NCBI RefSeq assembly: GCF_033842475.1
Contig: NZ_JAWXYB010000018.1
Coordinates: forward strand, 2,029,501-2,093,500
DNA: 64,000 nucleotides
Source: Acidiphilium acidophilum
Lineage (GTDB): Bacteria > Pseudomonadota > Alphaproteobacteria > Acetobacterales > Acetobacteraceae
Direction: 5' to 3'
The stretch's first letter is position 1; each line of letters opens with the position of its first letter. Below the pieces are notes generated by a model that was not told the origin of the DNA, did not search any database, and was given only the letters and a program-made list of their open reading frames with translations. This document shows positions 1-64,000 of the stretch, piece by piece. The translations under genes and the position numbers were made by a program.

Positions 1-1
1 G

Positions 2-2143
2 GGCCATATCAGGACGGCGTGGCGGCCGGTGGTCGATGCCATGCAGGTGATCGGGGCGAGCGAATTCGCGGCACGGGCGGCAGCGCTGGACCGGCGGACG
101 CGGTTCGATCAGCCGAGCGGGGCCGGAACAGCGCCACGGCTCGACCCGATACCGGTGCCGCTGATGGATTACGAATTCGCAGCGCTTGCCGCGGGGCTCG
201 TGGAGCGGGCGACGTTCCTCGGCACGCTGCTCGATGATATCTACGGCGCCCAGACCAGCATCGCCGATGATCTGATTCCGGTATCGGCTCTGTTCGGCGC
301 GCCCGATTTCGTGCGGCAGCTGGCGCGGCAGCCGGGCTTTCGTGGCCAGCGCCTGAGTTTCTATGCGGTGGACCTCGCTCGCGACCCCGCCACCGGCCGG
401 TTCGGGGTGTTGCGCGACCATACCGATCAAGCCCGCGGCCTGGGGCTGGCCATGTCGATCCGCCGCTCGGTGGCGGAGGTCATGCCGGAATTGTTCGGCA
501 AGGTGACGCTGGCGAGCCAGCGGCCGGTGATCGAAAGCCTGCAGGATTGGCTGCATGACGAGGCGGGGGGCGGACCGATCGGGCTGATTGCGGGCAGCGA
601 TGCCGATTTCGCCGATGCCCGGCTTCTGGCACGGCAGATCGGAGCGCTGGTCCTCCGCCCCGATGATCTGTCATGCGCCGGCGGCACTCTGCGGCTGCGC
701 ACCCTGGCGGGGTCGCTGCCGGTGAGCCTCCTGTTGCGAATGGCCCTGAGCGGTGGAATCGATCCCCTGGAGCAGGGCGGTGCGCCGGCCCACGGGATCG
801 CCGGATTGTTCCGGGTCCTGCGCAGCAATAGCGGCACGATGCTCAACGCGCCCGGCAGCGGCGTGCTCGGCGACGACCGGCTGAGACCGTTCCTCGACAT
901 AATATATGAGCGTTGGCACGGCACGCTGCCGCAGTTGCGCCCGGTCGCGCCACCGTCCGGGCTCGATGCGGAGCAGGCCCCCGTTGCCGGGTCCGCGAAT
1001 TTCGATTTCGCGACCATCAGCCACCGGTTGTTCGCAATCCGGATCGGCGCGGTATGGCGGGTGCTGCCCGGCGGGCTGGGGTTCGCCCGGCGCGCCGACG
1101 GCCAGGAAGTGGTCAAGGATATCTGGGTGATCGATTCGGGCGAAACCGATCACGGTACCGCAAGCCCGCCGAACCGAAGTGTGGTCCGCGCAGCGGGACG
1201 GATCGCAACCGAACTGCCGAGCCGCCTCGCCGACGACCTTCTCTGGCTCGGGCGCATGGTCGAACGGCTCGACGCCGCAGCACGGCTGCTGCGGCTGGCG
1301 CTCCCGCGATTTATCGATGCGAGCAGCCTTCCGCACGAAGTGGCGCAGCGGGCGATGCTGGCCTCGTGCCTCATCAAGGCGCGATTATTGCCGGATGAAA
1401 CCACCGGCCCGTTTCTCTCGGCGCGGCGGCTGCATCAGACGCTGGACAAGGAACGTCCGCTGAGCGAGCTGATCGGCGAGGTTCGCCGGTTGCTCGACCA
1501 TTGCGGCGAACGCTTCAGTACATCGATGCGGGAGCTGGTGCATGCAGCGCTCGACCGGATACCCTCTCAGCCGGACAGCGATCCCGCCGCGCACACCGCG
1601 TGCCTCGGCTTCGTCGCCGTATTCAACGGCGTCATCGCCGAGGATGCCTCGCGCAGCGGCGGCTTCGTGTTTCTCGAAATCGGACGGCGACTTGAGCGAG
1701 CCGAAGCCCTCGCCGAGACGCTGGGGATTCTCCTCGATGGCACGGTCGATCGCCTCGATCCCGGCCTCTCGCTCGCCATCGAGCTTGCGGATGCGCAATT
1801 GAGCTACGAATTCCTCCATGCCGGCCCGATTTCGCCCATTCCGGCGATCGAACTGCTGATCGGCGCGGTCGATTACCCCCGCAGTCTGGCCTTCCAGCTC
1901 GATGCGCTCGCGGTCGCGTTGCGGCGGATCGGGGCCGAAGACCAGGCGGTCAGTGCGTCACGGCTGACGCGCGGCTTGCAAGGGCTGGCTCTCTCACTGG
2001 CGAAGGGACGCGGCGGCCCCGAAGCGATCGGCACCCAGCTCGAATCGACGCATGCGGCGGTCGAGGCTCTGGCTGCGGAACTCGTGGCGCGCTATTTCGC
2101 ACCGATCCCGCCGGCTCACCGGATGGATGCCGAGGCCGGGTGA
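2..2143 (+). CDS. Circularly permuted ATP-grasp / alpha-E domain fusion protein (5' partial)
   Basis: The reading frame is open to the left edge of the window, so the start codon lies upstream; 713 residues are visible. The first residues (HIRTAWRPVVDAM) match the region of the circularly permuted ATP-grasp family (DUF404/DUF407) that normally follows about 100 N-terminal residues. A GTG at 29 is therefore unlikely to be the true start. The N-terminal half has family-like text such as LLDDIYGAQ. The C-terminal half, from about residue 400 (SRLADDLLWLGRMVERLDAAARL), is an alpha-E (DUF403) helical domain. Such proteins are predicted ligase-like enzymes, often encoded with transglutaminase-like proteases; the substrate is unknown. 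Here the two domains that are often separate genes form one chain. Confidence 0.8.
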   Translation, partial: GHIRTAWRPVVDAMQVIGASEFAARAAALDRRTRFDQPSGAGTAPRLDPIPVPLMDYEFAALAAGLVERATFLGTLLDDIYGAQTSIADDLIPVSALFGAPDFVRQLARQPGFRGQRLSFYAVDLARDPATGRFGVLRDHTDQARGLGLAMSIRRSVAEVMPELFGKVTLASQRPVIESLQDWLHDEAGGGPIGLIAGSDADFADARLLARQIGALVLRPDDLSCAGGTLRLRTLAGSLPVSLLLRMALSGGIDPLEQGGAPAHGIAGLFRVLRSNSGTMLNAPGSGVLGDDRLRPFLDIIYERWHGTLPQLRPVAPPSGLDAEQAPVAGSANFDFATISHRLFAIRIGAVWRVLPGGLGFARRADGQEVVKDIWVIDSGETDHGTASPPNRSVVRAAGRIATELPSRLADDLLWLGRMVERLDAAARLLRLALPRFIDASSLPHEVAQRAMLASCLIKARLLPDETTGPFLSARRLHQTLDKERPLSELIGEVRRLLDHCGERFSTSMRELVHAALDRIPSQPDSDPAAHTACLGFVAVFNGVIAEDASRSGGFVFLEIGRRLERAEALAETLGILLDGTVDRLDPGLSLAIELADAQLSYEFLHAGPISPIPAIELLIGAVDYPRSLAFQLDALAVALRRIGAEDQAVSASRLTRGLQGLALSLAKGRGGPEAIGTQLESTHAAVEALAAELVARYFAPIPPAHRMDAEAG

Positions 2144-2156
2144 CGCTTCAGCCCCG

Positions 2157-2636
2157 TCATGCGATCAGGCGCGTTGCGAAAAGCATGAACACCCCGGCAA
2201 GGAGCAGCGGCAGCGAGGACGGCTCGGGTACCGGGACCACGGGCGGTGATGCGGGCGGGACATCGGGTGGCGTGTTTCGAACCACGGGAGGCACGATCGC
2301 GGTCACCGGAACGAGCAGAGCAGGCGGCACTCCATTGAACTGCGGCGTTCCGACGATCGATCCTCCCGGCGCATCCGCGAGAGGAATGCCCGCAAGTGCG
2401 GCATCGCCGAGCGAACGAATGACACTCCCGTAGGTTGCAGGCGTCATGGGCACCACCGGTGCGACCCAGACCTGATGACAACCGCAGGGCAATTGGGGCA
2501 TCGGTGGCTTTTGCGCGGTGAGCATCGACAGCGCCGCCCCGGCCCCGATCGTTACAACGGCAGCAGGAACCGCCGCCACAATCGGATGGCTGAGAACGAC
2601 ACCACGGCAAGCCTGCGCACAGCGAATGATCCACAT
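2157..2636 (-). CDS. PEP-CTERM sorting-domain protein
   Basis: A 159-aa protein starting at ATG. Residues about 18-40 form a hydrophobic N-terminal segment (IVAAVPAAVVTIGAGAAL). The centre is Pro/Val-rich. The C-terminus has the tripartite PEP-CTERM signal: the motif VPEPSS, a hydrophobic helix (LPLLLAGVFMLF) and a short tail with Arg. This signal is recognised by exosortase in envelope protein sorting. No exosortase gene is in the window. It converges with the preceding ATP-grasp gene, with 13 bp between the stop codons. The function of the mature part is unknown; the sorting signal is the only firm assignment. Confidence 0.65.
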   Translation of the reverse strand: MWIIRCAQACRGVVLSHPIVAAVPAAVVTIGAGAALSMLTAQKPPMPQLPCGCHQVWVAPVVPMTPATYGSVIRSLGDAALAGIPLADAPGGSIVGTPQFNGVPPALLVPVTAIVPPVVRNTPPDVPPASPPVVPVPEPSSLPLLLAGVFMLFATRLIA

Positions 2637-2665
2637 ACGAAACCGTCTTACGGTCTGAGTTAACG

Positions 2666-2693
2666 TCCTGCAAGCAAAATAGTTAGTTGCAGG
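2666..2693. promoter_or_regulatory. Inverted repeat upstream of the PEP-CTERM gene
   Basis: A perfect 8-bp inverted repeat, TCCTGCAA/TTGCAGGA, with a 12-bp spacer lies 30 bp upstream of the minus-strand start at 2636. Position and size fit an operator, but no regulator can be named. Confidence 0.3.
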
Positions 2694-2831
2694 ATCGCGT
2701 CAATCAACCCAGAGGTGTAAACCGGTGGCTGCTACAGGGAATAGGCCGCTATGCAATTTTTCCAGACACAATCTCAGGTTACAATGCGCCGTGAGAACCG
2801 GTTAGAACCCGATCCCGCACGGCGCGAAACA

Positions 2832-3104
2832 TCACCGCCTGAAGTTGCTCACGACGATGGGGCGGAAATGGACGCCGTGGCGGCGCATTTTGAACCGGAG
2901 ATACGCGTAGCCGCCGAGTCCCGCGATTATCAGCAACGGAATGGTAAAAATCGCCAGCCAGAACGCGATCGCCGCGAAGCCGAGCAAAATGGCGAAGGCG
3001 ACGACACGGGCAAAAATAACCCCGAGTGTCGGCCCGGCTATGGGCTCCCGCGCGAACTCGCCAGACGGAGTCATATCGATGATCGGTCCACTTGTCGTTT
3101 TCAT
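2832..3104 (-). CDS. Small two-helix membrane protein
   Basis: A 90-aa protein starting at ATG. Two adjoining hydrophobic segments at about residues 29-65 (VIFARVVAFAILLGFAAIAF and LAIFTIPLLIIAGLGGYAYL) suggest two transmembrane helices in a hairpin. A basic C-terminal tail (RFKMRRHG) probably faces the cytoplasm. The gene stands alone between the PEP-CTERM gene and the left att site of the integrated element. I do not recognise the family, and no function is assigned. Confidence 0.55.
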   Translation of the reverse strand: MKTTSGPIIDMTPSGEFAREPIAGPTLGVIFARVVAFAILLGFAAIAFWLAIFTIPLLIIAGLGGYAYLRFKMRRHGVHFRPIVVSNFRR

Positions 3105-3264
3105 GCCGTGACTCTGGTACTGTCGGGCAGACAGAGCAAGTTAAATCAGCAACGATCCGGTGAAGACTTGGCAACCCGCCGGCCATCGCGCCCACATCTG
3201 CGCCTCTGCTCACGACATCGAAACATCGCCGGTGCCGCCAACGCCCCGCTTGCGCACAAAAAAA

Positions 3265-3310
3265 TGGTGCTGTCAGAGGGAATTGAACCCTCGACCTCCT
3301 CATTACCAAT
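3265..3310. repeat. attL: 46-bp tRNA-Thr 3'-end duplicate
   Basis: This stretch is identical over 46 bp to 18989-19034. It carries the CCA end, T arm and part of the anticodon arm of tRNA-Thr on the minus strand, but the 5' half is missing, so it cannot be a functional tRNA. It is the displaced host 3' end left by integration. Confidence 0.92.
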
Positions 3311-3332
3311 TAGATGATATGGGTGTTTCAGG

Positions 3333-3470
3333 ATGATGCCCTATGTTTCAGACTGTCCATTGCACTGAAGTTTTCTCTTGCTTTTAGCGAAAATACCTCC
3401 TAATTATAGGCCCGGATTGTTCCAGATTATTTCCTCCTATCGGAACAAACATGATGCCCCAATGATGCCC
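3333..3470. promoter_or_regulatory. Left arm-type sites, ATGATGCCC repeats
   Basis: Three direct copies of ATGATGCCC lie at 3333-3341, 3451-3459 and 3462-3470. The last two are spaced 11 bp apart, one helical turn. A matching set lies inside the right end (18876-18930). Direct repeats flanking the core on both sides are what arm-type binding sites of a lambda-type integrase or its excisionase look like. The last two lie just upstream of the integrase start, so they could also serve in autoregulation. Confidence 0.5.
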
Positions 3471-3488
3471 CGGATCGGAGAAACCGAA

Positions 3489-4697
3489 ATGAAATCCCGA
3501 ATCACAGACACGGCGATAACAGCGGCGGTTAGGAAGGCTACCGAGACCGGCCAACGCATTGAAATTGCTGATGCTGCGCTTCGCGGCCTGCGCTTGAGGG
3601 TCACGCCGACAGGCTCCAAGGTCTGGATATTGGGAGCACGCGATGCTGCTGGCGCGCCTCGCCGGTTCACGATCGGCCATCACCCGGCAATAGGAATAGC
3701 GGACGCACGCGACGCTGCGCGGAAACTCCGGGAGCGCGTGAGGGAGGGGTTTGACCCTATAGACGACGCTCGCCAGCGCCGCGCCGAGGCGGAGGCTGCG
3801 AGAGAGAACGTCAATACCCTCTCGGACCTGATCGCGCACTACGGCGCAAAGCAAGGTGGCAAGCTGAAATCTTGGCCGGAATATCAGGGTGCAATCCGCC
3901 GCGTGTTCGGCCCCTTGCTGCCCATGCCCCTGAGCAGGGTGACGATCGGTAGTTTGCAGATGGCGGCGGATCGATACCAGGCGCAGCAGCAGGCCGCGAG
4001 CGCGGTTCGGTGCATCCGTCCACTGCTGAAATGGGCGAGCGCACCGGGACGCAAATACGTCACTGCCGACCTCGCCGATATCCGTGTTCCGGCGACCATC
4101 GTGAAGCGGGACCGGGTGCTGACCGATGATGAGTTGCGGCGCATCCTGCCGGTGCTGAGGGCCGATAACCGCCCGTTTGCAGCCTGTATGCGGTTTTTGC
4201 TCTTGACCTGTGCTCGACGCGACGAAGCGGCATATGCCAAATGGGGGGATATTGATTTCCGGGCAGCAACATGGCTGATCCAAGACACGAAAAACAAGCG
4301 CCCGCACCTCGTTCCGCTATCTCGCCAAGCCATCGACCTCGTTGCCTCAATTCGGCCAGATGACGTGGCGGCGGATGCGCTGATCTTTGCGACTTGCACT
4401 GGCAAACCATTGGGAAATTGGGACAAGAGCACCAAGCAACTATTCACCGCAACGGGCACCACGGGCTGGACCCGCCACGATCTACGCCGCACCGCCGCAA
4501 CGAAAATGGGGAAGCTGGGCGTCGCACCCCACGTCATCGAAAGCGCTCTGAACCACGCCAGCGTTCATTCCCCTCTTGCATCGGTTTACAACACCGCTCG
4601 GTATGAGGCCGATGTGGCGAAGGCACTGCAACTATTGGCCGACGCCCTCGACGGCATCGAACAGGGCGGCGCACAAATCGTGCCTATGCGAGCATGA
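3489..4697 (+). CDS. int: Tyrosine recombinase/integrase of the element
   Basis: A 402-aa P4-type integrase. The N-terminal DUF4102-like domain (residues about 1-90) contains LRGLRLRVTPTGSKVW and FTIGHHPAIGIADAR. The catalytic domain shows Arg in TCARRDEAAYAKWGDIDF, HDLRRTAATKMGKLGV (HxxR), LNHAS, and the Tyr nucleophile near VYNTARY. The ATG at 3489 is chosen because GGAG lies 8 bases upstream; a TTG at 3378 in the same frame would add 37 residues of unlike sequence. The gene sits directly inside attL, the usual place for a tRNA-targeting integrase. Its stop overlaps the next start by 4 bp (ATGA), so the two genes are probably co-translated. Confidence 0.93.
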   Translation: MKSRITDTAITAAVRKATETGQRIEIADAALRGLRLRVTPTGSKVWILGARDAAGAPRRFTIGHHPAIGIADARDAARKLRERVREGFDPIDDARQRRAEAEAARENVNTLSDLIAHYGAKQGGKLKSWPEYQGAIRRVFGPLLPMPLSRVTIGSLQMAADRYQAQQQAASAVRCIRPLLKWASAPGRKYVTADLADIRVPATIVKRDRVLTDDELRRILPVLRADNRPFAACMRFLLLTCARRDEAAYAKWGDIDFRAATWLIQDTKNKRPHLVPLSRQAIDLVASIRPDDVAADALIFATCTGKPLGNWDKSTKQLFTATGTTGWTRHDLRRTAATKMGKLGVAPHVIESALNHASVHSPLASVYNTARYEADVAKALQLLADALDGIEQGGAQIVPMRA

Positions 4698-5062
4698 CCG
4701 ACGCAGTAAAGGTGGCGCTCGCCCGCTTCAATCAGCATCATGACCCGTTATTCGACAAGATTATTGACGGCGTTCTACGTCAATTTTCAGATCAGCATGG
4801 CGCGGCTAAGAGTCAACGCGAGTATTACGAAATGCGGGCATTGGAAGCGGAAGATGCCACGCACGAGGTGAGGCATATATGGCGGAAAGACCCGGAACTA
4901 CGAAAGCGATTGCTAGACAAAGCCAAGAGCATAAGAAACATCAGGCATCGGCGCTACTCTGAGGATCAGTGGCGCACCGCCATACTGGGTCTAGGGATTG
5001 CTTACACGAGAGGAATGTATTTGCCTCCTGGCCGATCTGGCGGGGAGGTAAAACCGGACGGC

Positions 5063-6345
5063 CTCAGGAATCCCCCCATTTTCCATAGGTCCAGGTATTG
5101 CGCCGATTCGCTGCGATTCTCTACCAAGCGTTGGAATGCATGGATGAGGGTGGATCATGGGAATTGCAGCATCGAAAAAGCGTGATGGTGGGCGGTTGAA
5201 GGACATCCGCGCATTCATTGACGAGTTGTATGCCCACGATCTCCACGCCAAACGCGTTGACTCCCTGTCTGCTGCGACACTGGGCGTGATGACCGGCGCG
5301 TCGCTCGCCGTCGCGATGATCGGTCAGGCGTTGGCACAGGCGCGCGGGCTGGTGACCAAGCACGCGATCAAGCAGGTTGATCGCATGCTCAGTAACGAGA
5401 GTATCGACGTCTGGGAAAGCTTCGCCCGTTGGGTACCGCATCTGGTGGGTTCGCAGACCGACATCGTCGTTGCCATGGACTGGACGGATTTCGACGGCGA
5501 CGATCAGGCAACGTTGGCGCTCAACCTGGTGAGCAAGCATGGCCGGGCGATGCCTCTGTTGTGGCTGTCGATGTGGAAAGAGGAATTGAAAGATCAGCGC
5601 AACGCCATCGAGGATACTTGCCTGCGCCGCCTGTCGGAGGTTGTCCCGCCCGGCTGCCGCGTGACCATCCTGGCCGACCGCGGCTTCGGTGACCACAAGC
5701 TGTTCGCGTATCTTACGGAGCTTGGCTTTGCCTATATCATTCGCTTCCGCGGCAACATCCATGTCACCGATGCCGCAGGCGAGACGCGAACCGCGGCGGA
5801 CTGGGTCGGCAAATCGGGCCGGGCGCGCAAACTGCGTGGTGCGCGCGTCACCGCCTCGCACGCCTATCAGGTCGGTGCCGTGGTGTGCGTACATGCGCGT
5901 GACATGAAGGAGCCGTGGTGCCTGGCGAGCAGTGACGCCGTGGCGTCTGCAGGGACATTGATCAAGCAATATTCCCGGCGCTGGACGATCGAACCCAGCT
6001 TCAGGGACGTCAAGGATTTGCGTTTTGGGATGGGGATGGCTGAGATCCGCATCGCCGAACCAGAGCGGCGCGATCGGCTGCTGCTCATCAGCGCGTTTGC
6101 GATGGCGCTGCTGACCATGCTCGGGACGGCAGGCGAGAGCCTGGGAATGGATCGACAGCTCAAGTCCAACACTTCGAAGACCCGCTCACACTCGTTGTTC
6201 CGTCAGGGGTGCATGCTCTATGAATTGATCCCGAACATGCCGAAGCACCGGCTACTGCCCCTGATGCGGCGGTTCACGGAAATGCTGCGCAGCAGCGGCA
6301 TATTCGGCAATTCCATGCCGGCTACGTAATGAGGGGATGAGTGAG
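5063..6345 (+). mobile_element. IS4-family insertion sequence, 1283 bp
   Basis: The left end begins CTCAGGAATCCCCCCATT. The right end, read as reverse complement, begins CTCACTCATCCCCTCATT. The two terminal inverted repeats match at 14 of 18 positions. The element is flanked by the 9-bp direct repeat CCGGACGGC (5054-5062 and 6346-6354), a target duplication of a size known for the family. One transposase gene fills it. The duplication is exact and the interrupted frame is reconstructable, both signs of a recent insertion. Confidence 0.9.
5157..6329 (+). CDS. IS4-family DDE transposase
   Basis: A 390-aa transposase that cuts and rejoins the ends of its insertion sequence. The DDE triad is visible: D108 in AMDWTDFD, D175 in ILADRGFGD and E280. 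The last is part of the IS4 YREK signature, Y273-x2-R276-x3-E280-x6-K287, in YSRRWTIEPSFRDVK. The length fits the family. The start ATG lies 94 bp inside the left inverted repeat and the stop 16 bp before the right end. The frame is intact and no residue of the active site is missing, so the enzyme is predicted to be active. Confidence 0.93.
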   Translation: MGIAASKKRDGGRLKDIRAFIDELYAHDLHAKRVDSLSAATLGVMTGASLAVAMIGQALAQARGLVTKHAIKQVDRMLSNESIDVWESFARWVPHLVGSQTDIVVAMDWTDFDGDDQATLALNLVSKHGRAMPLLWLSMWKEELKDQRNAIEDTCLRRLSEVVPPGCRVTILADRGFGDHKLFAYLTELGFAYIIRFRGNIHVTDAAGETRTAADWVGKSGRARKLRGARVTASHAYQVGAVVCVHARDMKEPWCLASSDAVASAGTLIKQYSRRWTIEPSFRDVKDLRFGMGMAEIRIAEPERRDRLLLISAFAMALLTMLGTAGESLGMDRQLKSNTSKTRSHSLFRQGCMLYELIPNMPKHRLLPLMRRFTEMLRSSGIFGNSMPAT

Positions 6346-6645
6346 CCGGACGGCGACAGTTTTACTGCTATGGTAAATCTGTTCAAAGCTATAATGGACC
6401 CTCATCGGAGCGATATCGACCGAGTTCTGCGAGATGTATTGGCGGATAACTCCGCAATATTTTTGGAAATACTTGACCGTGTTCAGTTCCCTGAGCGGTT
6501 CCCTGAGCCCGCGTGGGGGTTTCCTCGGAATAGCTGGATACCAGAATAGTTCGATACCGACACGAACAGCGGGAAAAGTCCCTTTTTTTCCCTGACGTTC
6601 CTGAATAATTTGGCTCCATCGACAACACAGAGATGGAGTTCATCA

Positions 6646-6879
6646 ATGTCTACCGCGCCATTACAAGTAAATACGGCCATCTACCAGCAGCCCATCACCG
6701 CGACCATTAAGGGCGTGAGAGAACTGACCGGGTGGACGCATAGTGAATGTTACCGCCGACTGGCCGCTGGCGATATCAAGGCGGTGAAGCAAGGGCGGCG
6801 GACCTATGTTATTGTTTCGTCCGTTCGCGAATACTTGGAAAACCGGCCCGTCGCGACCTTTAATCGCAAAACCGCGTAA
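6646..6879 (+). CDS. AlpA/excisionase-like HTH protein
   Basis: A 77-aa protein. The ATG at 6646 has GGAG 8 bases upstream; an in-frame TTG at 6610 would add 12 poorly conserved residues. Residues about 20-65 form a short winged-helix/MerR-type HTH (IKGVRELTGWTHSECYRRLAAGDIKAVKQGRR) followed by a wing-like strand (TYVIVSSVREYLEN). Proteins of this size and shape beside an integrase and ahead of a replication gene usually act as excisionase or AlpA-type activators. A strong hairpin follows the gene. The exact role (excision, activation or both) cannot be read from the sequence. Confidence 0.7.
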   Translation: MSTAPLQVNTAIYQQPITATIKGVRELTGWTHSECYRRLAAGDIKAVKQGRRTYVIVSSVREYLENRPVATFNRKTA

Positions 6880-6882
6880 AAA

Positions 6883-6912
6883 AACCCCGCCGGCATGGAC
6901 ACCAGCGGGGTT
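6883..6912. terminator. GC-rich hairpin after the HTH gene
   Basis: The stem AACCCCGC/GCGGGGTT (8 bp, 14-nt loop) is preceded by a run of A. On the minus strand that run becomes a T tract after the hairpin, so the clearer terminator faces left. On the plus strand the T tract is poor and attenuation is more likely. Confidence 0.45.
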
Positions 6913-7003
6913 AATCGGAATAGCCTATCATCACCGAAATTGTGATAGCAGTTACCGATTACTTTTGCAAGGTTTCTAAACCGGTTTCTCGAAAGAGACC
7001 GCT

Positions 7004-9286
7004 ATGACCTACATCCACCCTACCGACCCGAACGACGAGCCGCCAGCGTGGCTGGATGTGCCGGACGACGCATACGAGGCCGATGCCCCGGAGGCGCTGG
7101 CCGGGGCGGACGAAAGCGCCCTCGACAAGCCGCTTGCCGTCACGTTTTTCGCGGACGCTTTCGCCAAGACAAAGAGCGAAACAGAGATTTCGCTTCGTGA
7201 TCTAGTCGAGCGGGTGCGGGATACCACGGCCCCGACGAAGGGCGGACTCCCCTGGCTCAAACTGGCACGGTTCGGTGATCAGCGCACAACACCAAAACCG
7301 CCCGCGACAATCGGCTCGCTGCGCCATAACGCAAACGTCTTGGCGATCACCGGCATCGAAGCGGACTATGACGGCGAACAGATTGCGGTCGATGACGCCA
7401 TCGAATCCCTCGCGATGCGCGGCATAGCGGCCATGGTCTACACATCACCCAGCCACACGCCCGATACGCCAAGGTGGCGGGCTTTGGCTCCCCTCTCGCG
7501 TGAACTGCCCCCGGACCAGCGTAGCCGCCTCCTGGCGCGGTTAAACGGCGCGCTAGGTGGCGTCCTGAGCGGGGAAAGCTTCGCGCTTTCGCAATCTTAT
7601 TTTTACGGCAGCGTCAATCGCTCGCCATCACATGAGGTTCATCTAGTTGAAGGCCAGTTCATCGATTTGCTCGACGAACTCGACGAAGGCGCGATCAACA
7701 AACCCGTCAAATCATCGGCGCCCCCAGCCGACGCGCCGCGCACCACGCCGTCAGAGCGGATCAATGATCGGCGCATGTCCGCCTTCATCGACACCTTGCT
7801 CGCCAATGTCCGCACCGCCCCCGATGGCACCAAGCATCACACGGTTTTGCGTAACGCGAAATCTCTTGGCGGGGTGCAGCACCAAGCAAAATTCACGGAT
7901 GGCGAGGCGGTCGATTGGATCGTCAAGGCGCTCGAAGATGGCGGCGGTGATGTGCAGGATTGGAGTGCGGCGCGCAAGACGGCGCAAGATGGCCTAAAGG
8001 CGGGCCGCGCGTCGCCTCTCGACCTTGGCCCGGATCGACCGAGGCCGGAATATCAGGCCGATGTAAGCGCCATCATCAACAAGGCGCGGGCTGCGCATGA
8101 GGCATACCACGCCGATGATCCGGGGCCGGATGCCAAAGCCGAGACGGATGGCGCGAAGCAATCGGAACAGTCCACGCAAGACGATCGGAGCACCGCCGTA
8201 AACATGCTTTGCGCACAGGCATGGCTCGACATGGATATCGCCCCGCCAGACCGCCTTCTCGGAGATTTGCTGACTACAACGAGCCGCATATTCCTTGTTG
8301 GCCGCACCGGCCTCGGGAAAACTCTGTTTAGCATGGCGCTTGCCGCAGGCATCGCTTCGGGAACAGGCTTTCTTCACTGGAAATCGTATCGAAAAGCAAA
8401 GGTTTTAGTAATCGACGGCGAGATGCCCGCTGAACTCATTCAGGTTCGGTTGCGGGAGGCGATGCGCCGCGCAAACGGAACGATACCACTAGAAAATCTA
8501 ATGCTGTACGGGCGCGATATAGATGACCGTTTGGCATCCGCCATCCCCAGCATCGGTAAAATGCAGCCTCTCAACACCGAAGCCGGAGCCAAATGGGTTG
8601 CGAACCTGATTGATGTGATCGGGGGGGTTGATGTCGTTATCTTCGACAACGTGATGAGCTTGCTTATCGGCGATCAGAAAGACGAACTCGCCTGGAACGC
8701 CACCCTTCCTCTGGTCCAATTTCTCACAAACAACCAGATCGGCCAAGTCTGGATGGACCACACCGGCCACGCAACTGACCGCCAATATGGTTCAAGTACT
8801 AAAGCCTGGCGCTTTGATGCGGTAGGCATAATGAGTGCTTTACCCGAGGCCGATCTGGCGGACGGCGAAGTCGGGTTTAATCTCAGTTTCGACCACCCAG
8901 GCAAAGCCCGCAGGCGCACCCCCGCAAACTGGAGGGACTTCGAGACGGTGAAGATCACGCTGTCTGATGATCAGTGGCGGGGGGCTCTGCCCACGCAGGC
9001 CAGCGTCAAAGCCGGTAAGCTCGTCGGCAAAATCAAAGACTATTATGACGCGTTCAACGACGCCCTCTCGATCACAGAGACGCCCGGCAGCACCACGAAA
9101 TCAGTTTGGTTCGGTGAATGTGTGCGCGTCGGCCTCGCCGAAGCAATCCATCCCGATGACGATTTTAAGGCGAAAGACGCCAAGCAGCGCAACTTTAGGG
9201 CGCACATGAGCAAGCTCAAGGCGATGAAATTAATCGGCATCGACGGGGAAATCGTCCACGATTTGAGGGTAAAAAAGTGCTCGTAA
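7004..9286 (+). CDS. Primase-polymerase-like / RepA-like helicase replication protein
   Basis: A 760-aa two-part protein. The N-terminal part (about residues 40-230) resembles phage and plasmid PrimPol-like domains: GIEADYD with acidic pair D121/D123, then MVYTSPSHTPDTPRWRALAPLS and FALSQSYFYGSVN. The second part is a RepA/AAA_25-type hexameric helicase ATPase with Walker A GRTGLGKT (433-440), VLVIDGEMPAELIQ and a Walker B strand VDVVIFDNVMSLL. The last 80 residues look like a winged-helix DNA-binding tail. The likely role is initiation of autonomous replication of the excised element; the iteron cluster begins just downstream. The helicase part is clear, and the PrimPol assignment rests on motif shape only. 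Confidence 0.8.
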   Translation: MTYIHPTDPNDEPPAWLDVPDDAYEADAPEALAGADESALDKPLAVTFFADAFAKTKSETEISLRDLVERVRDTTAPTKGGLPWLKLARFGDQRTTPKPPATIGSLRHNANVLAITGIEADYDGEQIAVDDAIESLAMRGIAAMVYTSPSHTPDTPRWRALAPLSRELPPDQRSRLLARLNGALGGVLSGESFALSQSYFYGSVNRSPSHEVHLVEGQFIDLLDELDEGAINKPVKSSAPPADAPRTTPSERINDRRMSAFIDTLLANVRTAPDGTKHHTVLRNAKSLGGVQHQAKFTDGEAVDWIVKALEDGGGDVQDWSAARKTAQDGLKAGRASPLDLGPDRPRPEYQADVSAIINKARAAHEAYHADDPGPDAKAETDGAKQSEQSTQDDRSTAVNMLCAQAWLDMDIAPPDRLLGDLLTTTSRIFLVGRTGLGKTLFSMALAAGIASGTGFLHWKSYRKAKVLVIDGEMPAELIQVRLREAMRRANGTIPLENLMLYGRDIDDRLASAIPSIGKMQPLNTEAGAKWVANLIDVIGGVDVVIFDNVMSLLIGDQKDELAWNATLPLVQFLTNNQIGQVWMDHTGHATDRQYGSSTKAWRFDAVGIMSALPEADLADGEVGFNLSFDHPGKARRRTPANWRDFETVKITLSDDQWRGALPTQASVKAGKLVGKIKDYYDAFNDALSITETPGSTTKSVWFGECVRVGLAEAIHPDDDFKAKDAKQRNFRAHMSKLKAMKLIGIDGEIVHDLRVKKCS

Positions 9287-9317
9287 ACCGTAACAAAGCT
9301 CCGTTAGTATGGCTGTA

Positions 9318-9494
9318 TCGCAACTGTATCGCAATTCTAAGCCACGCTAACAATTTTCGCTTTTTCGCAATCCTCGCAATCCTCGCAACTGGCTCGCAAC
9401 CGCCCGCAACTGGCTCGCAACTGGCTCGCAATTGCGAGTTTGCACATACCCTCGCAACCACGCAACGCGCATCTATAGATGCGCGTAGTTGCGA
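9318..9494. repeat. Iteron-like TCGCAA cluster, candidate replication origin
   Basis: TCGCAA or a one-base variant occurs at 9318, 9329, 9365, 9374, 9383, 9394, 9404, 9415, 9426 and 9452, mostly every 9-11 bp in one orientation. Inverted copies lie at 9432 and 9489. Three copies extend to the exact 11-mer CTGGCTCGCAA (9389-9399, 9410-9420, 9421-9431). Helically phased direct repeats directly downstream of a replication gene are typical of iteron origins. Most of 9287-9734 has no convincing gene, in keeping with an origin region. Confidence 0.6.
9465..9486. repeat. 22-bp perfect palindrome beside the iterons
   Basis: The half-site ACGCGCATCTA is followed at once by its exact reverse complement with no spacer. 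CTCGCAAC lies on both sides in inverted orientation, so the larger region is also nearly symmetrical. A spacer-free palindrome suits binding by a dimer or cruciform extrusion at an origin more than a transcription terminator. Confidence 0.6.
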
Positions 9495-9564
9495 GAGTGC
9501 CGGGGGCGTTGCGGGGATGGTGAGGTGGGTGATGAAGAGAACCCCAGATCACCTCACACTGATC

Positions 9565-9595
9565 GGTGTGGGGGGCGTCACCTCCCCCCTACACC
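9565..9595. other. Stable hairpin between iterons and small-gene operon
   Basis: GGTGTGGGGGG pairs with CCCCCCTACACC across a short loop (one mismatch). It precedes the first small gene by about 140 bp. No T tract follows, so it may be a processing or origin structure rather than a terminator. Confidence 0.35.
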
Positions 9596-9734
9596 ACGCA
9601 TACGACAACCGGATTACGCATTGGGTAGTAGCCCCGCACGTCACCCCGCCACCAACCCCAAAATACTTCGATATCGAATAGTTCGGCATCGAACGATTAT
9701 CCCCTGCAACCTTAACCTGATTGGAACCTATGCG

Positions 9735-9944
9735 ATGAAACGTGAACAGTTCGAAGAGGCAGTGAAGCAACTGAACTTCGACAACGGCGGATTTCGGTCT
9801 GCCCTGATCGACGTATGCGACACTGCTGCAATCGCCCGCAAATGGCTGCTCGATCACTACGACACCCACACCGCATCCGATGCAATCGCCCTGACTGCCT
9901 TGGTGGTCGCCCAGCGCACCCGCGTTCAAGGAGCCGGGGCATGA
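9735..9944 (+). CDS. Small hypothetical protein, first of an overlapping gene string
   Basis: A 69-aa protein starting at ATG 9735, acidic and helical (EQFEEAVKQLNFDNGGFRSAL, then IARKWLLDHYDTHTASDAIALTALVV). An in-frame open stretch upstream from 9489 runs through the repeat region and is unlikely to be translated. Its stop overlaps the next ATG (ATGA), the first of four such overlaps that point to one mRNA with coupled translation. The family is not recognised. Confidence 0.55.
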   Translation: MKREQFEEAVKQLNFDNGGFRSALIDVCDTAAIARKWLLDHYDTHTASDAIALTALVVAQRTRVQGAGA

Positions 9945-10174
9945 GCGCTTTAACCTTTGGCGGTCCAGGCGAGATGGATGCGATCGAGTTTGCGTATGAT
10001 CCAGAAAATGCGGACATCGCGGGCATTTTTTCCGGCTCTGGATGGATGGATGCCTTCCTCGAAGGCGGCGTCTCATTCAAGACGGCTGACGGGGCGATTG
10101 ATTACCCGCTGCTGGAATCGTGGTGCGATTACATGGGCATCCCGTACCAAGAACTGATCGGAGCCCGGTCATGA
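9941..10174 (+). CDS. Small acidic hypothetical protein
   Basis: A 77-aa acidic protein (FAYDPENADIAGIFSGSGWM, then YPLLESWCDYMGIPYQELIG). ATG 9941 overlaps the preceding stop by 4 bp, and its own stop overlaps the ATG at 10171 in the same way. No transmembrane segment or known motif is visible. The coupling to its neighbours is the main evidence that it is translated. Acidic proteins of this size in phage-like elements are sometimes inhibitors or DNA mimics, but nothing here shows that. Confidence 0.55.
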   Translation: MSALTFGGPGEMDAIEFAYDPENADIAGIFSGSGWMDAFLEGGVSFKTADGAIDYPLLESWCDYMGIPYQELIGARS

Positions 10175-10374
10175 GCACCTCCCCCCTCCGTCTCGCCCTC
10201 CACGACGCCGCCGATCAAGTTTGTGACAAGCTCGACCGGATGGATCGCAAACTTGATATGATCTTGGAGAATCAGGCCGAAGCCGCCGCCGCTGATCGGG
10301 CCGAACTCAATGGCCTCCACGCACCGAAGCCAGCAAAGCCCCGCACAAACGGCCATGCAGGAGGCCGGTCGTGA
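10171..10374 (+). CDS. Small coiled hypothetical protein
   Basis: A 67-aa protein with a heptad-like central segment (ADQVCDKLDRMDRKLDMILE) suggesting a short coiled coil, followed by an Ala-rich helix and a basic, Pro-rich tail (APKPAKPRTNG). The start overlaps the upstream stop (ATGA) and the stop overlaps the next GTG (GTGA). The family is not recognised. The tail charge would allow nucleic-acid contact, which is inference. Confidence 0.55.
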   Translation: MSTSPLRLALHDAADQVCDKLDRMDRKLDMILENQAEAAAADRAELNGLHAPKPAKPRTNGHAGGRS

Positions 10375-10811
10375 GCGCCGCACAGGGTGGCAGGCCCTGC
10401 TCGGTGTGCGCCCGGGCGGATCGTCTCTTGATCGAGTGTGAGGTGATCGAGACCGGATTGAGTGCGACTGCGGCAAAGTACAAAATACCGAAATCGAGTT
10501 TGAGCCGGCATCAGAGTAACCACGTCCGGATCGACACCGGCTTTGCCCTCGCAGAGCCGCCACCGATCGCCGCAGAGCCGCCCCCAGCCCCGCCTGCACT
10601 GATCCACCTCCAAGCCCCGGCAACCCCGCCAGCGCCCTCCACGCACCGTCGCTTGTCCCGCTGGCAAGACACTGATCCCCCATCACCGGGCGCTCGGTGC
10701 CAGCGGTGCGGCGGCGCTTCGTGGTGGAGCGCTAGCAGCGGCTGGTCCTGCTCGCGCTGCCATCCGTCGCACCACCTCCAAAGCCATCAAAAACGGGAGA
10801 TTTGCACGTGA
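10371..10811 (+). CDS. Putative zinc-ribbon / small HTH protein
   Basis: A 146-aa protein from a GTG that overlaps the previous stop. The N-terminus has CSVCARADRLLIECEVIETG followed by LSATAAKYKIPKSSLSRHQSNH, which reads as a short helix-turn-helix with a paired Cys upstream. The middle is Pro-rich. The C-terminus has CQRCGG and, 13 residues on, CSRC, four cysteines placed for a zinc ribbon. This layout suggests a DNA-binding protein, perhaps a regulator or packaging factor of the element. The domain calls are by eye, and the function is not known. Confidence 0.55.
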   Translation: MSAAQGGRPCSVCARADRLLIECEVIETGLSATAAKYKIPKSSLSRHQSNHVRIDTGFALAEPPPIAAEPPPAPPALIHLQAPATPPAPSTHRRLSRWQDTDPPSPGARCQRCGGASWWSASSGWSCSRCHPSHHLQSHQKREICT

Positions 10812-11143
10812 TCGACTACATGCAGTGGTCCGGCGCGCTGGAACTGATCGCCAACCGCATCGGTGAACTTGATGACGCCGCCTTGCTGGCAGCCGTCGAT
10901 GCCGTATCCGCCGCCATGATCTTTCCCGGCGCGCCGGAGATCGGGGGACTACTGGATGCGCTCGGGCTCGCGCCGGGGTCTGATCTGTCGCTAACCCGAA
11001 ATCTAGAGCGCGACCCAGAGCGCGTGGATCACCTACATATGATAGGAGACTGGCTGCTGCGAGAGGTGGGCTGGCGGTTTTATGCCGCCCGCAAGCGGGA
11101 GATTGCGGCGCTGGCGGCGGCGTCGTGCGCTGGAAGTGCGTAG
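10808..11143 (+). CDS. Hypothetical helical protein, last of the overlapping string
   Basis: A 111-aa protein. The GTG at 10808 overlaps the preceding TGA (GTGA), which fixes the start over a TTG two codons earlier. The sequence is Ala/Leu-rich and helical (ALELIANRIGELDDAALLAA, then VGWRFYAARKREIAALAAAS). No motif is recognised. It ends the run of five tiny genes (9735-11143) that share single-nucleotide or 4-bp overlaps and are therefore probably translated from one message. Confidence 0.5.
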   Translation: MIDYMQWSGALELIANRIGELDDAALLAAVDAVSAAMIFPGAPEIGGLLDALGLAPGSDLSLTRNLERDPERVDHLHMIGDWLLREVGWRFYAARKREIAALAAASCAGSA

Positions 11144-11184
11144 GCGGGGGGCGGATGGGGAACCCCAAGCCGCCCCGCCCTTTG

Positions 11185-11415
11185 CTACTCCGCCCGGATG
11201 CGCTGCACCAAGGCCATCGGATCGTTGCCGTAATCGACGACAATGTTACGATCGCCGCACAGCATGAATGTTGGCCCCGAATGATGCAGGGAAGCATAGC
11301 CGTATTTCGAACGCGATTTGTATAACCGGAACCCGCGTTTAATAGCTGCACGGCGAGCGCGTTGTTCTACTGATTTTGTATTCACGATTAAACACCCAAA
11401 TGAATCTAGCGTCAC
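11185..11415 (-). CDS. Small hypothetical protein, opposite strand
   Basis: A 76-aa basic protein read leftwards from a GTG. The text RRAAIKRGFRLYKSRSKYGYASLHHSGPTF followed by CGDRNIVVDYG resembles short alphaproteobacterial proteins of the form KSR...G.F.L.D...N.VV.G, a family without known function. It is the only minus-strand gene inside the element, convergent with the small-gene string, and may be a moron with its own promoter. The GTG start has a weak ribosome site, so the N-terminus is uncertain. Confidence 0.4.
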   Translation of the reverse strand: MTLDSFGCLIVNTKSVEQRARRAAIKRGFRLYKSRSKYGYASLHHSGPTFMLCGDRNIVVDYGNDPMALVQRIRAE

Positions 11416-11430
11416 AATTGACGTAGCATC

Positions 11431-11450
11431 TGATGTGATGTGATGTGATG
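11431..11450. repeat. Four tandem copies of TGATG
   Basis: Four exact 5-bp units in a row lie upstream of the minus-strand small gene and about 250 bp before the ribbon-helix-helix gene. Short tandem repeats of this kind can change copy number by slippage. There is no coding frame here, so any effect would be on a promoter. Confidence 0.6.
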
Positions 11451-11662
11451 TGCGGATGGTTTTGTTTCCACAACCTAAAGAACGGCATTGCTTTTTTAGT
11501 CTATTTCGCCTGCCCCGTGAAGTTCGAACACCTTAGCGTCGAAATCACGTTTTCGTGAACGCCTCCCCCGCCATGTCCTGCGTTGTCCCTCAATGTCGCG
11601 CATTGTTCCTCGTTGTGCAGTATTGGTGCGATGCGTGACTGTGCTGCCGGTGACAGAATACT

Positions 11663-11688
11663 TGTATTACCTCGAAGGTTGTAATACA
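11663..11688. promoter_or_regulatory. Likely operator of the ribbon-helix-helix regulator
   Basis: A perfect inverted repeat, TGTATTAC and GTAATACA, with half-site centres 18 bp apart ends 8 bp before the ATG of the gene at 11697. Spacing of about two helical turns suits two dimers of a CopG/Arc-type protein. Its place over the ribosome-binding region suggests autorepression. Confidence 0.55.
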
Positions 11689-11696
11689 TACAGGGA

Positions 11697-12002
11697 ATGG
11701 CACAGACAAAAACACTGATTAGCGTCCGGCTCGACAACCAACTCCTTAGGGAGATGGACGGGATTGCGAAGGCAACAAAGCAAAGCCGAAGCTGGCAGCT
11801 TGAACAGGCGGTCGGTTTCTGGCTCGCGAGCAATCGCCCGGTAAACGCGGCTGGCTTCGCAGTCGGGCACGACTTCGGTGACGATGAAAAGGCCGATCAA
11901 ACACTCGCCCGCATCTTGAACGTGACTGTCGAGCAACTCGAAGCCGCCCGCGCCGAAGCGATGAACCCCGAAAACCCCAGCCCGAAAGACACGCAACGAT
12001 GA
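11697..12002 (+). CDS. Ribbon-helix-helix (CopG-type) DNA-binding protein
   Basis: A 101-aa protein. The N-terminal 45 residues have the ribbon-helix-helix pattern: a beta strand with alternating residues (TKTLISVRLDNQLLREMD) and two helices (GIAKATKQSRSWQLEQAVGFWLA). The rest is acidic. Such proteins act as dimers on short inverted repeats, and one lies just upstream (11663-11688). The stop overlaps the next ATG (ATGA), so it is co-translated with the 291-aa gene. It could be a copy-number or lysogeny-type regulator, or the antitoxin-like half of a pair, though the partner does not look like a toxin. Confidence 0.72.
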   Translation: MAQTKTLISVRLDNQLLREMDGIAKATKQSRSWQLEQAVGFWLASNRPVNAAGFAVGHDFGDDEKADQTLARILNVTVEQLEAARAEAMNPENPSPKDTQR

Positions 12003-12874
12003 ATACCTCCGAAATCGCCCGAATGATGCATAACCTCAAAAAGTCCAGTCAGGCGCTCCGCGAATCCGAACAGGCGCTCGATGTCTGGTCTGGCGCGCCT
12101 TTGCCATCAGGCCCCAGCTACGGCCCACCACAATCCGCATCTGGTGGTGGCGCTGCCCGCATGATCGGCGATTACTCGAACCCGGCTCCGCAGCATGGCG
12201 CGACCGCGACGGTCGAACAGCTTTCGCGCGATCTGGGCTCGGTGCTCGTGACGATGCGTGGCATGGAGCAGTCGCAAAAAGCCTTGCAGGATATTGTGGT
12301 TTCGCTGATCGCCGCCAAGGCGAAGGCCGACGCCGAAGCCGATGACGACGACGACGACGACGACGACGATCTGCGCGACGCCGCCCGGCGCGAAAAAGCC
12401 AGGGCACGGCTCCGCAAGGCCGCCAAATCGGGCAACACCGAACAGGCGCTGAAAAGTGTGGATGTCCTGCTCGGCTCCATCGCCGTCATCAATTCGGATG
12501 TCAAAACGATGATGGCCGATCTAACACGGCTTGCCACATCAGGTGGGCGTCAGATGGGCGGTGTCGCCGTGCAAAAATCCGACTTTTCTGCGGTCGATCA
12601 GGGTGGCATCCTGGTCCGTGATCGCTTTACCGGCGAGGTGCGTAACAGCAACGATATTACCCCCACCATCCGGCGCGTTGTCGCCAAAAGCGGCGCAATC
12701 TTCGAGAGCGTTGCCAAATCGGTTGCGATGCTCACCGAACCCACTGATCGGGAGCGCGGTGCGACGATTTTGCGGATGATCGAAAGCGGACGCATCGACG
12801 ATCGCCACATCTGCGTCGCAACCGAAGCGGCAAACGGCACTGTCCGCACCGCCCTCGCTCCACTGTTCGCCTAA
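11999..12874 (+). CDS. Hypothetical protein with poly-Asp tract
   Basis: A 291-aa protein translated from an ATG overlapping the upstream stop. It has an N-terminal helix, a long helical middle (VLVTMRGMEQSQKALQDIVV) and a run of ten Asp encoded by GAT/GAC codons at 12341-12370. A basic helix follows (RREKARARLRKAAKSG), giving sharply separated charges. The C-terminal third is mixed alpha/beta. The repeat-codon tract could vary in length. I do not recognise the family. Its place after a regulator and before the tail-like gene suggests a structural or scaffold-type role, which is a guess. Confidence 0.6.
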   Translation: MNTSEIARMMHNLKKSSQALRESEQALDVWSGAPLPSGPSYGPPQSASGGGAARMIGDYSNPAPQHGATATVEQLSRDLGSVLVTMRGMEQSQKALQDIVVSLIAAKAKADAEADDDDDDDDDDLRDAARREKARARLRKAAKSGNTEQALKSVDVLLGSIAVINSDVKTMMADLTRLATSGGRQMGGVAVQKSDFSAVDQGGILVRDRFTGEVRNSNDITPTIRRVVAKSGAIFESVAKSVAMLTEPTDRERGATILRMIESGRIDDRHICVATEAANGTVRTALAPLFA

Positions 12875-12991
12875 CGGTTTGTTACCAGTTCGGCGGGTTG
12901 CAGCATACCGCCGATACGCCGCCGCCAGAGGGTCCGTGATTTCATCAATCTGGCGGCGGCACCCCTCACCAACATATAGGAGCCGCACGAC

Positions 12992-15724
12992 ATGCCCACG
13001 ATTAACCTGAACGGCGCGGGCGGCGGCAAGGGCGGCAATGGCGGCTCCGGTGGCAAGCAGTCGGCGGTAGCGCGGGCGTGGCAGAATTTAATCGAGAACC
13101 CATCGGTATCGAGCGCGGCTGATTTCCGCATTGCGTGGCAGAACAGCCCGGTGGCCGATCAGATTTTCCACATGGGCCGCGCGTCGAGTTCGCCGGGGTC
13201 GAAGGATAAGTTCGCGGCGGCGATCAAGGCGTTGCGATCTGTCCCTACATCGTCGGGGCCGCAGGGGATTCCGCGCCTGACGTATCAGCCGATGACGCCA
13301 CGCTTGAACGCGATGCACAAGGTCTACGCGGGCCAGGTGGGGACGTTCGGGCGCGGGACGATCACCATAGATCAGGCAGGCGTCGCCTATCCGCACAAGG
13401 GCGGCTTGCCGGCGCGCATCCCCGGCACTGGCTTTACGATGGTCGGTGGTGGTGGTGGACGTGGAGGTGGTGCAAACTTCTACTCCGGTGCTGGTGGGAC
13501 ATACCCCGAGCGTGGCGGCGTGCCGGCGCTTTACAATCAGAGCCGGGCGCTCGTTCCGACGAAGCGGATTGAAACCGCGCTGGTAAAAATCGAGCGTGCG
13601 ACGGAATCCAGCGCCCGGACGGACAAGGTTATCGCGGGCAAGCTGGCCGGTGGCGGTGGGTATTCCGGCAATTACGACAAGCCGGACTACAGCGCGGCCT
13701 ACGACATCCCCGGCACGCTGGCGGGGCAACGGGCAGCGGCACGGAAGGCGGGGGTGCGCTATCGAGCACCCACATCGAACTACGGCAGGCACACCAGCCG
13801 CCTCGCCGCCGCCCTTGGAGGGGGAGCCGGGGGGCAGCTTCTCGCGCGGGCAGCACATGGTGGCGGAGCCGGTATCGGGGGTCTGGTCGGCGGCGCGATC
13901 GGCGGCCTGATCGGGTCGGCGGCTGGCGGCATCGGGGCAGTGCCCGGCGCACTGGTCGGGGCTGATCTGGGCGCACTTGCGTCGAAGGCGGCTGGCGCTG
14001 TCGTTCGGGCACCGCAGGACTACGCCCGGTTCCTCGCCTCCGAACAGAAAGGCGCGGCACCTGTCATCGCCATGAAGAAATTGGCGGCTGGTCTTGGCCG
14101 CGCGGGGCACTACAGCCGCCATGCGCTCACTCATGATCTGTGGAAACGCGGCAATATCCCCCACGCATGGCAATCGACGCTGGGCCTGACGCCTCAATCG
14201 AGCGCGGCCCTCCTGCAACAAACGGGCGTTGTCCCGTCATCGCCATACGCGGCCCGGCGCATCATCGAGGGCAGCCGGATCGGTGCGTTTATGCCGGATG
14301 CAGGCGGGCTACCTAGCGGCGCTTGGCAGGGAGCAGTCGCATCGGGAATCCATGCCGGATACGTCCAGCCGGGGGTGAAGGGCGAGATGGGGCTTGCGAC
14401 GCAGCTTGCCCCGGCGCTCGGCGCGGCAAACAGGATGGGCGCATCGTCGCTGCAAATCTTGTCGAGCATGAACCGGAGCCTTGCGGCTCTTGCGGCGCGG
14501 GGTGGCACCGTGAACGCTGGCGGGGTGGGCTCGATCTTTGCCCGCGCCCTCGGAACCGGCTTGCCGGGTGGCCGCAACGGCTCGCTGGCAGGTGGCGCGA
14601 TCGACTCGGTTACAAAAACGCTCAATAGCGTGGGTAAGGACGCGGTATCGACGTTGATCCTGTCGCAGTGGACAAAGAAGAACGCGACTTCGATGAAGTC
14701 GTTGCAGGCCGGGATGCACCATTTATCGCCGGGCTTGTTCTCGGGAGAGATGAAAACAGCAGCCGGGCGCAAGATGCTCAAAGACGCCGTGGTCGAAGAC
14801 AAGGCGGGCAATCCGCTTTTTGCGACGGCGATAATGATGCAGATTCTAAGGTCGCACCCCAACGCCGCAGGGGCGATATTTCGGCATGGCGCGATCGGAA
14901 TGGCGGGCGTCGCCAACGAACCCGGCGCACTCGGACGGGCAAACCGGCTTGTTTACGGAGCCTTCGCGACGGGCGGCGCGTTAACTCCGGGAAGTATGAG
15001 CAAAGAACTGGTGATGGAAGGAAAAATACCCTACGCCGATGGCAAGTATTCCGGCAGCGTCGGACAAATGCTGCATAACCGGATATTGCTGGCACATCCC
15101 AACTACAAAGCATCGCGCGACACGATGTATCGCAAGCAACTTGCGTCGATGGGCTACAAGCCGGGCGATATCAACCGCATGATTGCGGCAGGAAAAGCAA
15201 CAGGCCGCTCGCCGCTCGAACTGGCTGTTCTGAACAAAACTGAGGGCGGTCGATACTCCCTGTCAAAGACAAGCGGCGTCGGTAACGGCGGGGGTGCGTT
15301 CCAGATGGAGCCCGGCACAAAGGCGGCGATGGGCAATCTGCATGGGCGGTATGGGCAGGCAGAGATGGCTGGCCGTTACCTTGATCGACTGCACCGTTTG
15401 CACCCAAACGCCAGCCCCGCCAAGTTGATGGGGTATTACGAAAGCGGTCCGGCAGGAAACCCACACGATCGCGATTGGGAGGTGGCGGGTGGCGCGTTGA
15501 ACCGGATATTGCCGGCCCGCACATTGCGGAACCAGAGCGCAACCGGGCAGGCCGGGATGGCCGGCGGATCGGATGCATTCACGATCTGGAATGAAAAGGT
15601 CGTTCACTCGGCCACGCTGATGAACACCCTGGATACCGCCGTGAACAAACTGACAGGCTCGTTTCAAAAAATGAACAAAACCACGCCAGCAACCCCGGCT
15701 CCGCGAGCCCGGCCTGGACTTTGA
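12992..15724 (+). CDS. Large Gly/Ala-rich protein with lytic-transglycosylase-like motif
   Basis: A 910-aa protein with AGGAG before the ATG. The N-terminal 230 residues are Gly-rich. Residues about 275-335 form a hydrophobic Gly-zipper stretch (GAGIGGLVGGAIGGLIGSAA). Near the C-terminus NKTEGGR, with E751, and GNGGGAFQMEPGTKAAMG (F770 onward) read like the ESGG...GAxGLMQxMP pattern of SLT-type lytic transglycosylases. Later text LHPNASPAKLMGYYESGPAG fits the same fold. Tape-measure and internal virion proteins combine these traits to open peptidoglycan during DNA entry. No other tail gene is present, so the role in this element is unclear. Confidence 0.65.
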   Translation: MPTINLNGAGGGKGGNGGSGGKQSAVARAWQNLIENPSVSSAADFRIAWQNSPVADQIFHMGRASSSPGSKDKFAAAIKALRSVPTSSGPQGIPRLTYQPMTPRLNAMHKVYAGQVGTFGRGTITIDQAGVAYPHKGGLPARIPGTGFTMVGGGGGRGGGANFYSGAGGTYPERGGVPALYNQSRALVPTKRIETALVKIERATESSARTDKVIAGKLAGGGGYSGNYDKPDYSAAYDIPGTLAGQRAAARKAGVRYRAPTSNYGRHTSRLAAALGGGAGGQLLARAAHGGGAGIGGLVGGAIGGLIGSAAGGIGAVPGALVGADLGALASKAAGAVVRAPQDYARFLASEQKGAAPVIAMKKLAAGLGRAGHYSRHALTHDLWKRGNIPHAWQSTLGLTPQSSAALLQQTGVVPSSPYAARRIIEGSRIGAFMPDAGGLPSGAWQGAVASGIHAGYVQPGVKGEMGLATQLAPALGAANRMGASSLQILSSMNRSLAALAARGGTVNAGGVGSIFARALGTGLPGGRNGSLAGGAIDSVTKTLNSVGKDAVSTLILSQWTKKNATSMKSLQAGMHHLSPGLFSGEMKTAAGRKMLKDAVVEDKAGNPLFATAIMMQILRSHPNAAGAIFRHGAIGMAGVANEPGALGRANRLVYGAFATGGALTPGSMSKELVMEGKIPYADGKYSGSVGQMLHNRILLAHPNYKASRDTMYRKQLASMGYKPGDINRMIAAGKATGRSPLELAVLNKTEGGRYSLSKTSGVGNGGGAFQMEPGTKAAMGNLHGRYGQAEMAGRYLDRLHRLHPNASPAKLMGYYESGPAGNPHDRDWEVAGGALNRILPARTLRNQSATGQAGMAGGSDAFTIWNEKVVHSATLMNTLDTAVNKLTGSFQKMNKTTPATPAPRARPGL

Positions 15725-15735
15725 AGGAGCACACC

Positions 15736-16344
15736 ATGACGAAACCGATCACGAAACAAAAACGCACGGCAGCCCCCTACGAGCTAAACATGGACGTTGT
15801 GCCGCCGTTCGATCCCGGGAAGCGCGTTGGCCGTGCCCCAGCCCTTACGCCGCAGCGCGCCACGATCCTGTTCGACTATCTGCGTCGCGGTCACAGTCGC
15901 AACAGCGCGTGCGCGGCAGCAGGGATCAGTGTTTCGGTCTTCGGGAAATGGATCAGGGATTCCCGCGAACCTGATGCAGATGAATGGAAAATTGCCTTCG
16001 CCGCCGAAGTCGCAGCAGCGGATGGCAAGGCAGAAGAAAACATCCTCGGCGTCATCTTGGACGATATCTCGGCGGGTGGGGTGGAGAGCGCGAAATGGTG
16101 GCTCGAACGGCGGCGGCGCGAGGATTATGGGGTCAAAACCCATCTGATCAACGAAACGGTGGAGGCGAAGCCCGATCCAGCGTTCCAGGCCAAGATCGAA
16201 CGCGCAAAGGATGCAGCGAGCATCCAGCGCGAGATCGTGCTCATGCTGAACCGTGAGCCGGACAAAGCGAAATGGCCGCCCGACTTGCGAGCGGCCTATG
16301 AACGCATGGTCAATCCGAAGTCGCTGACGATCGAGGGTGGTTGA
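15736..16344 (+). CDS. Terminase small-subunit-like DNA-binding protein
   Basis: A 202-aa protein. ATG 15736 has AAGGAG 7 bases upstream, which settles the start over an in-frame codon at 15721. Residues about 35-75 form a HTH (LRRGHSRNSACAAAGISVSV then FGKWIRDSREP). The following AFAAEVAAADGKAEENILGV and AKWWLERRRREDYG match the usual layout of phage small terminases that recognise packaging sites. No large subunit is nearby. Satellites often carry only the small subunit to redirect the helper phage packaging motor; that role is inferred. A generic DNA-binding protein is the alternative. Confidence 0.65.
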   Translation: MTKPITKQKRTAAPYELNMDVVPPFDPGKRVGRAPALTPQRATILFDYLRRGHSRNSACAAAGISVSVFGKWIRDSREPDADEWKIAFAAEVAAADGKAEENILGVILDDISAGGVESAKWWLERRRREDYGVKTHLINETVEAKPDPAFQAKIERAKDAASIQREIVLMLNREPDKAKWPPDLRAAYERMVNPKSLTIEGG

Positions 16345-16347
16345 TCA

Positions 16348-16611
16348 GTGAGCGCGACGAAACCCGGCCTACAGCCGCACCCGAGTGACGCCGAAGCCCT
16401 GCTCGAACTGCACCAGATCGCGGAGGATCGGTTTGCCCGGCCCTCTCACAGAGTGGAGGCGCGGCGCATCCTCAAAGCCTACGCTAGCGCCACGTGCCGC
16501 CAGCACCAGCGCGACGCCCTCGCCGGGGTGGAGGTGGAGAAGGAGCCGCTGCCCGCGAACGCGGTGATGCCCGATATCAGGGATGAGGCGCGCGATTGGC
16601 CGTGGGCGTAA
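16348..16611 (+). CDS. Small hypothetical protein after the terminase-like gene
   Basis: An 87-aa protein from a GTG only 3 bp after the preceding stop. It is helical and charged (SDAEALLELHQIAEDRFARP, then VEARRILKAYASATCRQHQR) and ends in an acidic tail (PDIRDEARDWPWA). The tight spacing suggests the same operon as the terminase-like gene. It overlaps the start of the Rha-like gene by 29 bp. The family is not recognised. Position alone suggests a packaging accessory factor. Confidence 0.5.
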   Translation: MSATKPGLQPHPSDAEALLELHQIAEDRFARPSHRVEARRILKAYASATCRQHQRDALAGVEVEKEPLPANAVMPDIRDEARDWPWA

Positions 16612-17032
16612 GGGGGCTTCAAGTTATAAAGACCCTTGGTTCGTCCGCGACATCGAAAGCCTATTGGAGACGCCCCCAAATCTGGGGACGTCCAATAAAT
16701 CAATGGGTTACGACGTGGCGGAGGTGTTTGAAAAGCGGCACGACAACATTGTCCGCGACATCGAAAGCCTGTTGGAGCCCCCCTCAAATCTGAGGGCAGC
16801 CAATAAATCAATGGGTTACGACGTGGCGGAGTTGTTTGAAAAGCGGCACGATCACGTGATGCAGAGCATTGGCGCTTTATTGGAGCCCACCCAAGATTTT
16901 GGGGCGGCCAATAAATCAACGGGGACAGGTCAACGCAATTCTGCGTTCATTAATGATTCCAAGGGTTTACCAGCCACCTCAAATCTGAGGAGACCCAGCG
17001 CAATTTTGCGCCGTTCAAAATCAAGGCCTTAA
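16583..17032 (+). CDS. Rha-like protein built of tandem 36-residue repeats
   Basis: A 149-aa product. The unit GYDVAEVFEKRHDNIVRDIE followed by SLLE matches the DNA-binding motif of phage Rha-type regulators (VAExFxKRHDxVxRDIxxLL). It occurs as one partial and two fuller copies with an exact 108-bp period (16643, 16751, 16859). After the third unit the sequence becomes irregular and basic. Tandem HTH units are unusual for Rha, which normally has one copy followed by a C-terminal domain. The DNA also forms a hairpin at the same point of each unit. It may be a real multi-site regulator or a decaying repeat array; the start codon is uncertain. Confidence 0.5.
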   Translation: MRRAIGRGRKGASSYKDPWFVRDIESLLETPPNLGTSNKSMGYDVAEVFEKRHDNIVRDIESLLEPPSNLRAANKSMGYDVAELFEKRHDHVMQSIGALLEPTQDFGAANKSTGTGQRNSAFINDSKGLPATSNLRRPSAILRRSKSRP

Positions 17033-17115
17033 GCAAGGGTGTCGGAGTTAACGACACCCTCTAAGGCTGTGCGCCCCCCGCACACCCTCTAAGGGTCCTC
17101 AGACTGTGCGGACCC
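16674..17115. repeat. Array of nine short hairpins
   Basis: Perfect stems with small loops lie at 16674-16687, 16781-16796, 16890-16903, 16932-16947, 16977-16990, 16998-17011, 17036-17060 (9-bp stem AGGGTGTCG), 17068-17084 and 17093-17115. Several share the loop AATC while the paired stem bases differ on both sides (CCCTCA/TGAGGG, CCTCA/TGAGG, CCCAA/TTGGG). Pairing is kept although sequence changes, which suggests selection on the structure. The first six lie within the Rha-like frame and the rest beyond it. Confidence 0.6.
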
Positions 17116-17380
17116 ATCCGAGCGCGCCCTGTTCACGCAGCGCCGCAAAGAGGCTTACGAGGCGCTGCATCCGGAGACGCGGAATGGCGGGGATCGTCGC
17201 GGACCAGATTGCCAAATTGGCGAACTGAAAAATGCCGACCGCTTCACCGCCGACACCGCAACCCGCACCGGCCAGTCCGAACGCGCCGTTCAGCGCGACG
17301 CCCATCGAGGCTCCAGGATCAGTGCGGATGTCCTGTCAGAGATCAAGGGGACCGAACTCGATAAGGGACCAAGGGCTTGA
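17093..17380 (+). pseudogene. Remnant of a ParB-like phage protein
   Basis: An open frame without a start codon follows a stop at 17090 and ends at 17378-17380. Its text (ERALFTQRRKEAYEALHPET, then DRFTADTATRTGQSERAVQR and ISADVLSEIKGTELDKG) closely follows the central part of ParB/Srx-type proteins common in alphaproteobacterial phages and islands. The N-terminal ParB nuclease-like domain and the C-terminal end are absent. It is therefore a fragment about 95 codons long. It lies directly behind the hairpin array, suggesting deletion or rearrangement there. Confidence 0.65.
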
Positions 17381-17538
17381 CACCAAGCGCCGCCCACGGC
17401 AGCATCAGACCCGGAGCTTGAACTCTCCTAAGCGATAGCGGTCCGCACCGATACAGCGGATTCCGCTCATACATCCGGGGGCATCATGCGTATGTCCAAT
17501 GGGGCAACCCTAAAGGCATGATGGCCCGTCTATCGCCG

Positions 17539-17574
17539 GGTGTTCAACCCCCGGAGTCGCGCGGCTTGAACACC
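17539..17574. promoter_or_regulatory. Inverted repeat before the terminal operon
   Basis: GGTGTTCAA and TTGAACACC form a perfect 9-bp inverted repeat with an 18-bp spacer, ending 38 bp before the ATG at 17613. It may be an operator or leader hairpin of the three-gene operon that follows. The rest of 17381-17612 shows nothing else that I can support. Confidence 0.4.
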
Positions 17575-17612
17575 GACGCTCTCCGGCAATATGGAAGCGA
17601 TAGGAGCCCGCG

Positions 17613-17789
17613 ATGCAGCCCGCACGCGATACGACAAACACATCACCGAACCTCGCCACAATCCGCGACACCCTCGACCGGCAAGTGTCCGAACTCCGCG
17701 CACTGACCGCTTCGCCGGGGGAACGGGCTTGGCTGGCACAGATCGCGACGCAGGCGATTGAGCGTGGGCTGGGAGGGGTGCAGCCATGA
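17613..17789 (+). CDS. Small hypothetical protein, first of terminal operon
   Basis: A 58-aa protein starting at ATG 17613, with a GGAG-type ribosome site (TAGGAG) 8 bases upstream. The sequence is helical (NLATIRDTLDRQVSELRALT and ERAWLAQIATQAIERGLGG), likely a short coiled coil. Its stop overlaps the next ATG (ATGA), which supports translation. The family is not recognised. Confidence 0.5.
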   Translation: MQPARDTTNTSPNLATIRDTLDRQVSELRALTASPGERAWLAQIATQAIERGLGGVQP

Positions 17790-18184
17790 ACCGCCGCAAG
17801 ACCCTCGCTGGCCTCGCCGCTGGCACCGCCGCCGCGATCATGGCACCGATCACCGCCCACGCCAGCAACGCCGATGCCGAACTCATCGCCTTGTGCGCCA
17901 AGTTCGACGCGAACGAACGGCGCTATCTTTCTTACTACTCGGGTGGCGAGAACGAGATCACCGACGACGATGAGCGGGATGCGGTTGCCTTCCCCATACA
18001 GGATCAGCAACACGCCCTTGCCGAACAGATCACTGCCCATCGCATCACCACCCTCGCCGGATTTGTGGCCGTAGCGCGAAGCCTCGGTCTATGGGATTCG
18101 CAGATCGGTGAACCCGACGAACACGGTTGCATCAACGAGCAGCTTGTCTCGATGCTGGTACGGGATGCGAGGGCAATCTCATGA
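17786..18184 (+). CDS. Hypothetical protein with Tat-like N-terminal signal
   Basis: A 132-aa protein. The N-terminus MNRRKTLAGLAAGTAAAIMA followed by PITAHAS has twin Arg, a hydrophobic core and an AxA-type cleavage site, so it may be exported; the twin Arg could indicate Tat. The rest is acidic and helical (LIALCAKFDANERRYLSYY, ITDDDERDAVAF, ALAEQITAHRITTLAG). It overlaps both neighbours by 4 bp (ATGA), marking a coupled three-gene operon at the right end of the element. The function is unknown. Confidence 0.6.
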   Translation: MNRRKTLAGLAAGTAAAIMAPITAHASNADAELIALCAKFDANERRYLSYYSGGENEITDDDERDAVAFPIQDQQHALAEQITAHRITTLAGFVAVARSLGLWDSQIGEPDEHGCINEQLVSMLVRDARAIS

Positions 18185-18618
18185 CCCGGAACTCAATTCC
18201 CGCCGAACTCTTCGACGTTCTGGGCCAGATCGGCGAGATCGCCAGCATCATGCAGGATATCTCGGCGCGGGAGATCAGCGAAAACAAGCCGATCGCCGGC
18301 ACCGCCATCGACATGCTCGCCCGCCTGATCGCCAGCCACGTCGAGCGCGGCATGGAGTTTACACCGGACAGGGCAGTCAGTGCGACCGATCCGAAACCCG
18401 ACGACTACACCGCCCGGGCGGATTCAGCGTGGCCCGGCGGTCTGGATTTGCGGGGCCTACATGGCGCGCTGTCCGGGGTGGTCACCTGCCTGTGCGGCCT
18501 CCAAGACATGGCATCTGGCGTCGATCTGGATGGCGATGCGTTCGAGCCCTTGCTTACCACACTGACCCCTTGGCGCGATCGGACACTTGCGGCGCGGGAT
18601 ATTCTCGAACACGAGTGA
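18181..18618 (+). CDS. Hypothetical protein, last gene of the element
   Basis: A 145-aa protein. ATG 18181 overlaps the preceding stop; an in-frame start at 18127 lies inside the upstream gene and is not preferred. The sequence is helical and acidic (FDVLGQIGEIASIMQDISAR, AIDMLARLIASHVERGMEF, LRGLHGALSGVVTCLCGLQD). No known motif is recognised. A strong terminator follows at 18695, so this closes the operon before the right att site. Confidence 0.55.
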   Translation: MTRNSIPAELFDVLGQIGEIASIMQDISAREISENKPIAGTAIDMLARLIASHVERGMEFTPDRAVSATDPKPDDYTARADSAWPGGLDLRGLHGALSGVVTCLCGLQDMASGVDLDGDAFEPLLTTLTPWRDRTLAARDILEHE

Positions 18619-18694
18619 GTGACCGGCCCGATCCGGGATTGAGTGAGACGCAGAAGCGGCTAAGGTCAGTTGACGTGAAAACCCATAAAACTAG

Positions 18695-18722
18695 CGGCCC
18701 CCTAAACCGGGGCCGTTTTTTT
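18695..18722 (+). terminator. Rho-independent terminator of the element's last operon
   Basis: CGGCCCC pairs with GGGGCCG across a 7-nt loop and is followed by seven T. This is a textbook intrinsic terminator on the plus strand, 76 bp after the stop at 18618. The interval 18619-18988 otherwise holds only the right arm-type sites. Confidence 0.9.
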
Positions 18723-18875
18723 GTGCAAAAATTCCGCGAGGGGGTTGGCCGGTGTTTTGGGGGTCGACCGGTTCCTGTCCCCACCTCCCCACCCCATCGG
18801 CGCGTGATTGAGGTTTCGGAACAGGAGCTGATCGGCGTTTCGGAACGGGCCGTACTGGCGCTGATGGTGGCGGCG

Positions 18876-18930
18876 ATGATGCCCGATTGTCGCGGGCTAT
18901 CTCGCCGACTTTGATGCCCCAGTGATGCCC
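18876..18930. promoter_or_regulatory. Right arm-type sites, TGATGCCC repeats
   Basis: ATGATGCCC lies at 18876-18884, TTGATGCCC at 18911-18919 and GTGATGCCC at 18922-18930. The last two are 11 bp apart, exactly as the pair near attL (3451 and 3462), and share the following C and the A between them. Mirrored placement at both ends supports a role in integrase or excisionase binding. Confidence 0.5.
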
Positions 18931-18988
18931 CGTTTTGGATTGGGTCGGTTCAGGGGTGTGGAAAAGTCCCGTAACCCATTGAAAAGAC

Positions 18989-19034
18989 TGGTGCTGTCAG
19001 AGGGAATTGAACCCTCGACCTCCTCATTACCAAT
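18989..19034. repeat. attR: 46-bp repeat forming the 3' part of tRNA-Thr
   Basis: Identical to 3265-3310 over 46 bp; the match ends with T versus G at the inner side and A versus C at the outer side. Here the repeat is joined to the tRNA 5' half, so integration rebuilt a complete gene. Confidence 0.92.
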
Positions 19035-19063
19035 GAGGTGCTCTACCCCTGAGCTATGACAGC
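18989..19063 (-). tRNA. tRNA-Thr (anticodon GGT)
   Basis: A 75-nt cloverleaf on the minus strand. The acceptor stem GCTGTCA pairs with TGACAGC, followed by discriminator A and an encoded CCA. The D stem is GCTC/GAGC. The anticodon stem CCTCA/TGAGG holds the loop TTGGTAA with anticodon GGT, reading ACC/ACT Thr codons. The T arm is GAGGG-TTCAATT-CCCTC. It is the integration target of the element to its left. Confidence 0.95.
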
Positions 19064-19185
19064 CTCCGTCGCCGGCAGGGTATATCCAATGGGTAGGGTG
19101 GGCGCAAGCCGCGCGCGGGCGGTGCTGCAAGCGGTCGAATGCGGTGGGCTGCCCCCGCAATCCGCCGCCTGCCCGCCGCGCCCCG

Positions 19186-20586
19186 TCAGAAATTATATTG
19201 CAACATGACGCGGTTATAGACGAAGGAGTGCCCCCGGTTACCGGTCGCGCCGTTATTATAGATGTAACTGGCATTGCTGACTTCGAGGCGATCGCGGATC
19301 GAAAGACCCTTGAAACGACCGCCCGGCGCATAGGTGAGGTCCAAATCGACTTCGTTGTTGCTGCCCTCAAGCTTGGTATTGAATTTGGTGATCCCGATCA
19401 CCGCAATGATCTGCTTGTCCAGCATGTACTGCGTGACCGCCAGTTTTGCCGCGTCGCCCGGGCCGAGTTCGACCAGCCCGCGCAGCGTCGCCGTGGTATA
19501 GAGCGGATCGGTGGCATAGCCGACGGTGAACGGCGAGACGATCGCGCCGTCGCCGACCGATCCGGGGTGACCGGGCAGGTTGTTGTACGAGAGAGCGATG
19601 CTGCCGTCACCGAATATTCCACGGTCGATCGCATAGGTGATGCCGGTCTGAAAGCCGAAAGCGGTGGCATCGACGCCGTTGCCTTTGTAGCCATCGATCG
19701 CGGTGCCCCCGCGATTGCCGTTCAGGACGCTGTTCCTGCCGGTTTCGCGGAGATACTGGCCGGCGATGAACGGATCGATGCCGGTTCCGGTTTTGAACGT
19801 GTAGGAGGCGTCGGTGTAGGCCATCGCAGCGAAGTCGTAGAAATCGTAGTACCAGGCATCGGCCTTGATGCCGTGCGCCGCGTAGGCACCGCCGAATGCG
19901 AGCGTCCCCTGCGTCTTCGAGGCGTTGGCCCCGAGCGCCGCGGCACCGCCATAGGCAGAATCGCCATCGAACGTGGAGGGATAATAAAGATTGTCCTGAT
20001 AGTAATTATCCGACGTCCGGCTCTTCCAGCGCAGCTCACGCAACCCGTACAGGCTGAGGCCCGGCAGGGGGTCGAGTTGAGCGAATCCGGCCTGATAGGT
20101 CGCCGGCAGGACCCGGGAATCGGAGGGGCTCATCCACGGCGTGTTGAGCAACTGATCACCGAGACGCACCAGAACCAGCTTGTTCCGGTACTGGATGAAG
20201 GCCTGACCGAGCGAGGTGATGGAATTGCGCGGCCCCATCAGCGTCGCATCCAGATGCGGGTAACCCGGTGCCCCCTCGGTATTATTGGCGCTGAGCGACT
20301 GCGCCGTGAAAAAACTGGTGCCGACCTCGAACCCGTCGAGGAACGGCGCGGACTGCACGTTCAGAATGCCCGCGAGACTGTAGGCCGACTGGTTGGAGAC
20401 GCCCGGTGCGCCATACATCCTGTCGAAATAGAAGGACCGGACCGTGCCGGTGACCTTCGCCTGATCGAACCAATCCGCGAGCGTCGGTGCCGCAACCGGC
20501 CCGGTCTCGACGGATTGAGCCTGCGCTGCCGCGACGTTCGCCAACCCCGCGATCACCGCGAGTAACGTCACATATCTGATCTGCAC
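19186..20586 (-). CDS. OprD-like outer-membrane porin
   Basis: A 466-aa precursor. The GTG at 20586 is preferred because AGGGGA lies 8 bases upstream and the product then begins with a signal peptide (RYVTLLAVIAGLANVAAAQA). An upstream TTG would bury the signal. The mature start WFDQAKVTGTVRSFYFDRMY matches the N-terminal strand of OprD-type porins. Alternating strands run to a C-terminal Phe (VMLQYNF), the usual barrel end. It would allow small solutes, such as basic amino acids or carboxylates, across the outer membrane; the substrate is unknown. An AT-rich promoter region (20640-20760) precedes it. It lies downstream of the efflux operon in the same direction. Confidence 0.7.
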   Translation of the reverse strand: MQIRYVTLLAVIAGLANVAAAQAQSVETGPVAAPTLADWFDQAKVTGTVRSFYFDRMYGAPGVSNQSAYSLAGILNVQSAPFLDGFEVGTSFFTAQSLSANNTEGAPGYPHLDATLMGPRNSITSLGQAFIQYRNKLVLVRLGDQLLNTPWMSPSDSRVLPATYQAGFAQLDPLPGLSLYGLRELRWKSRTSDNYYQDNLYYPSTFDGDSAYGGAAALGANASKTQGTLAFGGAYAAHGIKADAWYYDFYDFAAMAYTDASYTFKTGTGIDPFIAGQYLRETGRNSVLNGNRGGTAIDGYKGNGVDATAFGFQTGITYAIDRGIFGDGSIALSYNNLPGHPGSVGDGAIVSPFTVGYATDPLYTTATLRGLVELGPGDAAKLAVTQYMLDKQIIAVIGITKFNTKLEGSNNEVDLDLTYAPGGRFKGLSIRDRLEVSNASYIYNNGATGNRGHSFVYNRVMLQYNF

Positions 20587-20769
20587 CGTGAAAATCCCCT
20601 GTGAATTCGGCCGCGACGATCGCGGCAATCACAGGGTTCATACACCAACGCAATCGTGATTTTGAAGATGTTGTTTGTGATACTTCAAATACAGTCCAGA
20701 CTATAATTTACATATATTTACATCTTAAAATTATTATCAAATGTAAATATCCACGCTTTGGCCATATTT

Positions 20770-20807
20770 ATCTTCCGGCAGGCCTTTTGATTTTCCTGCC
20801 GGAAGAT
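20770..20807 (-). terminator. Hairpin at the end of the RND efflux operon
   Basis: ATCTTCCGGCAGG and its exact 13-bp complement are separated by 12 bases, about 37 bp after the stop of the RND gene. The T tract after it is short (AAATAT), so it may be a stabilising 3' hairpin rather than a full terminator. Confidence 0.6.
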
Positions 20808-20843
20808 CCGGACCTCCACGCGCCCCGAAAGGTGCCATCGAGA

Positions 20844-23800
20844 TCAGCTTTCCTGCGGCACGTGGTGGATCGCCGGGTTGCGTTGCGGCGTGGCGCGGCG
20901 AAGGGTCGCGCCGAACCACTGGTAGAACGCCGGCACCGCGAAGAGCGAGACCAGCGAACCAAAGGCGAGGCCGCAGATGATCACCAGCCCCATCGAGAAG
21001 CGCGCCTCGGCACCGCCGCCGGAGGCGAACACCAGCGGCAGCGCGCCGGCGATCATGGCCGCGACGGTCATCAGGATCGGGCGCAGGCGGAGTTCGGATG
21101 CCTTGATCACCGCCTCGGCCTTGCTCAGCCCCTCTTCCATCTGGATCACCCGGGCGAACTGAACGATCAGGATGCCCTGTTTGCTCACCAGCCCCATCAG
21201 CATGATCATGCCGACTTCCGAATAGATGTTGATGGTGGAGAGCCCAAGGGCGATCGGCACCACCGCCCCCACCAGGGTCATCGGCACGGCGGTCAGCACC
21301 ACCAGCGCGTCGCGGAAGCTTTCGAACTGGGCGGAGAGCACCAGAAACACGATCAGCAGCGCGAAGGCGAAGGTGACGATGAAGGCGTTGCCCTGCTGCT
21401 CGAACTGCCGCGAAACGCCGCCGTAATGGATCTGATCGGTCGAGGGCAGGGTTGTCTTCGCCGTGGTCTTGAGAAAGCTCAGCGCCTGACCGAGCGAGAC
21501 GCCGGGAGCCGGGTTACCCTGAATGGTGACCGAGTTGAGCTGCTGGAACTGAGGCAGAAAATCGGGTGCCGGGGCGTGTTGCAGGGACACGAACGTCGAG
21601 ATCGGCACCATCGCACCGCTGCTCGAGCGCAGGTCGTAATCGCGCAGAAAGTCGGGGTTGGCCCGCAATTTCGGCGGCACCTGCGGCGTCACCCGGTAGC
21701 TCAGCCCGTTCATGCTGTAATAGTTGACATAATTGCCCCCGAGCAGGGCGCCCAGATTGGTGCCGATCTCGGCCATGCTGAAGCCCATCGAGGCCGCGAG
21801 CTTGCGGTTGATATGAATGGTCACCTGCTCGTTGTTGAATTTCAGGTCCTTGTCGACGAAGGAGAACAAACCGCTCTTATGCGCGGCGGCGATGATTTTC
21901 GCGGCTGCCTGATCGAGCGCATGATAGCCGCCGGTGCCGGTGATGACGAACTGAACCGGCAACCCGACCGCGGCGCCCGGCAAAGGCGGCAGACCGAAGG
22001 CCGAGAGCTTCATGCCCGGCACATTGGCCGAGAGTTTCTGCACCTCGGTGCGGACCTGCTGCGTCGTCGTGCTGCCGCGCTTGGGTTTGAGTACCAAGCC
22101 GGCGACCATTTCGTTGTCGAGCAGCATGCCGCCGACGCCGATGCCGTTGACCACGAAGGAGTTTTCCTTCGACGGGATTTTGTCGAACACCGCCGAGGTC
22201 AGGTATTTGTCGTAGGCATTCATGTATTGCAGCGTCGCGGTCGGCGGCCCGATGCCGTTGACGTAAACGATGCCCTGATCCGCCGGCGGGGCGAGTTCGC
22301 TCTTGCTGATGTTGAACAGCGGCAGCAGGCCGATTGCCAGAAGTGCCGCCGCCACCACAATCGCGGGCCAGACCCGGAAGCTCGCGCGCAGCGCCCGGCT
22401 GTAACCATCGCGCAGGCGGTTGAACACCCGGTCGATCGCCTGCGCCGCGCGGCCCGGTTCACCATGCTTGAGAAAGCGCGAGGACAGCATCGGCGCGAGG
22501 GTGAGGGCAACGACCAGCGAGAGGATGACGGTGCCGACGATGGTGAAGGCGAACTCGCTGAACAGGCTGCCGATCAATCCTCCGAGCAGGCCGAGCGGGG
22601 CGAACACCGCGACGATCGTGGTCGCCATCACCAGGATCGGGCTGGTCAGCTCCCGGGCCGACAGGATCGCCGCATCGATCGGGCTGAGGCCGCCTTCGAT
22701 ATGGCGATGGACGTTTTCGACCATGATGATGCTGTCATCGACCACGAGGCCGATCGCGAGAACCATGGCGAGCAGGGTCAGGATGTTGATGGTGAACCCC
22801 AGCGCCATCATGATCGTGCCGGTGCCGAGCAGGGCGATCGGGATCGCGATCGCCGGGATCGCCAGCGCGCGGAAGGAGCCGAGGAAACCGTAGATCACCA
22901 CGATGACGATGCCGAGCGCGATCGCGATGTCGAGCAGCACCTCATCGATCGAGGAGCTGATGAAGGACGCGCCGTTATAAAGGACGAAGCCCTTCATCCC
23001 CACCGGCATCGCGGGCTTGAGTTTTTTCATCGTCGCGACGACGCCTTTGGCAACATCGAGCGAGTTGCTGCCCGGTGCCGCCATCACGCCGATACTGACC
23101 GAGGGGGTTCCGTTGAGCAGCACCGATGAATTGTAGGTCTGCGCGCCGAGTTCGACCTTCGCGACCTGATCGAGATAAATCGGCGTCCCGCCTTTATAGG
23201 CGACGATCAGATGATCGAACGAGGATGGTTTGTGCATCGAGGTATCCGCCGTCAGATTGACCGCGAAATACTTGCCCCGGGCACGGCCCACGGCGGCGAC
23301 GTAGTCGTTCTTTTTCAGGGCGTCGTCGATTTCGGCCGGTGTCACGCCGAGCACCGCCATTTCGTGCGGGTTGAGCCAGACGCGCATCGAGAAGGTGTTG
23401 CCGTTCGGGCCGGTGCCGGGCGGCAGGATCGAGGTCAGGCCGATGCCCTTGACGGATTCGATCGCCGGCTGAACCACGCGGGTGAGATAGTCGGTGACCT
23501 GCTGCTGGGTATAGTTTTTTCCCGAGAAGTTCAGATACATCAGGTCGGCACCCGAACCCGATATTTCCTGCACGATCGGCAGCATCACGCCTTTCGGTAA
23601 CTGGTTGAGGACCGAGTTCACCTTGGTCTGCACCTGGGTGAGCGCCGCGTTCGGGTTCTGGCCCATCTGCATGTACACCGTGACGATCGAAAGCCCTTCC
23701 TCGCTGATTGCTGTCATGTAGTTGATGCCGGGCGCCTGACCGATCGCCTTTTCCATCGGCGCGGTGACGAAGGCGGTCACGGTTTTCGGCGAAGCCCCAA

Positions 23801-23954
23801 AGTAATGGGTGGTGATGACGACCGTGGTGTTCACGGTCGGCGGATATTCGGTGATCGGCATCGAGACCAGCGATTTGATGCCGAACATCAGGATCGCGAG
23901 GCTCAGACTGATCGCGAGGATCGGCCGGCGAATGAACAGCGAGGTGAAGTTCAC
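20844..23954 (-). CDS. RND multidrug efflux pump, inner-membrane subunit (HAE1 family)
   Basis: A 1036-aa AcrB/MexB-type proton antiporter. TM1 follows MNFTSLFIRRPILAISLSLA. The proton-relay pair D406/D407 lies in IGLVVDDSIIMVENVHRHIE. Two large periplasmic loops and two halves of six helices fit the family length. As a trimer it would move drugs or hydrophobic compounds from periplasm or membrane into the outer-membrane channel. The start overlaps the stop of the adaptor gene (ATGA) and the three pump genes form one operon read leftwards. Substrates cannot be told from the sequence. Confidence 0.95.
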   Translation of the reverse strand: MNFTSLFIRRPILAISLSLAILMFGIKSLVSMPITEYPPTVNTTVVITTHYFGASPKTVTAFVTAPMEKAIGQAPGINYMTAISEEGLSIVTVYMQMGQNPNAALTQVQTKVNSVLNQLPKGVMLPIVQEISGSGADLMYLNFSGKNYTQQQVTDYLTRVVQPAIESVKGIGLTSILPPGTGPNGNTFSMRVWLNPHEMAVLGVTPAEIDDALKKNDYVAAVGRARGKYFAVNLTADTSMHKPSSFDHLIVAYKGGTPIYLDQVAKVELGAQTYNSSVLLNGTPSVSIGVMAAPGSNSLDVAKGVVATMKKLKPAMPVGMKGFVLYNGASFISSSIDEVLLDIAIALGIVIVVIYGFLGSFRALAIPAIAIPIALLGTGTIMMALGFTINILTLLAMVLAIGLVVDDSIIMVENVHRHIEGGLSPIDAAILSARELTSPILVMATTIVAVFAPLGLLGGLIGSLFSEFAFTIVGTVILSLVVALTLAPMLSSRFLKHGEPGRAAQAIDRVFNRLRDGYSRALRASFRVWPAIVVAAALLAIGLLPLFNISKSELAPPADQGIVYVNGIGPPTATLQYMNAYDKYLTSAVFDKIPSKENSFVVNGIGVGGMLLDNEMVAGLVLKPKRGSTTTQQVRTEVQKLSANVPGMKLSAFGLPPLPGAAVGLPVQFVITGTGGYHALDQAAAKIIAAAHKSGLFSFVDKDLKFNNEQVTIHINRKLAASMGFSMAEIGTNLGALLGGNYVNYYSMNGLSYRVTPQVPPKLRANPDFLRDYDLRSSSGAMVPISTFVSLQHAPAPDFLPQFQQLNSVTIQGNPAPGVSLGQALSFLKTTAKTTLPSTDQIHYGGVSRQFEQQGNAFIVTFAFALLIVFLVLSAQFESFRDALVVLTAVPMTLVGAVVPIALGLSTINIYSEVGMIMLMGLVSKQGILIVQFARVIQMEEGLSKAEAVIKASELRLRPILMTVAAMIAGALPLVFASGGGAEARFSMGLVIICGLAFGSLVSLFAVPAFYQWFGATLRRATPQRNPAIHHVPQES

Positions 23955-25042
23955 GATTGCGCCTCCAGCGAGACGGCGTTGTTGATGATCACCTTGTCGC
24001 CCGAGTGGAGCTTCACCTGACCGGCGGTGACGACGTTCATCCCCGGCTTGACGCCGCTCAGCACTTCGACGCGGCCACCGAACTGGGCGCCGACCTTGAC
24101 CGGTTGTTCACGCGCGATGTCCTTGCCGCCGGATCGGTCGACGACATAGACGAAATCGCCGAACGTGTTGAACGAAACCGCGACCATCGGCACGGTGACC
24201 ACCGGTTTCGCGGTGGCACTCTCGATGGTGACCATGGTGAACATGCCCGGGAACAGGCCGGCCTGATCGTGGATCACGGCGCGCACCGACATCGCGCGGC
24301 TCTTCATCGAAACATGGCTGTCGACCGCAGTGACATGAGCGGTGACGTGGCGTGTCGCATCCCCGGCATGCACCGCGATACTTACCGGCGCGCCGATGTG
24401 AACGAGGGCGATATCCTTCTGCGGGATCGAGAAATCGACGTACAATTGATCGAGGTTTTCCAGATCGGTGATGATGTCGCCGGGATGGACGTAGGCCCCG
24501 GCATCGAGCGTGCGCAGACCGGCGACGCCCGCAAACGGCGCGGTGATGGTGTATTGCGCGAGCGACTGCTTGAGCGCGGCCACGGCTGCCTGATCGCTTT
24601 TGTACGCGTAGGTCGCGGTGTCGTAATTGGCCTGCGAGGTGCCTTTGACGCCGTAGAGCCCGCGCTGGCGGTTCGCATCGATCGCGGCAAGATGAGCTTT
24701 CGCCTCGGCCTGTTCGAGCTGCCCCGGCAGCGCCCCGGCATTCAGCGTCAGCAGGACCTGCCCGGCCTTCACCTTCATGCCGGAGTGAAAACCGACGCTC
24801 TCCACCACACCGCCGACCGCACTGCTGATCGGTGCGCCCTGCACCGCCATGATCTGGCCGACCGCGCTGCTGGACTCGGCATGGTTCACCGTCGTGACCG
24901 GCGCATCCGATACCACCACCGCCGGATCGGCCGAGGCGGCCAGCTTCCGATGGACCTGATCCTCCTGATACCGATGCAGTCCGAACACGATGCCGAACAG
25001 AACGACAACCGCCAGCACGGCAACTATGACAGCACGCTTCAT
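23951..25042 (-). CDS. RND efflux periplasmic adaptor (membrane-fusion protein)
   Basis: A 363-aa protein with an N-terminal membrane anchor (RAVIVAVLAVVVLFGIVFGL). It shows the biotinyl-lipoyl-like half motifs (GGVVESVGFHSGMKVKAGQV and ITAPFAGVAGLRTLDAGAYV), a short helical hairpin between them, and beta-barrel and membrane-proximal domains. It would link the inner-membrane pump to the outer-membrane channel. It overlaps the channel gene upstream and the pump gene downstream by 4 bp each, so the three products are made together in this order: channel, adaptor, pump. Confidence 0.92.
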   Translation of the reverse strand: MKRAVIVAVLAVVVLFGIVFGLHRYQEDQVHRKLAASADPAVVVSDAPVTTVNHAESSSAVGQIMAVQGAPISSAVGGVVESVGFHSGMKVKAGQVLLTLNAGALPGQLEQAEAKAHLAAIDANRQRGLYGVKGTSQANYDTATYAYKSDQAAVAALKQSLAQYTITAPFAGVAGLRTLDAGAYVHPGDIITDLENLDQLYVDFSIPQKDIALVHIGAPVSIAVHAGDATRHVTAHVTAVDSHVSMKSRAMSVRAVIHDQAGLFPGMFTMVTIESATAKPVVTVPMVAVSFNTFGDFVYVVDRSGGKDIAREQPVKVGAQFGGRVEVLSGVKPGMNVVTAGQVKLHSGDKVIINNAVSLEAQS

Positions 25043-26562
25043 GACTTGTTCGATCCGTTCGCGTTATCGACAGGGGTGGTGGGTGAGGCATCGCCCATCG
25101 CGACGAACAGGGCGACGATGTCCTGATCGCAGGTGACGCGGGCGGTGAGGGCCGCAACCTGATCGCTCTGGGCGAGCAACTCGGCGTTCAGCAGGGTCTG
25201 GTAGGTGATCGCCCCGGCATCGTAGCGTTCGCGGGCAAGGGTCTGGGCATTGAGGGCGAAGGTGGCGGCGGCCTGACGCTGGGCGAGCGACGCCTCGGCC
25301 CCCTGCAGGCTGCGCAGTGCATCGGCCACCTGGCGGAACGCGAGCAGCACGGTGTTGCGATATTGCGCCGTCGCCTGCTGCCATAAGGCATAGGACGCTT
25401 TTTTATCCGCCGAGAGTTTGCCGCCTTCGAACAGCGGGGCGGCGAACGACGAGGCGAGCGAAAAGATTTCCGAGGCCGGATTGAACAGGGCAACCGCGCT
25501 GCCGGCACCGAATGCGCCGCTGATGTTGAAGCTCGGGTACATCGCCGCCGTCGAGGCATCCACCGCGGCGGAAGCGGCTTTCACCCCGGCCATGGCGGCC
25601 ACGATATCGGGCCGGTGCTCGACCAGGACCGAAGGGATCACCACCGGGATGTTGGTGGGCGGCACGAGATCCTTGAGATCGAATGCCGGCACGGGCTGGT
25701 CCGGCGTCGTGCCGATCAGATAGTCGAGCCGGTGCCGGGCATCGTCCCGCGCTGCGGTGACCAGAGGAAGCTTGGCCTTGCTCGCGGCCAGGACCGCTTT
25801 TTGCTGCTCGACCGATTCATCCGAGATCGCACCGAAGCGATAGTCGCTGTTCATCACGCCGAGGATCTGGGTCTGCGCCTGAACGATGCGGGTGCGCAGC
25901 TTCACCTCGGCCTCATTGCCCGCATAGGAGATCGCGGCGGTCGCGATGTTGCCGGCAAGGAAGATCCGGGCATCGTCGAGTTCGGCGGCGCTGACTTCGG
26001 CACGATCACGGCTGTTGGCGATCAGGTCGGTCTGCAGGCCGAAAACATCCGCGCTGTAGCTGATCTGCCCTTCGGCCGAGGCAAGGGTGAACGGCTTGCC
26101 CGGCACGACGACCCGCCCGCCCACCACCGAGCGGATCGCGGTATTGCGCTGCAACCCGCCCCCCAGCCCGATGGTGGGAAAGAGCGAGCCTTCCTGCGCG
26201 ATGGCGTATTCGTTCGCCGCCGTGAGCGCATGCTTCGCCGCCGCCAGGGTGGGGCTGTGCGAGAACCCCTCGGCGATCAGCATGTTGAGCTGCGGGGCGT
26301 GGAACATTCGCCACCACGCCGCGTTCTGCGTCGCGGTCCAGGACAGGGCCGCGCTCATCGATACCGCGCTGTGCGCGGAATTGGGGTCGTGCGCGCCGTA
26401 ATGCGCGGGGGGCGGCGCGGCAGGGAGCTTCAGGTGCGGGCCGACGGAGCAGGCTGACACACCCAGAGTGAGCAGGAGCACGAGGGGGCGGCGCAACACC
26501 CGCCGGGCCCTCCGGCTCACGATAAAGTCAAACGGAACTGGAAATTGCATTTTTTCGATCAT
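25039..26562 (-). CDS. RND efflux outer-membrane lipoprotein channel (NodT/OprM family)
   Basis: A 507-aa protein. A basic N-terminus leads to a lipoprotein signal, LVLLLTLGVSAC, whose Cys would be lipidated. Two repeated OEP domains follow, with typical text (WWRMFHAPQLNMLIAEGFSH, RPDIVAAMAGVKAASAAVDA, YPSFNISGAFG and a late ERYDAGAITYQTLLNAELLA). The trimer forms the exit duct of the pump. First gene of the operon, it faces the AT-rich divergent region 26563-26779, where direct TTGTAA repeats lie. The start is not certain: ATG codons at residues 1 and 5 are both possible. Confidence 0.9.
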   Translation of the reverse strand: MIEKMQFPVPFDFIVSRRARRVLRRPLVLLLTLGVSACSVGPHLKLPAAPPPAHYGAHDPNSAHSAVSMSAALSWTATQNAAWWRMFHAPQLNMLIAEGFSHSPTLAAAKHALTAANEYAIAQEGSLFPTIGLGGGLQRNTAIRSVVGGRVVVPGKPFTLASAEGQISYSADVFGLQTDLIANSRDRAEVSAAELDDARIFLAGNIATAAISYAGNEAEVKLRTRIVQAQTQILGVMNSDYRFGAISDESVEQQKAVLAASKAKLPLVTAARDDARHRLDYLIGTTPDQPVPAFDLKDLVPPTNIPVVIPSVLVEHRPDIVAAMAGVKAASAAVDASTAAMYPSFNISGAFGAGSAVALFNPASEIFSLASSFAAPLFEGGKLSADKKASYALWQQATAQYRNTVLLAFRQVADALRSLQGAEASLAQRQAAATFALNAQTLARERYDAGAITYQTLLNAELLAQSDQVAALTARVTCDQDIVALFVAMGDASPTTPVDNANGSNKS

Positions 26563-26613
26563 ATCTGCGATGGCCTGCAGTTATGATTTTCCGGCTTGGA
26601 TGTCGATGGTCAA

Positions 26614-26630
26614 TTGTAAGCGGATTGTAA
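26614..26630. promoter_or_regulatory. TTGTAA direct repeats in the divergent promoter region
   Basis: TTGTAA lies at 26614 and 26625, 11 bp apart, with a related TTATAA at 26646. Such 11-bp phased direct repeats are typical targets of OmpR-type regulators. They lie 52-84 bp upstream of the efflux operon start. The response regulator at 27311 is the obvious candidate, by proximity only. Confidence 0.35.
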
Positions 26631-26779
26631 AGAGGTGAAAGCAGATTATAACAGGATGATTTCCAAAACACACTCTTACACTTATTCGCACAAGATGACT
26701 TATTTCTCAGTCCCGTTGGGTCTACATTGAAAATATAGCCGATCAACCCGGTGGATACCCACTCACAAGGAGTTTCATA

Positions 26780-27178
26780 ATGAACAAGCTATCATACGGC
26801 GCCGCTCTGGCGCTCCTGCTCGCCGTCAGCGCCGCAGCCCCGTCGGCCTCGGCCCAGACGCCGGGTGTCGGTAACGGTTCGCCCCAGACCTCGGGCATGA
26901 ACAACGCTGCGGTCAGCGGCGGTATTCCCGGTATGGATGCCGGGCGGTCGGTGACGCCGCCTGCCGGCATCCCCGCCGGTGAACCCCGGCCGGGCAGCAT
27001 GAACGGTGCTGCGGTCACGGGTCATTTCAGCGGGTTCAAGGCGGGACGGCTGCCGGCAAGGCGGGTTGGATCGACGCGCGACATGAACCGTCCCACCGGC
27101 GGGATGAATAACGAGGGCGTGTCAGGCGGATTGCCGGGTATGACCGAATCCCGCACGGTTTCGCACGACGGCAACTGA
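26780..27178 (+). CDS. Small exported protein with GMNN/GMTE repeats
   Basis: A 132-aa precursor with AAGGAG ahead of the ATG. A signal peptide (KLSYGAALALLLAVSAAAPS then ASAQ) precedes a low-complexity chain with loosely repeated units: SGMNNAAVSGGIPGMDAGRS, GSMNGAAVTGHFSGFKAGR and GGMNNEGVSGGLPGMTESRT. The repeated S/GMN-x-AVxGxxxGxxxxR pattern suggests internal duplication. The protein is probably periplasmic or secreted. No function is recognised. It is divergent from the efflux operon and lies ahead of the two-component pair, so it may belong to the same stress response. Confidence 0.65.
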   Translation: MNKLSYGAALALLLAVSAAAPSASAQTPGVGNGSPQTSGMNNAAVSGGIPGMDAGRSVTPPAGIPAGEPRPGSMNGAAVTGHFSGFKAGRLPARRVGSTRDMNRPTGGMNNEGVSGGLPGMTESRTVSHDGN

Positions 27179-27310
27179 TCGGGTGCCGCGCCGGCGGGAC
27201 GTTGATTGTCGTTGTCCGGCATCAATTTCTGGACATCGTCATCCGATCGCGACACATGTGACTTACGACGTCCCTGCCCGCCTTGCTCGAACCGTCAGGA
27301 TTTTGCTGCC

Positions 27311-28045
27311 ATGTCCGCCCAGATCACTCCCGCTCCGGAACCCGTGACCGACACGATCCTGCTGATCGACGACGATGCCCGTCTGCGAACACTGGTCGAA
27401 GACCATTTGACCGAATTCGGCCTGAAGGTTGTCGCGTTGCCGGATGGGCGGAAAATGGTCGAAACGCTGAAGACCAACCAGATCGATCTCGTGATCCTTG
27501 ATCTGGGGTTGCCGTTCGAAGACGGATTGAGCCTGTGCCGCAAAATCCGCGCCGACAGCACGGTGCCGATTCTCATCCTGACGGCACGGGGGGATGAGGT
27601 CGATCGGGTTCTCGGGCTGGAAATGGGGGCGGATGATTATCTGGCCAAACCGTTCAGCCCGCGCGAACTGATCGCGCGGATCAAGGCCATCCTCCGGCGC
27701 GCCCGGATCGTTGCCGCGCCGGCGCGCAAGGAAGTCGAGAATGTGAGCTTCGGGCCGTTCACGTTCGATTTCCAACATCAGAAATTATTCCGCGATGGTC
27801 ATATCGTCGGGATCACGTCGGGCGAGGCGAAACTGCTCGGCATTCTGGTCTCTCATGCGGGGCAGGCGCTTTCACGCCAGCAGATCATGGTGCTGAGCCG
27901 GGGGCGCAGCTATGGTCCGTATGACCGCACGATCGATGTCCAGATTTCCAAACTGCGCAAAACGATCGAGGCCGATCCGGCGGACCCTCAGTTCATCCAG
28001 ACCGTCTGGGGCGAGGGTTACGTGTTCTATACCGACATGCCTTGA
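27311..28045 (+). CDS. OmpR-family response regulator
   Basis: A 244-aa protein. ATG 27311 is preferred over an upstream in-frame start at 27206 because the receiver domain begins 13 residues later. The receiver has the acidic cluster D20-D22, the phospho-acceptor D64 in VILDLGLP, T91 and K113 in YLAKPF. The C-terminal winged helix (residues about 145-240) contains RTIDVQISKLRKTIEADP and VWGEGYVF, as in OmpR. It binds DNA when phosphorylated by the kinase 17 bp downstream. The neighbouring RND operon and small exported gene are plausible targets. Confidence 0.93.
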   Translation: MSAQITPAPEPVTDTILLIDDDARLRTLVEDHLTEFGLKVVALPDGRKMVETLKTNQIDLVILDLGLPFEDGLSLCRKIRADSTVPILILTARGDEVDRVLGLEMGADDYLAKPFSPRELIARIKAILRRARIVAAPARKEVENVSFGPFTFDFQHQKLFRDGHIVGITSGEAKLLGILVSHAGQALSRQQIMVLSRGRSYGPYDRTIDVQISKLRKTIEADPADPQFIQTVWGEGYVFYTDMP

Positions 28046-28061
28046 CGCGGTTGTTGCCGCG

Positions 28062-29396
28062 ATGATCCGCCGACGCGGATTTACGACGATGCAGCGGGCG
28101 GTGCTGTTGCTGCTCGGTCTGTTCATCGCGACCGAGGCCACGGTCGTTGTTTTGTTTCATGTCTATGTGATCGAACCGGCGGCGACCCGGTTTGCGGAAA
28201 TCCTGATCGACGCGACGCAGGCCCCTGCCCTTCCGGCACGTTCGACGCCCGGCGCGATTGCATCATCGGGTCAGCGATTGCTGTTCAGCCGGGAGGCGGC
28301 GCCGGGGCATCTGCCGAATAATTATTTTCTGGCCCAGACCGCGCGCGATATCGCCTCGATGACCGGCGGGGGGCAGATGCGGATCAGCCCTGATCTGGGG
28401 GCGCGGAAGGGTATTGTGTGGATCAGGCGGCCGGGCGCGCCGGCATGGATCGGGTTTCCGGTTTCGCGGTTCAATTTCGGGGCGTCGAATTTCGTTCTGC
28501 TGCGGCTCATCGTTCTGTTCGGCTTCACCTTTCTCGGCTCCGTGGTGATTGTGCGGGAGATCAACCGGCCGCTCGCGCGGCTTGCGGCTCTGGCTCATCA
28601 ATGGGGCAAGGGGGATCAGATTTTCGAGATGGCGCCGTTCGGCGGGCCGGATGAAATCCGCCAGGTCGAAACGGCGATTCGCGGCATGGCGGCGGATTTG
28701 CGCGCGCTTTACGATGAACATTCGGTGCTGCTCACCGGGATTTCGCACGAGTTGAGAACGCCGCTGTCGCGTCTGCTGCTGGTGCTGCATCTGCCGGATG
28801 CCAAGCTTCTCGCGCACAAGCAGGCGATGTTCGACGATGTCGCTGAAATGGACGAGACGCTCCGGAAATTTCTGGCGCTGGTTCGCAATGACAGCCAGGA
28901 ACGGAGCATGACCGCGAGCCTCGCGCCGTTTCTGGCCGAGATGAGCGAGATCGGGCGGGAGCGGTATAATCTCGATGTCGTCGCGACGCTGCCGGATTTG
29001 CCGCCGGTTGCGTTCAAGCCGCTGGCACTCGAACGGCTCGTGCGCAACCTGTTCGACAATTCGGCCCGCTATGGGGCGGATGCGATCCGGATCACGGCGG
29101 TCACGACGGCCGAGTCGGTCAAGCTCGCGTTTACCGATAACGGCCCCGGCCTGCCGACCGCCGATGAAACCGATGATGCTTTCAGTGCGCGCAGCGCCCG
29201 ATCGGGTTCCGGCGTCGGGATGTTGCTGTGCCGCCGGATCGCGACTTTGCATGGCGGGAGCATCGAGTTCGTCAATGCTCCCGAAGGCGGGCTCAGCGCC
29301 TGCCTGACTTTGCCCCGCGCCGATGTGAGACGGGGCCTGTCGCCGGGGGGCAAAACCGAAAGCCGCGACCGGCGGCGGGGGCCGATGGTCACGTAG
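28062..29396 (+). CDS. EnvZ-like sensor histidine kinase
   Basis: A 444-aa inner-membrane kinase; ATG 28062 starts 17 bp after the regulator stop. TM1 (RAVLLLLGLFIATEATVVVL), a periplasmic sensor loop of about 105 residues and TM2 (FVLLRLIVLFGFTFLGSVVI) are followed by a HAMP segment. The H-box GISHELRTPLSRL carries H229. The ATPase domain shows the N-box ERLVRNLFDNSARY, G1 FTDNGPGL and G2 GSGVGMLLCRRIA. It phosphorylates the OmpR-type partner. The periplasmic loop gives no clue to the signal. Confidence 0.92.
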   Translation: MIRRRGFTTMQRAVLLLLGLFIATEATVVVLFHVYVIEPAATRFAEILIDATQAPALPARSTPGAIASSGQRLLFSREAAPGHLPNNYFLAQTARDIASMTGGGQMRISPDLGARKGIVWIRRPGAPAWIGFPVSRFNFGASNFVLLRLIVLFGFTFLGSVVIVREINRPLARLAALAHQWGKGDQIFEMAPFGGPDEIRQVETAIRGMAADLRALYDEHSVLLTGISHELRTPLSRLLLVLHLPDAKLLAHKQAMFDDVAEMDETLRKFLALVRNDSQERSMTASLAPFLAEMSEIGRERYNLDVVATLPDLPPVAFKPLALERLVRNLFDNSARYGADAIRITAVTTAESVKLAFTDNGPGLPTADETDDAFSARSARSGSGVGMLLCRRIATLHGGSIEFVNAPEGGLSACLTLPRADVRRGLSPGGKTESRDRRRGPMVT

Positions 29397-29473
29397 AGGG
29401 TCGCACCGGGCCGGGAACGCGGAGGTTTTCGTCCATTTTGTTGCGATATCGTAATGACATGGACGTGGTTCGG

Positions 29474-30166
29474 CTATTTCGGGTGGACGATGAAGAAATC
29501 GGGTGGGGTGAACCAGGGGTTATGGGTTTGGGCGCGGGGGCTGAAGGTGTGGTCGAGGAGTGATTGGATGGCATCGAGCGTGGGGGCGCGGAGTGGGGGG
29601 TCGGGGGGTTTGGGGATTCGTGGGTGTGGGTTTTGCTGGCGGGGTTTGGTGGATGGGTTGCGTAATAGAGGGTGGGGTTTGGATTGAAGGGCGTCCTGCG
29701 GATGGGTTGGGGGGATCATGCGGTAGATCAAGGTGAGGTCGATGCCGAGGAGGTGGCAGAGGGGGCGGAGGATGCGGCCGATGCGGGGGTCGCTCGCGAT
29801 GAGGGATTCGGTTTCGGGCTCGCAGAGGAACTGGCGGAGGGTTTGGGCGTGGGCGTTGGCTTCGGGGAGAGGTTGGGCGATCCAGCCGAAGCGGCGGGGT
29901 AGAACAGGGGGTGGTTTGGGGGTGGATTTGCGTGGGGCGCGGGGCGCGGCGATGCGGCGGGGCTTGGTGCGCTCGGCCTCGATGCGGGCGAGCAGGTCGC
30001 GCAGGCGGGTGGTGAGGCGGGAGAGGCGACCGTAGAGCAGCAGGCCGAGCGGGGTGGGCAGACGCGCGGGACAGCCCTGCACCTTCACGCTGGCGGCGGC
30101 GATGGTCTGCTTCAGGCGATCTATGAAGCCCGCGAAACGGGTGAAGAGGGGTGAGGCCGCGTTCAT
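29474..30166 (-). CDS. Hypothetical protein with Pro-rich C-terminus
   Basis: A 230-aa basic protein starting at ATG. The N-terminal part is helical (LFTRFAGFIDRLKQTIAAAS, RLSRLTTRLRDLLARIEAER). The centre has FGWIAQPLPEANAHAQTLRQ followed by LRQFLCEPETESLIASDPRI, a globular segment seen in short uncharacterised proteins of acetic acid bacteria as far as I recall. The last 70 residues are rich in Pro and Lys. Base composition is host-like, and the gene marks the left edge of the AT-rich acquired segment. No function is assigned. Confidence 0.6.
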   Translation of the reverse strand: MNAASPLFTRFAGFIDRLKQTIAAASVKVQGCPARLPTPLGLLLYGRLSRLTTRLRDLLARIEAERTKPRRIAAPRAPRKSTPKPPPVLPRRFGWIAQPLPEANAHAQTLRQFLCEPETESLIASDPRIGRILRPLCHLLGIDLTLIYRMIPPTHPQDALQSKPHPLLRNPSTKPRQQNPHPRIPKPPDPPLRAPTLDAIQSLLDHTFSPRAQTHNPWFTPPDFFIVHPK

Positions 30167-30508
30167 GCTGACGTTAGAGCATGAGCGGTGGGGGGTGGGA
30201 AAGAGTTAGTTCTGGTGACGGGCAATTTTTGGTGGGTGTGAGGCGGCGGAATAATCGCGGTTGCCTTTCGGTTGGGTCTTGGCGGTGCCAGAGTTTCGGA
30301 CTCGATGTTTGCTGGCGGCGAGCGTTGATGGGTATCAAGGGATATTCACATTACGTTTACTTCGAGCAAGCGTATTCTCTTTTGGGGCAACTTGGGGACT
30401 TCCCACAACACCCACAATGTATGTAGATAGATGGTGGCAGGTAATATCATCTCATGCGCACTGATCCCTATTTGTCGCAACCCCATTTTTATCGAGAGAC
30501 TTGGCGTA
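30167..30508. other. Gene-free leader ahead of the dCTP deaminase gene
   Basis: This 342-bp stretch passes from host-like GC content to AT-rich DNA and holds no frame that I can support. In described AvcID systems a small inhibitory RNA, AvcI, is encoded 5' of the deaminase gene, so an RNA gene could be here. I could not identify one from structure alone. Confidence 0.3.
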
Positions 30509-30549
30509 ATGAATGAAGGAACGGAGGCTCAGAAGATAGCGGAGGCTTT

Positions 30550-30575
30550 AGAGACGATTTTCAGAGACGATTTTC
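30550..30575. repeat. 13-bp tandem duplication at the 5' end of the deaminase gene
   Basis: AGAGACGATTTTC occurs twice in direct succession (30550-30562 and 30563-30575). Removing one copy joins the ATG at 30509 in frame to the deaminase: 18 codons (MNEGTEAQKIAEALETIF) run into NHRESHVVVALTGRTG. With both copies, translation from 30509 stops at 30581-30583 after 24 codons. Confidence 0.85.
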
Positions 30576-30593
30576 AACCATAGAGAGTCACAC

Positions 30594-32225
30594 GTGGTAG
30601 TTGCCCTGACGGGGCGTACAGGGAGCGGATGCACGTCTATAGCTGATATTCTGGCTACCGCATCTTTCTCTGACTTAAATCTGCCTGAAATCGAGAACTC
30701 CCCTTGGTCGCAGGAGGGAAGAAAAACTAAAATAGTGAATAAGTGGCTTAGAGAGAAGTGGACAGCATTTCTACGCATAAGCGTCAGCGATATCATTCTC
30801 CTCATTGCACTTTCTGATCAAGATAATTCTACAAGAGAGTGTTTGAAAAAAGGAGTTGAAATCAAAAAAGCACTTGAGCTTGACTATATTTTTACGGAAA
30901 ATTTTGCTATAGCTTCAAAAACGATAAATACACTAAGTCTTCTTAGAACCGCTACAGATTCTGACAAAAATGACACATACGAATTTATTTTTAAAAGGTT
31001 ACCAAGCATTGCGAATAACTTACGACAGATACTTAATTCGAAAGACAAATCTTCATATATCGCTGCCTTCCAGAAAATTGGAGACAACATCAGACGGTCG
31101 GGAAGTTCGAGTTCTGATAAGATTTCTCCTTCAGCACTCTTGCTCATCCCAGACCTTATATCACAAATTCTTAAACTACATCGTATAAAATTTCCGGTTT
31201 CTTCGAATAACAAGGTTCACGTTGTTATCGACGCCCTTCGCCATCCATTCGAAATTAGATATTTGCGTGAACGAATTGCTCGTTTCTATCTGATCGCCGT
31301 AACAACAAACGACAATGATCGCAAATCGCGTCTTATTGCCCAGAATTACACGATCGATGATATCACAAAACTTGACGAAAAAGAATATCCGACAAAGAAC
31401 ACCGACGGATATAGTGCATTTATATCACAAAATATACAGGCATGTTTGGCATTGGCCGATATTTATATAAGTAATTTAGGCCGAGGTCATAAAGACTTGA
31501 AGGCCACGACGCAGCAATTAATGCGATATATAGCTCTCATGCAGCATCCCGGATTAGTAAATCCTACAAGTGTAGAACGTTGCATGCAAGTTGCTTTTTC
31601 TGCGCGTGTCAATTCCGGTTGCGTCTCCCGGCAGGTTGGCGCAGTGGTTACCAACAGCAACTTTTCCATTCAGGCTATCGGATGGAATGATGTTCCGAAA
31701 GGACAAGTCCCATGTCTTTTACGCAATGTCGACGATGTATATGCTCGACATGATGTGATCGCTTATAGTGAATTTGAGCTCGAAGACGAAGACTTTAGGA
31801 GCCTTATTAAGGAAAAGTTATCAAATAATTCAGTCTTAAAAGGTAGAAATCAGTGTTATTGTTTTAAAGATATTTATAATTCTCAGAAAAGTACAAAAAA
31901 TCAGGTTCACACTCGCTCTCTTCATGCTGAGGAAAACGCATTTCTTCAAATCGCGAAGCATGGCGGCCCCCCTGTAGATGGAGGAAACCTCTTTAGCACT
32001 GCCAGTCCGTGTGAATTATGTGCCAAGAAGGCGTTTCAGCTCGGAATCAAAAATATTTATTATATTGACCCATATCCTGGAATTTCGATCAGCCACGTTC
32101 TAGCGTCCGGGAACAATAGGCCCAAGATTATGCTGTTTTCTGGCGCAATAGGCCGTGCCTATCACGATTTATATGATCCAATAATTCCGTTCAAAGACGA
32201 AATAGCCAGGTTATCCGTCGGATAA
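30594..32225 (+). CDS. avcD: AvcD-type anti-phage dCTP/dCMP deaminase
   Basis: A 543-aa protein from the GTG at 30594. It has an N-terminal P-loop nucleotide-kinase-like domain (VVVALTGRTGSGCTS, residues 7-15) and a C-terminal cytidine-deaminase fold with zinc ligands H444 and catalytic E446 in HAEENAF, and C473/C476 in SPCELC. This order is that of AvcD, a defence enzyme that removes deoxycytidine nucleotides during phage infection and is held inactive by the RNA AvcI. The sequence is markedly AT-rich compared with the chromosome. A 13-bp duplication upstream separates it from a likely original ATG at 30509. The GTG, with AGAGAG 6 bases ahead, keeps the first strand and P-loop, so activity is possible. 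Confidence 0.8.
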   Translation: MVVALTGRTGSGCTSIADILATASFSDLNLPEIENSPWSQEGRKTKIVNKWLREKWTAFLRISVSDIILLIALSDQDNSTRECLKKGVEIKKALELDYIFTENFAIASKTINTLSLLRTATDSDKNDTYEFIFKRLPSIANNLRQILNSKDKSSYIAAFQKIGDNIRRSGSSSSDKISPSALLLIPDLISQILKLHRIKFPVSSNNKVHVVIDALRHPFEIRYLRERIARFYLIAVTTNDNDRKSRLIAQNYTIDDITKLDEKEYPTKNTDGYSAFISQNIQACLALADIYISNLGRGHKDLKATTQQLMRYIALMQHPGLVNPTSVERCMQVAFSARVNSGCVSRQVGAVVTNSNFSIQAIGWNDVPKGQVPCLLRNVDDVYARHDVIAYSEFELEDEDFRSLIKEKLSNNSVLKGRNQCYCFKDIYNSQKSTKNQVHTRSLHAEENAFLQIAKHGGPPVDGGNLFSTASPCELCAKKAFQLGIKNIYYIDPYPGISISHVLASGNNRPKIMLFSGAIGRAYHDLYDPIIPFKDEIARLSVG

Positions 32226-32335
32226 TATTTTAGATATCTAATTATATTATGAACTGACTGGAGAGATGGAAAACTTTTTAGGTGCAGGATAAAGATACCA
32301 CTCTACGACTATTTGAAATAAGTGCTTAGGAAATT

Positions 32336-32363
32336 TTGACGGGCACCGAAGGATACCCGTCAA
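32336..32363. terminator. Hairpin between convergent deaminase and Hint genes
   Basis: TTGACGGG pairs with CCCGTCAA over a 12-nt loop between the convergent stops at 32225 and 32387. The leftward side has AATTT after the stem. It probably ends transcription from both sides. Confidence 0.6.
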
Positions 32364-32386
32364 CATTCCTATCTCCATACTATTTA

Positions 32387-33925
32387 CTAAACTCGCATTC
32401 TTTCTGAATGTGATCTTAGTGAAACATCTTCTGGATAATTTAATGTAGCACCGAGATCGACTCTAATCGTACCCTTCTCGGCTAGAATGGCCGGAATTAC
32501 TGCGCAACCATTCGTCCAACGTCCATCATTTTCCTGTTCGTACCATCCATCTACAAGTGCTGGATGATCTAGCGGAATGGAGGAACCATCAGAATATTTC
32601 AGAGCAGCAATTTTGACACCGAGTATCCGGCGATCACGCGGGTCAGGTGTAAGATGACCGGGTACTGCAACGCGAGATCGAATTATGATTGAACCGTTGC
32701 GCAGGGACTCGATATTCAGATCAGGATCATTAGTAACTGGAATGCCTGCGCGGGCTATGAGGTCTTCGCGAACCGACTCTACAACTGGTCCTTGTTCCGC
32801 AAACGGGGCGCACCCCGTCGCCTCGCGGAGGCGTTGCCCGAAATCGGGATGTAGAACCACCTGCTTACTCCCGTCGAAGAAGTGTCTATTCCCGGTATCC
32901 AAGTATGACTCAACCGCAGTTTCTTCAGCATATATGACATCGTGCCGATCTAACTCAAGGTGGTAATAATCAACGCTCTTTCGTGCCACCTGTCTTATGC
33001 TATAGCCATTAATAAGCGCCTTAGCCGGAATTAGATGTCCATCAATAAAAAGAGCGTGATCCGGTGATACAAACAAATGCCGCGCGGGAACACCATCCTT
33101 GATTGCGTCGGGCTCAAATTGAACCGGCAGAACTGTTTCCGGTCGGGGATGCTTAGTGCTGTCGATATGACGATGACCAATCCACCGAATCGGAGCAAGG
33201 CGACCGCCTTGTGCGACGACCATGTCCCCGACTTTTAGATGATCGATTTCTTTCTCACCTTCCGGTGTCAGAATACGAGTACCCGCGGCAAAGCACACGG
33301 TAATTTCGGTCCCCCCGTTAACGGTTTCAATCGAAAAGCCGTTAGATGCATATGTACCGACCGACAAAAATACTTCACCAACAACCTGACCAGCACTGTT
33401 GTCGAGAACCAATGTCCCCCCCGGCGACGTGCTTCCAAAAAATGAGTTTTGCGTAAAGCTGGCCGAGGTAGCTACTACCCCCTGCATGTCAATAGTATCA
33501 CTACCGACAAAGCTTGATCCTGTACCTATCGGACTGTCACCCAAAGTGAAGTTCGAGACTCCTGGATCAAGTATGATTTCATTATCCACGCCGTATAAGT
33601 TCACGATTGGCGGTATCATACTCGAAAGCTGAGAGCTAAATTCAAGCGTCCCGTGCCCAATATTATTATTATTTGCGTCCTGCCCGACATTGAAGCTGTC
33701 GGAAACGACGCCACCCGAAATAGGATTTAAGTATACGCTTGCGCCGTTGCTTATATCGGTAGTAATAACATCTCCACTAAAACCTAGAATTTCAGTTGAT
33801 ATTGGGTTACCTGATACCCCAGGTCCTTCTATATTAACTGTAGCTAACGATCCTTCTATCGCATACGTTCCTGATAAACTTATATCGGCTGTTCCAAACA
33901 TCGAGATTGATATAATGGATGTCAC
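32387..33925 (-). CDS. Hint-domain (Hedgehog/intein-like) surface protein
   Basis: A 512-aa protein from a GTG with GGAGAGG upstream. Residues 1-205 are Gly/Ser/Asn-rich beta-type repeats like those of secreted adhesin-type proteins. At C211 a Hint module begins: CFAAGTRILTPEGEKEIDHL then KVGDMVV, later HLFVSPDHALFIDGHLIPAK. The remaining 170 residues continue the Hint_2-type domain. Intein-like autocatalysis at the Cys could cleave the chain or attach it to an acceptor. Such proteins are common in acetic acid bacteria, their role being unknown. The DNA is moderately AT-rich like the adjacent deaminase gene. Confidence 0.8.
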   Translation of the reverse strand: MTSIISISMFGTADISLSGTYAIEGSLATVNIEGPGVSGNPISTEILGFSGDVITTDISNGASVYLNPISGGVVSDSFNVGQDANNNNIGHGTLEFSSQLSSMIPPIVNLYGVDNEIILDPGVSNFTLGDSPIGTGSSFVGSDTIDMQGVVATSASFTQNSFFGSTSPGGTLVLDNSAGQVVGEVFLSVGTYASNGFSIETVNGGTEITVCFAAGTRILTPEGEKEIDHLKVGDMVVAQGGRLAPIRWIGHRHIDSTKHPRPETVLPVQFEPDAIKDGVPARHLFVSPDHALFIDGHLIPAKALINGYSIRQVARKSVDYYHLELDRHDVIYAEETAVESYLDTGNRHFFDGSKQVVLHPDFGQRLREATGCAPFAEQGPVVESVREDLIARAGIPVTNDPDLNIESLRNGSIIIRSRVAVPGHLTPDPRDRRILGVKIAALKYSDGSSIPLDHPALVDGWYEQENDGRWTNGCAVIPAILAEKGTIRVDLGATLNYPEDVSLRSHSERMRV

Positions 33926-34272
33926 TTAACCTCTCCTACTTTGGGCGCGTCGGTTTGTTTTGATGTCCGTTAGAGCTCATAAGGGAGACTCTGAACGGAC
34001 GCAATGAAATAATTGAGAGCAAAACGTATCAATTTTTATACGATCGTGTTTTAGGATCATATTTGAGTGGAACGAATGGGTCAGAATACCTCATATATTA
34101 AATTTTATAGACTGAACCCATAAAATGATCTCAGCAAGAATGTGAAACAGATAACGTTTGGACCGAATAATCATTGTACTACCTATATAATAAAACTTAT
34201 GATTTTCTTCCTATCGTTTTGCATTTCGAAAGTTTTTTGGTTCTTTTTTACAAAAAAGAACTACTTTCTTCC
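33926..34272. other. AT-rich gene-free stretch
   Basis: These 347 bp hold no supportable gene. They contain the promoter region of the Hint gene and, at 34240-34261, a perfect inverted repeat GTTCTTTTTT/AAAAAAGAAC just after the ispF stop, perhaps its terminator. The change to GC-rich DNA at about 34270 marks the right limit of the AT-rich segment. Confidence 0.5.
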
Positions 34273-34788
34273 TTACTCCATTGGTACGAGCACGCACACG
34301 GCGGCCTGGGCGGCTATGCCTTCGCCTCGGCCGGGGAAGCCTAGTTTTTCGGTGGTGGTGGCTTTGACGGAGATGCGGGTGATGGGGATTTCCAGCAGGT
34401 CTGCGAGGCGGGTGCGCATGGCTTGGGCGTGGGGGGTGATTTTGGGGTGTTCGCAGATGATGGTGATGTCGGCGTTGGTGATGGCGCCGCCTTTGGAGGC
34501 GACGAGGTGGGCGGCGTGGCGGAGGAATTTTGTGCTGTCGGCGTCTTTCCAGGTGGCTTCGGTGGGGGGGAAGTGGCGGCCGATGTCGCCTTCGGCGAGG
34601 GCGCCGTAGATGGCGTCGCAGAGGGCGTGGATGGCGACGTCGGCGTCCGAGTGGCCGGCGAGGCCGTGGGTGTGGGGGATTTCGATGCCGCAGAGGATGA
34701 GTTTGCGGCCTTCGGTGAGGGCGTGGACGTCGAATCCGGTGCCGATGCGGGGGATGGCGCCGGCTTCGATGAGGGATTTGAGGGTCAT
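34273..34788 (-). CDS. ispF: 2-C-methyl-D-erythritol 2,4-cyclodiphosphate synthase
   Basis: A 171-aa IspF of the MEP isoprenoid pathway. It converts CDP-methylerythritol phosphate to the cyclodiphosphate in the cytosol as a trimer. Metal ligands appear in [11 protein letters not shown] and [48 protein letters not shown] and the C-terminus also fit. Many alphaproteobacteria have a fused IspDF next to dusB; here no IspD domain is present. The 13 residues before RIGTGFD ([13 protein letters not shown]) exceed the usual start and may recall a linker. It is divergent from dusB with about 107 bp between. Confidence 0.95.
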
Positions 34789-34895
34789 GCGGGGCTCCGG
34801 TGCGGCGATGGGGGCGGTTGGGGTGGTGGTGTTTGGGGCGGGGTTTGGCGATTGGGCGATTGCGCGTCAAGGATGGGGAGCGTAGTGATTAAATC

Positions 34896-36011
34896 ATGGG
34901 CATAGATGGGGTGAGCGACGGGGTTATGGCTGGCGGCGGGACGGGCATTGGCGGGGCGGGGATGGCGAAACTCAGGCCGATTACGTTGCGCGCGGGGCAT
35001 GGCGGTGCGGCGCGGGATGTGGTGATCGATGTGCCGGTTATTTTGGCACCGATGTCCGGCGTGAGCGATCTGCCGTTCCGGCGGCTGGTGAAGTCGATGG
35101 GTGCCGGGCTGGTGGTGTCCGAGATGATCGCGTCGTGGGCGATGATCCATGAGAATGCGGCGACGCGGCGGATGGCTTCGGTGGAGGAGGGCAAGGGGCC
35201 GAATTCGGTGCAGCTTGCCGGGTGCGATCCTGCGGCGATGGCCGAGGCGGCGCGGATGGCGGTGGATGGCGGGGCCGATATTGTCGATATCAATTTCGGC
35301 TGCCCGGTGAAGAAGGTGGCGGTGGGGCAGATGGCGGGCTCGGCGCTGATGCGCGATGAGGCGCGGGCGGCGCGGATTCTGGAGGCGACGGCGCGGGCCG
35401 TGGATGTGCCGGTGACGTTGAAGATGCGGATGGGGTGGGATCGGGAGAGTTTGAACGCCCCTGCCCTCGCCCGGATTGCCGAGGATGTCGGGATTGCGAT
35501 GGTGAGCGTGCATGGGCGGACGCGCCAGCAGTTTTACGAGGGGGTGGCGGATTGGGATTTCATTGCCTCGGTGAAGGATGCGGTGTCGATTCCGGTGATT
35601 GCCAATGGGGATATCACGACGGTTGACGGGGCGGCGGCGGCGTTGGCGCGTTCGGGTGCGGATGGGGTGATGGTGGGGCGCGGGGCTTATGGGCGGCCGT
35701 GGTTTCCGGCGCAGGTTTCGGAATTTCTGATGACCGGGCGACGGGTGGAGGAGCCTGGGCTGGAGATGCAGCGGGATGTGTTGCTCGGGCATTATCGGGC
35801 GATGCGGGCGCATTATGGCGAGGTGCCGGGGATGCGGGCGGCGCGGAAGCATATCGGGTGGTATTCGCGCGGCTTGTATGGGGCGGCGGAGTTTCGGGCG
35901 GCGGTGATGCGGCTGGATGAGACGGCGGCGGTGGAGGATTTGGTGGCGCGGTTTTATGAGCGGGCGGCCGATATGCGCGAGTCGGGCGATGAGTTGCGGG
36001 ATGCGGCGTGA
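34896..36011 (+). CDS. dusB: tRNA-dihydrouridine synthase B
   Basis: A 371-aa flavoenzyme that reduces uridines in the tRNA D loop. The FMN-barrel shows [20 protein letters not shown], the catalytic Cys C136 in [30 protein letters not shown] and ANGDITT. The Gly-rich first 22 residues are atypical, and ATG 34962 (MAKLRPI) would fit the family start better, but neither site has a clear ribosome signal. Position ahead of ntrBC is the classic nifR3-ntrBC arrangement of alphaproteobacteria. The next gene starts 13 bp on, so it heads the operon. Confidence 0.95.
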
Positions 36012-36024
36012 TTAAGATGCAGCG

Positions 36025-37182
36025 GTGCGCCGGATGAGTGGATTACGGGGCGCGTTTCGGCGGCGGGTGGCGGCGGCGAAGCGGGCGGAGGCGCCGGTGG
36101 AGACCGCGCGGTTGCTGGCGGCGTTGCCGCTCGCGGTGATCGAACTGGATGCGGATGACCGGTTTCTGTTCGTGAATTATGCGGCGGAGGAGTTGTTCGG
36201 CTCGTCCTCGGCGTTTTTGTATGGCAAGCCGCTGCACGAGATTCTGCCGGCGGATCATCCGATTTTCATGTTGCTGGATCGGGCGCGGCGGGATGGGGCG
36301 CCGATTGCCGAGCATGATCTGGCAATCGAGGGGCCGCGATTCGCGCGGCGGGGGATTTCGTTGCAGGCGGCACCGATTGCGGATGCGGCGGGGCATCTGG
36401 TGGTGACGTTGCAGGATAGTTCGGCGGCGCGGGCGCTGGATCAGCAATTGTCGGCGCGGAATGCGGCGCGGAGCATTACCGGGATGGCGGCGGTGCTGGC
36501 GCATGAGGTGAAAAATCCGCTTTCGGGGATACGCGGGGCGGCGCAACTGCTGGAGGCGAATGCATCCGCGGATGATCGGGAACTGGCGGTGCTGATCAGG
36601 GACGAGGTGGACCGGATCAAAGATTTAGTCGAGCGGATCGAGGTGTTCGGCGACAAGAAGATGGATTTGCAGGCGGTGAATATTCACCGGGTGCTGGAGC
36701 ATGTGCGGCGGCTGGCGCAGAACGGGTTCGGGGCGCGGGTGAGGTTTGTCGAGGCGTATGATCCGTCCCTGCCGCCGGTGCTGGGGAACCGGGACCAGTT
36801 GGTGCAGGTGTTGCTGAACGTGGTGAAGAATGCGGCGGAGGCGGTGGCGGAGACGCAGCGGCCTGATGGGGAAATTCTGCTTTCGACCGGGTTTCAGCAT
36901 GGGGTGCGGCTGGCAGCTTCGAGCGCGCGGGGGCAGCCGAATTTGCCGATCGTCATTGCGGTGCGGGATAACGGGGCGGGGATTCCCGAGGATATCAGGC
37001 GGCATCTGTTCGAGCCGTTCGTGAGCAGCAAGGCGGTGGGGTCGGGGCTCGGGCTGGCGCTGGTGGCGAAGATCGTTGCGGATCATGGAGGGTTGATCAA
37101 CGTGGACAGCAGGCCGGGGCGGACGGAATTTCGGGTGCATCTGCCGCAGTTCGAGGATCGCGGCGAGGGTGAGCATCGATGA
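36025..37182 (+). CDS. ntrB: Nitrogen-regulation sensor kinase NtrB
   Basis: A 385-aa soluble kinase/phosphatase that senses nitrogen through PII proteins. A PAS domain ([20 protein letters not shown]) is followed by the H-box [20 protein letters not shown] with H160, the N-box [14 protein letters not shown], and G boxes DNGAGIPED and [18 protein letters not shown]. The first codon is GTG 36025 or ATG 36034; the difference is three residues. It overlaps ntrC by 4 bp (ATGA), in line with coupled synthesis of the pair. Confidence 0.95.
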
Positions 37183-38639
37183 CGACCTTGCCGACGATAT
37201 TGATCGCGGATGACGATCGCTCGATCCGGACGGTGCTGACGCAGGCGTTGGGGCGGTCGGGGTATCAGGTGCGGACGACATCCTCGGCGGCGACGCTGTG
37301 GCGGTGGGTGGAGGATGGCGAGGGCGATCTGGTGATCACCGATGTGGTGATGCCCGATGAGAACGGGCTGGATCTGGTGCCGCGGATCAAGCGGATCAGG
37401 CCGGATCTGCCGGTGCTGGTGATGTCGGCGCAGTCGACGATATTGACGGCGGTGCAGTCGACCCAGCGGGGGGCGTTCGAGTATCTGCCCAAGCCGTTCG
37501 ATCTTGGGGAGTTGCTCGGGATTGTCGATCGGGCGTTGAAGCAGCCGGCGCTGGCGGTGCCGGTGGAGGCTTCGAAGGCGCCTGAGGATAATCTGCCGCT
37601 GATCGGGCGATCGGGCTCGATGCAGGAGATTTACCGGGTGATCGCGCGGCTGACCACGACCGATCTGACGGTGATGATCACGGGGGAATCGGGGTCGGGC
37701 AAGGAGCTGGTGGCGCGGGCGCTGCATGATTACGGGCGCCGGCGGCAGGGGCCGTTCGTGGCGATCAACATGGCGGCGATTCCGCGCGAGCTGATCGAGA
37801 GCGAGTTGTTCGGGCATGAGCGCGGGGCGTTCACCGGGGCGACCAACCGGCATGTCGGGCGGTTCGAGCAGGCGGCGGGGGGGACGCTGTTTCTCGACGA
37901 GATCGGGGATATGCCGCCCGAGGCGCAGACGCGGCTGCTGCGGGTGTTGCAGGAGGGCGAGTTTACCACGGTGGGGGGGCGTCAGCCGATCCGGGCGAAT
38001 GCGCGGATTGTGGCGGCGACGCACCGGGATTTGCGGGTGCTGATCCGTTCGGGGCAGTTTCGGGAGGATTTGTTTTATCGGTTGAACGTGGTGCCGATCC
38101 GCCTGCCGCCGTTGCGCGAGCGGGCGGGGGATATTGCGTTGCTGGCGCAGCATTTTCTGGCGCGCGCGCAGGCCGAGGGCTTGCCGATGAAGACGCTGAC
38201 GCCCGAGGCGATGACGCGGCTCGCGAATTACCGGTGGCCGGGGAATGTGCGGGAGCTGGAGAATTTGATGCGGCGGCTTTCGGCGCTGGTGCCGCAATCG
38301 ATGATCGGCGAGGAGATCATCGAGGCGGAACTCGCGGATCGGAGCGTGCAGGAGGTGGCCGGGACGCCGGGTGAGGCGATGCCGGATACGCCGCAGGCGG
38401 TGGAGCGGGCGATCGAGCGGCATGTCGCGCGGTTGCTCGGCGAGGCGCGGGATGCCGGGGAGGATGGGGTGTTGTACGACCGGGTGCTCGCGGCGTTCGA
38501 GGAGCCGCTGATCCGGCTGGTGCTGGGGGAGACGCGGGGCAATCAGATCCGGGCGGCGGCGATGCTGGGGCTGAATCGCAATACGCTGCGCAAGAAGATC
38601 CGCGAGCACGATATCGGCGTGACCCGCCGCGTTGGCTAG
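37179..38639 (+). CDS. ntrC: Nitrogen-regulation response regulator NtrC
   Basis: A 486-aa sigma-54 activator. The receiver has D10-D12 and phospho-acceptor D55 in [13 protein letters not shown]. The AAA+ domain has Walker A GESGSGKE (near 169), the sigma-54-contacting loop GAFTGA (near 217) and [21 protein letters not shown] Fis-type HTH closes the chain ([20 protein letters not shown] then RKKI). When phosphorylated by NtrB it activates nitrogen-assimilation promoters. All key motifs are intact, in contrast to the NtrX paralogue downstream. Confidence 0.96.
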
Positions 38640-40934
38640 GTGAGGCGGATGGACCCGGTGAGCCCGAAGGACGAGCGCGGCAGGAGCACAATGGGGGCGG
38701 GGATGCTCGACGTGCTGCTCGGGCGGGTTTCGACGCTGGTTCTGGCGGCGCTGGCGCTGATGCTGGGGATCGGCAGCTTTGCGTATCTCGCGGGCGGGAT
38801 CAAGCTGGAGCTGCATACCGGGGCGGCGTTCGGGCTGGCGATCGGGGATATTGCGATATTGCTGCTGCTGATCACCGTGCTGGTGGCGCGGGTGACGCGG
38901 GTGGTGATGGAGAGCCGGCGGGGTGCGGCGGGGGCGCGGCTGCATGTGCGGCTGGTGCTGCTGTTCGGCGGGGTGGCGGCGGTGCCCGCGATACTGGTCG
39001 CGATTTTTGCCGCGGTGTTCTTTAACCTCGGGATTCAGGCCTGGTTCAATCAGCGGGTGCGGACGGCGCTGGCGGAGAGCCAGCAGGTGGCGGTGGGGTA
39101 TCTGGATGCCAAGAAGAACAGCATCCGGCTCGATGCGCTGGCGATCGCCAATGCGCTGAACCAGAACGGGCCGATTTTCTACGGCGATCCCCAGAATTTT
39201 TTCAATCAGGGGTTTCTCAATGTGCTGGTCGCGCAGACCGAGCTGCACGGGCTGACCCAGTCGGCGATTTTCGAGCCGCTGACCGACAAGGTGGTGGCCT
39301 CGGCGGGGTTGTTCGCGGGGGCCGGGGTGACGCTGCCGCCGGAGAGCGTGGTGGCGGAGGCGGAGAAGCATCAGGTCGCGGTGTGGAACACGCCGAATTC
39401 GACGCTGGAAAGTGCGGTGGTGGAGCTTGAGGCGACGCCGACGCTGATGCTGATGGTGGAGCGGCCGATCGACCCGAGTATTCTTGCCCATGTCGATCGG
39501 ACCCGGCAGGCGCTCGCGGAATATAACCGGCTGGAGCATCACCGGGCGCAGTTCGAGCTGTTTTTCGCGCTGATTTTCACCACGGTGGCGTTGCTGGTGC
39601 TCTCCGGTGCGTCGCTGATCGGGCTTGTGTTCGCCAATCAGATCGCGCGGCCGATTTCATACCTGATCGAGGCGGCGGAGCGGGTGCGGGCGGGGGATTA
39701 TCTGGTGCGGGTGCCGGAGGGCGATTCCGGGGACGATGTTGCGGGGCTGTCGCGCGCGTTCAACCGGATGACCGGGCAGATCGCCGAGCAGCGGGCGGAG
39801 CTGATGAACGCCTATGGCCAGATCGACGAGCGGCGGCGGTTTACCGAGACGGTGCTGGCCGGGGTTTCGGCCGGGGTGATCGGGCTCGATCCCAAGGGGC
39901 GGATCGAGTTGCCGAACCGGGCGGCTTCGGTGCTGCTCAGCCTCGATCTGCTGGCGCATCTCGGCACGCCGCTGGTGGAGTTGCTGCCGGATTTCGCGCC
40001 GCTGGTCGCGCAGGCGCGCGAGACGCCGGAGAAACCGGCAACCGGCGAGGTGGAATATGGCAGCGCGAGCGCCAAGCGGGTGTTTCTGGTGCGGATCGGC
40101 GCGGATCGGAAGGGCGAGCGGGCGACCGGGTTTGTCGTGACGTTCGACGACATCACGGAACTGCAATCGGCGCAGCGCAAGGCGGCCTGGGCGGATGTGG
40201 CGCGGCGGATCGCGCATGAGATCAAGAACCCGCTCACCCCGATCCAGCTTTCGGCGGAGCGGCTGAAGCGGCGGTTCACCCGCGAGATTACCTCCGACCC
40301 CGAGAGTTTCGCGCAATGCGCCGATACCATCGTGCGGCATGTCGGCGATATCGGGCGGATGGTCGATGAGTTTTCGGCGTTTGCACGGATGCCGCAGCCG
40401 ATCATCAAATCCGAGGATCTCGGGCGGATCGCGCGCGAGGCCGTGATTTTGCAGCGGAGCGCGCATCCCGGGATCGACTGGGTGGTCGATTGCCCCGATC
40501 CGGCGCCGCGCGCGCGCTGCGATGCGCGGCTGATCGGCCAGGCGCTGACCAATTTGTTGCAGAACGCGGCGGATGCGATTGCGATGCGGCCCGATAACGT
40601 GGCGGCGGGTGCGGCTCACGGGAAGGTGACCCTGCGGATCTCGACGGTGGGCGCGACCCATCATATCGCGGTGAGCGATGATGGGATCGGATTGCCGGTG
40701 CAGGATCGCGCACGGCTGGTCGAGCCCTATATAACGCATAAGACCAAGGGGACCGGCCTGGGGCTCGCCATCGTGCGCAAGATCATGGAGGATCACGGCG
40801 GCGGGCTGGAACTGGAGGATCGCCCGGACGGGCCCGGATCGGTCGTGACATTGACGCTGGCGGCGGAGACACCGATGAACGAGCGGCCGGTCGATACGGC
40901 GGGAGCCGGGCGAGTGGCGCAGAAGGCGGATTAG
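38640..40934 (+). CDS. ntrY: Membrane sensor kinase NtrY
   Basis: A 764-aa kinase. Several N-terminal hydrophobic segments (LGRVSTLVLAALALMLGIGS, AIGDIAILLLLITVLVARVT, LVLLFGGVAAVPAILVAIFA and later FELFFALIFTTVALLVLSGA) frame a periplasmic domain. HAMP (ANQIARPISYLIEAAERVRA), PAS and the H-box RRIAHEIKNPLTPIQLSAER, with H526, follow, and the ATPase G2 box is GTGLGLAIVRKIMEDHGG. It starts directly at the base after the ntrC stop with GTG (ATG 38649 is an alternative). It pairs with NtrX, 7 bp on, in nitrogen and redox control. Confidence 0.94.
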   Translation: MRRMDPVSPKDERGRSTMGAGMLDVLLGRVSTLVLAALALMLGIGSFAYLAGGIKLELHTGAAFGLAIGDIAILLLLITVLVARVTRVVMESRRGAAGARLHVRLVLLFGGVAAVPAILVAIFAAVFFNLGIQAWFNQRVRTALAESQQVAVGYLDAKKNSIRLDALAIANALNQNGPIFYGDPQNFFNQGFLNVLVAQTELHGLTQSAIFEPLTDKVVASAGLFAGAGVTLPPESVVAEAEKHQVAVWNTPNSTLESAVVELEATPTLMLMVERPIDPSILAHVDRTRQALAEYNRLEHHRAQFELFFALIFTTVALLVLSGASLIGLVFANQIARPISYLIEAAERVRAGDYLVRVPEGDSGDDVAGLSRAFNRMTGQIAEQRAELMNAYGQIDERRRFTETVLAGVSAGVIGLDPKGRIELPNRAASVLLSLDLLAHLGTPLVELLPDFAPLVAQARETPEKPATGEVEYGSASAKRVFLVRIGADRKGERATGFVVTFDDITELQSAQRKAAWADVARRIAHEIKNPLTPIQLSAERLKRRFTREITSDPESFAQCADTIVRHVGDIGRMVDEFSAFARMPQPIIKSEDLGRIAREAVILQRSAHPGIDWVVDCPDPAPRARCDARLIGQALTNLLQNAADAIAMRPDNVAAGAAHGKVTLRISTVGATHHIAVSDDGIGLPVQDRARLVEPYITHKTKGTGLGLAIVRKIMEDHGGGLELEDRPDGPGSVVTLTLAAETPMNERPVDTAGAGRVAQKAD

Positions 40935-40941
40935 GAGGCAA

Positions 40942-42339
40942 ATGTCCGAAATACTCATCATCGACGACGAGCCGGATATCAGGCTGCTGATCGATGCGAT
41001 CCTGCGCGACGAGGGCTATGCCACGCGCAATGCCGGCACGTCGGACGACGCGGTGGCGGCGTTCCGCGATCGCAGGCCCTCGATGGTGGTGCTCGATGTG
41101 TGGTTGCAGAACTCGCCGCTCGACGGGATCGGGATTTTGCAGATCATGAAGGCTGAGGCGCCGGAAGTGCCGGTGGTGATGATTTCCGGCCATGGCACGA
41201 TCGAGATGGCGGTCAATGCGATCCAGTACGGCGCTTATGATTTCATCGAGAAGCCGTTCAAGTCCGACCGGTTGCTGCTGATCATCCAGCGGGCGCTGGA
41301 GGCGGCGAAGCTGGCCGCCGAAAATGCCGAGTTGCGGCTGCGGATGGGGGCGATTTCCGACCTGACCGGCAGCAGCGCCGCGATCACCGGGTTGCGCCAC
41401 GCGATCGAGAAGGTCGCGCCGACCGGATCGCGGGTGCTGCTCTCGGGGGCGGCGGGCGCGGGCAAGGAGGTGGTGGCGCGGATGATCCACGCCCAGTCGA
41501 AGCGCGCCGACCAGCCTTTCGTGGTGCTGAATTGCGCGATTCTGGCGCCTGAGCGGGTCGAGATCGAATTGTTCGGCACCGAGGCCGGGGCCGATCCCGA
41601 CGTGCAGCCGCGCCGGGCCGGGGTGCTGGAACGCGCCCATGGCGGGACTTTGCTGCTCGATGAGATTGCCGACATGCCGCTGGAGACCCAGGGCAAGATC
41701 GTGCGGGTGTTGCAGGACCAGAGTTTCGAGCGGATCGGCGGGTCGGCGCGGGTGAAGGTCGATGTGCGGACGATCGCCAGCTCGGCGCGGGATTTGCAGG
41801 CGGCGATCGCGGCGGGAAAATTCCGCCAAGATCTGTATTACCGGCTGGCGGTGGTGCCGCTGCGGGTGCCCTCGCTGCGCGAGCGGCGCGAGGATATTCC
41901 CGAACTCGCCGCCTATTTTCTGCGGCGGGCGGCGGAGACCTCGGGCCTGCCGCCGCGCAATTTGTCGTCCGAGGCGCTGGCGGCGCTGCAGGTGCATGAC
42001 TGGCCGGGGAATGTGCGCCAGCTTCGCAACGTGATGGACTGGCTGATGATCATGCATCCCGGCGAGGCGGGCGAGGCGTTTCGCGCCGAGCATCTGCCGG
42101 TGGAAATCGGGGCGCATGCGCCGCGCGCGCTCGCGATCGATCCGCTCGCGGATATCATGGCGCTGCCGCTGCGTGAGGCGCGGGATGTGTTCGAGACGCA
42201 GTATTTGCAGGCGCAGTTGCTGCGGTTCGGCGGCAATATCAGCCGGACCGCGAATTTCGTCGGGATGGAGCGCAGCGCGCTGCACCGCAAGCTCAAGCAG
42301 CTCGGGATCGGGGCGGAGGATCGCGCGGGGGCGGCGTGA
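40942..42339 (+). CDS. ntrX: Response regulator NtrX (no GAFTGA loop)
   Basis: A 465-aa NtrC-family regulator, with AGGAGG ahead of the ATG. The receiver has D8-D9 and D52 in VVLDVWLQ. The AAA+ domain keeps a Walker-A-like SGAAGAGKE and LLLDEIADMPLETQGKIVRV, but where GAFTGA is expected the text is LFGTEAGADPDVQPRRAGVL. The sigma-54 contact loop is thus missing. A C-terminal Fis-type HTH is present (FGGNISRTANFVGMERSALH). It probably regulates sigma-70 promoters or acts without sigma-54, which follows from the missing loop. Confidence 0.93.
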   Translation: MSEILIIDDEPDIRLLIDAILRDEGYATRNAGTSDDAVAAFRDRRPSMVVLDVWLQNSPLDGIGILQIMKAEAPEVPVVMISGHGTIEMAVNAIQYGAYDFIEKPFKSDRLLLIIQRALEAAKLAAENAELRLRMGAISDLTGSSAAITGLRHAIEKVAPTGSRVLLSGAAGAGKEVVARMIHAQSKRADQPFVVLNCAILAPERVEIELFGTEAGADPDVQPRRAGVLERAHGGTLLLDEIADMPLETQGKIVRVLQDQSFERIGGSARVKVDVRTIASSARDLQAAIAAGKFRQDLYYRLAVVPLRVPSLRERREDIPELAAYFLRRAAETSGLPPRNLSSEALAALQVHDWPGNVRQLRNVMDWLMIMHPGEAGEAFRAEHLPVEIGAHAPRALAIDPLADIMALPLREARDVFETQYLQAQLLRFGGNISRTANFVGMERSALHRKLKQLGIGAEDRAGAA

Positions 42340-42387
42340 GGGACGCGGTTGGATCGGTGGTCAGGGGGGGCGGTCAGGTTGCGGCGG

Positions 42388-42624
42388 TCAGGGGGCGCCG
42401 GAGAACAGGCGTTTCATGATGGCGTCCTGTTTTGTGCGGTCGGTGGCGCGTTCGGCCTGGGTTTGGACGCAGTCGGCGTAGGCCGGGGTTCCCTGGGTGT
42501 AGCCGAAGGCGGCGCAGAGGGCGGTGGGCGTGGGCGGCGGGCCGCTCGGGGTGCAGCCGGAAAGCAGGAGCGCAGGGGCCACGAGGGCGAGCGCTGCTGT
42601 CAGGGTCCGGCTGCGTTGAGTCAA
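42388..42624 (-). CDS. Small lipoprotein
   Basis: A 78-aa precursor. The signal TLTAALALVAPALLLSGC ends in a lipobox whose Cys at residue 24 would be lipidated and anchored in the inner or outer membrane. The short mature part (TPTALCAAFGYTQGTPAYAD, CVQTQAERATDRTKQDAIMK) has two Cys and a helical end. Short lipoproteins with the GTPAYADCV text are widespread in alphaproteobacteria and lack a known role. It lies 3 bp after the gene at 42628 on the same strand and may be transcribed with it. Confidence 0.65.
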   Translation of the reverse strand: MTQRSRTLTAALALVAPALLLSGCTPSGPPPTPTALCAAFGYTQGTPAYADCVQTQAERATDRTKQDAIMKRLFSGAP

Positions 42625-42627
42625 GGA

Positions 42628-42870
42628 TCAGTAGCCCGGCGGATGGCGACGCAGGTTGCGGGCGCAATAGGCGTGGACCCAGCGACCATGCCAGCGATGG
42701 CGCGGCACGAAATGATGGCCGGGGCCGCAGCGGTGATCGGCCTCGATGATCGGCAGGGCGCTTCGGGTGGCGTGGACGGACATACCCGGAGACTGGCCCG
42801 CGTGGACGGGCGATGCGAGTCCGGCGAGCATCAGGCCGGTAAGCGCGGCGAGGGTGAGGCGTGTTCGCAT
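42628..42870 (-). CDS. Small exported His/Trp-rich protein
   Basis: An 80-aa precursor from ATG 42870; an upstream in-frame ATG at 42900 would add ten residues before the signal. The signal peptide is RTRLTLAALTGLMLAGLASP with an AxA-type site (VHAG). The mature chain ends in CGPGHHFVPRHRWHGRWVHA YCARNLRRH-type text, the GPG-x-HxVPxH-xxGRWVxxYC pattern of small exported proteins of unknown role in Rhizobiales and acetic acid bacteria. Two Cys may form a disulfide. It precedes the small lipoprotein on the same strand. Confidence 0.55.
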   Translation of the reverse strand: MRTRLTLAALTGLMLAGLASPVHAGQSPGMSVHATRSALPIIEADHRCGPGHHFVPRHRWHGRWVHAYCARNLRRHPPGY

Positions 42871-43059
42871 GCGGAGGTTCCTGTGGTGAGAGAGGTGCAC
42901 ACGGATATGTGATGTCCGGTGGCTCCACTCAAGCCCCCCTCCCCTTTCGACCCCCCCCTTGCCCTTTCGACCTGGGGTGCCGGACGGTTCATGTTGCGGG
43001 TGCGTTCATTTCGGCAGAAAACATTTCCTTCCGGGCCAAGGACATGGTTTGATTGCGCC

Positions 43060-45822
43060 ATGGACATTGAGCACATGCAAAAATTTCGCCCCGGCACCAT
43101 GGACGAGGCGTTGCGCGAGGATATCCGCCTGCTCGGGCGGATATTGGGCGATACTATTCGCGAGGTGGATGGGGCGGAAACCTATGATCTGATCGAATCG
43201 ATCCGCCAGTTGGCGCTGCGGTTTCATCGGGACGGGGATCAGGCGGCGGAGGCCGAACTCGAAGCGCTGCTCAAGGAGCGGCCCGGCGGGCAGATCAACA
43301 GCATCACCCGCGCGTTCGGGTATTTTTCGATCCTCGCCAATATCGCCGAGGATCATCATCATACCAGGCGGTGGCGGACGCATCTGGTGGCGGGGTCGCC
43401 GCCGCGCGAGGGCAGCCTTGCGGCGGGGTTCGCGCGGGCGCGGGAACTCGGGTTCGATACCGGGGCGCTGCGGCAGTTTTTCAGCACCGCCTCGATTTCA
43501 CCGGTGCTGACCGCGCACCCGACCGAGGTGCAGCGGCGGAGCATTCTCGATACGCTCGATGCGATCGCGGCACTGCTGGTCCGGCGCGACCGGCAGGCCG
43601 GGACGATGGAGGAGCGCGCCGAGATCGATATTGCGATGCGCCGGCTGGTGCTGACGCTGTGGCAGACCCGGATGCTGCGGCCGACCAAGCTTTCGGTGCT
43701 CGACGAGGTGGAGAACGCGCTCGCGTTTTTCGATGCGACGTTCTTTGCCGAGGTGCCGAAACTCTATGCGGCGGTGGAGCGGGAACTCGGGGCTTCGGTG
43801 GGGGAAGTGCCGGTGTTTCTGGAGATCGGGAGCTGGATCGGCGGGGATCGGGATGGCAATCCGTTCGCGGATGCCGAGGTGCTGCGCGGGGCGCTGGCGC
43901 GGCAGGCGGAACGGGCGTTCGGGTTCTATAGCGGGGAGGTGCGGCAGTTGCGGCGGGAACTCACGCTCGCCTCGCTGCATGTGCGGACGACGCCGGCCTT
44001 GCAGGCGCTGGCGGCGCAGTCGGCCGGGCATATCGAGCATCAGGCGGACGAGCCTTACCGGCTGGCGCTGGCGACGATTCAGGCACGCCTCGCGGCGACC
44101 CATGCGGTGTTGTTCGGCGGGGTGAGCGAGGGGGACGCGCTGCCCTATGAGACGCCGGAGGCGTTCGTCGCGGAGCTTGGGGTGATCGTGGAGTCGTTGC
44201 GGGAGAACGGCTCGGCGCTGCTCACCCACGGGCGGCTCGGCCATCTGGTGCAGGCGGCGCGGGCGTTCGGCTGGACGCTGGCGCCGATCGATCTGCGGCA
44301 GAACTCGGATGTTCATGAGCGGACCATTGCCGAACTGCTCGAACGGGCCGGGACCTGTGCGGGATACCTCGCGCTGGATGAGGCCGGGCGGGTGGCGGTG
44401 TTGCTCGCCGAACTCGCGACCAGCCGCCCGCTGGTGTCGCGCCATATCCGCTACGGGGCGGAGACCACGAAGGAACTCGCGATTTTCGATGCCGCCGCGA
44501 TGGCCCATGCGCGCTACGGGGCGCGGGCGCTGCGCACGGCGATCATTTCCAAGGCGGCGAGCGTTTCGGACCTGCTCGAACTCGCGGTGCTGTTGAAGGA
44601 GGCCGGGCTGCTGCACCCGGATACCGGGCGGCTCGATGTCAACCTCGTGCCGTTGTTCGAGACGATCGAGGATTTGCGGGCGGCACCGGAAATCATGGAC
44701 CGGCTGTTCGCGCTGCCGGGGTATCGGGCGCTGCTGGCGAGCCGGGGCGGGACGCAGGAGGTGATGCTCGGCTATTCCGACAGCAACAAGGATGGCGGGT
44801 TTCTGACCTCGGGCTGGGAGTTGTATCGCGCCGAGGTCGGGCTGGTCGAGGTGTTCGCGCGGCACGGGGTGCGGCTGCGGCTGTTTCATGGACGGGGCGG
44901 CTCGGTGGGGCGCGGTGGCGGGCCGAGTTTCCAGGCGATTCTGGCGCAGCCGAAGGGGGCGGTGGACGGGCAGATCCGGCTGACCGAGCAGGGCGAGGTG
45001 ATTGCCGCGAAATATGGCAATCCGGAAGTGGGCAAGCGGAATCTGGAGGTGCTGGTTTCGGCGACGCTGGCGGCGACCGCCGAACCGGCGGCGGCGGAAC
45101 CGCTGGAGCCGGGGTTTCCGGTGGTGCTGGGCGAGTTGAGCGACGCGGCTTATGCGGCGTATCGCGGCCTAGTTTACGAGACGCCGGGGTTCGAGGATTA
45201 TTTCTGGCAGTCGACCGTGATTACCGAGATTTCGAGTTTGAACCTCGGGAGTCGGCCGGCTTCGCGGGCGAAGGGGCGGTCGATCGAGGATTTGCGGGCG
45301 ATTCCGTGGGTGTTTTCCTGGGCGCAGTGCCGGGTGATGCTGCCGGGATGGTATGGGTTCGGCACCGCGGTGGAGGCGGTGGTGGCCAAGCGCGGGTATC
45401 GCGGGATGCGGCTGTTGCAGTCGATGTTTCAGGAATGGCCGGTGTTTTCGACCCTGCTGCTCAACATGGACATGGTGCTGGCCAAGGCGGATATGCGGAT
45501 TGCGGCGCGGTATGCCGGGCTGGTGGAGGATGCGGCGTTGCGGGAGAGCATTTTTCCACGGATCGAGGCGGAATACCGGCGGACCTGCGCGCAGTTGCTG
45601 GCGATTACCGGGCAGCGGGCGCTGCTGGACCGCAACCCGGTGATGCGCCGCTCGATCATCAACCGGTTTCCCTATCTGGACCCGCTGAACCATGTTCAGG
45701 TCGAGATGCTGCGGCGGTTTCGCGCGAGCGACGGGCTGGCGGACGAGCCCCGGGAGCGGGTGCGGCGGGGGGTGCATATTTCGATCAACGGGATTGCGGC
45801 GGCGTTGCGCAACAGCGGGTAG
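43060..45822 (+). CDS. ppc: Phosphoenolpyruvate carboxylase
   Basis: A 920-aa enzyme adding bicarbonate to PEP to form oxaloacetate, replenishing the TCA cycle. Start ATG 43060 begins MDIEHMQKF; the frame is open further upstream but the extra 47 residues are Pro-rich and unlike the family. Catalytic H153 is in VLTAHPTEVQRRSIL. GYSDSNKDGGFLTS, LFHGRGGSVGRGGGP and the C-terminal RNSG (family QNTG-like) are present. The length is normal. It stands alone, with ppdK about 2.3 kb further on, an arrangement that places PEP-node enzymes near each other. Confidence 0.97.
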   Translation: MDIEHMQKFRPGTMDEALREDIRLLGRILGDTIREVDGAETYDLIESIRQLALRFHRDGDQAAEAELEALLKERPGGQINSITRAFGYFSILANIAEDHHHTRRWRTHLVAGSPPREGSLAAGFARARELGFDTGALRQFFSTASISPVLTAHPTEVQRRSILDTLDAIAALLVRRDRQAGTMEERAEIDIAMRRLVLTLWQTRMLRPTKLSVLDEVENALAFFDATFFAEVPKLYAAVERELGASVGEVPVFLEIGSWIGGDRDGNPFADAEVLRGALARQAERAFGFYSGEVRQLRRELTLASLHVRTTPALQALAAQSAGHIEHQADEPYRLALATIQARLAATHAVLFGGVSEGDALPYETPEAFVAELGVIVESLRENGSALLTHGRLGHLVQAARAFGWTLAPIDLRQNSDVHERTIAELLERAGTCAGYLALDEAGRVAVLLAELATSRPLVSRHIRYGAETTKELAIFDAAAMAHARYGARALRTAIISKAASVSDLLELAVLLKEAGLLHPDTGRLDVNLVPLFETIEDLRAAPEIMDRLFALPGYRALLASRGGTQEVMLGYSDSNKDGGFLTSGWELYRAEVGLVEVFARHGVRLRLFHGRGGSVGRGGGPSFQAILAQPKGAVDGQIRLTEQGEVIAAKYGNPEVGKRNLEVLVSATLAATAEPAAAEPLEPGFPVVLGELSDAAYAAYRGLVYETPGFEDYFWQSTVITEISSLNLGSRPASRAKGRSIEDLRAIPWVFSWAQCRVMLPGWYGFGTAVEAVVAKRGYRGMRLLQSMFQEWPVFSTLLLNMDMVLAKADMRIAARYAGLVEDAALRESIFPRIEAEYRRTCAQLLAITGQRALLDRNPVMRRSIINRFPYLDPLNHVQVEMLRRFRASDGLADEPRERVRRGVHISINGIAAALRNSG

Positions 45823-45880
45823 GCCGGTTGTCGCCCCGGCCCGGTTGCGGGATACCGGGGGACAGCATGGAGGGGGCATT

Positions 45881-46318
45881 ATGGCCGATCAGGCGTTGCG
45901 GAGCGGGCTGGAAGAGTTGCGGGCGTTGATGGAGTCCGGCAGGGGGATGGGGATTGGCGAGACGCTGCGGTTCCGGCTGGTGGAAATCGAGGACGGGCGG
46001 GCGGTGTTCGAGGGGGAGCCGGGCATCGATGTGTATAATCCGATCGGGACGGTGCATGGCGGGTACGCGGCGGCGCTGCTCGACTCCGCGTGCGGCTGCG
46101 CGGTGCATTCCCGGCTGAGCGCGGCGCAGGGGTATTCGACGCTGGAGTTGAAGGTGGCGTATCACAAGGCGTTGACCGCGAGCACCGGGGTGGTGCGGGC
46201 GGTGGGCAGCGTGGTTTCAATGGGGCGGCGGGCGGCGTTCGCCGAGGCGCGGCTGACCGATGGCGACGGACGGCTCTATGCGTCCGCGACGTCGACGCTG
46301 ATTATCATGGAGCGGTAG
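45881..46318 (+). CDS. PaaI-type hotdog thioesterase
   Basis: A 145-aa protein. ATG 45881 has GGAGGGG 6-8 bases upstream. The hotdog-fold signature is clear: IGTVHGGYAAALLDSACGCA with the catalytic-region HGG, then STLELKVAYHKALTASTGVV and MGRRAAFAEARLTDGDGRLY. Members hydrolyse acyl-CoA or aryl-CoA thioesters, often phenylacetyl-CoA or related compounds, as tetramers. The gene follows ppc by 58 bp. Substrate is not determined. Confidence 0.85.
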   Translation: MADQALRSGLEELRALMESGRGMGIGETLRFRLVEIEDGRAVFEGEPGIDVYNPIGTVHGGYAAALLDSACGCAVHSRLSAAQGYSTLELKVAYHKALTASTGVVRAVGSVVSMGRRAAFAEARLTDGDGRLYASATSTLIIMER

Positions 46319-46393
46319 GTTGGGTGGGGGGCTTGTGGAGGGCCGCGAAGTTTGTTTCCCTGAGACGATGATGATGCCCTGGCGGAGATATTG

Positions 46394-48148
46394 ATGGACG
46401 AACAGCTTGCGAAGACCGGGTTTTTTTACCGGTTGCGGTATCTGGTGACGCCTTTCTTCCGCTCCGAACGCAAGAGAGCGGCCTGGCTCCTCACGATCGT
46501 CAACATTGTGCTGACGCTGCTCGTCGTGGCTGCGAATTACGCCATCGTTGTCTGGAACGGACGTTTCTACAACGCGATGCAGAAATACGACGTGAACCAG
46601 TTATGGTTCCTCGGGTTCATTTTTTTTGCAATCGTGGCTGTGATAACAGTTATTTCCACAGTCCAGCAATATACGATCCAGAAGCTGCAAATCGAATGGC
46701 GTGGCTGGTTCACCAACTATCTGCTGGGACGGTGGATGCATAATCAGGTCCATTACAGGATGCAGATCGACGCAACCAAAGTCGATAATCCGGATCAGCG
46801 CATCTCCGACGATGTCGATTTCTTTGCGGGACAAAGCGTCAATCTTCCGATCAGCGCGCTCCAGTCGGTCGTTACGATTGCCTCGTTCGGCTTCATGCTC
46901 TGGGTGCTTTCTGAAAAGCTGCGGATGTTCGGTGTCTATATTCCGGGTATGCTTGTGTGGTTCAATCTGATCTATGCGGTTGGAGGGACTTATCTGCTCG
47001 TCAGGATCGGGCGGCCTCTCTTCTATCTGAACAACATCCAGCAGCGTGCGGTAGGCGATTTTCGCTTCGAACTCATCCGCGTTCGGGACAACTCGGAGAC
47101 GATCGCTACCGCCCATAGCGGTGCGGCGGAATCGACGCGTCTGAGCACCCGCTTCGCTCCTGTTGTCGAGATCTTCTACCGGCGCATCCGCCGGACAGTT
47201 CTGGTCAATCTGTTCTCCTTTTCCTACACGGGCGCCTCCGGGATTCTACCGTTTCTTCTTGTGCTGCCGTCCTATCTTGCGAAACGCGTATTGATCGGGA
47301 CCGTGTCGCAGACCTTCGGTGCGTTCAATCAGACGCAATCGGCCTTTGCGTTCATCATCAATAATTTCAGTACATTGGGTTCCGGCTATTTGTCGATCAC
47401 GGAATGGCGCGCGGTGATCGACCGACTTTACACGCTGGAAGTGAGCCTGCGCCATCATGAGCAGGAGATCACGGCACCGGAAATCGTCTATCGAGCCGGA
47501 ACCACGTCTGCCCTTGTCATAGACGGGCTGACGCTCGCGCTGCCCGATCATCGGGTTCTGCTCAATGATTTGAATCTCGATGTCCCGCCCGGTGAACGCC
47601 TGCTCGTCAGCGGCCCGACCGGTTCGGGCAAGAGCACATTGATCCGCGCGATTGCGGGGATATGGCCGTTCGGGGCGGGGACGGTCCAGACACCGGGCGG
47701 GCGGGTGCTGTTCATTCCGCAGCGTCCCTACCTGCCGAACGGGGCGCTGATCCAGAGCCTGATGTTTCCGTATGACGAGCCGCTCGATCGCGCGCTGGTG
47801 GGCGATACGCTGACCAGCGTCGGGCTTGGGCGGCTCACCGCCAAGCTGGAGACGGTCGAGCCGTGGGATCGGGAGTTGTCGCCGGGGGAGCAGCAGCGGA
47901 TTGCGTTTGCGCGGTGCGTGCTGCTGAGGCCGGATGTGATCATTCTCGATGAGGCGACCTCGGCGCTCGATGAGGATTACGAGGCGCTGATGTATCGGAC
48001 GCTGACCATGGCGCTGCCCCATGCCACGATCATCAGCGTGGGGCATCGTTCGACCATCGTGAAATACCATACCCGTCGCCTGCGGCTGCTGGGCGACGGG
48101 GGGTGGCGCGATGAGGTGATCGCGCCCGCGCCCGAAGCGGTGGGTTAG
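46394..48148 (+). CDS. SbmA/BacA-YddA-like ABC transporter (permease-ATPase fusion)
   Basis: A 584-aa half-transporter. The ATG at 46394 is preferred to the TTG one codon earlier, with GGAG upstream. Six membrane helices in residues 1-330 (WLLTIVNIVLTLLVVAANYA onward) include NPDQRISDDVDFF, the hallmark of the SbmA_BacA/YddA family. The ATPase has Walker A SGPTGSGKST, signature LSPGEQQRIAFAR and Walker B VIILDEATSALDE. Family members import peptides or vitamin B12-like compounds or export small molecules. It converges with ppdK, with the stops 3-4 bp overlapping. Confidence 0.88.
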   Translation: MDEQLAKTGFFYRLRYLVTPFFRSERKRAAWLLTIVNIVLTLLVVAANYAIVVWNGRFYNAMQKYDVNQLWFLGFIFFAIVAVITVISTVQQYTIQKLQIEWRGWFTNYLLGRWMHNQVHYRMQIDATKVDNPDQRISDDVDFFAGQSVNLPISALQSVVTIASFGFMLWVLSEKLRMFGVYIPGMLVWFNLIYAVGGTYLLVRIGRPLFYLNNIQQRAVGDFRFELIRVRDNSETIATAHSGAAESTRLSTRFAPVVEIFYRRIRRTVLVNLFSFSYTGASGILPFLLVLPSYLAKRVLIGTVSQTFGAFNQTQSAFAFIINNFSTLGSGYLSITEWRAVIDRLYTLEVSLRHHEQEITAPEIVYRAGTTSALVIDGLTLALPDHRVLLNDLNLDVPPGERLLVSGPTGSGKSTLIRAIAGIWPFGAGTVQTPGGRVLFIPQRPYLPNGALIQSLMFPYDEPLDRALVGDTLTSVGLGRLTAKLETVEPWDRELSPGEQQRIAFARCVLLRPDVIILDEATSALDEDYEALMYRTLTMALPHATIISVGHRSTIVKYHTRRLRLLGDGGWRDEVIAPAPEAVG

Positions 48149-50826
48149 GCGGTGCGGTCGCTCGCGGCACCGATCGCGGCACCAATCGCTGCCTGGGCGG
48201 CGGCGAGGCGGGCGACCGGGACGCGGTAGGGGCTGCAGGAGACGTAGTCGAGCCCGATTTCCTCGCAGAAGGTGATCGAGGCGGGGTCGCCGCCGTGTTC
48301 GCCACAGATGCCGAGTTTGAGGCCGGGCTTGGTGGCGCGGCCTTTTTCGGCGGCGATGCGGACCATGGCACCGACGCCTTCGACATCGATCGAGACGAAC
48401 GGGTCTTTCGGCAGAATGCCGGATTCGACGTATTTCGGGAGGAATTTGCCGGCGTCGTCACGCGAGAGGCCGAAGACCGTCTGGGTCAGGTCGTTGGTGC
48501 CGAAGGAGAAGAAATCGGCGGATTGGGCGATGGTGTCCGCTGTGAGGGCGGCGCGGGGCAGTTCGATCATGGTGCCGACGCTGTAGTCGAGGGTGCGGCC
48601 GGCGGTGGCGAAGACGGATTTCGCGACCTCGTCGATCTGGGCGCGGGTGATGTCGAGCTCGCGCTTCATGCCGACCAGGGGGATCATGATTTCGGGGACC
48701 GGGGCGGCGCCGGTTTCGCGCGCGACGTCGAGCGCGGCCTCGAAGATCGCGCGGGCCTGCATTTCGTAGATTTCGGGGAAGGAGATGCCGAGGCGGCAGC
48801 CGCGATGGCCGAGCATGGGGTTGGCTTCGGCGAGTTCGCCGGCGCGCTGGCGCATGGCTTCGATGCCGACGCCGAGGGCCTCGGCGACCTCTTCGAGTTC
48901 CTCCTCGGCGTGGGGGAGAAATTCGTGGAGCGGCGGATCGAGCAGGCGGATGGTGACCGGCAGGCCGGCCATGATGCGGAAGAGTTCGATGAAATCCTGA
49001 CGCTGGTAGGGCAGGAGTTTGGCGAGCGCGGTGCGGCGGCCCGCCTCGTCGTTCGCCATGATCATCTGGCGGACCGCGCCGATCCGCTCGGGGTCGAAGA
49101 ACATGTGCTCGGTGCGCGAGAGGCCGATGCCTTCGGCACCGAATTTGCGGGCGGTTTCGGCATCGAGCGGGGTTTCGGCGTTGGCGCGGACGCCGAGGCG
49201 GCGGTTCTGGTCCGCCCAGTCCATCAGTTTCGCGAAATCGCCGGACAGGGCCGGTTCGATCATGGGGACGAAGCCCGCGAAAATTTCGCCGGTCGCGCCA
49301 TCGAGGGTGATGGTTTCGCCCGCGCGGACGGTGACGCCGCCGGCGGTGAGGGTTTTGGCCCCGTAATCGACATGGATGCCGCCGGCCCCGGCGACGCAGG
49401 GGCGGCCCATGCCCCGCGCGACCACGGCGGCGTGGCTGGTCATGCCGCCGCGGGTGGTGAGGATGCCGCGGGCGGCGTGCATGCCGTGGATGTCTTCCGG
49501 GCTGGTTTCGATCCGCACCAGAATGACGGCCTCGCCTTTCTGGGCGCGCATTTCGGCTTCATCGGCGGAGAACACCACGAGGCCGGATGCGGCACCCGGC
49601 GAGGCGGGCAGGCCACGGGCGAGCAGGGTGCGGGTGGCCTTGGGGTCGAGCGTGGGGTGGAGCAACTGGTCGAGCGATTGCGGGTTGACCCGCATGACCG
49701 CCTCGCGCTGGTCGATCAGGCCGGATTCGGCCATTTCGACCGCGATGCGGACACTGGCATTGGCGGTGCGTTTGCCGTTGCGGGTTTGCAACATATAGAG
49801 TTTGTTGCGCTGGATGGTGAACTCGATGTCCTGCATGTCGTGGTAGTGACGTTCCAGCACGTCGCGGACGCGGGCAAGCTCGGCATAGGCTTCGGGCAGC
49901 GCCTCCTCCATGCTGATTTCGCCCGGTTTGGCGTAGGATTTGGAGAGCGGGCGCGGGGTGCGGATGCCGGCGACGACGTCTTCGCCCTGGGCGTTGGGGA
50001 GGTATTCGCCGTAGAATTCGTTGAGGCCGGTCGAGGGGTCGCGGGTGAAGCAGACGCCGGTGGCGCAATCGTCGCCCATGTTGCCGAACACCATGGCCTG
50101 GACGTTGACGGCGGTGCCCCAGCTTGCCGGGATTTCGTGCAGGCGGCGGTAGGTGATGGCGCGCTGGTTCATCCACGAGCCGAACACGGCGCCGATCGCG
50201 CCCCACATCTGGTCGTGCGGGTCCTGCGGGAAGGGCTTGCCGGTTTCGTGGGCAACCACGTCCTGATAGGCGGCGACGACCAGTTTCCAGTCTTCGGCGG
50301 TGAGTTGGGTGTCCTCGATGGTGCCGGCGTCCATCTTGGTGGTTTCGATGATTTCCTCGAAGCGGTGATGGGCGACGCCGAGGACGACCGAGCCGTACAT
50401 CTGGATGAAGCGGCGGTAGGAATCCCAGGCGAAGCGGGCATCGCCCGATTCGGTGGCGAGGCCCTCGACCGTGGCATCGTTGAGGCCGAGGTTCAGCACC
50501 GTGTCCATCATGCCGGGCATCGAGACGCGGGCGCCGGAGCGGACCGAGACCAGCAGAGGCTTGGCCGGGTCGCCGAATTTGCGGCCGACTTCGGCTTCGA
50601 CCTTGGCGAGGGCGGCGGCGACCTCGCCGCGCAGGGCCTGCGGATACTGGCGGTCGTTATCGTAGAATTCGGTGCAGACTTCGGTGGTGATGGTGAAGCC
50701 GGGCGGGACCGGCAGGCCGATACTGGCCATTTCCGCGAGGTTGGCCCCTTTGCCGCCGAGCAGGTTTTTGAGCGCGGCGCTGCCATCGCTGGCGCCGGGG
50801 CCGAAGCTGTAGACGTATTTGCTCAT
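48145..50826 (-). CDS. ppdK: Pyruvate, phosphate dikinase
   Basis: An 893-aa enzyme interconverting pyruvate, ATP and phosphate with PEP, AMP and pyrophosphate. The N-terminal ATP-binding domain begins SKYVYSFGPGASDGSAALKN LLGGKGANLAEM-like. The swivelling phospho-histidine domain has GGMTSHAAVVARGMGRPCVA with H465. The C-terminal TIM barrel has SFGTNDLTQT and the GICGEHGGDP Cys region. The length is normal. It lies 8 bp after the end of glyS on the same strand, an arrangement I associate with this group of alphaproteobacteria. It supports gluconeogenesis and PEP supply for Ppc. Confidence 0.97.
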   Translation of the reverse strand: MSKYVYSFGPGASDGSAALKNLLGGKGANLAEMASIGLPVPPGFTITTEVCTEFYDNDRQYPQALRGEVAAALAKVEAEVGRKFGDPAKPLLVSVRSGARVSMPGMMDTVLNLGLNDATVEGLATESGDARFAWDSYRRFIQMYGSVVLGVAHHRFEEIIETTKMDAGTIEDTQLTAEDWKLVVAAYQDVVAHETGKPFPQDPHDQMWGAIGAVFGSWMNQRAITYRRLHEIPASWGTAVNVQAMVFGNMGDDCATGVCFTRDPSTGLNEFYGEYLPNAQGEDVVAGIRTPRPLSKSYAKPGEISMEEALPEAYAELARVRDVLERHYHDMQDIEFTIQRNKLYMLQTRNGKRTANASVRIAVEMAESGLIDQREAVMRVNPQSLDQLLHPTLDPKATRTLLARGLPASPGAASGLVVFSADEAEMRAQKGEAVILVRIETSPEDIHGMHAARGILTTRGGMTSHAAVVARGMGRPCVAGAGGIHVDYGAKTLTAGGVTVRAGETITLDGATGEIFAGFVPMIEPALSGDFAKLMDWADQNRRLGVRANAETPLDAETARKFGAEGIGLSRTEHMFFDPERIGAVRQMIMANDEAGRRTALAKLLPYQRQDFIELFRIMAGLPVTIRLLDPPLHEFLPHAEEELEEVAEALGVGIEAMRQRAGELAEANPMLGHRGCRLGISFPEIYEMQARAIFEAALDVARETGAAPVPEIMIPLVGMKRELDITRAQIDEVAKSVFATAGRTLDYSVGTMIELPRAALTADTIAQSADFFSFGTNDLTQTVFGLSRDDAGKFLPKYVESGILPKDPFVSIDVEGVGAMVRIAAEKGRATKPGLKLGICGEHGGDPASITFCEEIGLDYVSCSPYRVPVARLAAAQAAIGAAIGAASDRTA

Positions 50827-50833
50827 GGCGGGG

Positions 50834-52843
50834 TTACCCTTCCAGTTTCGAGAAATCGGCGACGCGATGCATCACATCGCGGAGTTTGGCGAGCAGGCGG
50901 AGGCGGTTGCGGCGGAGAGCGGGGTCTTCGGCGTTGACGGTGACGTCGTTGAAAAAGGCATCGACCGGGCTTCGCAGCGAGGCCAGTCCTTTGAGCGCCA
51001 CATCGAAATTTCGCTGATCCAGAACGCCGGGTCCGTCCAAATGAGGCGCGTGACTGAGTCTTGCCTCAAGCGTATGGGTCGCGATCGCTAGGTTGATCTC
51101 CGCGCCCTCGACGAGAGCCGACTCGTCAACTTCGCCGGTATGCGGGCCATCCTTCTCGTTTTCGATCCGCAGTATGTTAACCCCGCGCCGGTAGGCCACC
51201 AGCAGGTTCGCGCCATCATCGGTCTTGATGAATGATTCGAGCGCATCGCCACATTGTTGAACGCGGAAGAGATCGTCGTCGGCCGTATTCGCGAGAATGG
51301 CGTTGACGACGTCAAATCGCTTGCCTTCACCGCGCAGCTTGACCCGGAACCGCTCGATGATGAAGTCAAACACCGCATCATCGAGCAACGACCTCAAATG
51401 CAGTTGCAAGTCGTTTTCGAGAATGATGCGAACCACACCGAGTGCTGCGCGCCGCAGCGCGTAGGGATCGCCCGAACCCGTCGGCGTCTCACCGATCCTG
51501 AAAAATTCCCGTAGCGTATCGAGTTTATCCGCCAGCGCCACGGCGCAAGGCACAATTCCCTGCGGCACATCATCTGATGGTCCTTTGGGCTGATAATGCG
51601 TGCGGATCGCGGCACCGACCGCCCCGCCAGCATAATACCCGCCCATGATGCCCTGTAATTCGGGGAACTCGCCGACCATGCCGGTGACGAGATCGGCTTT
51701 GCAGAGCAATCCTGCGCGTTCGGCATCATCGATGGACTGGCTATCCGCGCCAAGCTGTTGTGCGATTTCCCGCGCCAGTCTGGCGATCCGTTCGGCGCGT
51801 TCGAACTGGGTGCCGAGTTTGGCGTGAAAGACCACCGATTTCAGTTTCGGCAGATAGTCTTCGAGCTTGTGCTGGCGGTCCTGGGTCCAGAAATGTTCGG
51901 CGTCGGCGAGGCGGGCGCGCAGGACGCGTTCGTTGCCGGCGATGATCGTGGCACCGCGATCGCTTGCGGTGATATTGGCGATGAAGGCGAAATGCGGGGC
52001 GGGCGCGCCGGTTGCATCGCGGGTCGCGAAATAGCGCTGGTTCACTTTCATGGAGAGTTCGCGCACTTCCGGGGGCAGCGTCATGAAGCGCTGCTCGATC
52101 GAGCCGATCATCGGCACCGGGTATTCGACCAGCCCGGTGACTTCATCGAGCAAGGCGTCGTCCCGGACGATGGCGAGGCCGCGCGCCTGCGCTTCATGGT
52201 CGAGGCGCATCGCGATCATCGCGCGGCGCTTGCCGGCATCGGCGACGACGCAGCGCCGTGTCAGTTCGGCATGCCATTGCGCGGCATCGGAAACCTCGAA
52301 CGCGCCGGGGACGAGGAAGCGGTGGCCTTCGGAGAGGTTCGAGGCGGTGACGGGACCGAGGACGATCGGCACGATCTCGCCATCGAGCAGGCAGACGATC
52401 CGGCGCAGGGGGCGCACCCAGGTGAAGCCGCCGCTCTGGCCCCAGCGCATCGATTTCGGCCACGGGAAGGCGGCCAGCGCGCGGGCGAGATCGGTCAGGA
52501 TGACATCGGCGGCGGGGCGCGCGGCGATGGTGCGGCGGAGCAGGACATGTTCGCCCTCCTCGACAAGATCGGCACGGTCGGCGTTGTTTTTGCGCAGGAA
52601 CCCTTCGAGCGCCTGCGCGGGCGCGCCGCGTTTCGGGCCGCGCAACTCGGTCTCGCCCGATGGCGTTTCGGGAGACATCGTGGCACCGAGCGCGATCCGC
52701 CGGGGGCCGTGGAAGGTGACGATATCATGCGGCTGCAACGGGGCCAGCGCCTGTCCCGCGATTTTCGCGAGATGATCGGCGGCCTGCGCCTGCATCCGCG
52801 CCGGGATTTCTTCGGAGAATAATTCGAGGAAAAATTCGGCCAT
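50834..52843 (-). CDS. glyS: Glycine-tRNA ligase beta subunit
   Basis: A 669-aa subunit of the alpha2-beta2 glycyl-tRNA synthetase. The frame is open farther upstream, but ATG 52843 gives the family start AEFFLELFSEEIPARMQAQA. Later text (LSMKVNQRYFATRDATGAPA PHF-type, HAKLGTQFERAERIARLA) and the C-terminal anticodon-binding end match. Its ATG shares one base with the glyQ stop (TGATG). The central part, about 51050-51850, uses visibly fewer G/C-ending codons than the flanks, a possible sign of recombination within the gene. Confidence 0.96.
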   Translation of the reverse strand: MAEFFLELFSEEIPARMQAQAADHLAKIAGQALAPLQPHDIVTFHGPRRIALGATMSPETPSGETELRGPKRGAPAQALEGFLRKNNADRADLVEEGEHVLLRRTIAARPAADVILTDLARALAAFPWPKSMRWGQSGGFTWVRPLRRIVCLLDGEIVPIVLGPVTASNLSEGHRFLVPGAFEVSDAAQWHAELTRRCVVADAGKRRAMIAMRLDHEAQARGLAIVRDDALLDEVTGLVEYPVPMIGSIEQRFMTLPPEVRELSMKVNQRYFATRDATGAPAPHFAFIANITASDRGATIIAGNERVLRARLADAEHFWTQDRQHKLEDYLPKLKSVVFHAKLGTQFERAERIARLAREIAQQLGADSQSIDDAERAGLLCKADLVTGMVGEFPELQGIMGGYYAGGAVGAAIRTHYQPKGPSDDVPQGIVPCAVALADKLDTLREFFRIGETPTGSGDPYALRRAALGVVRIILENDLQLHLRSLLDDAVFDFIIERFRVKLRGEGKRFDVVNAILANTADDDLFRVQQCGDALESFIKTDDGANLLVAYRRGVNILRIENEKDGPHTGEVDESALVEGAEINLAIATHTLEARLSHAPHLDGPGVLDQRNFDVALKGLASLRSPVDAFFNDVTVNAEDPALRRNRLRLLAKLRDVMHRVADFSKLEG

Positions 52844-53721
52844 CAGACCCGCTCTCCGGCAACCCAGGCTTCGGCGCAGGATTTGGCGAGGGCTCGGACG
52901 CGGCCGATGTAGCTGGCGCGTTCGGCGACCGAGATGACGCCGCGCGCGTCGAGCAGGTTGAACAGATGGCTCGCCTTGATGCAATAATCATAGGCCGGTT
53001 GGGCGAGGCTGCGGGCGATCAGGGCCGCGCATTCGGCCTCGGCATCCGCGAAGTGGCGGATCAGCATGTCGGTGTTCGCGACCTCGAAATTATGGGTCGA
53101 GTAATCGCGCTCGGCGCGGCGGAAGACATCGCCATAGCTCAGCGAGCGGGGGGTGCCGGGCGGGTTGAAGGCAAGGTCGAACACGTTTTCGACGCCCTGG
53201 ACGTACATGGCGAGGCGTTCCAGCCCGTAGGTCATTTCGAAGCTCGGCAGATCGACCGCGATGCCGCCGACCTGCTGGAAATAGGTGAACTGGCCAACCT
53301 CCATCCCGTCGCACCAGATTTCCCAGCCGAGGCCCCAGGCGCCGAGGGTGGGGCTTTCCCAATCGTCCTCGACGAAGCGGAAATCGTGCAGCAGCGGGTC
53401 GAGCCCGATGGCGCGGTAACTGTCGAGCAGCAGGTCCTGCGCGTTTTCCGGGCTGGGTTTGATGATGACCTGATACTGGTAATAATGCTGGAGCCGGTTG
53501 GGGTTTTCGCCGTAGCGGCCATCGGACGGGCGGCGCGAGGGCTGGACGTAGGCGGCGGCCCAGGGTTTGGGGCCGAGGGCGCGCAGGGTGGTGGCGGGGT
53601 GGAAGGTGCCGGCGCCCATTTCGATGTCGTAGGGTTGCAGGATGACGCAGCCCTGCGCCGCCCAGAACCGGTGCAGGGCGAGGATCATATCCTGGAAACT
53701 GAGTGACTTCTGATCGTTCAT
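52843..53721 (-). CDS. glyQ: Glycine-tRNA ligase alpha subunit
   Basis: A 292-aa catalytic subunit that activates glycine. ATG 53721 gives [20 protein letters not shown]; a start 12 codons upstream is open but lacks family similarity. [45 protein letters not shown]-type text and [13 protein letters not shown] are the class II signature. It is the first gene of glyQ-glyS-ppdK, all read leftwards, and shares its start region with the divergent gene at 53789. Confidence 0.97.
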
Positions 53722-53788
53722 GATTTCGTGGTACAAATTCCGTGTGTCGCCGGGCATTTCCGCGACGCACCATTACGGGGCGGATCGG

Positions 53789-54178
53789 ATGAGGGCAAGA
53801 TTGCAGCGGGCGGACGGGGTGGGAATCGCGGTGGTCGCGGGTTGGGCGGCGGCGGCGATCCTGTTTCGGGAATTGACCATCGTGCCGCGCGCCTATGTCG
53901 GGATTTGCGCGGCGGCGCATCCGCCGCTGGTCTGTGTGGTGCGCCAGGCGGTGCTGTGGGCGCAGTATGAACGCTGGTTCGGCATGGCTGCCCTGCTGCT
54001 GGGGGTTGTGGGGTTCGCTTTCGCGCGCCGGAGCCTCGGGGTTGCGGCGCTGGCGGTGGGCATTGTCGCCACGGTGAATTACAACGGCACCGAAGGCATC
54101 ATCGGCGCATCGCTCGGGCTGTGGGCATGGCTGGAAGCTGCCACGACCAAGGGGGAAACGCACCATGCTCGCCAATGA
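53789..54178 (+). CDS. Small integral membrane protein
   Basis: A 129-aa protein from ATG 53789. Three or four hydrophobic segments are seen ([69 protein letters not shown]). A pair of Cys ([13 protein letters not shown]) may form a periplasmic disulfide. It overlaps the acyl-CoA dehydrogenase gene by 14 bp and is probably co-transcribed with it. The family is not recognised. Confidence 0.6.
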
Positions 54179-55337
54179 CCGGACCACGCTCGATTTCGAC
54201 CTCGGCGAGGAGATCGACGCGCTGCGGGACTCGGTGCGGCGGTTCGCCGCCGCCGAGATTGCGCCGCGCGCCGCCGCGATCGACCGGGAGAATGAATTTC
54301 CCGCCGAATTATGGCCGAAATTCGGGGCGATGGGGCTGCTCGGGGTGACGGTGCCGGAAGCGTATGGCGGGGCGGGGATGGGGTATCTCGCGCATGCGGT
54401 GGCGATGGAGGAGATTTCGCGGGCGTCCGCCTCGGTCGGGCTGTCCTACGGGGCGCATTCCAATTTATGCGTCAACCAGATCAATCTGAACGGGACCGAG
54501 GCCCAGAAGCGGCGGTATCTGCCGGGGCTGATCGATGGCTCGGCGGTGGGGGCGCTGGCGATGAGCGAGCCGGGCGCGGGGTCGGACGTGGTTTCGATGC
54601 GGTTGCGGGCGGACCGGCGGGGCGGCGATTACGTGCTCAACGGGACCAAGATGTGGATCACCAACGGGCCGGATGCCGATACGCTGGTGGTCTATGCCAA
54701 GACCGATCCGGCGGCGGGGGCGCGCGGGATCACCGCGTTCATCGTCGAGAAGACCATGAAGGGGTTTTCCTGCGCGCAGAAGCTCGACAAGCTCGGGATG
54801 CGCGGCTCGAATACCGGGGAGCTGGTGTTCGAGGACTGCGCGGTGCCGGAGGCGAATATTCTCGGCGGGCTGGGGCGCGGGGTGAACGTGCTGATGAGCG
54901 GGCTCGATTACGAGCGCGCGGTGCTGGCGGCCGGGCCGCTCGGGATCATGCAGGCGGCGCTGGATATCGTGGTGCCGTATGTTCATGAGCGCGAGCAGTT
55001 CGGGCGGAAGATCGGGGAGTTCCAGCTGATCCAGGGCAAGCTCGCGGATATGTACGTGACACATTCGGCGGCGCGCGCCTATGTTTATGCGGTGCTGCGG
55101 GCGTGCGACCGGGGGATGACCAGCCGCAAGGATGCCGCCGGGGCGATTTTGTATGCCGCCGAACGGGCGACCTGGATGGCGCTGGAGGCGATCCAGTGCC
55201 TCGGCGGCAACGGGTATATCAACGATTACCCGACCGGGCGGCTGCTGCGCGATGCCAAATTGTATGAGATCGGGGCGGGGACTTCGGAGATCAGGCGGAT
55301 GCTGATCGGGCGGGAATTGTTCAAGGAAACCGCCTGA
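54165..55337 (+). CDS. ivd: Isovaleryl-CoA dehydrogenase (acyl-CoA dehydrogenase family)
   Basis: A 390-aa FAD enzyme with GGGGGAAA ahead of the ATG. Family motifs are [38 protein letters not shown] and [18 protein letters not shown]. The late text [20 protein letters not shown] carries a Glu near residue 250, where isovaleryl-CoA dehydrogenases have their catalytic base. The C-terminus has [20 protein letters not shown]. It would oxidise isovaleryl-CoA in leucine breakdown. The rest of a leucine operon is not seen here, so another short branched-chain substrate is possible. Confidence 0.88.
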
Positions 55338-55394
55338 GGTTTGCGGCGGGGTTGGACTCGCAAGGGTCGCTCAGGGAAATCCGGCGGCCGCGGG

Positions 55395-56072
55395 CTAAGG
55401 CAGGGTGGTCAGCGAGGTCGGCAGGTCGAGCCGGTGGAATGCCTCGAAATCGCCTGCGTAGAAATCGACGCCGAACAGAAGCAGGCGCGGATGATTGAGC
55501 AGGTGGCTGTAGTCGATCGGGGCGGTGTTGATCGGTTCGGGCGCGGCGCGTGGCAATCCGAGCGCGTCGAACCCTGGCAGGATCGACTCCGCATCGTTGG
55601 ACAGGGGAAGGACATTCCAGGCGAGTGTGTCATCCGGGTGCATGAAGAACCAGCGTTGCGGCGAGAAATGCACATAGCGGTAGTCGGTGATGATGCGCTC
55701 GATCGTCAATTCATCGAGGATGCGGTCGACGATCGCGATCTGGTCCCGACGGTCGCAATCGGCGAATTGCAGTTCGGGGCGGTAGGCGCCGATGTGATGC
55801 ACGATGGCCGAGGCGAGGCGGCGGATCGGGTTGCGGACGAAGACGACCGAGCGGTATCCCCGCAACCGTTCGAGCAGATCGCCATGGAACGCGCGGAGTT
55901 CCCAGACCCGCAAATGGGCATGGTCGAGGTGCAGGCCGAGATGGTGGTTGAAGTGGATGTCCCAGAAGGTCGTGGCGTCGTCGTGAAGATGGGCGATCTG
56001 GTGGCGGAAACTTGAGCCGGCGCATTTGGGATTATGGATGAACACAAAGCGGTCCTGGTGGGAAATGATCAT
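55395..56072 (-). CDS. Sulfotransferase-like protein
   Basis: A 225-aa protein. ATG 56072 starts directly before the nucleotide-binding motif FVFIHNPKCAGSSFRHQIAH, the 5'-phosphosulfate loop of PAPS-dependent sulfotransferases of the Sulfotransfer_2 type. A second motif, SVVFVRNPIRRLASAIVHH, fits the 3'-phosphate loop. The catalytic-region His residues follow (HDDATTFWDIHFNHHLGLHL). An upstream start at 56150 is open but unlike the family. Such enzymes sulfate surface glycans or lipids. No glycan gene is adjacent, so the acceptor is unknown. Confidence 0.72.
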   Translation of the reverse strand: MIISHQDRFVFIHNPKCAGSSFRHQIAHLHDDATTFWDIHFNHHLGLHLDHAHLRVWELRAFHGDLLERLRGYRSVVFVRNPIRRLASAIVHHIGAYRPELQFADCDRRDQIAIVDRILDELTIERIITDYRYVHFSPQRWFFMHPDDTLAWNVLPLSNDAESILPGFDALGLPRAAPEPINTAPIDYSHLLNHPRLLLFGVDFYAGDFEAFHRLDLPTSLTTLP

Positions 56073-56196
56073 TGGCTGGCGGGCATCCTTCCTCGAACCA
56101 TCACGGAGACGTGTGGGAGGCATATAACGGAATCGTGACGGAACTTTCAACTTGCCGGCTGTAACCGGGATGTATCGCCGGGCCGGCGCGGCGGGG

Positions 56197-57318
56197 TCAG
56201 GCCACGCGGTCGCCGGCGCGCCAGACCGCGCGGACGATGGGGTGGGTTTCGTGGAGGTGGACGCGGATGAGGTCGGCGCGCTGGCCGGGCGCGAGGCGGC
56301 CGCGATCGGTCAGGCCGACCATGGCGGCGGGGTTGGCGGTGATCAGGGCGATGGCTTCGGGCAGGGTGCAGGCGCCAATATGGGCGCAGGCGAAGGCGGC
56401 TTCGAGCATGGCGGCGGGGACGTAGTCGGAGGCCAGGGCGTCGACCAGCCTGTCGCGGATCAGGTCGATCGCAGCGACGTTGCCGGAGTGCGAGCCGCCG
56501 CGCACGATGTTGGGGGCGCCGGCGATGATGCTCATGCCGCAGGCGCGGGCGGCGGCGGCGGCTTCGCGGGTGACCGGAAATTCGGCGATGGCGATGCCTT
56601 CATCGTGGTTGCGGGCAATCTCCCCGGTGGTGCGGTCGTCGTGCGAGGCGATCGGGACGGCGCTTGTGCGGGCGCGTTCGAGCACGGCGGCGCGGTTGGG
56701 GCGGGTGAAGCGGGACTGGGCGTGGGTCAGGCGCTCGATCATCGCGGTGATCGCGTCCTCGGTGTGGCCGTCATGGCGGCGCATGGCGCGGTATTTTTCG
56801 AGGTCGGCGAACTGGCCGACGCCGGGGCTGTGGTCCATCACGCTGAGCAGGCGGGTGCGGGGGTCGCCGATCGCGCTGTCGAGCAGGGCGGGCAGGTCGG
56901 CGGCGGGGAGTTCGCAGCGGAGATGGAGGAAGTGCTCGGCCTTGAGCGCGCCGGTATCCGCGAGGTCGCGCAGATCGCGCATTCCGTCCACGAAGGTCTG
57001 GTGGCGCTGGTTGTCGAGGCTGTCGCCGAGGCAGAGCGCATCGAACACGGTGGTGACGCCGGCGATGGCGCATTGGGCGTCATGCGCGAGCAGGGCCGAA
57101 CGGGAGGGCCAGCGGGCGTTGCTGCGGGGCAGGACCTGGCGTTCGAGATTGTCGGTATGGAGATCGACGATGCCGGGGATCAGGTAGTCGCCCGCGCAAT
57201 CGATGCCGGTTGGGTGCGTTCCGGGGGTGATTTCGGTGATCAGGCCGTTCGCGATCACCAGCGTGCCGGTGATGACACGGTCCGCGAGGACGATTTCGGC
57301 GTTGGTCAGGACGGTCAT
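56197..57318 (-). CDS. phnM: Orphan PhnM, ribose 1-methylphosphonate 5-triphosphate diphosphatase
   Basis: A 373-aa amidohydrolase-fold protein. VDLHTDNLERQ (H54, D56), VTTVFDALCLGD, VMDHSPGVGQF, IASHDDRTTGEIA and IIAGAPNIVRGGSHSGNVAA match PhnM, which releases pyrophosphate from the triphosphate intermediate of carbon-phosphorus lyase. The usual HTDNLERH has Gln for the last His. No other phn gene is present in the window, so either the rest of the pathway is elsewhere or this copy serves another nucleotide-like substrate. Confidence 0.88.
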   Translation of the reverse strand: MTVLTNAEIVLADRVITGTLVIANGLITEITPGTHPTGIDCAGDYLIPGIVDLHTDNLERQVLPRSNARWPSRSALLAHDAQCAIAGVTTVFDALCLGDSLDNQRHQTFVDGMRDLRDLADTGALKAEHFLHLRCELPAADLPALLDSAIGDPRTRLLSVMDHSPGVGQFADLEKYRAMRRHDGHTEDAITAMIERLTHAQSRFTRPNRAAVLERARTSAVPIASHDDRTTGEIARNHDEGIAIAEFPVTREAAAAARACGMSIIAGAPNIVRGGSHSGNVAAIDLIRDRLVDALASDYVPAAMLEAAFACAHIGACTLPEAIALITANPAAMVGLTDRGRLAPGQRADLIRVHLHETHPIVRAVWRAGDRVA

Positions 57319-57397
57319 GCGAGGCTCCGGGACGGCGACTGGGGCCGCTCTATCACCTCGGCGCGTTTTGCGGAATGCGGGGCGAGCCCGGGTGGAA

Positions 57398-58267
57398 TCA
57401 GCGGCCGAGCAGGATCGGGATGGTGCTGTTCTTCAGGATGAATTCCGTCGCGCTGCCGTAGAGGAACGGCATCGGCCAGGTCGGTTTGGCGCAGGCGTTC
57501 ATGACCAGAAGGTCGGCATCGGCCTTGCGCACGATATCGAGCACGGTCGCTCCGGCGTTGCGGAGGGAAAATCCTGCTCTGGGGCGGTGGATGTGGAGTC
57601 GGGCGCGGTGGGTCGCGAACAACTCCGCGATCAGGATATCGGGTGTCGGGCGGATCGAATCGACCAGCACGTGGATCTCGTCGGCCTGGGAGAAAATCGG
57701 CATCGCGGCTGAAATTATGTCTCTCGCGTTGCGGTAGCCGCGCCATATCATGGCCACCGAACGTCCGAACCCGGCCTGCGCGCGGGGGGGGGTGACCAGC
57801 ACCGGCTTGCCGCATTGGAACAGGGCGGCGCAGATCTGTTTTTTTTCGGCGCAGTTGATGGTTCCGCCGGGCTGGCCGGCGACGAAATACGCGGCGGTTT
57901 TGCCGTAGCCCTTGATCAGGGTTTTGATGTTGCCTTCCCGGTCGATCCAGCACGGGGTATCGGCCCGGTCGGCATTGGCCAGCCAGGTCTTGAACGCCCA
58001 GTGCAGAGACCGGACCCGGCGGTCTTCCTCCGCCCTGATCTTCTGCTCGTCGTCTTCGGAGAGCATGTCTTCGGTCGAGCCGATGACGTCGCTCGGTTCG
58101 GCGCGGATGGCGAGGGCCGAGATCTGCAGGTGCCCCACCAGATCGGCCAGTTGATCCGCGGCACCGAGGATGGTGCGGGAACTGGTTCGATCGTTCAGCA
58201 GGGCGCAGATCATGGAGCCCATGATGCTGCGCCCTGCCGGATCGAGAGGTTTCGTGACGGCTGACAT
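57398..58267 (-). CDS. Universal stress protein family protein
   Basis: A 289-aa protein from ATG 58267 with two tandem UspA-like halves. The second half ends with DIVRKADADLLVMNACAKPT and LKNSTIPILLGR, the typical Usp end with a nucleotide-binding loop; the first half starts SMICALLNDRTSSRTILGAA. An upstream TTG at 58276 is less likely. It may bind ATP and help under starvation or stress. The stop of the SCP2-like gene lies 14 bp upstream in the same direction, so the two may be one operon. Confidence 0.8.
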   Translation of the reverse strand: MSAVTKPLDPAGRSIMGSMICALLNDRTSSRTILGAADQLADLVGHLQISALAIRAEPSDVIGSTEDMLSEDDEQKIRAEEDRRVRSLHWAFKTWLANADRADTPCWIDREGNIKTLIKGYGKTAAYFVAGQPGGTINCAEKKQICAALFQCGKPVLVTPPRAQAGFGRSVAMIWRGYRNARDIISAAMPIFSQADEIHVLVDSIRPTPDILIAELFATHRARLHIHRPRAGFSLRNAGATVLDIVRKADADLLVMNACAKPTWPMPFLYGSATEFILKNSTIPILLGR

Positions 58268-58280
58268 CACACCCAACGCA

Positions 58281-58685
58281 TCAATCCCTCGGAACTCGAC
58301 CCATCGCCGAAAAGCTCTTGATGAAGGGGCCGGCCATTGCGGGGTTTTTGACCATCGCGGTGTAGTCGCCCACCTTGAATTTCAGCTTTCCGGTGGTGTA
58401 GGCGATGCCGAGCGACATCATGCCGAGGCCTTTGGACATCCATTTATCCCAGTCCGCCGGGCTGGCGCGCAGATCCCAGCTCAGGGGTTGGCCGGAATAA
58501 GCCCCGGACTCCGTCACGGAACCGCCTTCGACCTTGATGTAGCAACGCGGGTTATCCTCGCCCTGAAAACCATAGGCGATGGTCGAATTGAAGCCGATTT
58601 TGGCGAGCGCGCCGCTCAGCTCCGGATCGCTGTTCCAGGCATCGCCATAGAGTGAGACCCATTGATCTGAAAACAGTGCCGGCAT
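58281..58685 (-). CDS. SCP2-like sterol/lipid-binding domain protein
   Basis: A 134-aa protein. AAGGAGG lies one base before an ATG at 58691 but seven before the ATG at 58685, so 58685 is the better start. The text NSTIAYGFQGEDNPRCYIKV EGG, then LSWDLRASPADWDKWMSK, GLGMMSLGIAYTTGKLKFKV and GDYTAMVKNPAMAGPFIKSF shows the SCP2 fold (single domain). These proteins bind fatty acyl or sterol ligands. It is followed by the Usp gene at 14 bp distance. Confidence 0.75.
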   Translation of the reverse strand: MPALFSDQWVSLYGDAWNSDPELSGALAKIGFNSTIAYGFQGEDNPRCYIKVEGGSVTESGAYSGQPLSWDLRASPADWDKWMSKGLGMMSLGIAYTTGKLKFKVGDYTAMVKNPAMAGPFIKSFSAMGRVPRD

Positions 58686-58876
58686 GACCATTCCTCCTTA
58701 TTTTTGCAGCTTCGTTCTAGCCGGGATGTCGCAATTTTTCAACGAAAAATCGCGGCGGCGGTGTGGTGTCTTTGATAAAAGTCGCGTTCCGCTCGTGATT
58801 ATTGTTCAGCATGGCGGAGGTGGTCCGCCTGCACTGCGACCACGCCGGTTGGTGACTTCGGGGTCGTTCATCGCGG

Positions 58877-60358
58877 TCAGCTCGCCGGGCTTTCGACCGA
58901 GCGGGCGGGCCGGCTCGCTGCGTCGGCCACCAGGGGTTCCGTGCCGGCGGGCCGGGCGTAGAGATCGTTGGTCTGGCGCATCAGGTCGCGGGCCGCGCGC
59001 TTGACGTTTTCGAGCCGGGTCCGGACGCTGCCGCGCCAGCCGACCGGATGACGCCGCCACAAGGGGAACAGCCAATGGGCGGTGTGCTTGCGGAACGCGG
59101 CGCGGAGATCGACCATGTCATCCGCCGGGATGCGTTTGACGAGCCGGCGGCTCGCGGCGTTTTTGGCGGACATGTGCACCGCGATCAGAAACACCGCGAT
59201 GCCGCCCGCGATGATCGCGAGGGCCGGTTGGTGATCGGTCACGATCTGGCCGATCGGCTGTGAAAGACGGCCATCGCGCACGAACAGGCGGATGAAGGCG
59301 AACGCCAGGGCCGCGATCACGACGATGACGGCGGCGATATCGCTCAGCGTCACCGCGCGCCGCCACCGCCGGATATACTGGTTGAGCGTGGGAACCCATT
59401 GTTCCACCATGCGGTCCGCGATGACTTCGAGGTTGCCGACCACGCGGTAGGTTCGTTCGACCGTGACTTTGTCGATCCGCTTGTTGATGCCCTCCAGATC
59501 GCGATCGCGCTTGCGCTGGTAGCGGTGATGCTGGTCTTCGCTTTCGAAACCGGTTGCCGCTTCCTCGGAATAGATCAGGAAGAACTGCCCGCTGTTGAGC
59601 CCCTGCGTGGCGACCGCGCGCTGCCAGGCGCCGGTGACTTCCTCAAGATTGTCCTCATGCGAGGTCGCGTCGATCTGGTTGAGGATGAAGAGGAATTTGT
59701 TGGAATCCGGGCGGTTGACCGTGCCCGCGACCAGATGCCGCAGGGTTTCCTGCATGGCGCCGGGCTCGGCGTGACGGGCATCGAAGAAGACCAGCACGAG
59801 ATCGGCCCGGTCGATGATGAGCTGGGAGATTTTCAGGATGCCGCTGCGGGTGACATCGGCATCGAAGCCGGGAGAGTCGATCAGGATGCGGCCTTTCAGG
59901 CGATCGACCTTCACGCTCTTGAGTTGCAGGTAGCGGTCGATCCGCTTGCCCTCGCCCGCGCCGATGGTCTCCAGATCGAGGCTGATCTGGTAGAACGGAA
60001 ACCTTGGATCGGCATCGAGCGCACGCCCGGGAAGGACGCGGGCATCGGATTCCGGGCCGCTGCAGATCACGGTGAAACGGTCATCCACCGCCTGATTGCC
60101 GGTCGCCTGCACCTTGCAGCCGAGATAGTCGTTGATGAAGGTGGATTTCCCGGCCGAGAAGGTGCCGAGGCAGGCGATCATCGGCCACCACTGGATCTGG
60201 GTGACGAAGGAATGGTGCTGGTCGAGCATGCCCATGCGCCAGGCGATGCGGTCGAGTTCTTCGAACTGATCGACCGCGCCCAGCATCGTGCGGTTCTCGC
60301 GCGCGAGATGATCCCGGAGTTCCTGGATGCGTTTGGTGAGATCGATATTGTATTTCAT
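58877..60358 (-). CDS. Dynamin-like GTPase with membrane anchor
   Basis: A 493-aa protein. The GTPase domain has the P-loop GTFSAGKST (65-73), a conserved Thr near DDRFTVI, G3 DSPGFD and G4 NQID. After about residue 330 two hydrophobic helices (IAAVIVVIAALAFAFIRLFV and ALAIIAGGIAVFLIAVHM) anchor it in the inner membrane. The end is basic and helical. Bacterial dynamin-like proteins remodel or protect membranes, and some resist phage or antibiotics. The partner copy that often neighbours such genes is not present. Confidence 0.82.
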   Translation of the reverse strand: MKYNIDLTKRIQELRDHLARENRTMLGAVDQFEELDRIAWRMGMLDQHHSFVTQIQWWPMIACLGTFSAGKSTFINDYLGCKVQATGNQAVDDRFTVICSGPESDARVLPGRALDADPRFPFYQISLDLETIGAGEGKRIDRYLQLKSVKVDRLKGRILIDSPGFDADVTRSGILKISQLIIDRADLVLVFFDARHAEPGAMQETLRHLVAGTVNRPDSNKFLFILNQIDATSHEDNLEEVTGAWQRAVATQGLNSGQFFLIYSEEAATGFESEDQHHRYQRKRDRDLEGINKRIDKVTVERTYRVVGNLEVIADRMVEQWVPTLNQYIRRWRRAVTLSDIAAVIVVIAALAFAFIRLFVRDGRLSQPIGQIVTDHQPALAIIAGGIAVFLIAVHMSAKNAASRRLVKRIPADDMVDLRAAFRKHTAHWLFPLWRRHPVGWRGSVRTRLENVKRAARDLMRQTNDLYARPAGTEPLVADAASRPARSVESPAS

Positions 60359-60464
60359 GGCTGGACGGTCGCCTCCGAGGCTGCACGAGGGTCGGGGAGG
60401 CGCGCCGTGGCCGGGCCGTCAACCGGCCAGCCACGGCGCGCGCTGCTTGGCACGCTGCGGCGCT

Positions 60465-61316
60465 TCAGGTGCCGGGGCAATGCGCCGAGGTCGCGATCTC
60501 GTGGGCAGCCTTGGCATCCGATGCGGCGATCCATGGCAGCATCGGCTCGATCTGAGCGCAATCGGCCCCCTGTTTCACGCGGAGGCGGGCGGCATGTTCG
60601 AATGCTTTTGCCGCCATCGGGCGATCGCCGCCCGCGAGGTAGACGTTGCCCTGTTCGCCCCAGGCGGTGGCGTTGTCGGGGTGGTCTTTCTCGATCGCGG
60701 CGTAATCGTCGATCGCGGCGGGGTATTGGCGCTGCCAGAAGGCGGTGCGCGCTTTCTGGAACTGGGCGTCGAGCGCGGCATCGGTTGGTTTCGGCGCGGC
60801 GGGTTGGGTTGAGGGCGTGACGGCCGGCGTGGCGGGCGCGGGCTTGGGCGTTTCAGCCGGCGCCGGGGTGGTCGCCGGAGTGGTCGCCTGAGTCGGGGTC
60901 GCGGTCGTGGACGACGGCTTGGGTGTTGTCGTCGTGGTGGTTGTGGCGGTTGTGGCGGTGGAGGGCGCGGTGGCGTCATCCCTGGGTGTGGTGGTGGCGG
61001 TTCCCGGAACTGCCGGCGTGGTCGCCGCGGTGGAGGATGAGTCCGGTGTGGGCTTGGGGACCGGCTTGATCGTGTAGGTTTTCGGCTGATGCGTGGTGGT
61101 GGTCGTATCGTTATCCGACGTCGCATGGTCGGTCGCGCCACCGGTGGTTCCGGTCTGGTCGGTCGCTGTCGCGGTGGTGGAGGATGAGGTCGCCGGCAGG
61201 GGGGTATCGTTGGTTGCGACGAGGCGGTCGTTGCGCGCCTCCTCGTGCCGCCAGACGACGAAACCGCCACCGACCACGACCACGACAACAATCAACCAGA
61301 CAAGAAAACGCTTCAT
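60465..61316 (-). CDS. Anchored TPR protein with Thr/Pro-rich linker
   Basis: A 283-aa protein. An N-terminal signal anchor (FLVWLIVVVVVVGGGFVVWR) is followed by about 150 residues of Thr, Pro, Ala and Ser (TTTTTTTPKPSSTTATPTQA and similar), which likely spans the periplasm. The C-terminal 100 residues have tetratricopeptide-like helices (FWQRQYPAAIDDYAAIEKDH PDNATAWGEQGN-type, AAKAFEHAARLRVKQG). It probably holds a periplasmic complex, perhaps of the surface proteins that follow, which is inference. Confidence 0.7.
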   Translation of the reverse strand: MKRFLVWLIVVVVVVGGGFVVWRHEEARNDRLVATNDTPLPATSSSTTATATDQTGTTGGATDHATSDNDTTTTTHQPKTYTIKPVPKPTPDSSSTAATTPAVPGTATTTPRDDATAPSTATTATTTTTTTPKPSSTTATPTQATTPATTPAPAETPKPAPATPAVTPSTQPAAPKPTDAALDAQFQKARTAFWQRQYPAAIDDYAAIEKDHPDNATAWGEQGNVYLAGGDRPMAAKAFEHAARLRVKQGADCAQIEPMLPWIAASDAKAAHEIATSAHCPGT

Positions 61317-61387
61317 TGGATTTGTTCTTTCAGGATCAGTACTTCAAGGCGCAGAGACCCGTGCCTGACCGGGCACGGGTTTCCGCA

Positions 61388-61900
61388 TTACGGGTTGCCG
61401 TAGCCATAAGTGCCGTAGGGCGGTGGCTGCATGCCGCCATAGGGGGGGACGCCATAGGCCGGGGCCGGTGCATAGCTTGGCGGTGCGTAGCTCGGCGGCG
61501 CATAGTTCGGCACGCCGCCATAGCCGTAGCCATAGCCATTGCCGGTACTGGCATAGCCTGAAATGGGGCCGCCATAACCGGAGACCGGACCGCCATAGCC
61601 GCTGATCGGGCCGCCATGGGGCATGTTCATGTTCAGGCTGCCCATGTTCCAGGGGCCGGAATTGCCCGAGAACGGGCCGCTGTTGCCGGACCACGGGCCA
61701 CCATTCATCATCGTCGAGAACGGATTGCCGCCGTTGCCGCCCCACGGGGTGCTCCAGCCGTTATTATAGCCGTTATTGTAGCCGTTGTTCCACGGCATCG
61801 GCCAGTCGGCATGGGCCGCGGTCAGACACGGTCCGACTGCACACATCGTGCCGATGAGACCGGCGACAATCGCGAAACGCTTTGGATTGAAAAACAACAT
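61388..61900 (-). CDS. Exported Gly/Asn/Tyr/Pro-rich low-complexity protein
   Basis: A 170-aa precursor from ATG 61900 with GGAGGT 8 bases upstream. The signal peptide RFAIVAGLIGTMCAVGPCLT AAHA precedes repeats of NNGYNNGW, SGNSGPF/W, MGSLNMNMPHGGP and SGYGGP, ending in YAPPSYAPAPAYG. Gly, Asn, Tyr and Trp dominate, and almost no charged residues occur. Sulfur-globule proteins and some cell-surface polymers have a like composition, so an envelope or storage-granule coat is possible. The MNMPHGGP and SGYGGP modules recur in the gene at 62046. Confidence 0.6.
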   Translation of the reverse strand: MLFFNPKRFAIVAGLIGTMCAVGPCLTAAHADWPMPWNNGYNNGYNNGWSTPWGGNGGNPFSTMMNGGPWSGNSGPFSGNSGPWNMGSLNMNMPHGGPISGYGGPVSGYGGPISGYASTGNGYGYGYGGVPNYAPPSYAPPSYAPAPAYGVPPYGGMQPPPYGTYGYGNP

Positions 61901-62045
61901 CACTTTTACCTCCGTAAAACCATCAGGCGTGAACAGACATTGGACAAGCGCGTCATCCGGCAGGTCACATCAACGGTCTTGTCCCGTGGCACCCGCAGCT
62001 TCACGTCCGCTGCGGGTGCCCGACATCGTCAGATCGAGCGGGGCG

Positions 62046-62825
62046 TCAGTAGCCCGACCCGTTGTAGCCACCCGTCATCGGGCCGCCATAGCCGCTGACC
62101 GGGCCACCGCTGGTGGTGAACGGCCCGCCCTTGGGGAAGTTCATGTCCATGCTGCCCATGTTCATCGGGCCGGAGCTGCCGGACATCGGACCGGTGCTGC
62201 CGCCGAACGGACCGCTCGATCCGCTCATCGGGCCGGGCCCGTTGGACGTGCCGTAATACGGCGCCGGATAAGGCTGCGGCGCGTAGTATTGCGGCGGCGG
62301 GGGCGGGTAATAGCCCGGCGCCGGCTGCATCTGCGGAGCGGGCTGCATTTGCGGCTGCTGCGGCATCGGAGGCTGCTGATAGGCAACCGGCGGCGGCGCG
62401 TAGTATTGCGGCGGCGGCGGGGCATAACCCGGCTGCGCGCCGGTTCCCTGATAGCCGCCGGTCATCGGTCCGCCATAGCCGCTCATCGGGCCGGTGCTGC
62501 CGGACATCGGGCCGCCCTTCGGGAAGTTCATGTCCATGCTGCCCATGTCCATCGGGCCGGTGCTGCCGGACATCGGACCGGTGCTGCCGCCATAGGTGCC
62601 GCTGTTGCCCATCATGGGACCCGGGCCGTTCTGGGCCGGGGCGCTCGGGTAGCCGTAGTAATACGGCGGCGGCGCGTAGGTCGGCGGTGCGGCTGCCGGC
62701 GTGGTGGCCGCCGGGGTCGATTTGGCCGGTGCGCCTTGTGCCAGGGCCGACCCCGCCATCAGGCCCATTGCGGCGATACAGCCGATCCCGGTGGTCAGGA
62801 TCAATCGTCTCTTACTCTCTTGCAC
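62046..62825 (-). CDS. Exported GPMSG-module protein, paralogue of the preceding
   Basis: A 259-aa precursor from a GTG with AAGGAG 8 bases upstream. After a signal peptide (RRLILTTGIGCIAAMGLMAG SALAQ) come two copies of a module: SGSTGPMDMGSMDMNFPKGG then PMSGSTGPMSGYGGPMTGGY near residue 100, and again SGSSGPMNMGSMDMNFPKGG near residue 220. Between them lies a Pro/Tyr/Gln-rich stretch (APPPPQYYAPPPVAYQQPPM). The same module in shorter form ends the gene at 61388, showing common ancestry. No enzyme motif is present. A structural role at the cell surface or on an inclusion is likely, but not proven. Confidence 0.65.
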   Translation of the reverse strand: MQESKRRLILTTGIGCIAAMGLMAGSALAQGAPAKSTPAATTPAAAPPTYAPPPYYYGYPSAPAQNGPGPMMGNSGTYGGSTGPMSGSTGPMDMGSMDMNFPKGGPMSGSTGPMSGYGGPMTGGYQGTGAQPGYAPPPPQYYAPPPVAYQQPPMPQQPQMQPAPQMQPAPGYYPPPPPQYYAPQPYPAPYYGTSNGPGPMSGSSGPFGGSTGPMSGSSGPMNMGSMDMNFPKGGPFTTSGGPVSGYGGPMTGGYNGSGY

Positions 62826-63007
62826 GTCACTCTCCTTCGGTGTTTCGATTCACTTGCATCGCTTTTCGGCAGAGGCGGAGGAATTCCGCATCTGCGATGG
62901 TCAGGCCGTGGCGGCAGCGGGGGCGAACCCTCGCTGTGCCGGACCGCATTCGGCAAACGGGGCATGACAAGCCCCCCAACGACCCGTTGCCGGCGGGATC
63001 ACCAGGT

Positions 63008-64000
63008 TCATTTCTGGACCTGCTGAGACGGGGCCATCCAGAAGCCGGGGGATGGCGAATTCGATGGCGCGGAGGCACCAGCCGGTGCCTGCGGCGCGGA
63101 GCCGGTGCCGTAGGAGGCCCAGACCGTGTTCGGACGGGTCTTGAGCGGCGTGGCACCAGTTGAGGCCGGACTTGCCGCGACGGGTGCTGCCGGTGCCAAA
63201 GCCGGAATCGGGGCCGGGGCGGCCGTGTTTTCTGCCCTCGCGAACGGCGCGTAGGGAGTGACGTAGGCCCGCGGTACATAGGCCTGCGGGACGTAGCCGC
63301 CGATGGTTGCTCCATATTGATACATCACCGGGCGCGACCAGACCTGGGGCGCTGGATATCGATATTGCGGTGCGCGATAGGCCGGTTCCGCCTGCGGATA
63401 TCCGTAAGGGGCGGCATAGGGCCTCGGCTGAACATTCACCGGCCAGCGCGCGACCGGATAGGCCACCGGCATTGCCGGGTAATAGTATTGCGGTGGCGCT
63501 GCGTAGCGCGGCTGCGCGTACCAGACCCGTTGCGCGTAATAGGGCTGCGGCTGGGGCCGATAATAGGCCTGCGGCGCCATGACCGCGTTGTTCTGCGGCA
63601 TCGCGTAGCCGTAAGGCGGGGGATAATAGCCGGGGGGCGCCATCATCGGGCGCATCTGCGGCTGTTGCGGCGGTTGGGTCTGTTGCGGCTGAGCCGTTTT
63701 CTGCTGCGCGGGTTTGCCGGGATCGGACTTCGCCCCGTTCGGCGCAGCTGCGGCGTGCTGCGGTGCCGTCTGGTTATTCTGTTGCGGCGCGTTCTGCTGC
63801 GGTCGGGCCATCATCGGCTGCGCGCCATAGGCAGGGTAGCCATAGGGCAGCGGATAATAGCCGGGCGGAGCCCAGCCATAGGGCATCTGCGGATAATAGG
63901 GGTGGGGATAATAGCCCGGCTGCATCGGCTGTTGCGGTTGCGGCGCGGGATGCGGCTGTGCAGCCTGCTGTTGCGGCTGAGGCTTCGCTGCCTGCTGGGG
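63008..64000 (-). CDS. Pro/Tyr/Gln-rich protein (5' partial at window edge)
   Basis: The frame is open to the right end of the window, so the start lies beyond it; an ATG at 63925 is internal, since Pro/Gln/Ala-rich sequence continues upstream. At least 330 residues are seen, with YYPxPYGYP-like units (GYYPHPYYPQMPYGWAPPGY, GYYPLPYGYPAYGAQPM, GYYPPPYGYAMPQNNAVMAP). A middle and end rich in Gln, Ala, Val and Arg follow (YRAPQYRYPAPQVWSRPVMY). It shares composition but not the GPMSG module with the two neighbours. The function is unknown; a wall- or surface-associated role is plausible. Confidence 0.55.
   Translation of the reverse strand, partial: PQQAAKPQPQQQAAQPHPAPQPQQPMQPGYYPHPYYPQMPYGWAPPGYYPLPYGYPAYGAQPMMARPQQNAPQQNNQTAPQHAAAAPNGAKSDPGKPAQQKTAQPQQTQPPQQPQMRPMMAPPGYYPPPYGYAMPQNNAVMAPQAYYRPQPQPYYAQRVWYAQPRYAAPPQYYYPAMPVAYPVARWPVNVQPRPYAAPYGYPQAEPAYRAPQYRYPAPQVWSRPVMYQYGATIGGYVPQAYVPRAYVTPYAPFARAENTAAPAPIPALAPAAPVAASPASTGATPLKTRPNTVWASYGTGSAPQAPAGASAPSNSPSPGFWMAPSQQVQK

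Follow-up and report, generated by a model that had tools for sequence, protein, structure and literature searches.

The element and its insertion site

The window analysed here, a 64-kb stretch of the Acidiphilium acidophilum genome, carries at 3265-19034 an element of ~15.72 kb inserted cleanly at a tRNA-Thr gene (Table 1). An integrated element bounded by a 46-bp duplicated tRNA end, as described by a sequence-only reading of the same DNA, is confirmed by the att repeats, the integrase and an empty site: the repeat is exact at both borders and accounts for 23 of the 50 repeated 24-mers of the window, and the tRNA gene is intact. In a metagenome-assembled genome (MAG) of the same species (G147), contig C291 fuses window positions 1-3316 (96.5%) with 18982-19997 (97.1%), with a single repeat copy and an intact tRNA-Thr gene, and by this empty site the true limits of the unit are known.

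Table 1. Features of the tRNA-Thr element (window coordinates).
Feature	Position	Strand	Evidence
attL	3265..3310	.	46-bp copy of tRNA-Thr 3' end; exact repeat; one copy at empty site (L073)
Tyrosine integrase	3378..4697	+	PF00589 1.5e-18, PF13356 8.5e-17, phrog_1 4.2e-47; beside attL
IS4-family insertion sequence	5063..6345	+	transposase 5157-6329, NF033591 6.8e-67
AlpA-like helix-turn-helix regulator (weak)	6610..6879	+	PF12728 4.6e-5 (below cut-off), phrog_66 8.7e-4
Replication protein with AAA_25 ATPase	7004..9286	+	PF13481 7e-19; weak primase/helicase PHROGs
Iteron-like direct repeats, candidate origin	9382..9434	+	families D4, D6
Ribbon-helix-helix (CopG-type) regulator	11697..12002	+	PF01402 3.4e-6
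291-aa scaffold-like chimera	11999..12874	+	partial DNA identity with C5 gene
910-aa tape-measure-like chimera	12992..15724	+	N-terminal part matches 906-aa C5 protein
Terminase small subunit chimera	15736..16344	+	phrog_4102 9.7e-19; ORF opens at 15721
87-aa ORF beside TerS	16348..16611	+	same neighbour in L010, 80% identical
Truncated Rha-type modules, 108-bp tandem units	16583..17032	+	PF09669 1.8e-12, phrog_518 3.7e-10
92-bp block, apparently non-coding	18720..18811	+	93% identical, one 1-base gap, to C5 8632-8542
attR	18989..19034	.	46-bp repeat within intact tRNA-Thr gene
tRNA-Thr (GGT), integration target	18989..19063	-	ARAGORN + Rfam
blastn blocks, element vs C5	12149-12259; 12309-12369 (77%, weak); 12992-13758; 16195-16342; 18720-18811

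The integrase adjoins attL, as had been noted before, and is clearly recognised. Two further assignments of the sequence-only reading stood in part: a gene is present where an AlpA-like regulator had been named, with weak profile matches, and the gene called a PrimPol-helicase is a replication gene with an AAA_25 ATPase, its PrimPol nature being unproven and the primase and helicase PHROG matches weak. Of 397 genomes from the bacterial family, 26 (the element's own genome counted) match the replication protein with an E value of 1e-20 or lower, and direct CTCGCAACTGG-type repeats immediately 3' of the replication gene form a plausible candidate replication origin. The IS4 copy, with a terminal inverted repeat agreeing at 14/18 positions and a 9-bp target duplication found by eye (5054-5062 and 6346-6354), sits inside an ORF that starts at 4694; because of this insertion and the truncation of the Rha ORF, the present copy of the element may be partly decayed.

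For the virion genes, 20 ORFs chosen from the six-frame list of the element were scanned with Pfam and PHROGs, and neither capsid nor portal nor large terminase was recognised among them. The absence of capsid and large terminase claimed earlier thus agrees with the scan, and the nearby capsid, portal and large-terminase genes which that reading had named as evidence against a satellite were not found in these ORFs, the limits of the unit being fixed by the empty site.

Genes partly identical to those of one phage

A 52-kb Acidiphilium contig, JAQTXH010000010.1 (here C5), represents a temperate contractile-tailed phage that encodes integrase, TerL, portal, major head protein, sheath, tail-tube initiator and baseplate proteins. 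When the whole window was compared with C5 by blastn, five matches were obtained, every one within the element; apart from the weak one, the blocks have 90-98% DNA identity and sharp edges. By tblastn (E 0.001), 4 of the 40 C5 proteins match the element, namely the small-terminase candidate, the proteins in scaffold and tape-measure position, and the integrase (30%, no more than an ordinary family resemblance), while the head, portal and TerL proteins among these 40 gave no match. In total, three genes and one further block of the element match a single phage contig. In the element's own genome no C5-like helper was found, the sole TerL match being 33% over part of the protein.

The terminase small subunit (TerS), which probably starts at ATG 15736 and whose earlier small-terminase-like assignment is upheld by its PHROG match, shares its last 49 residues with the C5 small-terminase candidate (47/49 identical), a protein with no PHROG match of its own. 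Within this block 13 of 147 nucleotides differ, 10 of them at third positions, with 2 amino acid changes. Outside C5, tblastn of TerS against phage GenBank records gave no match, and in IMG/VR five contigs matched, only over residues 35-136 and at 28-32%. Its structure model was of low confidence, and a fold search with it against the PDB was empty at E 0.001.

The 910-aa protein corresponds, by gene position, to the putative tape-measure protein of C5 (906 aa). Of its first 256 residues, 253 were aligned with C5 and 246 of these are identical, and the remainder of the protein is 28% identical; of the 43 nucleotide differences in the block (253 codons), 32 fall at third positions, and seven amino acids are changed. 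Nothing informative was found for this protein in Pfam, PHROGs, NCBIfam or PDB sequences, and the tape-measure-like proteins of the window, C5 and a second element described below had no tblastn match in phage GenBank records. A large protein with a transglycosylase motif, as reported by the sequence-only reading, does exist; the enzymatic reading derives from that motif alone, and the position of the C5 gene points to a tape measure. The C-terminal part was, like TerS, modelled with low confidence (pLDDT 41 and 59 for the two models), so that its lysozyme-like appearance is a motif impression only.

The 291-aa protein takes the name scaffold-like from the position of the C5 gene. Its DNA at 12149-12259 is 98% identical to C5 25468-25578 (111 bp, 2 differences), which falls in the gene directly before that of the major head protein; this C5 gene encodes 413 aa, with a single-strand DNA-binding family as its sole PHROG (2.4e-8), and it is framed by a protease called only weakly (4.4e-5). 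The near-identical block is not C-terminal, the C-terminal 40 residues being 37.5% identical to C5 (E 0.003), and no informative match to the element protein was found in Pfam, PHROGs or PDB sequences.

Purifying selection acts on the segments of TerS and the tape measure: most differences in their blocks are synonymous, which is not the pattern of a decaying remnant, and pN/pS is 0.14-0.22 for the tape-measure-like gene. In the scaffold-like block pN/pS is 0.44 over 49 codons including the edges, which is too short to judge selection.

The fourth strong block, of 92 bp, is crossed by small mechanical ORFs only, and is a candidate for a packaging site (cos/pac) or another site recognised by the helper. 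IMG/VR was searched with a 21-base part of it and has no copy. A special hairpin in this block was considered and rejected (z +0.88).

Relatives of the element

In the MAG with the empty tRNA-Thr site, a contig seen as 3.6 kb only (L010) retains the order tape measure (93%), TerS, 87-aa ORF and Rha. Its ORFs are intact and the tape measure-TerS adjacency is kept at ~10% DNA divergence, pN/pS between the two tape-measure-like genes being 0.22 over 577 codons; its TerS differs at the N-terminus (34/123 aligned residues identical) and is alike at the C-terminus (44/53). In another genus (G249), an 11.8-kb element at the 3' end of tRNA-Ser (L101:108-11907), bounded by a 14-bp repeat, is a distant relative of the tRNA-Thr element; it carries an integrase, a primase of 805 aa and a protein of 826 aa related to the tape-measure-like one. 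The 156-aa protein encoded 3' of its tape-measure-like gene is not called TerS because its resemblance to the TerS C-terminus is weak (hhalign probability 6%).

A class-level search with a four-row tape-measure profile found the own genome only (1 of 385 genomes), and in IMG/VR nothing related was found with the tape-measure-like protein, with the C5 TerL, or with either profile (TerS, tape measure). Matches in 14 plasmid records were each at most 51 bases long.

A proposed satellite with domain-swapped assembly proteins, and alternatives

The element is probably a phage satellite, whose helper would be a contractile-tailed phage related to C5 and whose TerS, scaffold and tape measure bear helper-like segments. 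The satellite reading proposed earlier gains support from the lack of shell genes in the 20 scanned ORFs, the limits given by the empty site, and the three genes and one block matching one phage. The element would be excised by its own integrase and replicated by its own AAA_25 protein, and, without shell genes of its own, would depend on the C5-related helper. Its entry to the helper assembly line would be the three chimeras, in which a segment nearly identical to that of the helper is fused to one of the satellite's own. The helper-type C-terminus of TerS likely docks on the helper large terminase, the DNA-binding N-terminus being the element's own; the 291-aa protein, containing part of the helper scaffold-like protein and shorter than it (291 vs 413 aa), likely steers the capsid to a small size; and the 910-aa protein, with the helper tape-measure N-terminus and total length kept and the rest replaced, may yield chimeric tails of helper length. 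The shared 92-bp block may serve as packaging cut or recognition site. More tentatively, at somewhat less than an even chance, a satellite strategy is put forward in which domain-swapped proteins act at each of three consecutive stages of assembly (packaging, capsid size and tail building), together with a packaging site common with the helper.

An unlikely alternative is a deletion remnant: a prophage once present at tRNA-Thr would have been stripped of its capsid, portal and TerL genes and of most genes for the tail, while the integrase and replication genes and those for scaffold, tape measure and TerS survived. The insertion sequence inside one ORF and the truncated Rha accord with it, as does the occurrence of related replication genes in full phages (in IMG/VR contig L069 an alpA-like gene is followed by a replication gene of this type and then by TerS- and TerL-like ORFs identified by eye), and gene order alone is compatible with it, because C5 in its circularly permuted prophage form would keep the order scaffold-tape measure-TerS. 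However, there are three separate in-frame junctions inside genes, 36 of the 40 C5 proteins lack a match in the element, and the relaxed selection expected of leftover structural genes was not seen, the TerS and tape-measure segments common with C5 having changed mainly at synonymous sites. The conserved adjacency and intact ORFs of the diverged L010, as well as the second small element with a tape-measure-like gene in G249, further argue against a remnant.

A satellite or island serving defence is less probable still: the chimeras would dock on the helper TerL, scaffold and tape-measure partners so as to poison assembly instead of serving transfer, a reading which the same chimera data allow and for which published defence by tail-assembly interference (PMC11364771, PMC10884400) offers a parallel. 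Pure defence, however, needs no integrase, replication gene, own TerS or candidate packaging site, the nearly equal lengths of the two tape-measure-like proteins suggest function over poisoning, and PADLOC found no defence genes in 10 element ORFs. Least probable of all are scars of recent exchange between unrelated mobile elements with no helper relation, which predict such sharply bounded, 90-98% identical blocks and could by themselves explain the scaffold block with its two differences, but of the four strong blocks three are in frame within morphogenesis-type genes, amino acids are nearly fixed with synonymous sites changed in two of these three, and the rest of the window has no C5 match.

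Comparison with known satellites

SaPIs encode their own TerS, and P2 and P4 share cos. The phage satellite proposed here resembles the SaPI1 type of PICI in its size of ~15 kb, att repeats, integrase, replication gene and own TerS, the packaging-redirector trait of PICIs; of the PICI core module, the integrase and AAA_25 gene are clear, the AlpA-like gene is weak and Stl is unmatched in the scanned ORFs (Pfam, PHROGs). Unlike the SaPI1 type, it has a tape-measure-like gene, TerS and scaffold-like segments near-identical to one phage, and no recognised Stl-type repressor. The SaPI1 capsid protein CpmB, of which the 291-aa protein would be the counterpart, competes with the helper scaffold via a common C-terminal motif (PMC5644958), and whereas CpmB and the 80alpha scaffold agree at the C-terminus, the near-identical Acidiphilium scaffold segment lies elsewhere.

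The likeness to P4 comprises the integrase, the AlpA-like regulator, a primase-type replication gene and a short site common with the helper phage; the differences are the AAA_25 replication gene, the own TerS, and the lack of any match to P4 alpha primase, Sid or Psu (Pfam and PHROGs, 20 ORFs; NCBIfam, 10 ORFs). The 16.8-kb AH14b satellite of Pseudomonas has an integrase, an AlpA-like regulator and a primase, and two of its genes, one for tail assembly and one for a lipoprotein, are common with its helper (PMC4936722); its common tail gene, however, is that of tail assembly protein I (71-74% identical), and the passages of that source concerned with it mention neither a chimera nor a satellite TerS. 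The cf-PICIs, some of which carry predicted tmp genes (PMC12987554), encode capsids, while no capsid gene was recognised here in the 20 scanned ORFs.

The PLE satellites of Vibrio cholerae (PLE1, PLE4, PLE11) have their own tape measure and form chimeric contractile tails on the helper (PMC12987554); the Acidiphilium element, too, would be an integrated satellite with a tape measure of its own, as predicted from gene position. The earlier view of such a large protein as unusual in satellites has been overtaken by these tape-measure genes of PLEs and those predicted in some cf-PICIs. The PLE11 tape measure is 20% identical to that of the helper and differs by 95 aa in length, with its own chaperone and hub (PMC12987554), whereas the Acidiphilium protein has an N-terminus of 256 aa ~97% identical to C5 and about equal length (910 vs 906 aa). 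For a tail chaperone or baseplate hub no profile matched in the 20 scanned ORFs, and three small C5 tail ORFs had no tblastn match in the element, such genes being easily missed.

The first report of tape measures encoded by satellites dates from March 2026; it concerns one Vibrio family, predicts them in further ones, and calls their way into helper tails unknown (PMC12987554). The Acidiphilium element would be an independent alphaproteobacterial variant of tape-measure satellites with a named candidate helper; among the matches listed, titles and abstract beginnings on Acidiphilium prophages or satellites, Acetobacteraceae islands, and Acetobacter or alphaproteobacterial phage satellites contained no such satellite. 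If the reading is true, these natural chimeras indicate which parts of TerS, scaffold and tape measure do the docking, the last separating a helper-matched part (N-terminus and total length) from a free part (the C-terminal two thirds), which would answer how satellite tape measures enter helper tails; the entry of satellite tail parts thereby becomes directly testable. Partial-gene identity to structural genes is a suggested route to satellites and their helpers. The present element and that of G249 would together form a family of satellites with tape measures within the window's bacterial family. As regards taxonomy, NCBI places Acidiphilium in Acidocellaceae, order Acetobacterales, and the GTDB lineage gives Acetobacteraceae.

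Insertion and gene content of the element

The window is a part of contig 18 of a 4.16-Mb genome, and the duplicated tRNA-Thr end, which had been proposed from the sequence-only reading, was confirmed as an exact 46-bp repeat flanking the putative satellite. In the same-species genome G147, the stretches corresponding to the window positions 1-3316 (96.5% identity) and 18982-19997 (97.1%) adjoin in one contig, with a single repeat copy and an intact tRNA-Thr gene. Because both flanks are joined there over the single repeat, the element was inserted cleanly and measures 15.72 kb, counting one repeat. Its G+C content is 60.0%, versus 63.3% in the window positions 1-3264 and 19035-30000 taken together.

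For the gene content, Pfam and PHROGs were run on 20 ORFs picked from a six-frame list, 10 of them being scanned with NCBIfam as well and 10 with PADLOC. The tyrosine integrase and the small-terminase-like gene (phrog_4102, 9.7e-19), both expected from the first reading, were recognised, as was the AlpA-like HTH regulator, the latter only by a weak match; the AAA_25 replication protein, a ribbon-helix-helix regulator and truncated Rha modules were found besides. In agreement with the claimed lack of capsid and large terminase (TerL) genes, neither of them, nor a portal, was recognised in the scanned ORFs by Pfam and PHROGs.

Coordinates of the features (window positions, unless a contig or locus is named)
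Feature	Position	Description
Left repeat	3265-3310	46 bp
IS4 copy with transposase	5063-6345	imperfect terminal repeats (14/18); target duplication 9 bp; inside an ORF starting at 4694
Block 1	12149-12259	98%; in the 291-aa gene; counterpart of the 413-aa gene of C5
Weak hit to C5	12309-12369	77%; in the acidic stretch of the 291-aa gene
Block 2	12992-13758	90%; residues 1-256 of the 910-aa protein; 246/253 aligned residues identical
Block 3	16195-16342	91%; last 49 aa of TerS; 47/49 identical
108-bp tandem units	16643-16966; L010:2596-2907	each codes a truncated Rha DNA-binding module
Block 4	18720-18811	93%, one 1-base gap; inverted versus C5; apparently non-coding
Right repeat	18989-19034	46 bp; 3' end of the intact tRNA-Thr gene
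Low-G+C region	30001-34000	41-49% G+C, background mostly >60%; strong GC-skew change at the edges
tRNA-Pro(cgg), ARAGORN	38011-38112	102 nt; absent from Rfam at the gathering threshold
G249 element	L101:108-11907	11.8 kb; integrase at one end, 805-aa primase (phrog_1156 2e-70), tape-measure-like gene
G060 element	L106:1037-7824	~6.8 kb; 13-bp boundary repeat, at the 3' end of tRNA-Ser; integrase and a gene related to the AAA_25 replication gene
88-bp stretch	L010:3324-3411; G006:C5 16072-16159	86% identical

Candidate helper phage and the chimeric genes

The searches with the 910-aa protein and the small terminase subunit (TerS) both led to one contig, JAQTXH010000010.1 (C5) of the Acidiphilium MAG STC_13 (G006), whose host assignment rests on MAG binning. 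As judged by PHROGs and Pfam, C5 is a temperate contractile-tailed phage with the following predicted genes: primase and integrase, TerL (phrog_38, 9e-63), portal (1e-16), head maturation protease (weak, 4e-5), major head protein (3e-37), sheath (phrog_279, 1e-29), tail-tube initiator (PF23980, 1.4e-13) and baseplate proteins. In C5, the sheath gene, the gene of a small virion protein and two small ORFs come before the 906-aa gene, and after it two tail-type ORFs lead on to the tail-initiator and baseplate genes; by position the 906-aa product, to which no profile gives a name, takes the place of the tape-measure protein. The 413-aa gene is situated between the weak protease gene and the major-head-protein gene, the usual scaffold place, so its product may be called scaffold-like. 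The sole PHROG match of this product was phrog_15004, whose annotation is single-strand DNA-binding protein.

The blastn comparison of the whole 64-kb window with C5 gave five hits, every one within the element. In all three genes concerned (scaffold-like, tape-measure-like and TerS), the C5-matching segment meets a diverged segment within an open reading frame. Beyond block 2, the 910-aa protein retains 169 identical residues of 609 aligned with the 906-aa protein, the total lengths being nearly equal. Block 4 is present, among the 13 genus genomes, only in the own genome and G006. The reverse tblastn search with 40 C5 proteins returned four matches in the element, namely the three chimera counterparts and the integrase (30% identity), with none for the three small tail ORFs of C5.

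Block 3 differs from C5 at 13 of 147 nt, including 10 third codon positions, with two conservative amino-acid changes; block 2 differs at 8 first, 3 second and 32 third codon positions, with seven amino-acid changes in 253 codons, and pN/pS over the residues 1-228 is 0.14. Such a prevalence of third-position changes and low pN/pS indicate that the copies of two of the three shared segments, those of TerS and the tape measure, diverged under constraint. Block 1 (49 codons including edges, pN/pS 0.44) is too short for a selection test.

The C5 TerL query matched in nine of the 13 genus genomes, full-length in G006 only. The other matches, that in the own genome included, covered no more than 222 aa, at 25-33% identity, and hence a C5-like TerL was not found in the own genome among these 13. 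This is compatible with a satellite awaiting an incoming phage, C5 being a candidate helper only.

Relatives of the element and the prophage alternative

A 3.6-kb contig of the Acidiphilium MAG STC_15 (L010, JAQTXO010000393.1) repeats the gene order of the element: tape measure (93% identical), TerS, 87-aa ORF and Rha modules. Versus L010, pN/pS is 0.22 for the tape-measure-like protein (577 codons) and 0.40 for the 87-aa ORF. The TerS proteins differ in the N-terminus (34/123 aligned residues identical) and agree in the C-terminus (44/53), as would be expected if the N-terminus recognises a packaging site specific to each element and the C-terminus binds a common partner. The genome G454 holding L010 appears to be the same as G147, as contig numbers and matches agree; since this MAG has the empty tRNA-Thr site, either the L010 element sits elsewhere or the population is mixed. 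In each of the 108-bp units, AAATCTG or AAGATTT is enclosed by a short hairpin; its arms vary among units and, by eye, mostly still pair; possibly, this is a regulatory RNA or a binding-site array. The 88-bp stretch common to L010 and C5 lies, in C5, in a gene between TerL and portal directed opposite to its neighbours.

The tape-measure-like profile of two proteins was found in four of 397 genomes of the family (own, G147, G006 and G249), and a four-row profile in one of 385 class-level genomes; the TerS query matched in 2/147 and the scaffold-like query in 2/397 genomes. The family is rare within the genome sets searched. G249 belongs to another genus; its tape-measure-like gene, which encodes 826 aa and matches the C5 protein at 33% along 266 aa, lies in an element whose putative limits are set by a short 14-bp repeat, the tRNA-Ser 3' end, and in whose 10 scanned ORFs no structural gene was recognised by PHROGs. 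The G060 element may be related to the backbone, as a minimal form.

The strongest rival explanation, a remnant of a full prophage, would be permitted by the gene order and by the related replication genes that phages carry, but the G249 element speaks against it, and so do the constraint seen in the shared parts of TerS and the tape measure and the conservation of these two genes as a unit.

Proposed mechanism and comparison with known satellites

The insertion, the gene content, the chimeric make-up of the genes and the constraint on two of their three shared segments are established by the analysis, and every functional step that follows is inferred. Most likely, upon helper entry the element would excise and be replicated by its own protein, and the three chimeras would enter the helper's assembly line: the packaging motor would be diverted by the TerS chimera, the capsid size set by the shortened scaffold-like protein, and tails of unchanged length and different interior built with the tape-measure-like chimera. 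As to the capsid size, the 15.7-kb element amounts to ~30% of the phage contig, which has 52 kb and is possibly not complete. By analogy to P2 and P4, which have a cos site in common, the 92-bp block 4 is the best candidate for a packaging site shared with the phage.

According to one report, the tape measure, chaperone and hub of PLE satellites are all satellite-encoded and the tails made are chimeric; its authors state that a tape measure had been reported in no other satellites before (PMC12987554), and tmp genes are predicted there for some cf-PICIs and for PLE-like elements (legend to Extended Data Fig. 10). As compared with PLE as described there, the tape-measure-like N-terminus of the element is near-identical to the phage protein, with the length equal, and chaperone and hub genes were not recognised in the element. 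Scaffold competition by SaPI1 CpmB is a precedent for the scaffold-like protein, although the shared part is the C-terminus in CpmB and not in the element (PMC5644958). The 16.8-kb Pseudomonas satellite AH14b is described as having a tail-assembly gene and a lipoprotein gene in common with its helper (PMC4936722). The element is probably a variant within satellites, not assigned to PLE, P4-like elements or cf-PICI.

Elsewhere in the window, the low-G+C region is a possible further island, and the tRNA-Pro(cgg) call is either intron-bearing or false.
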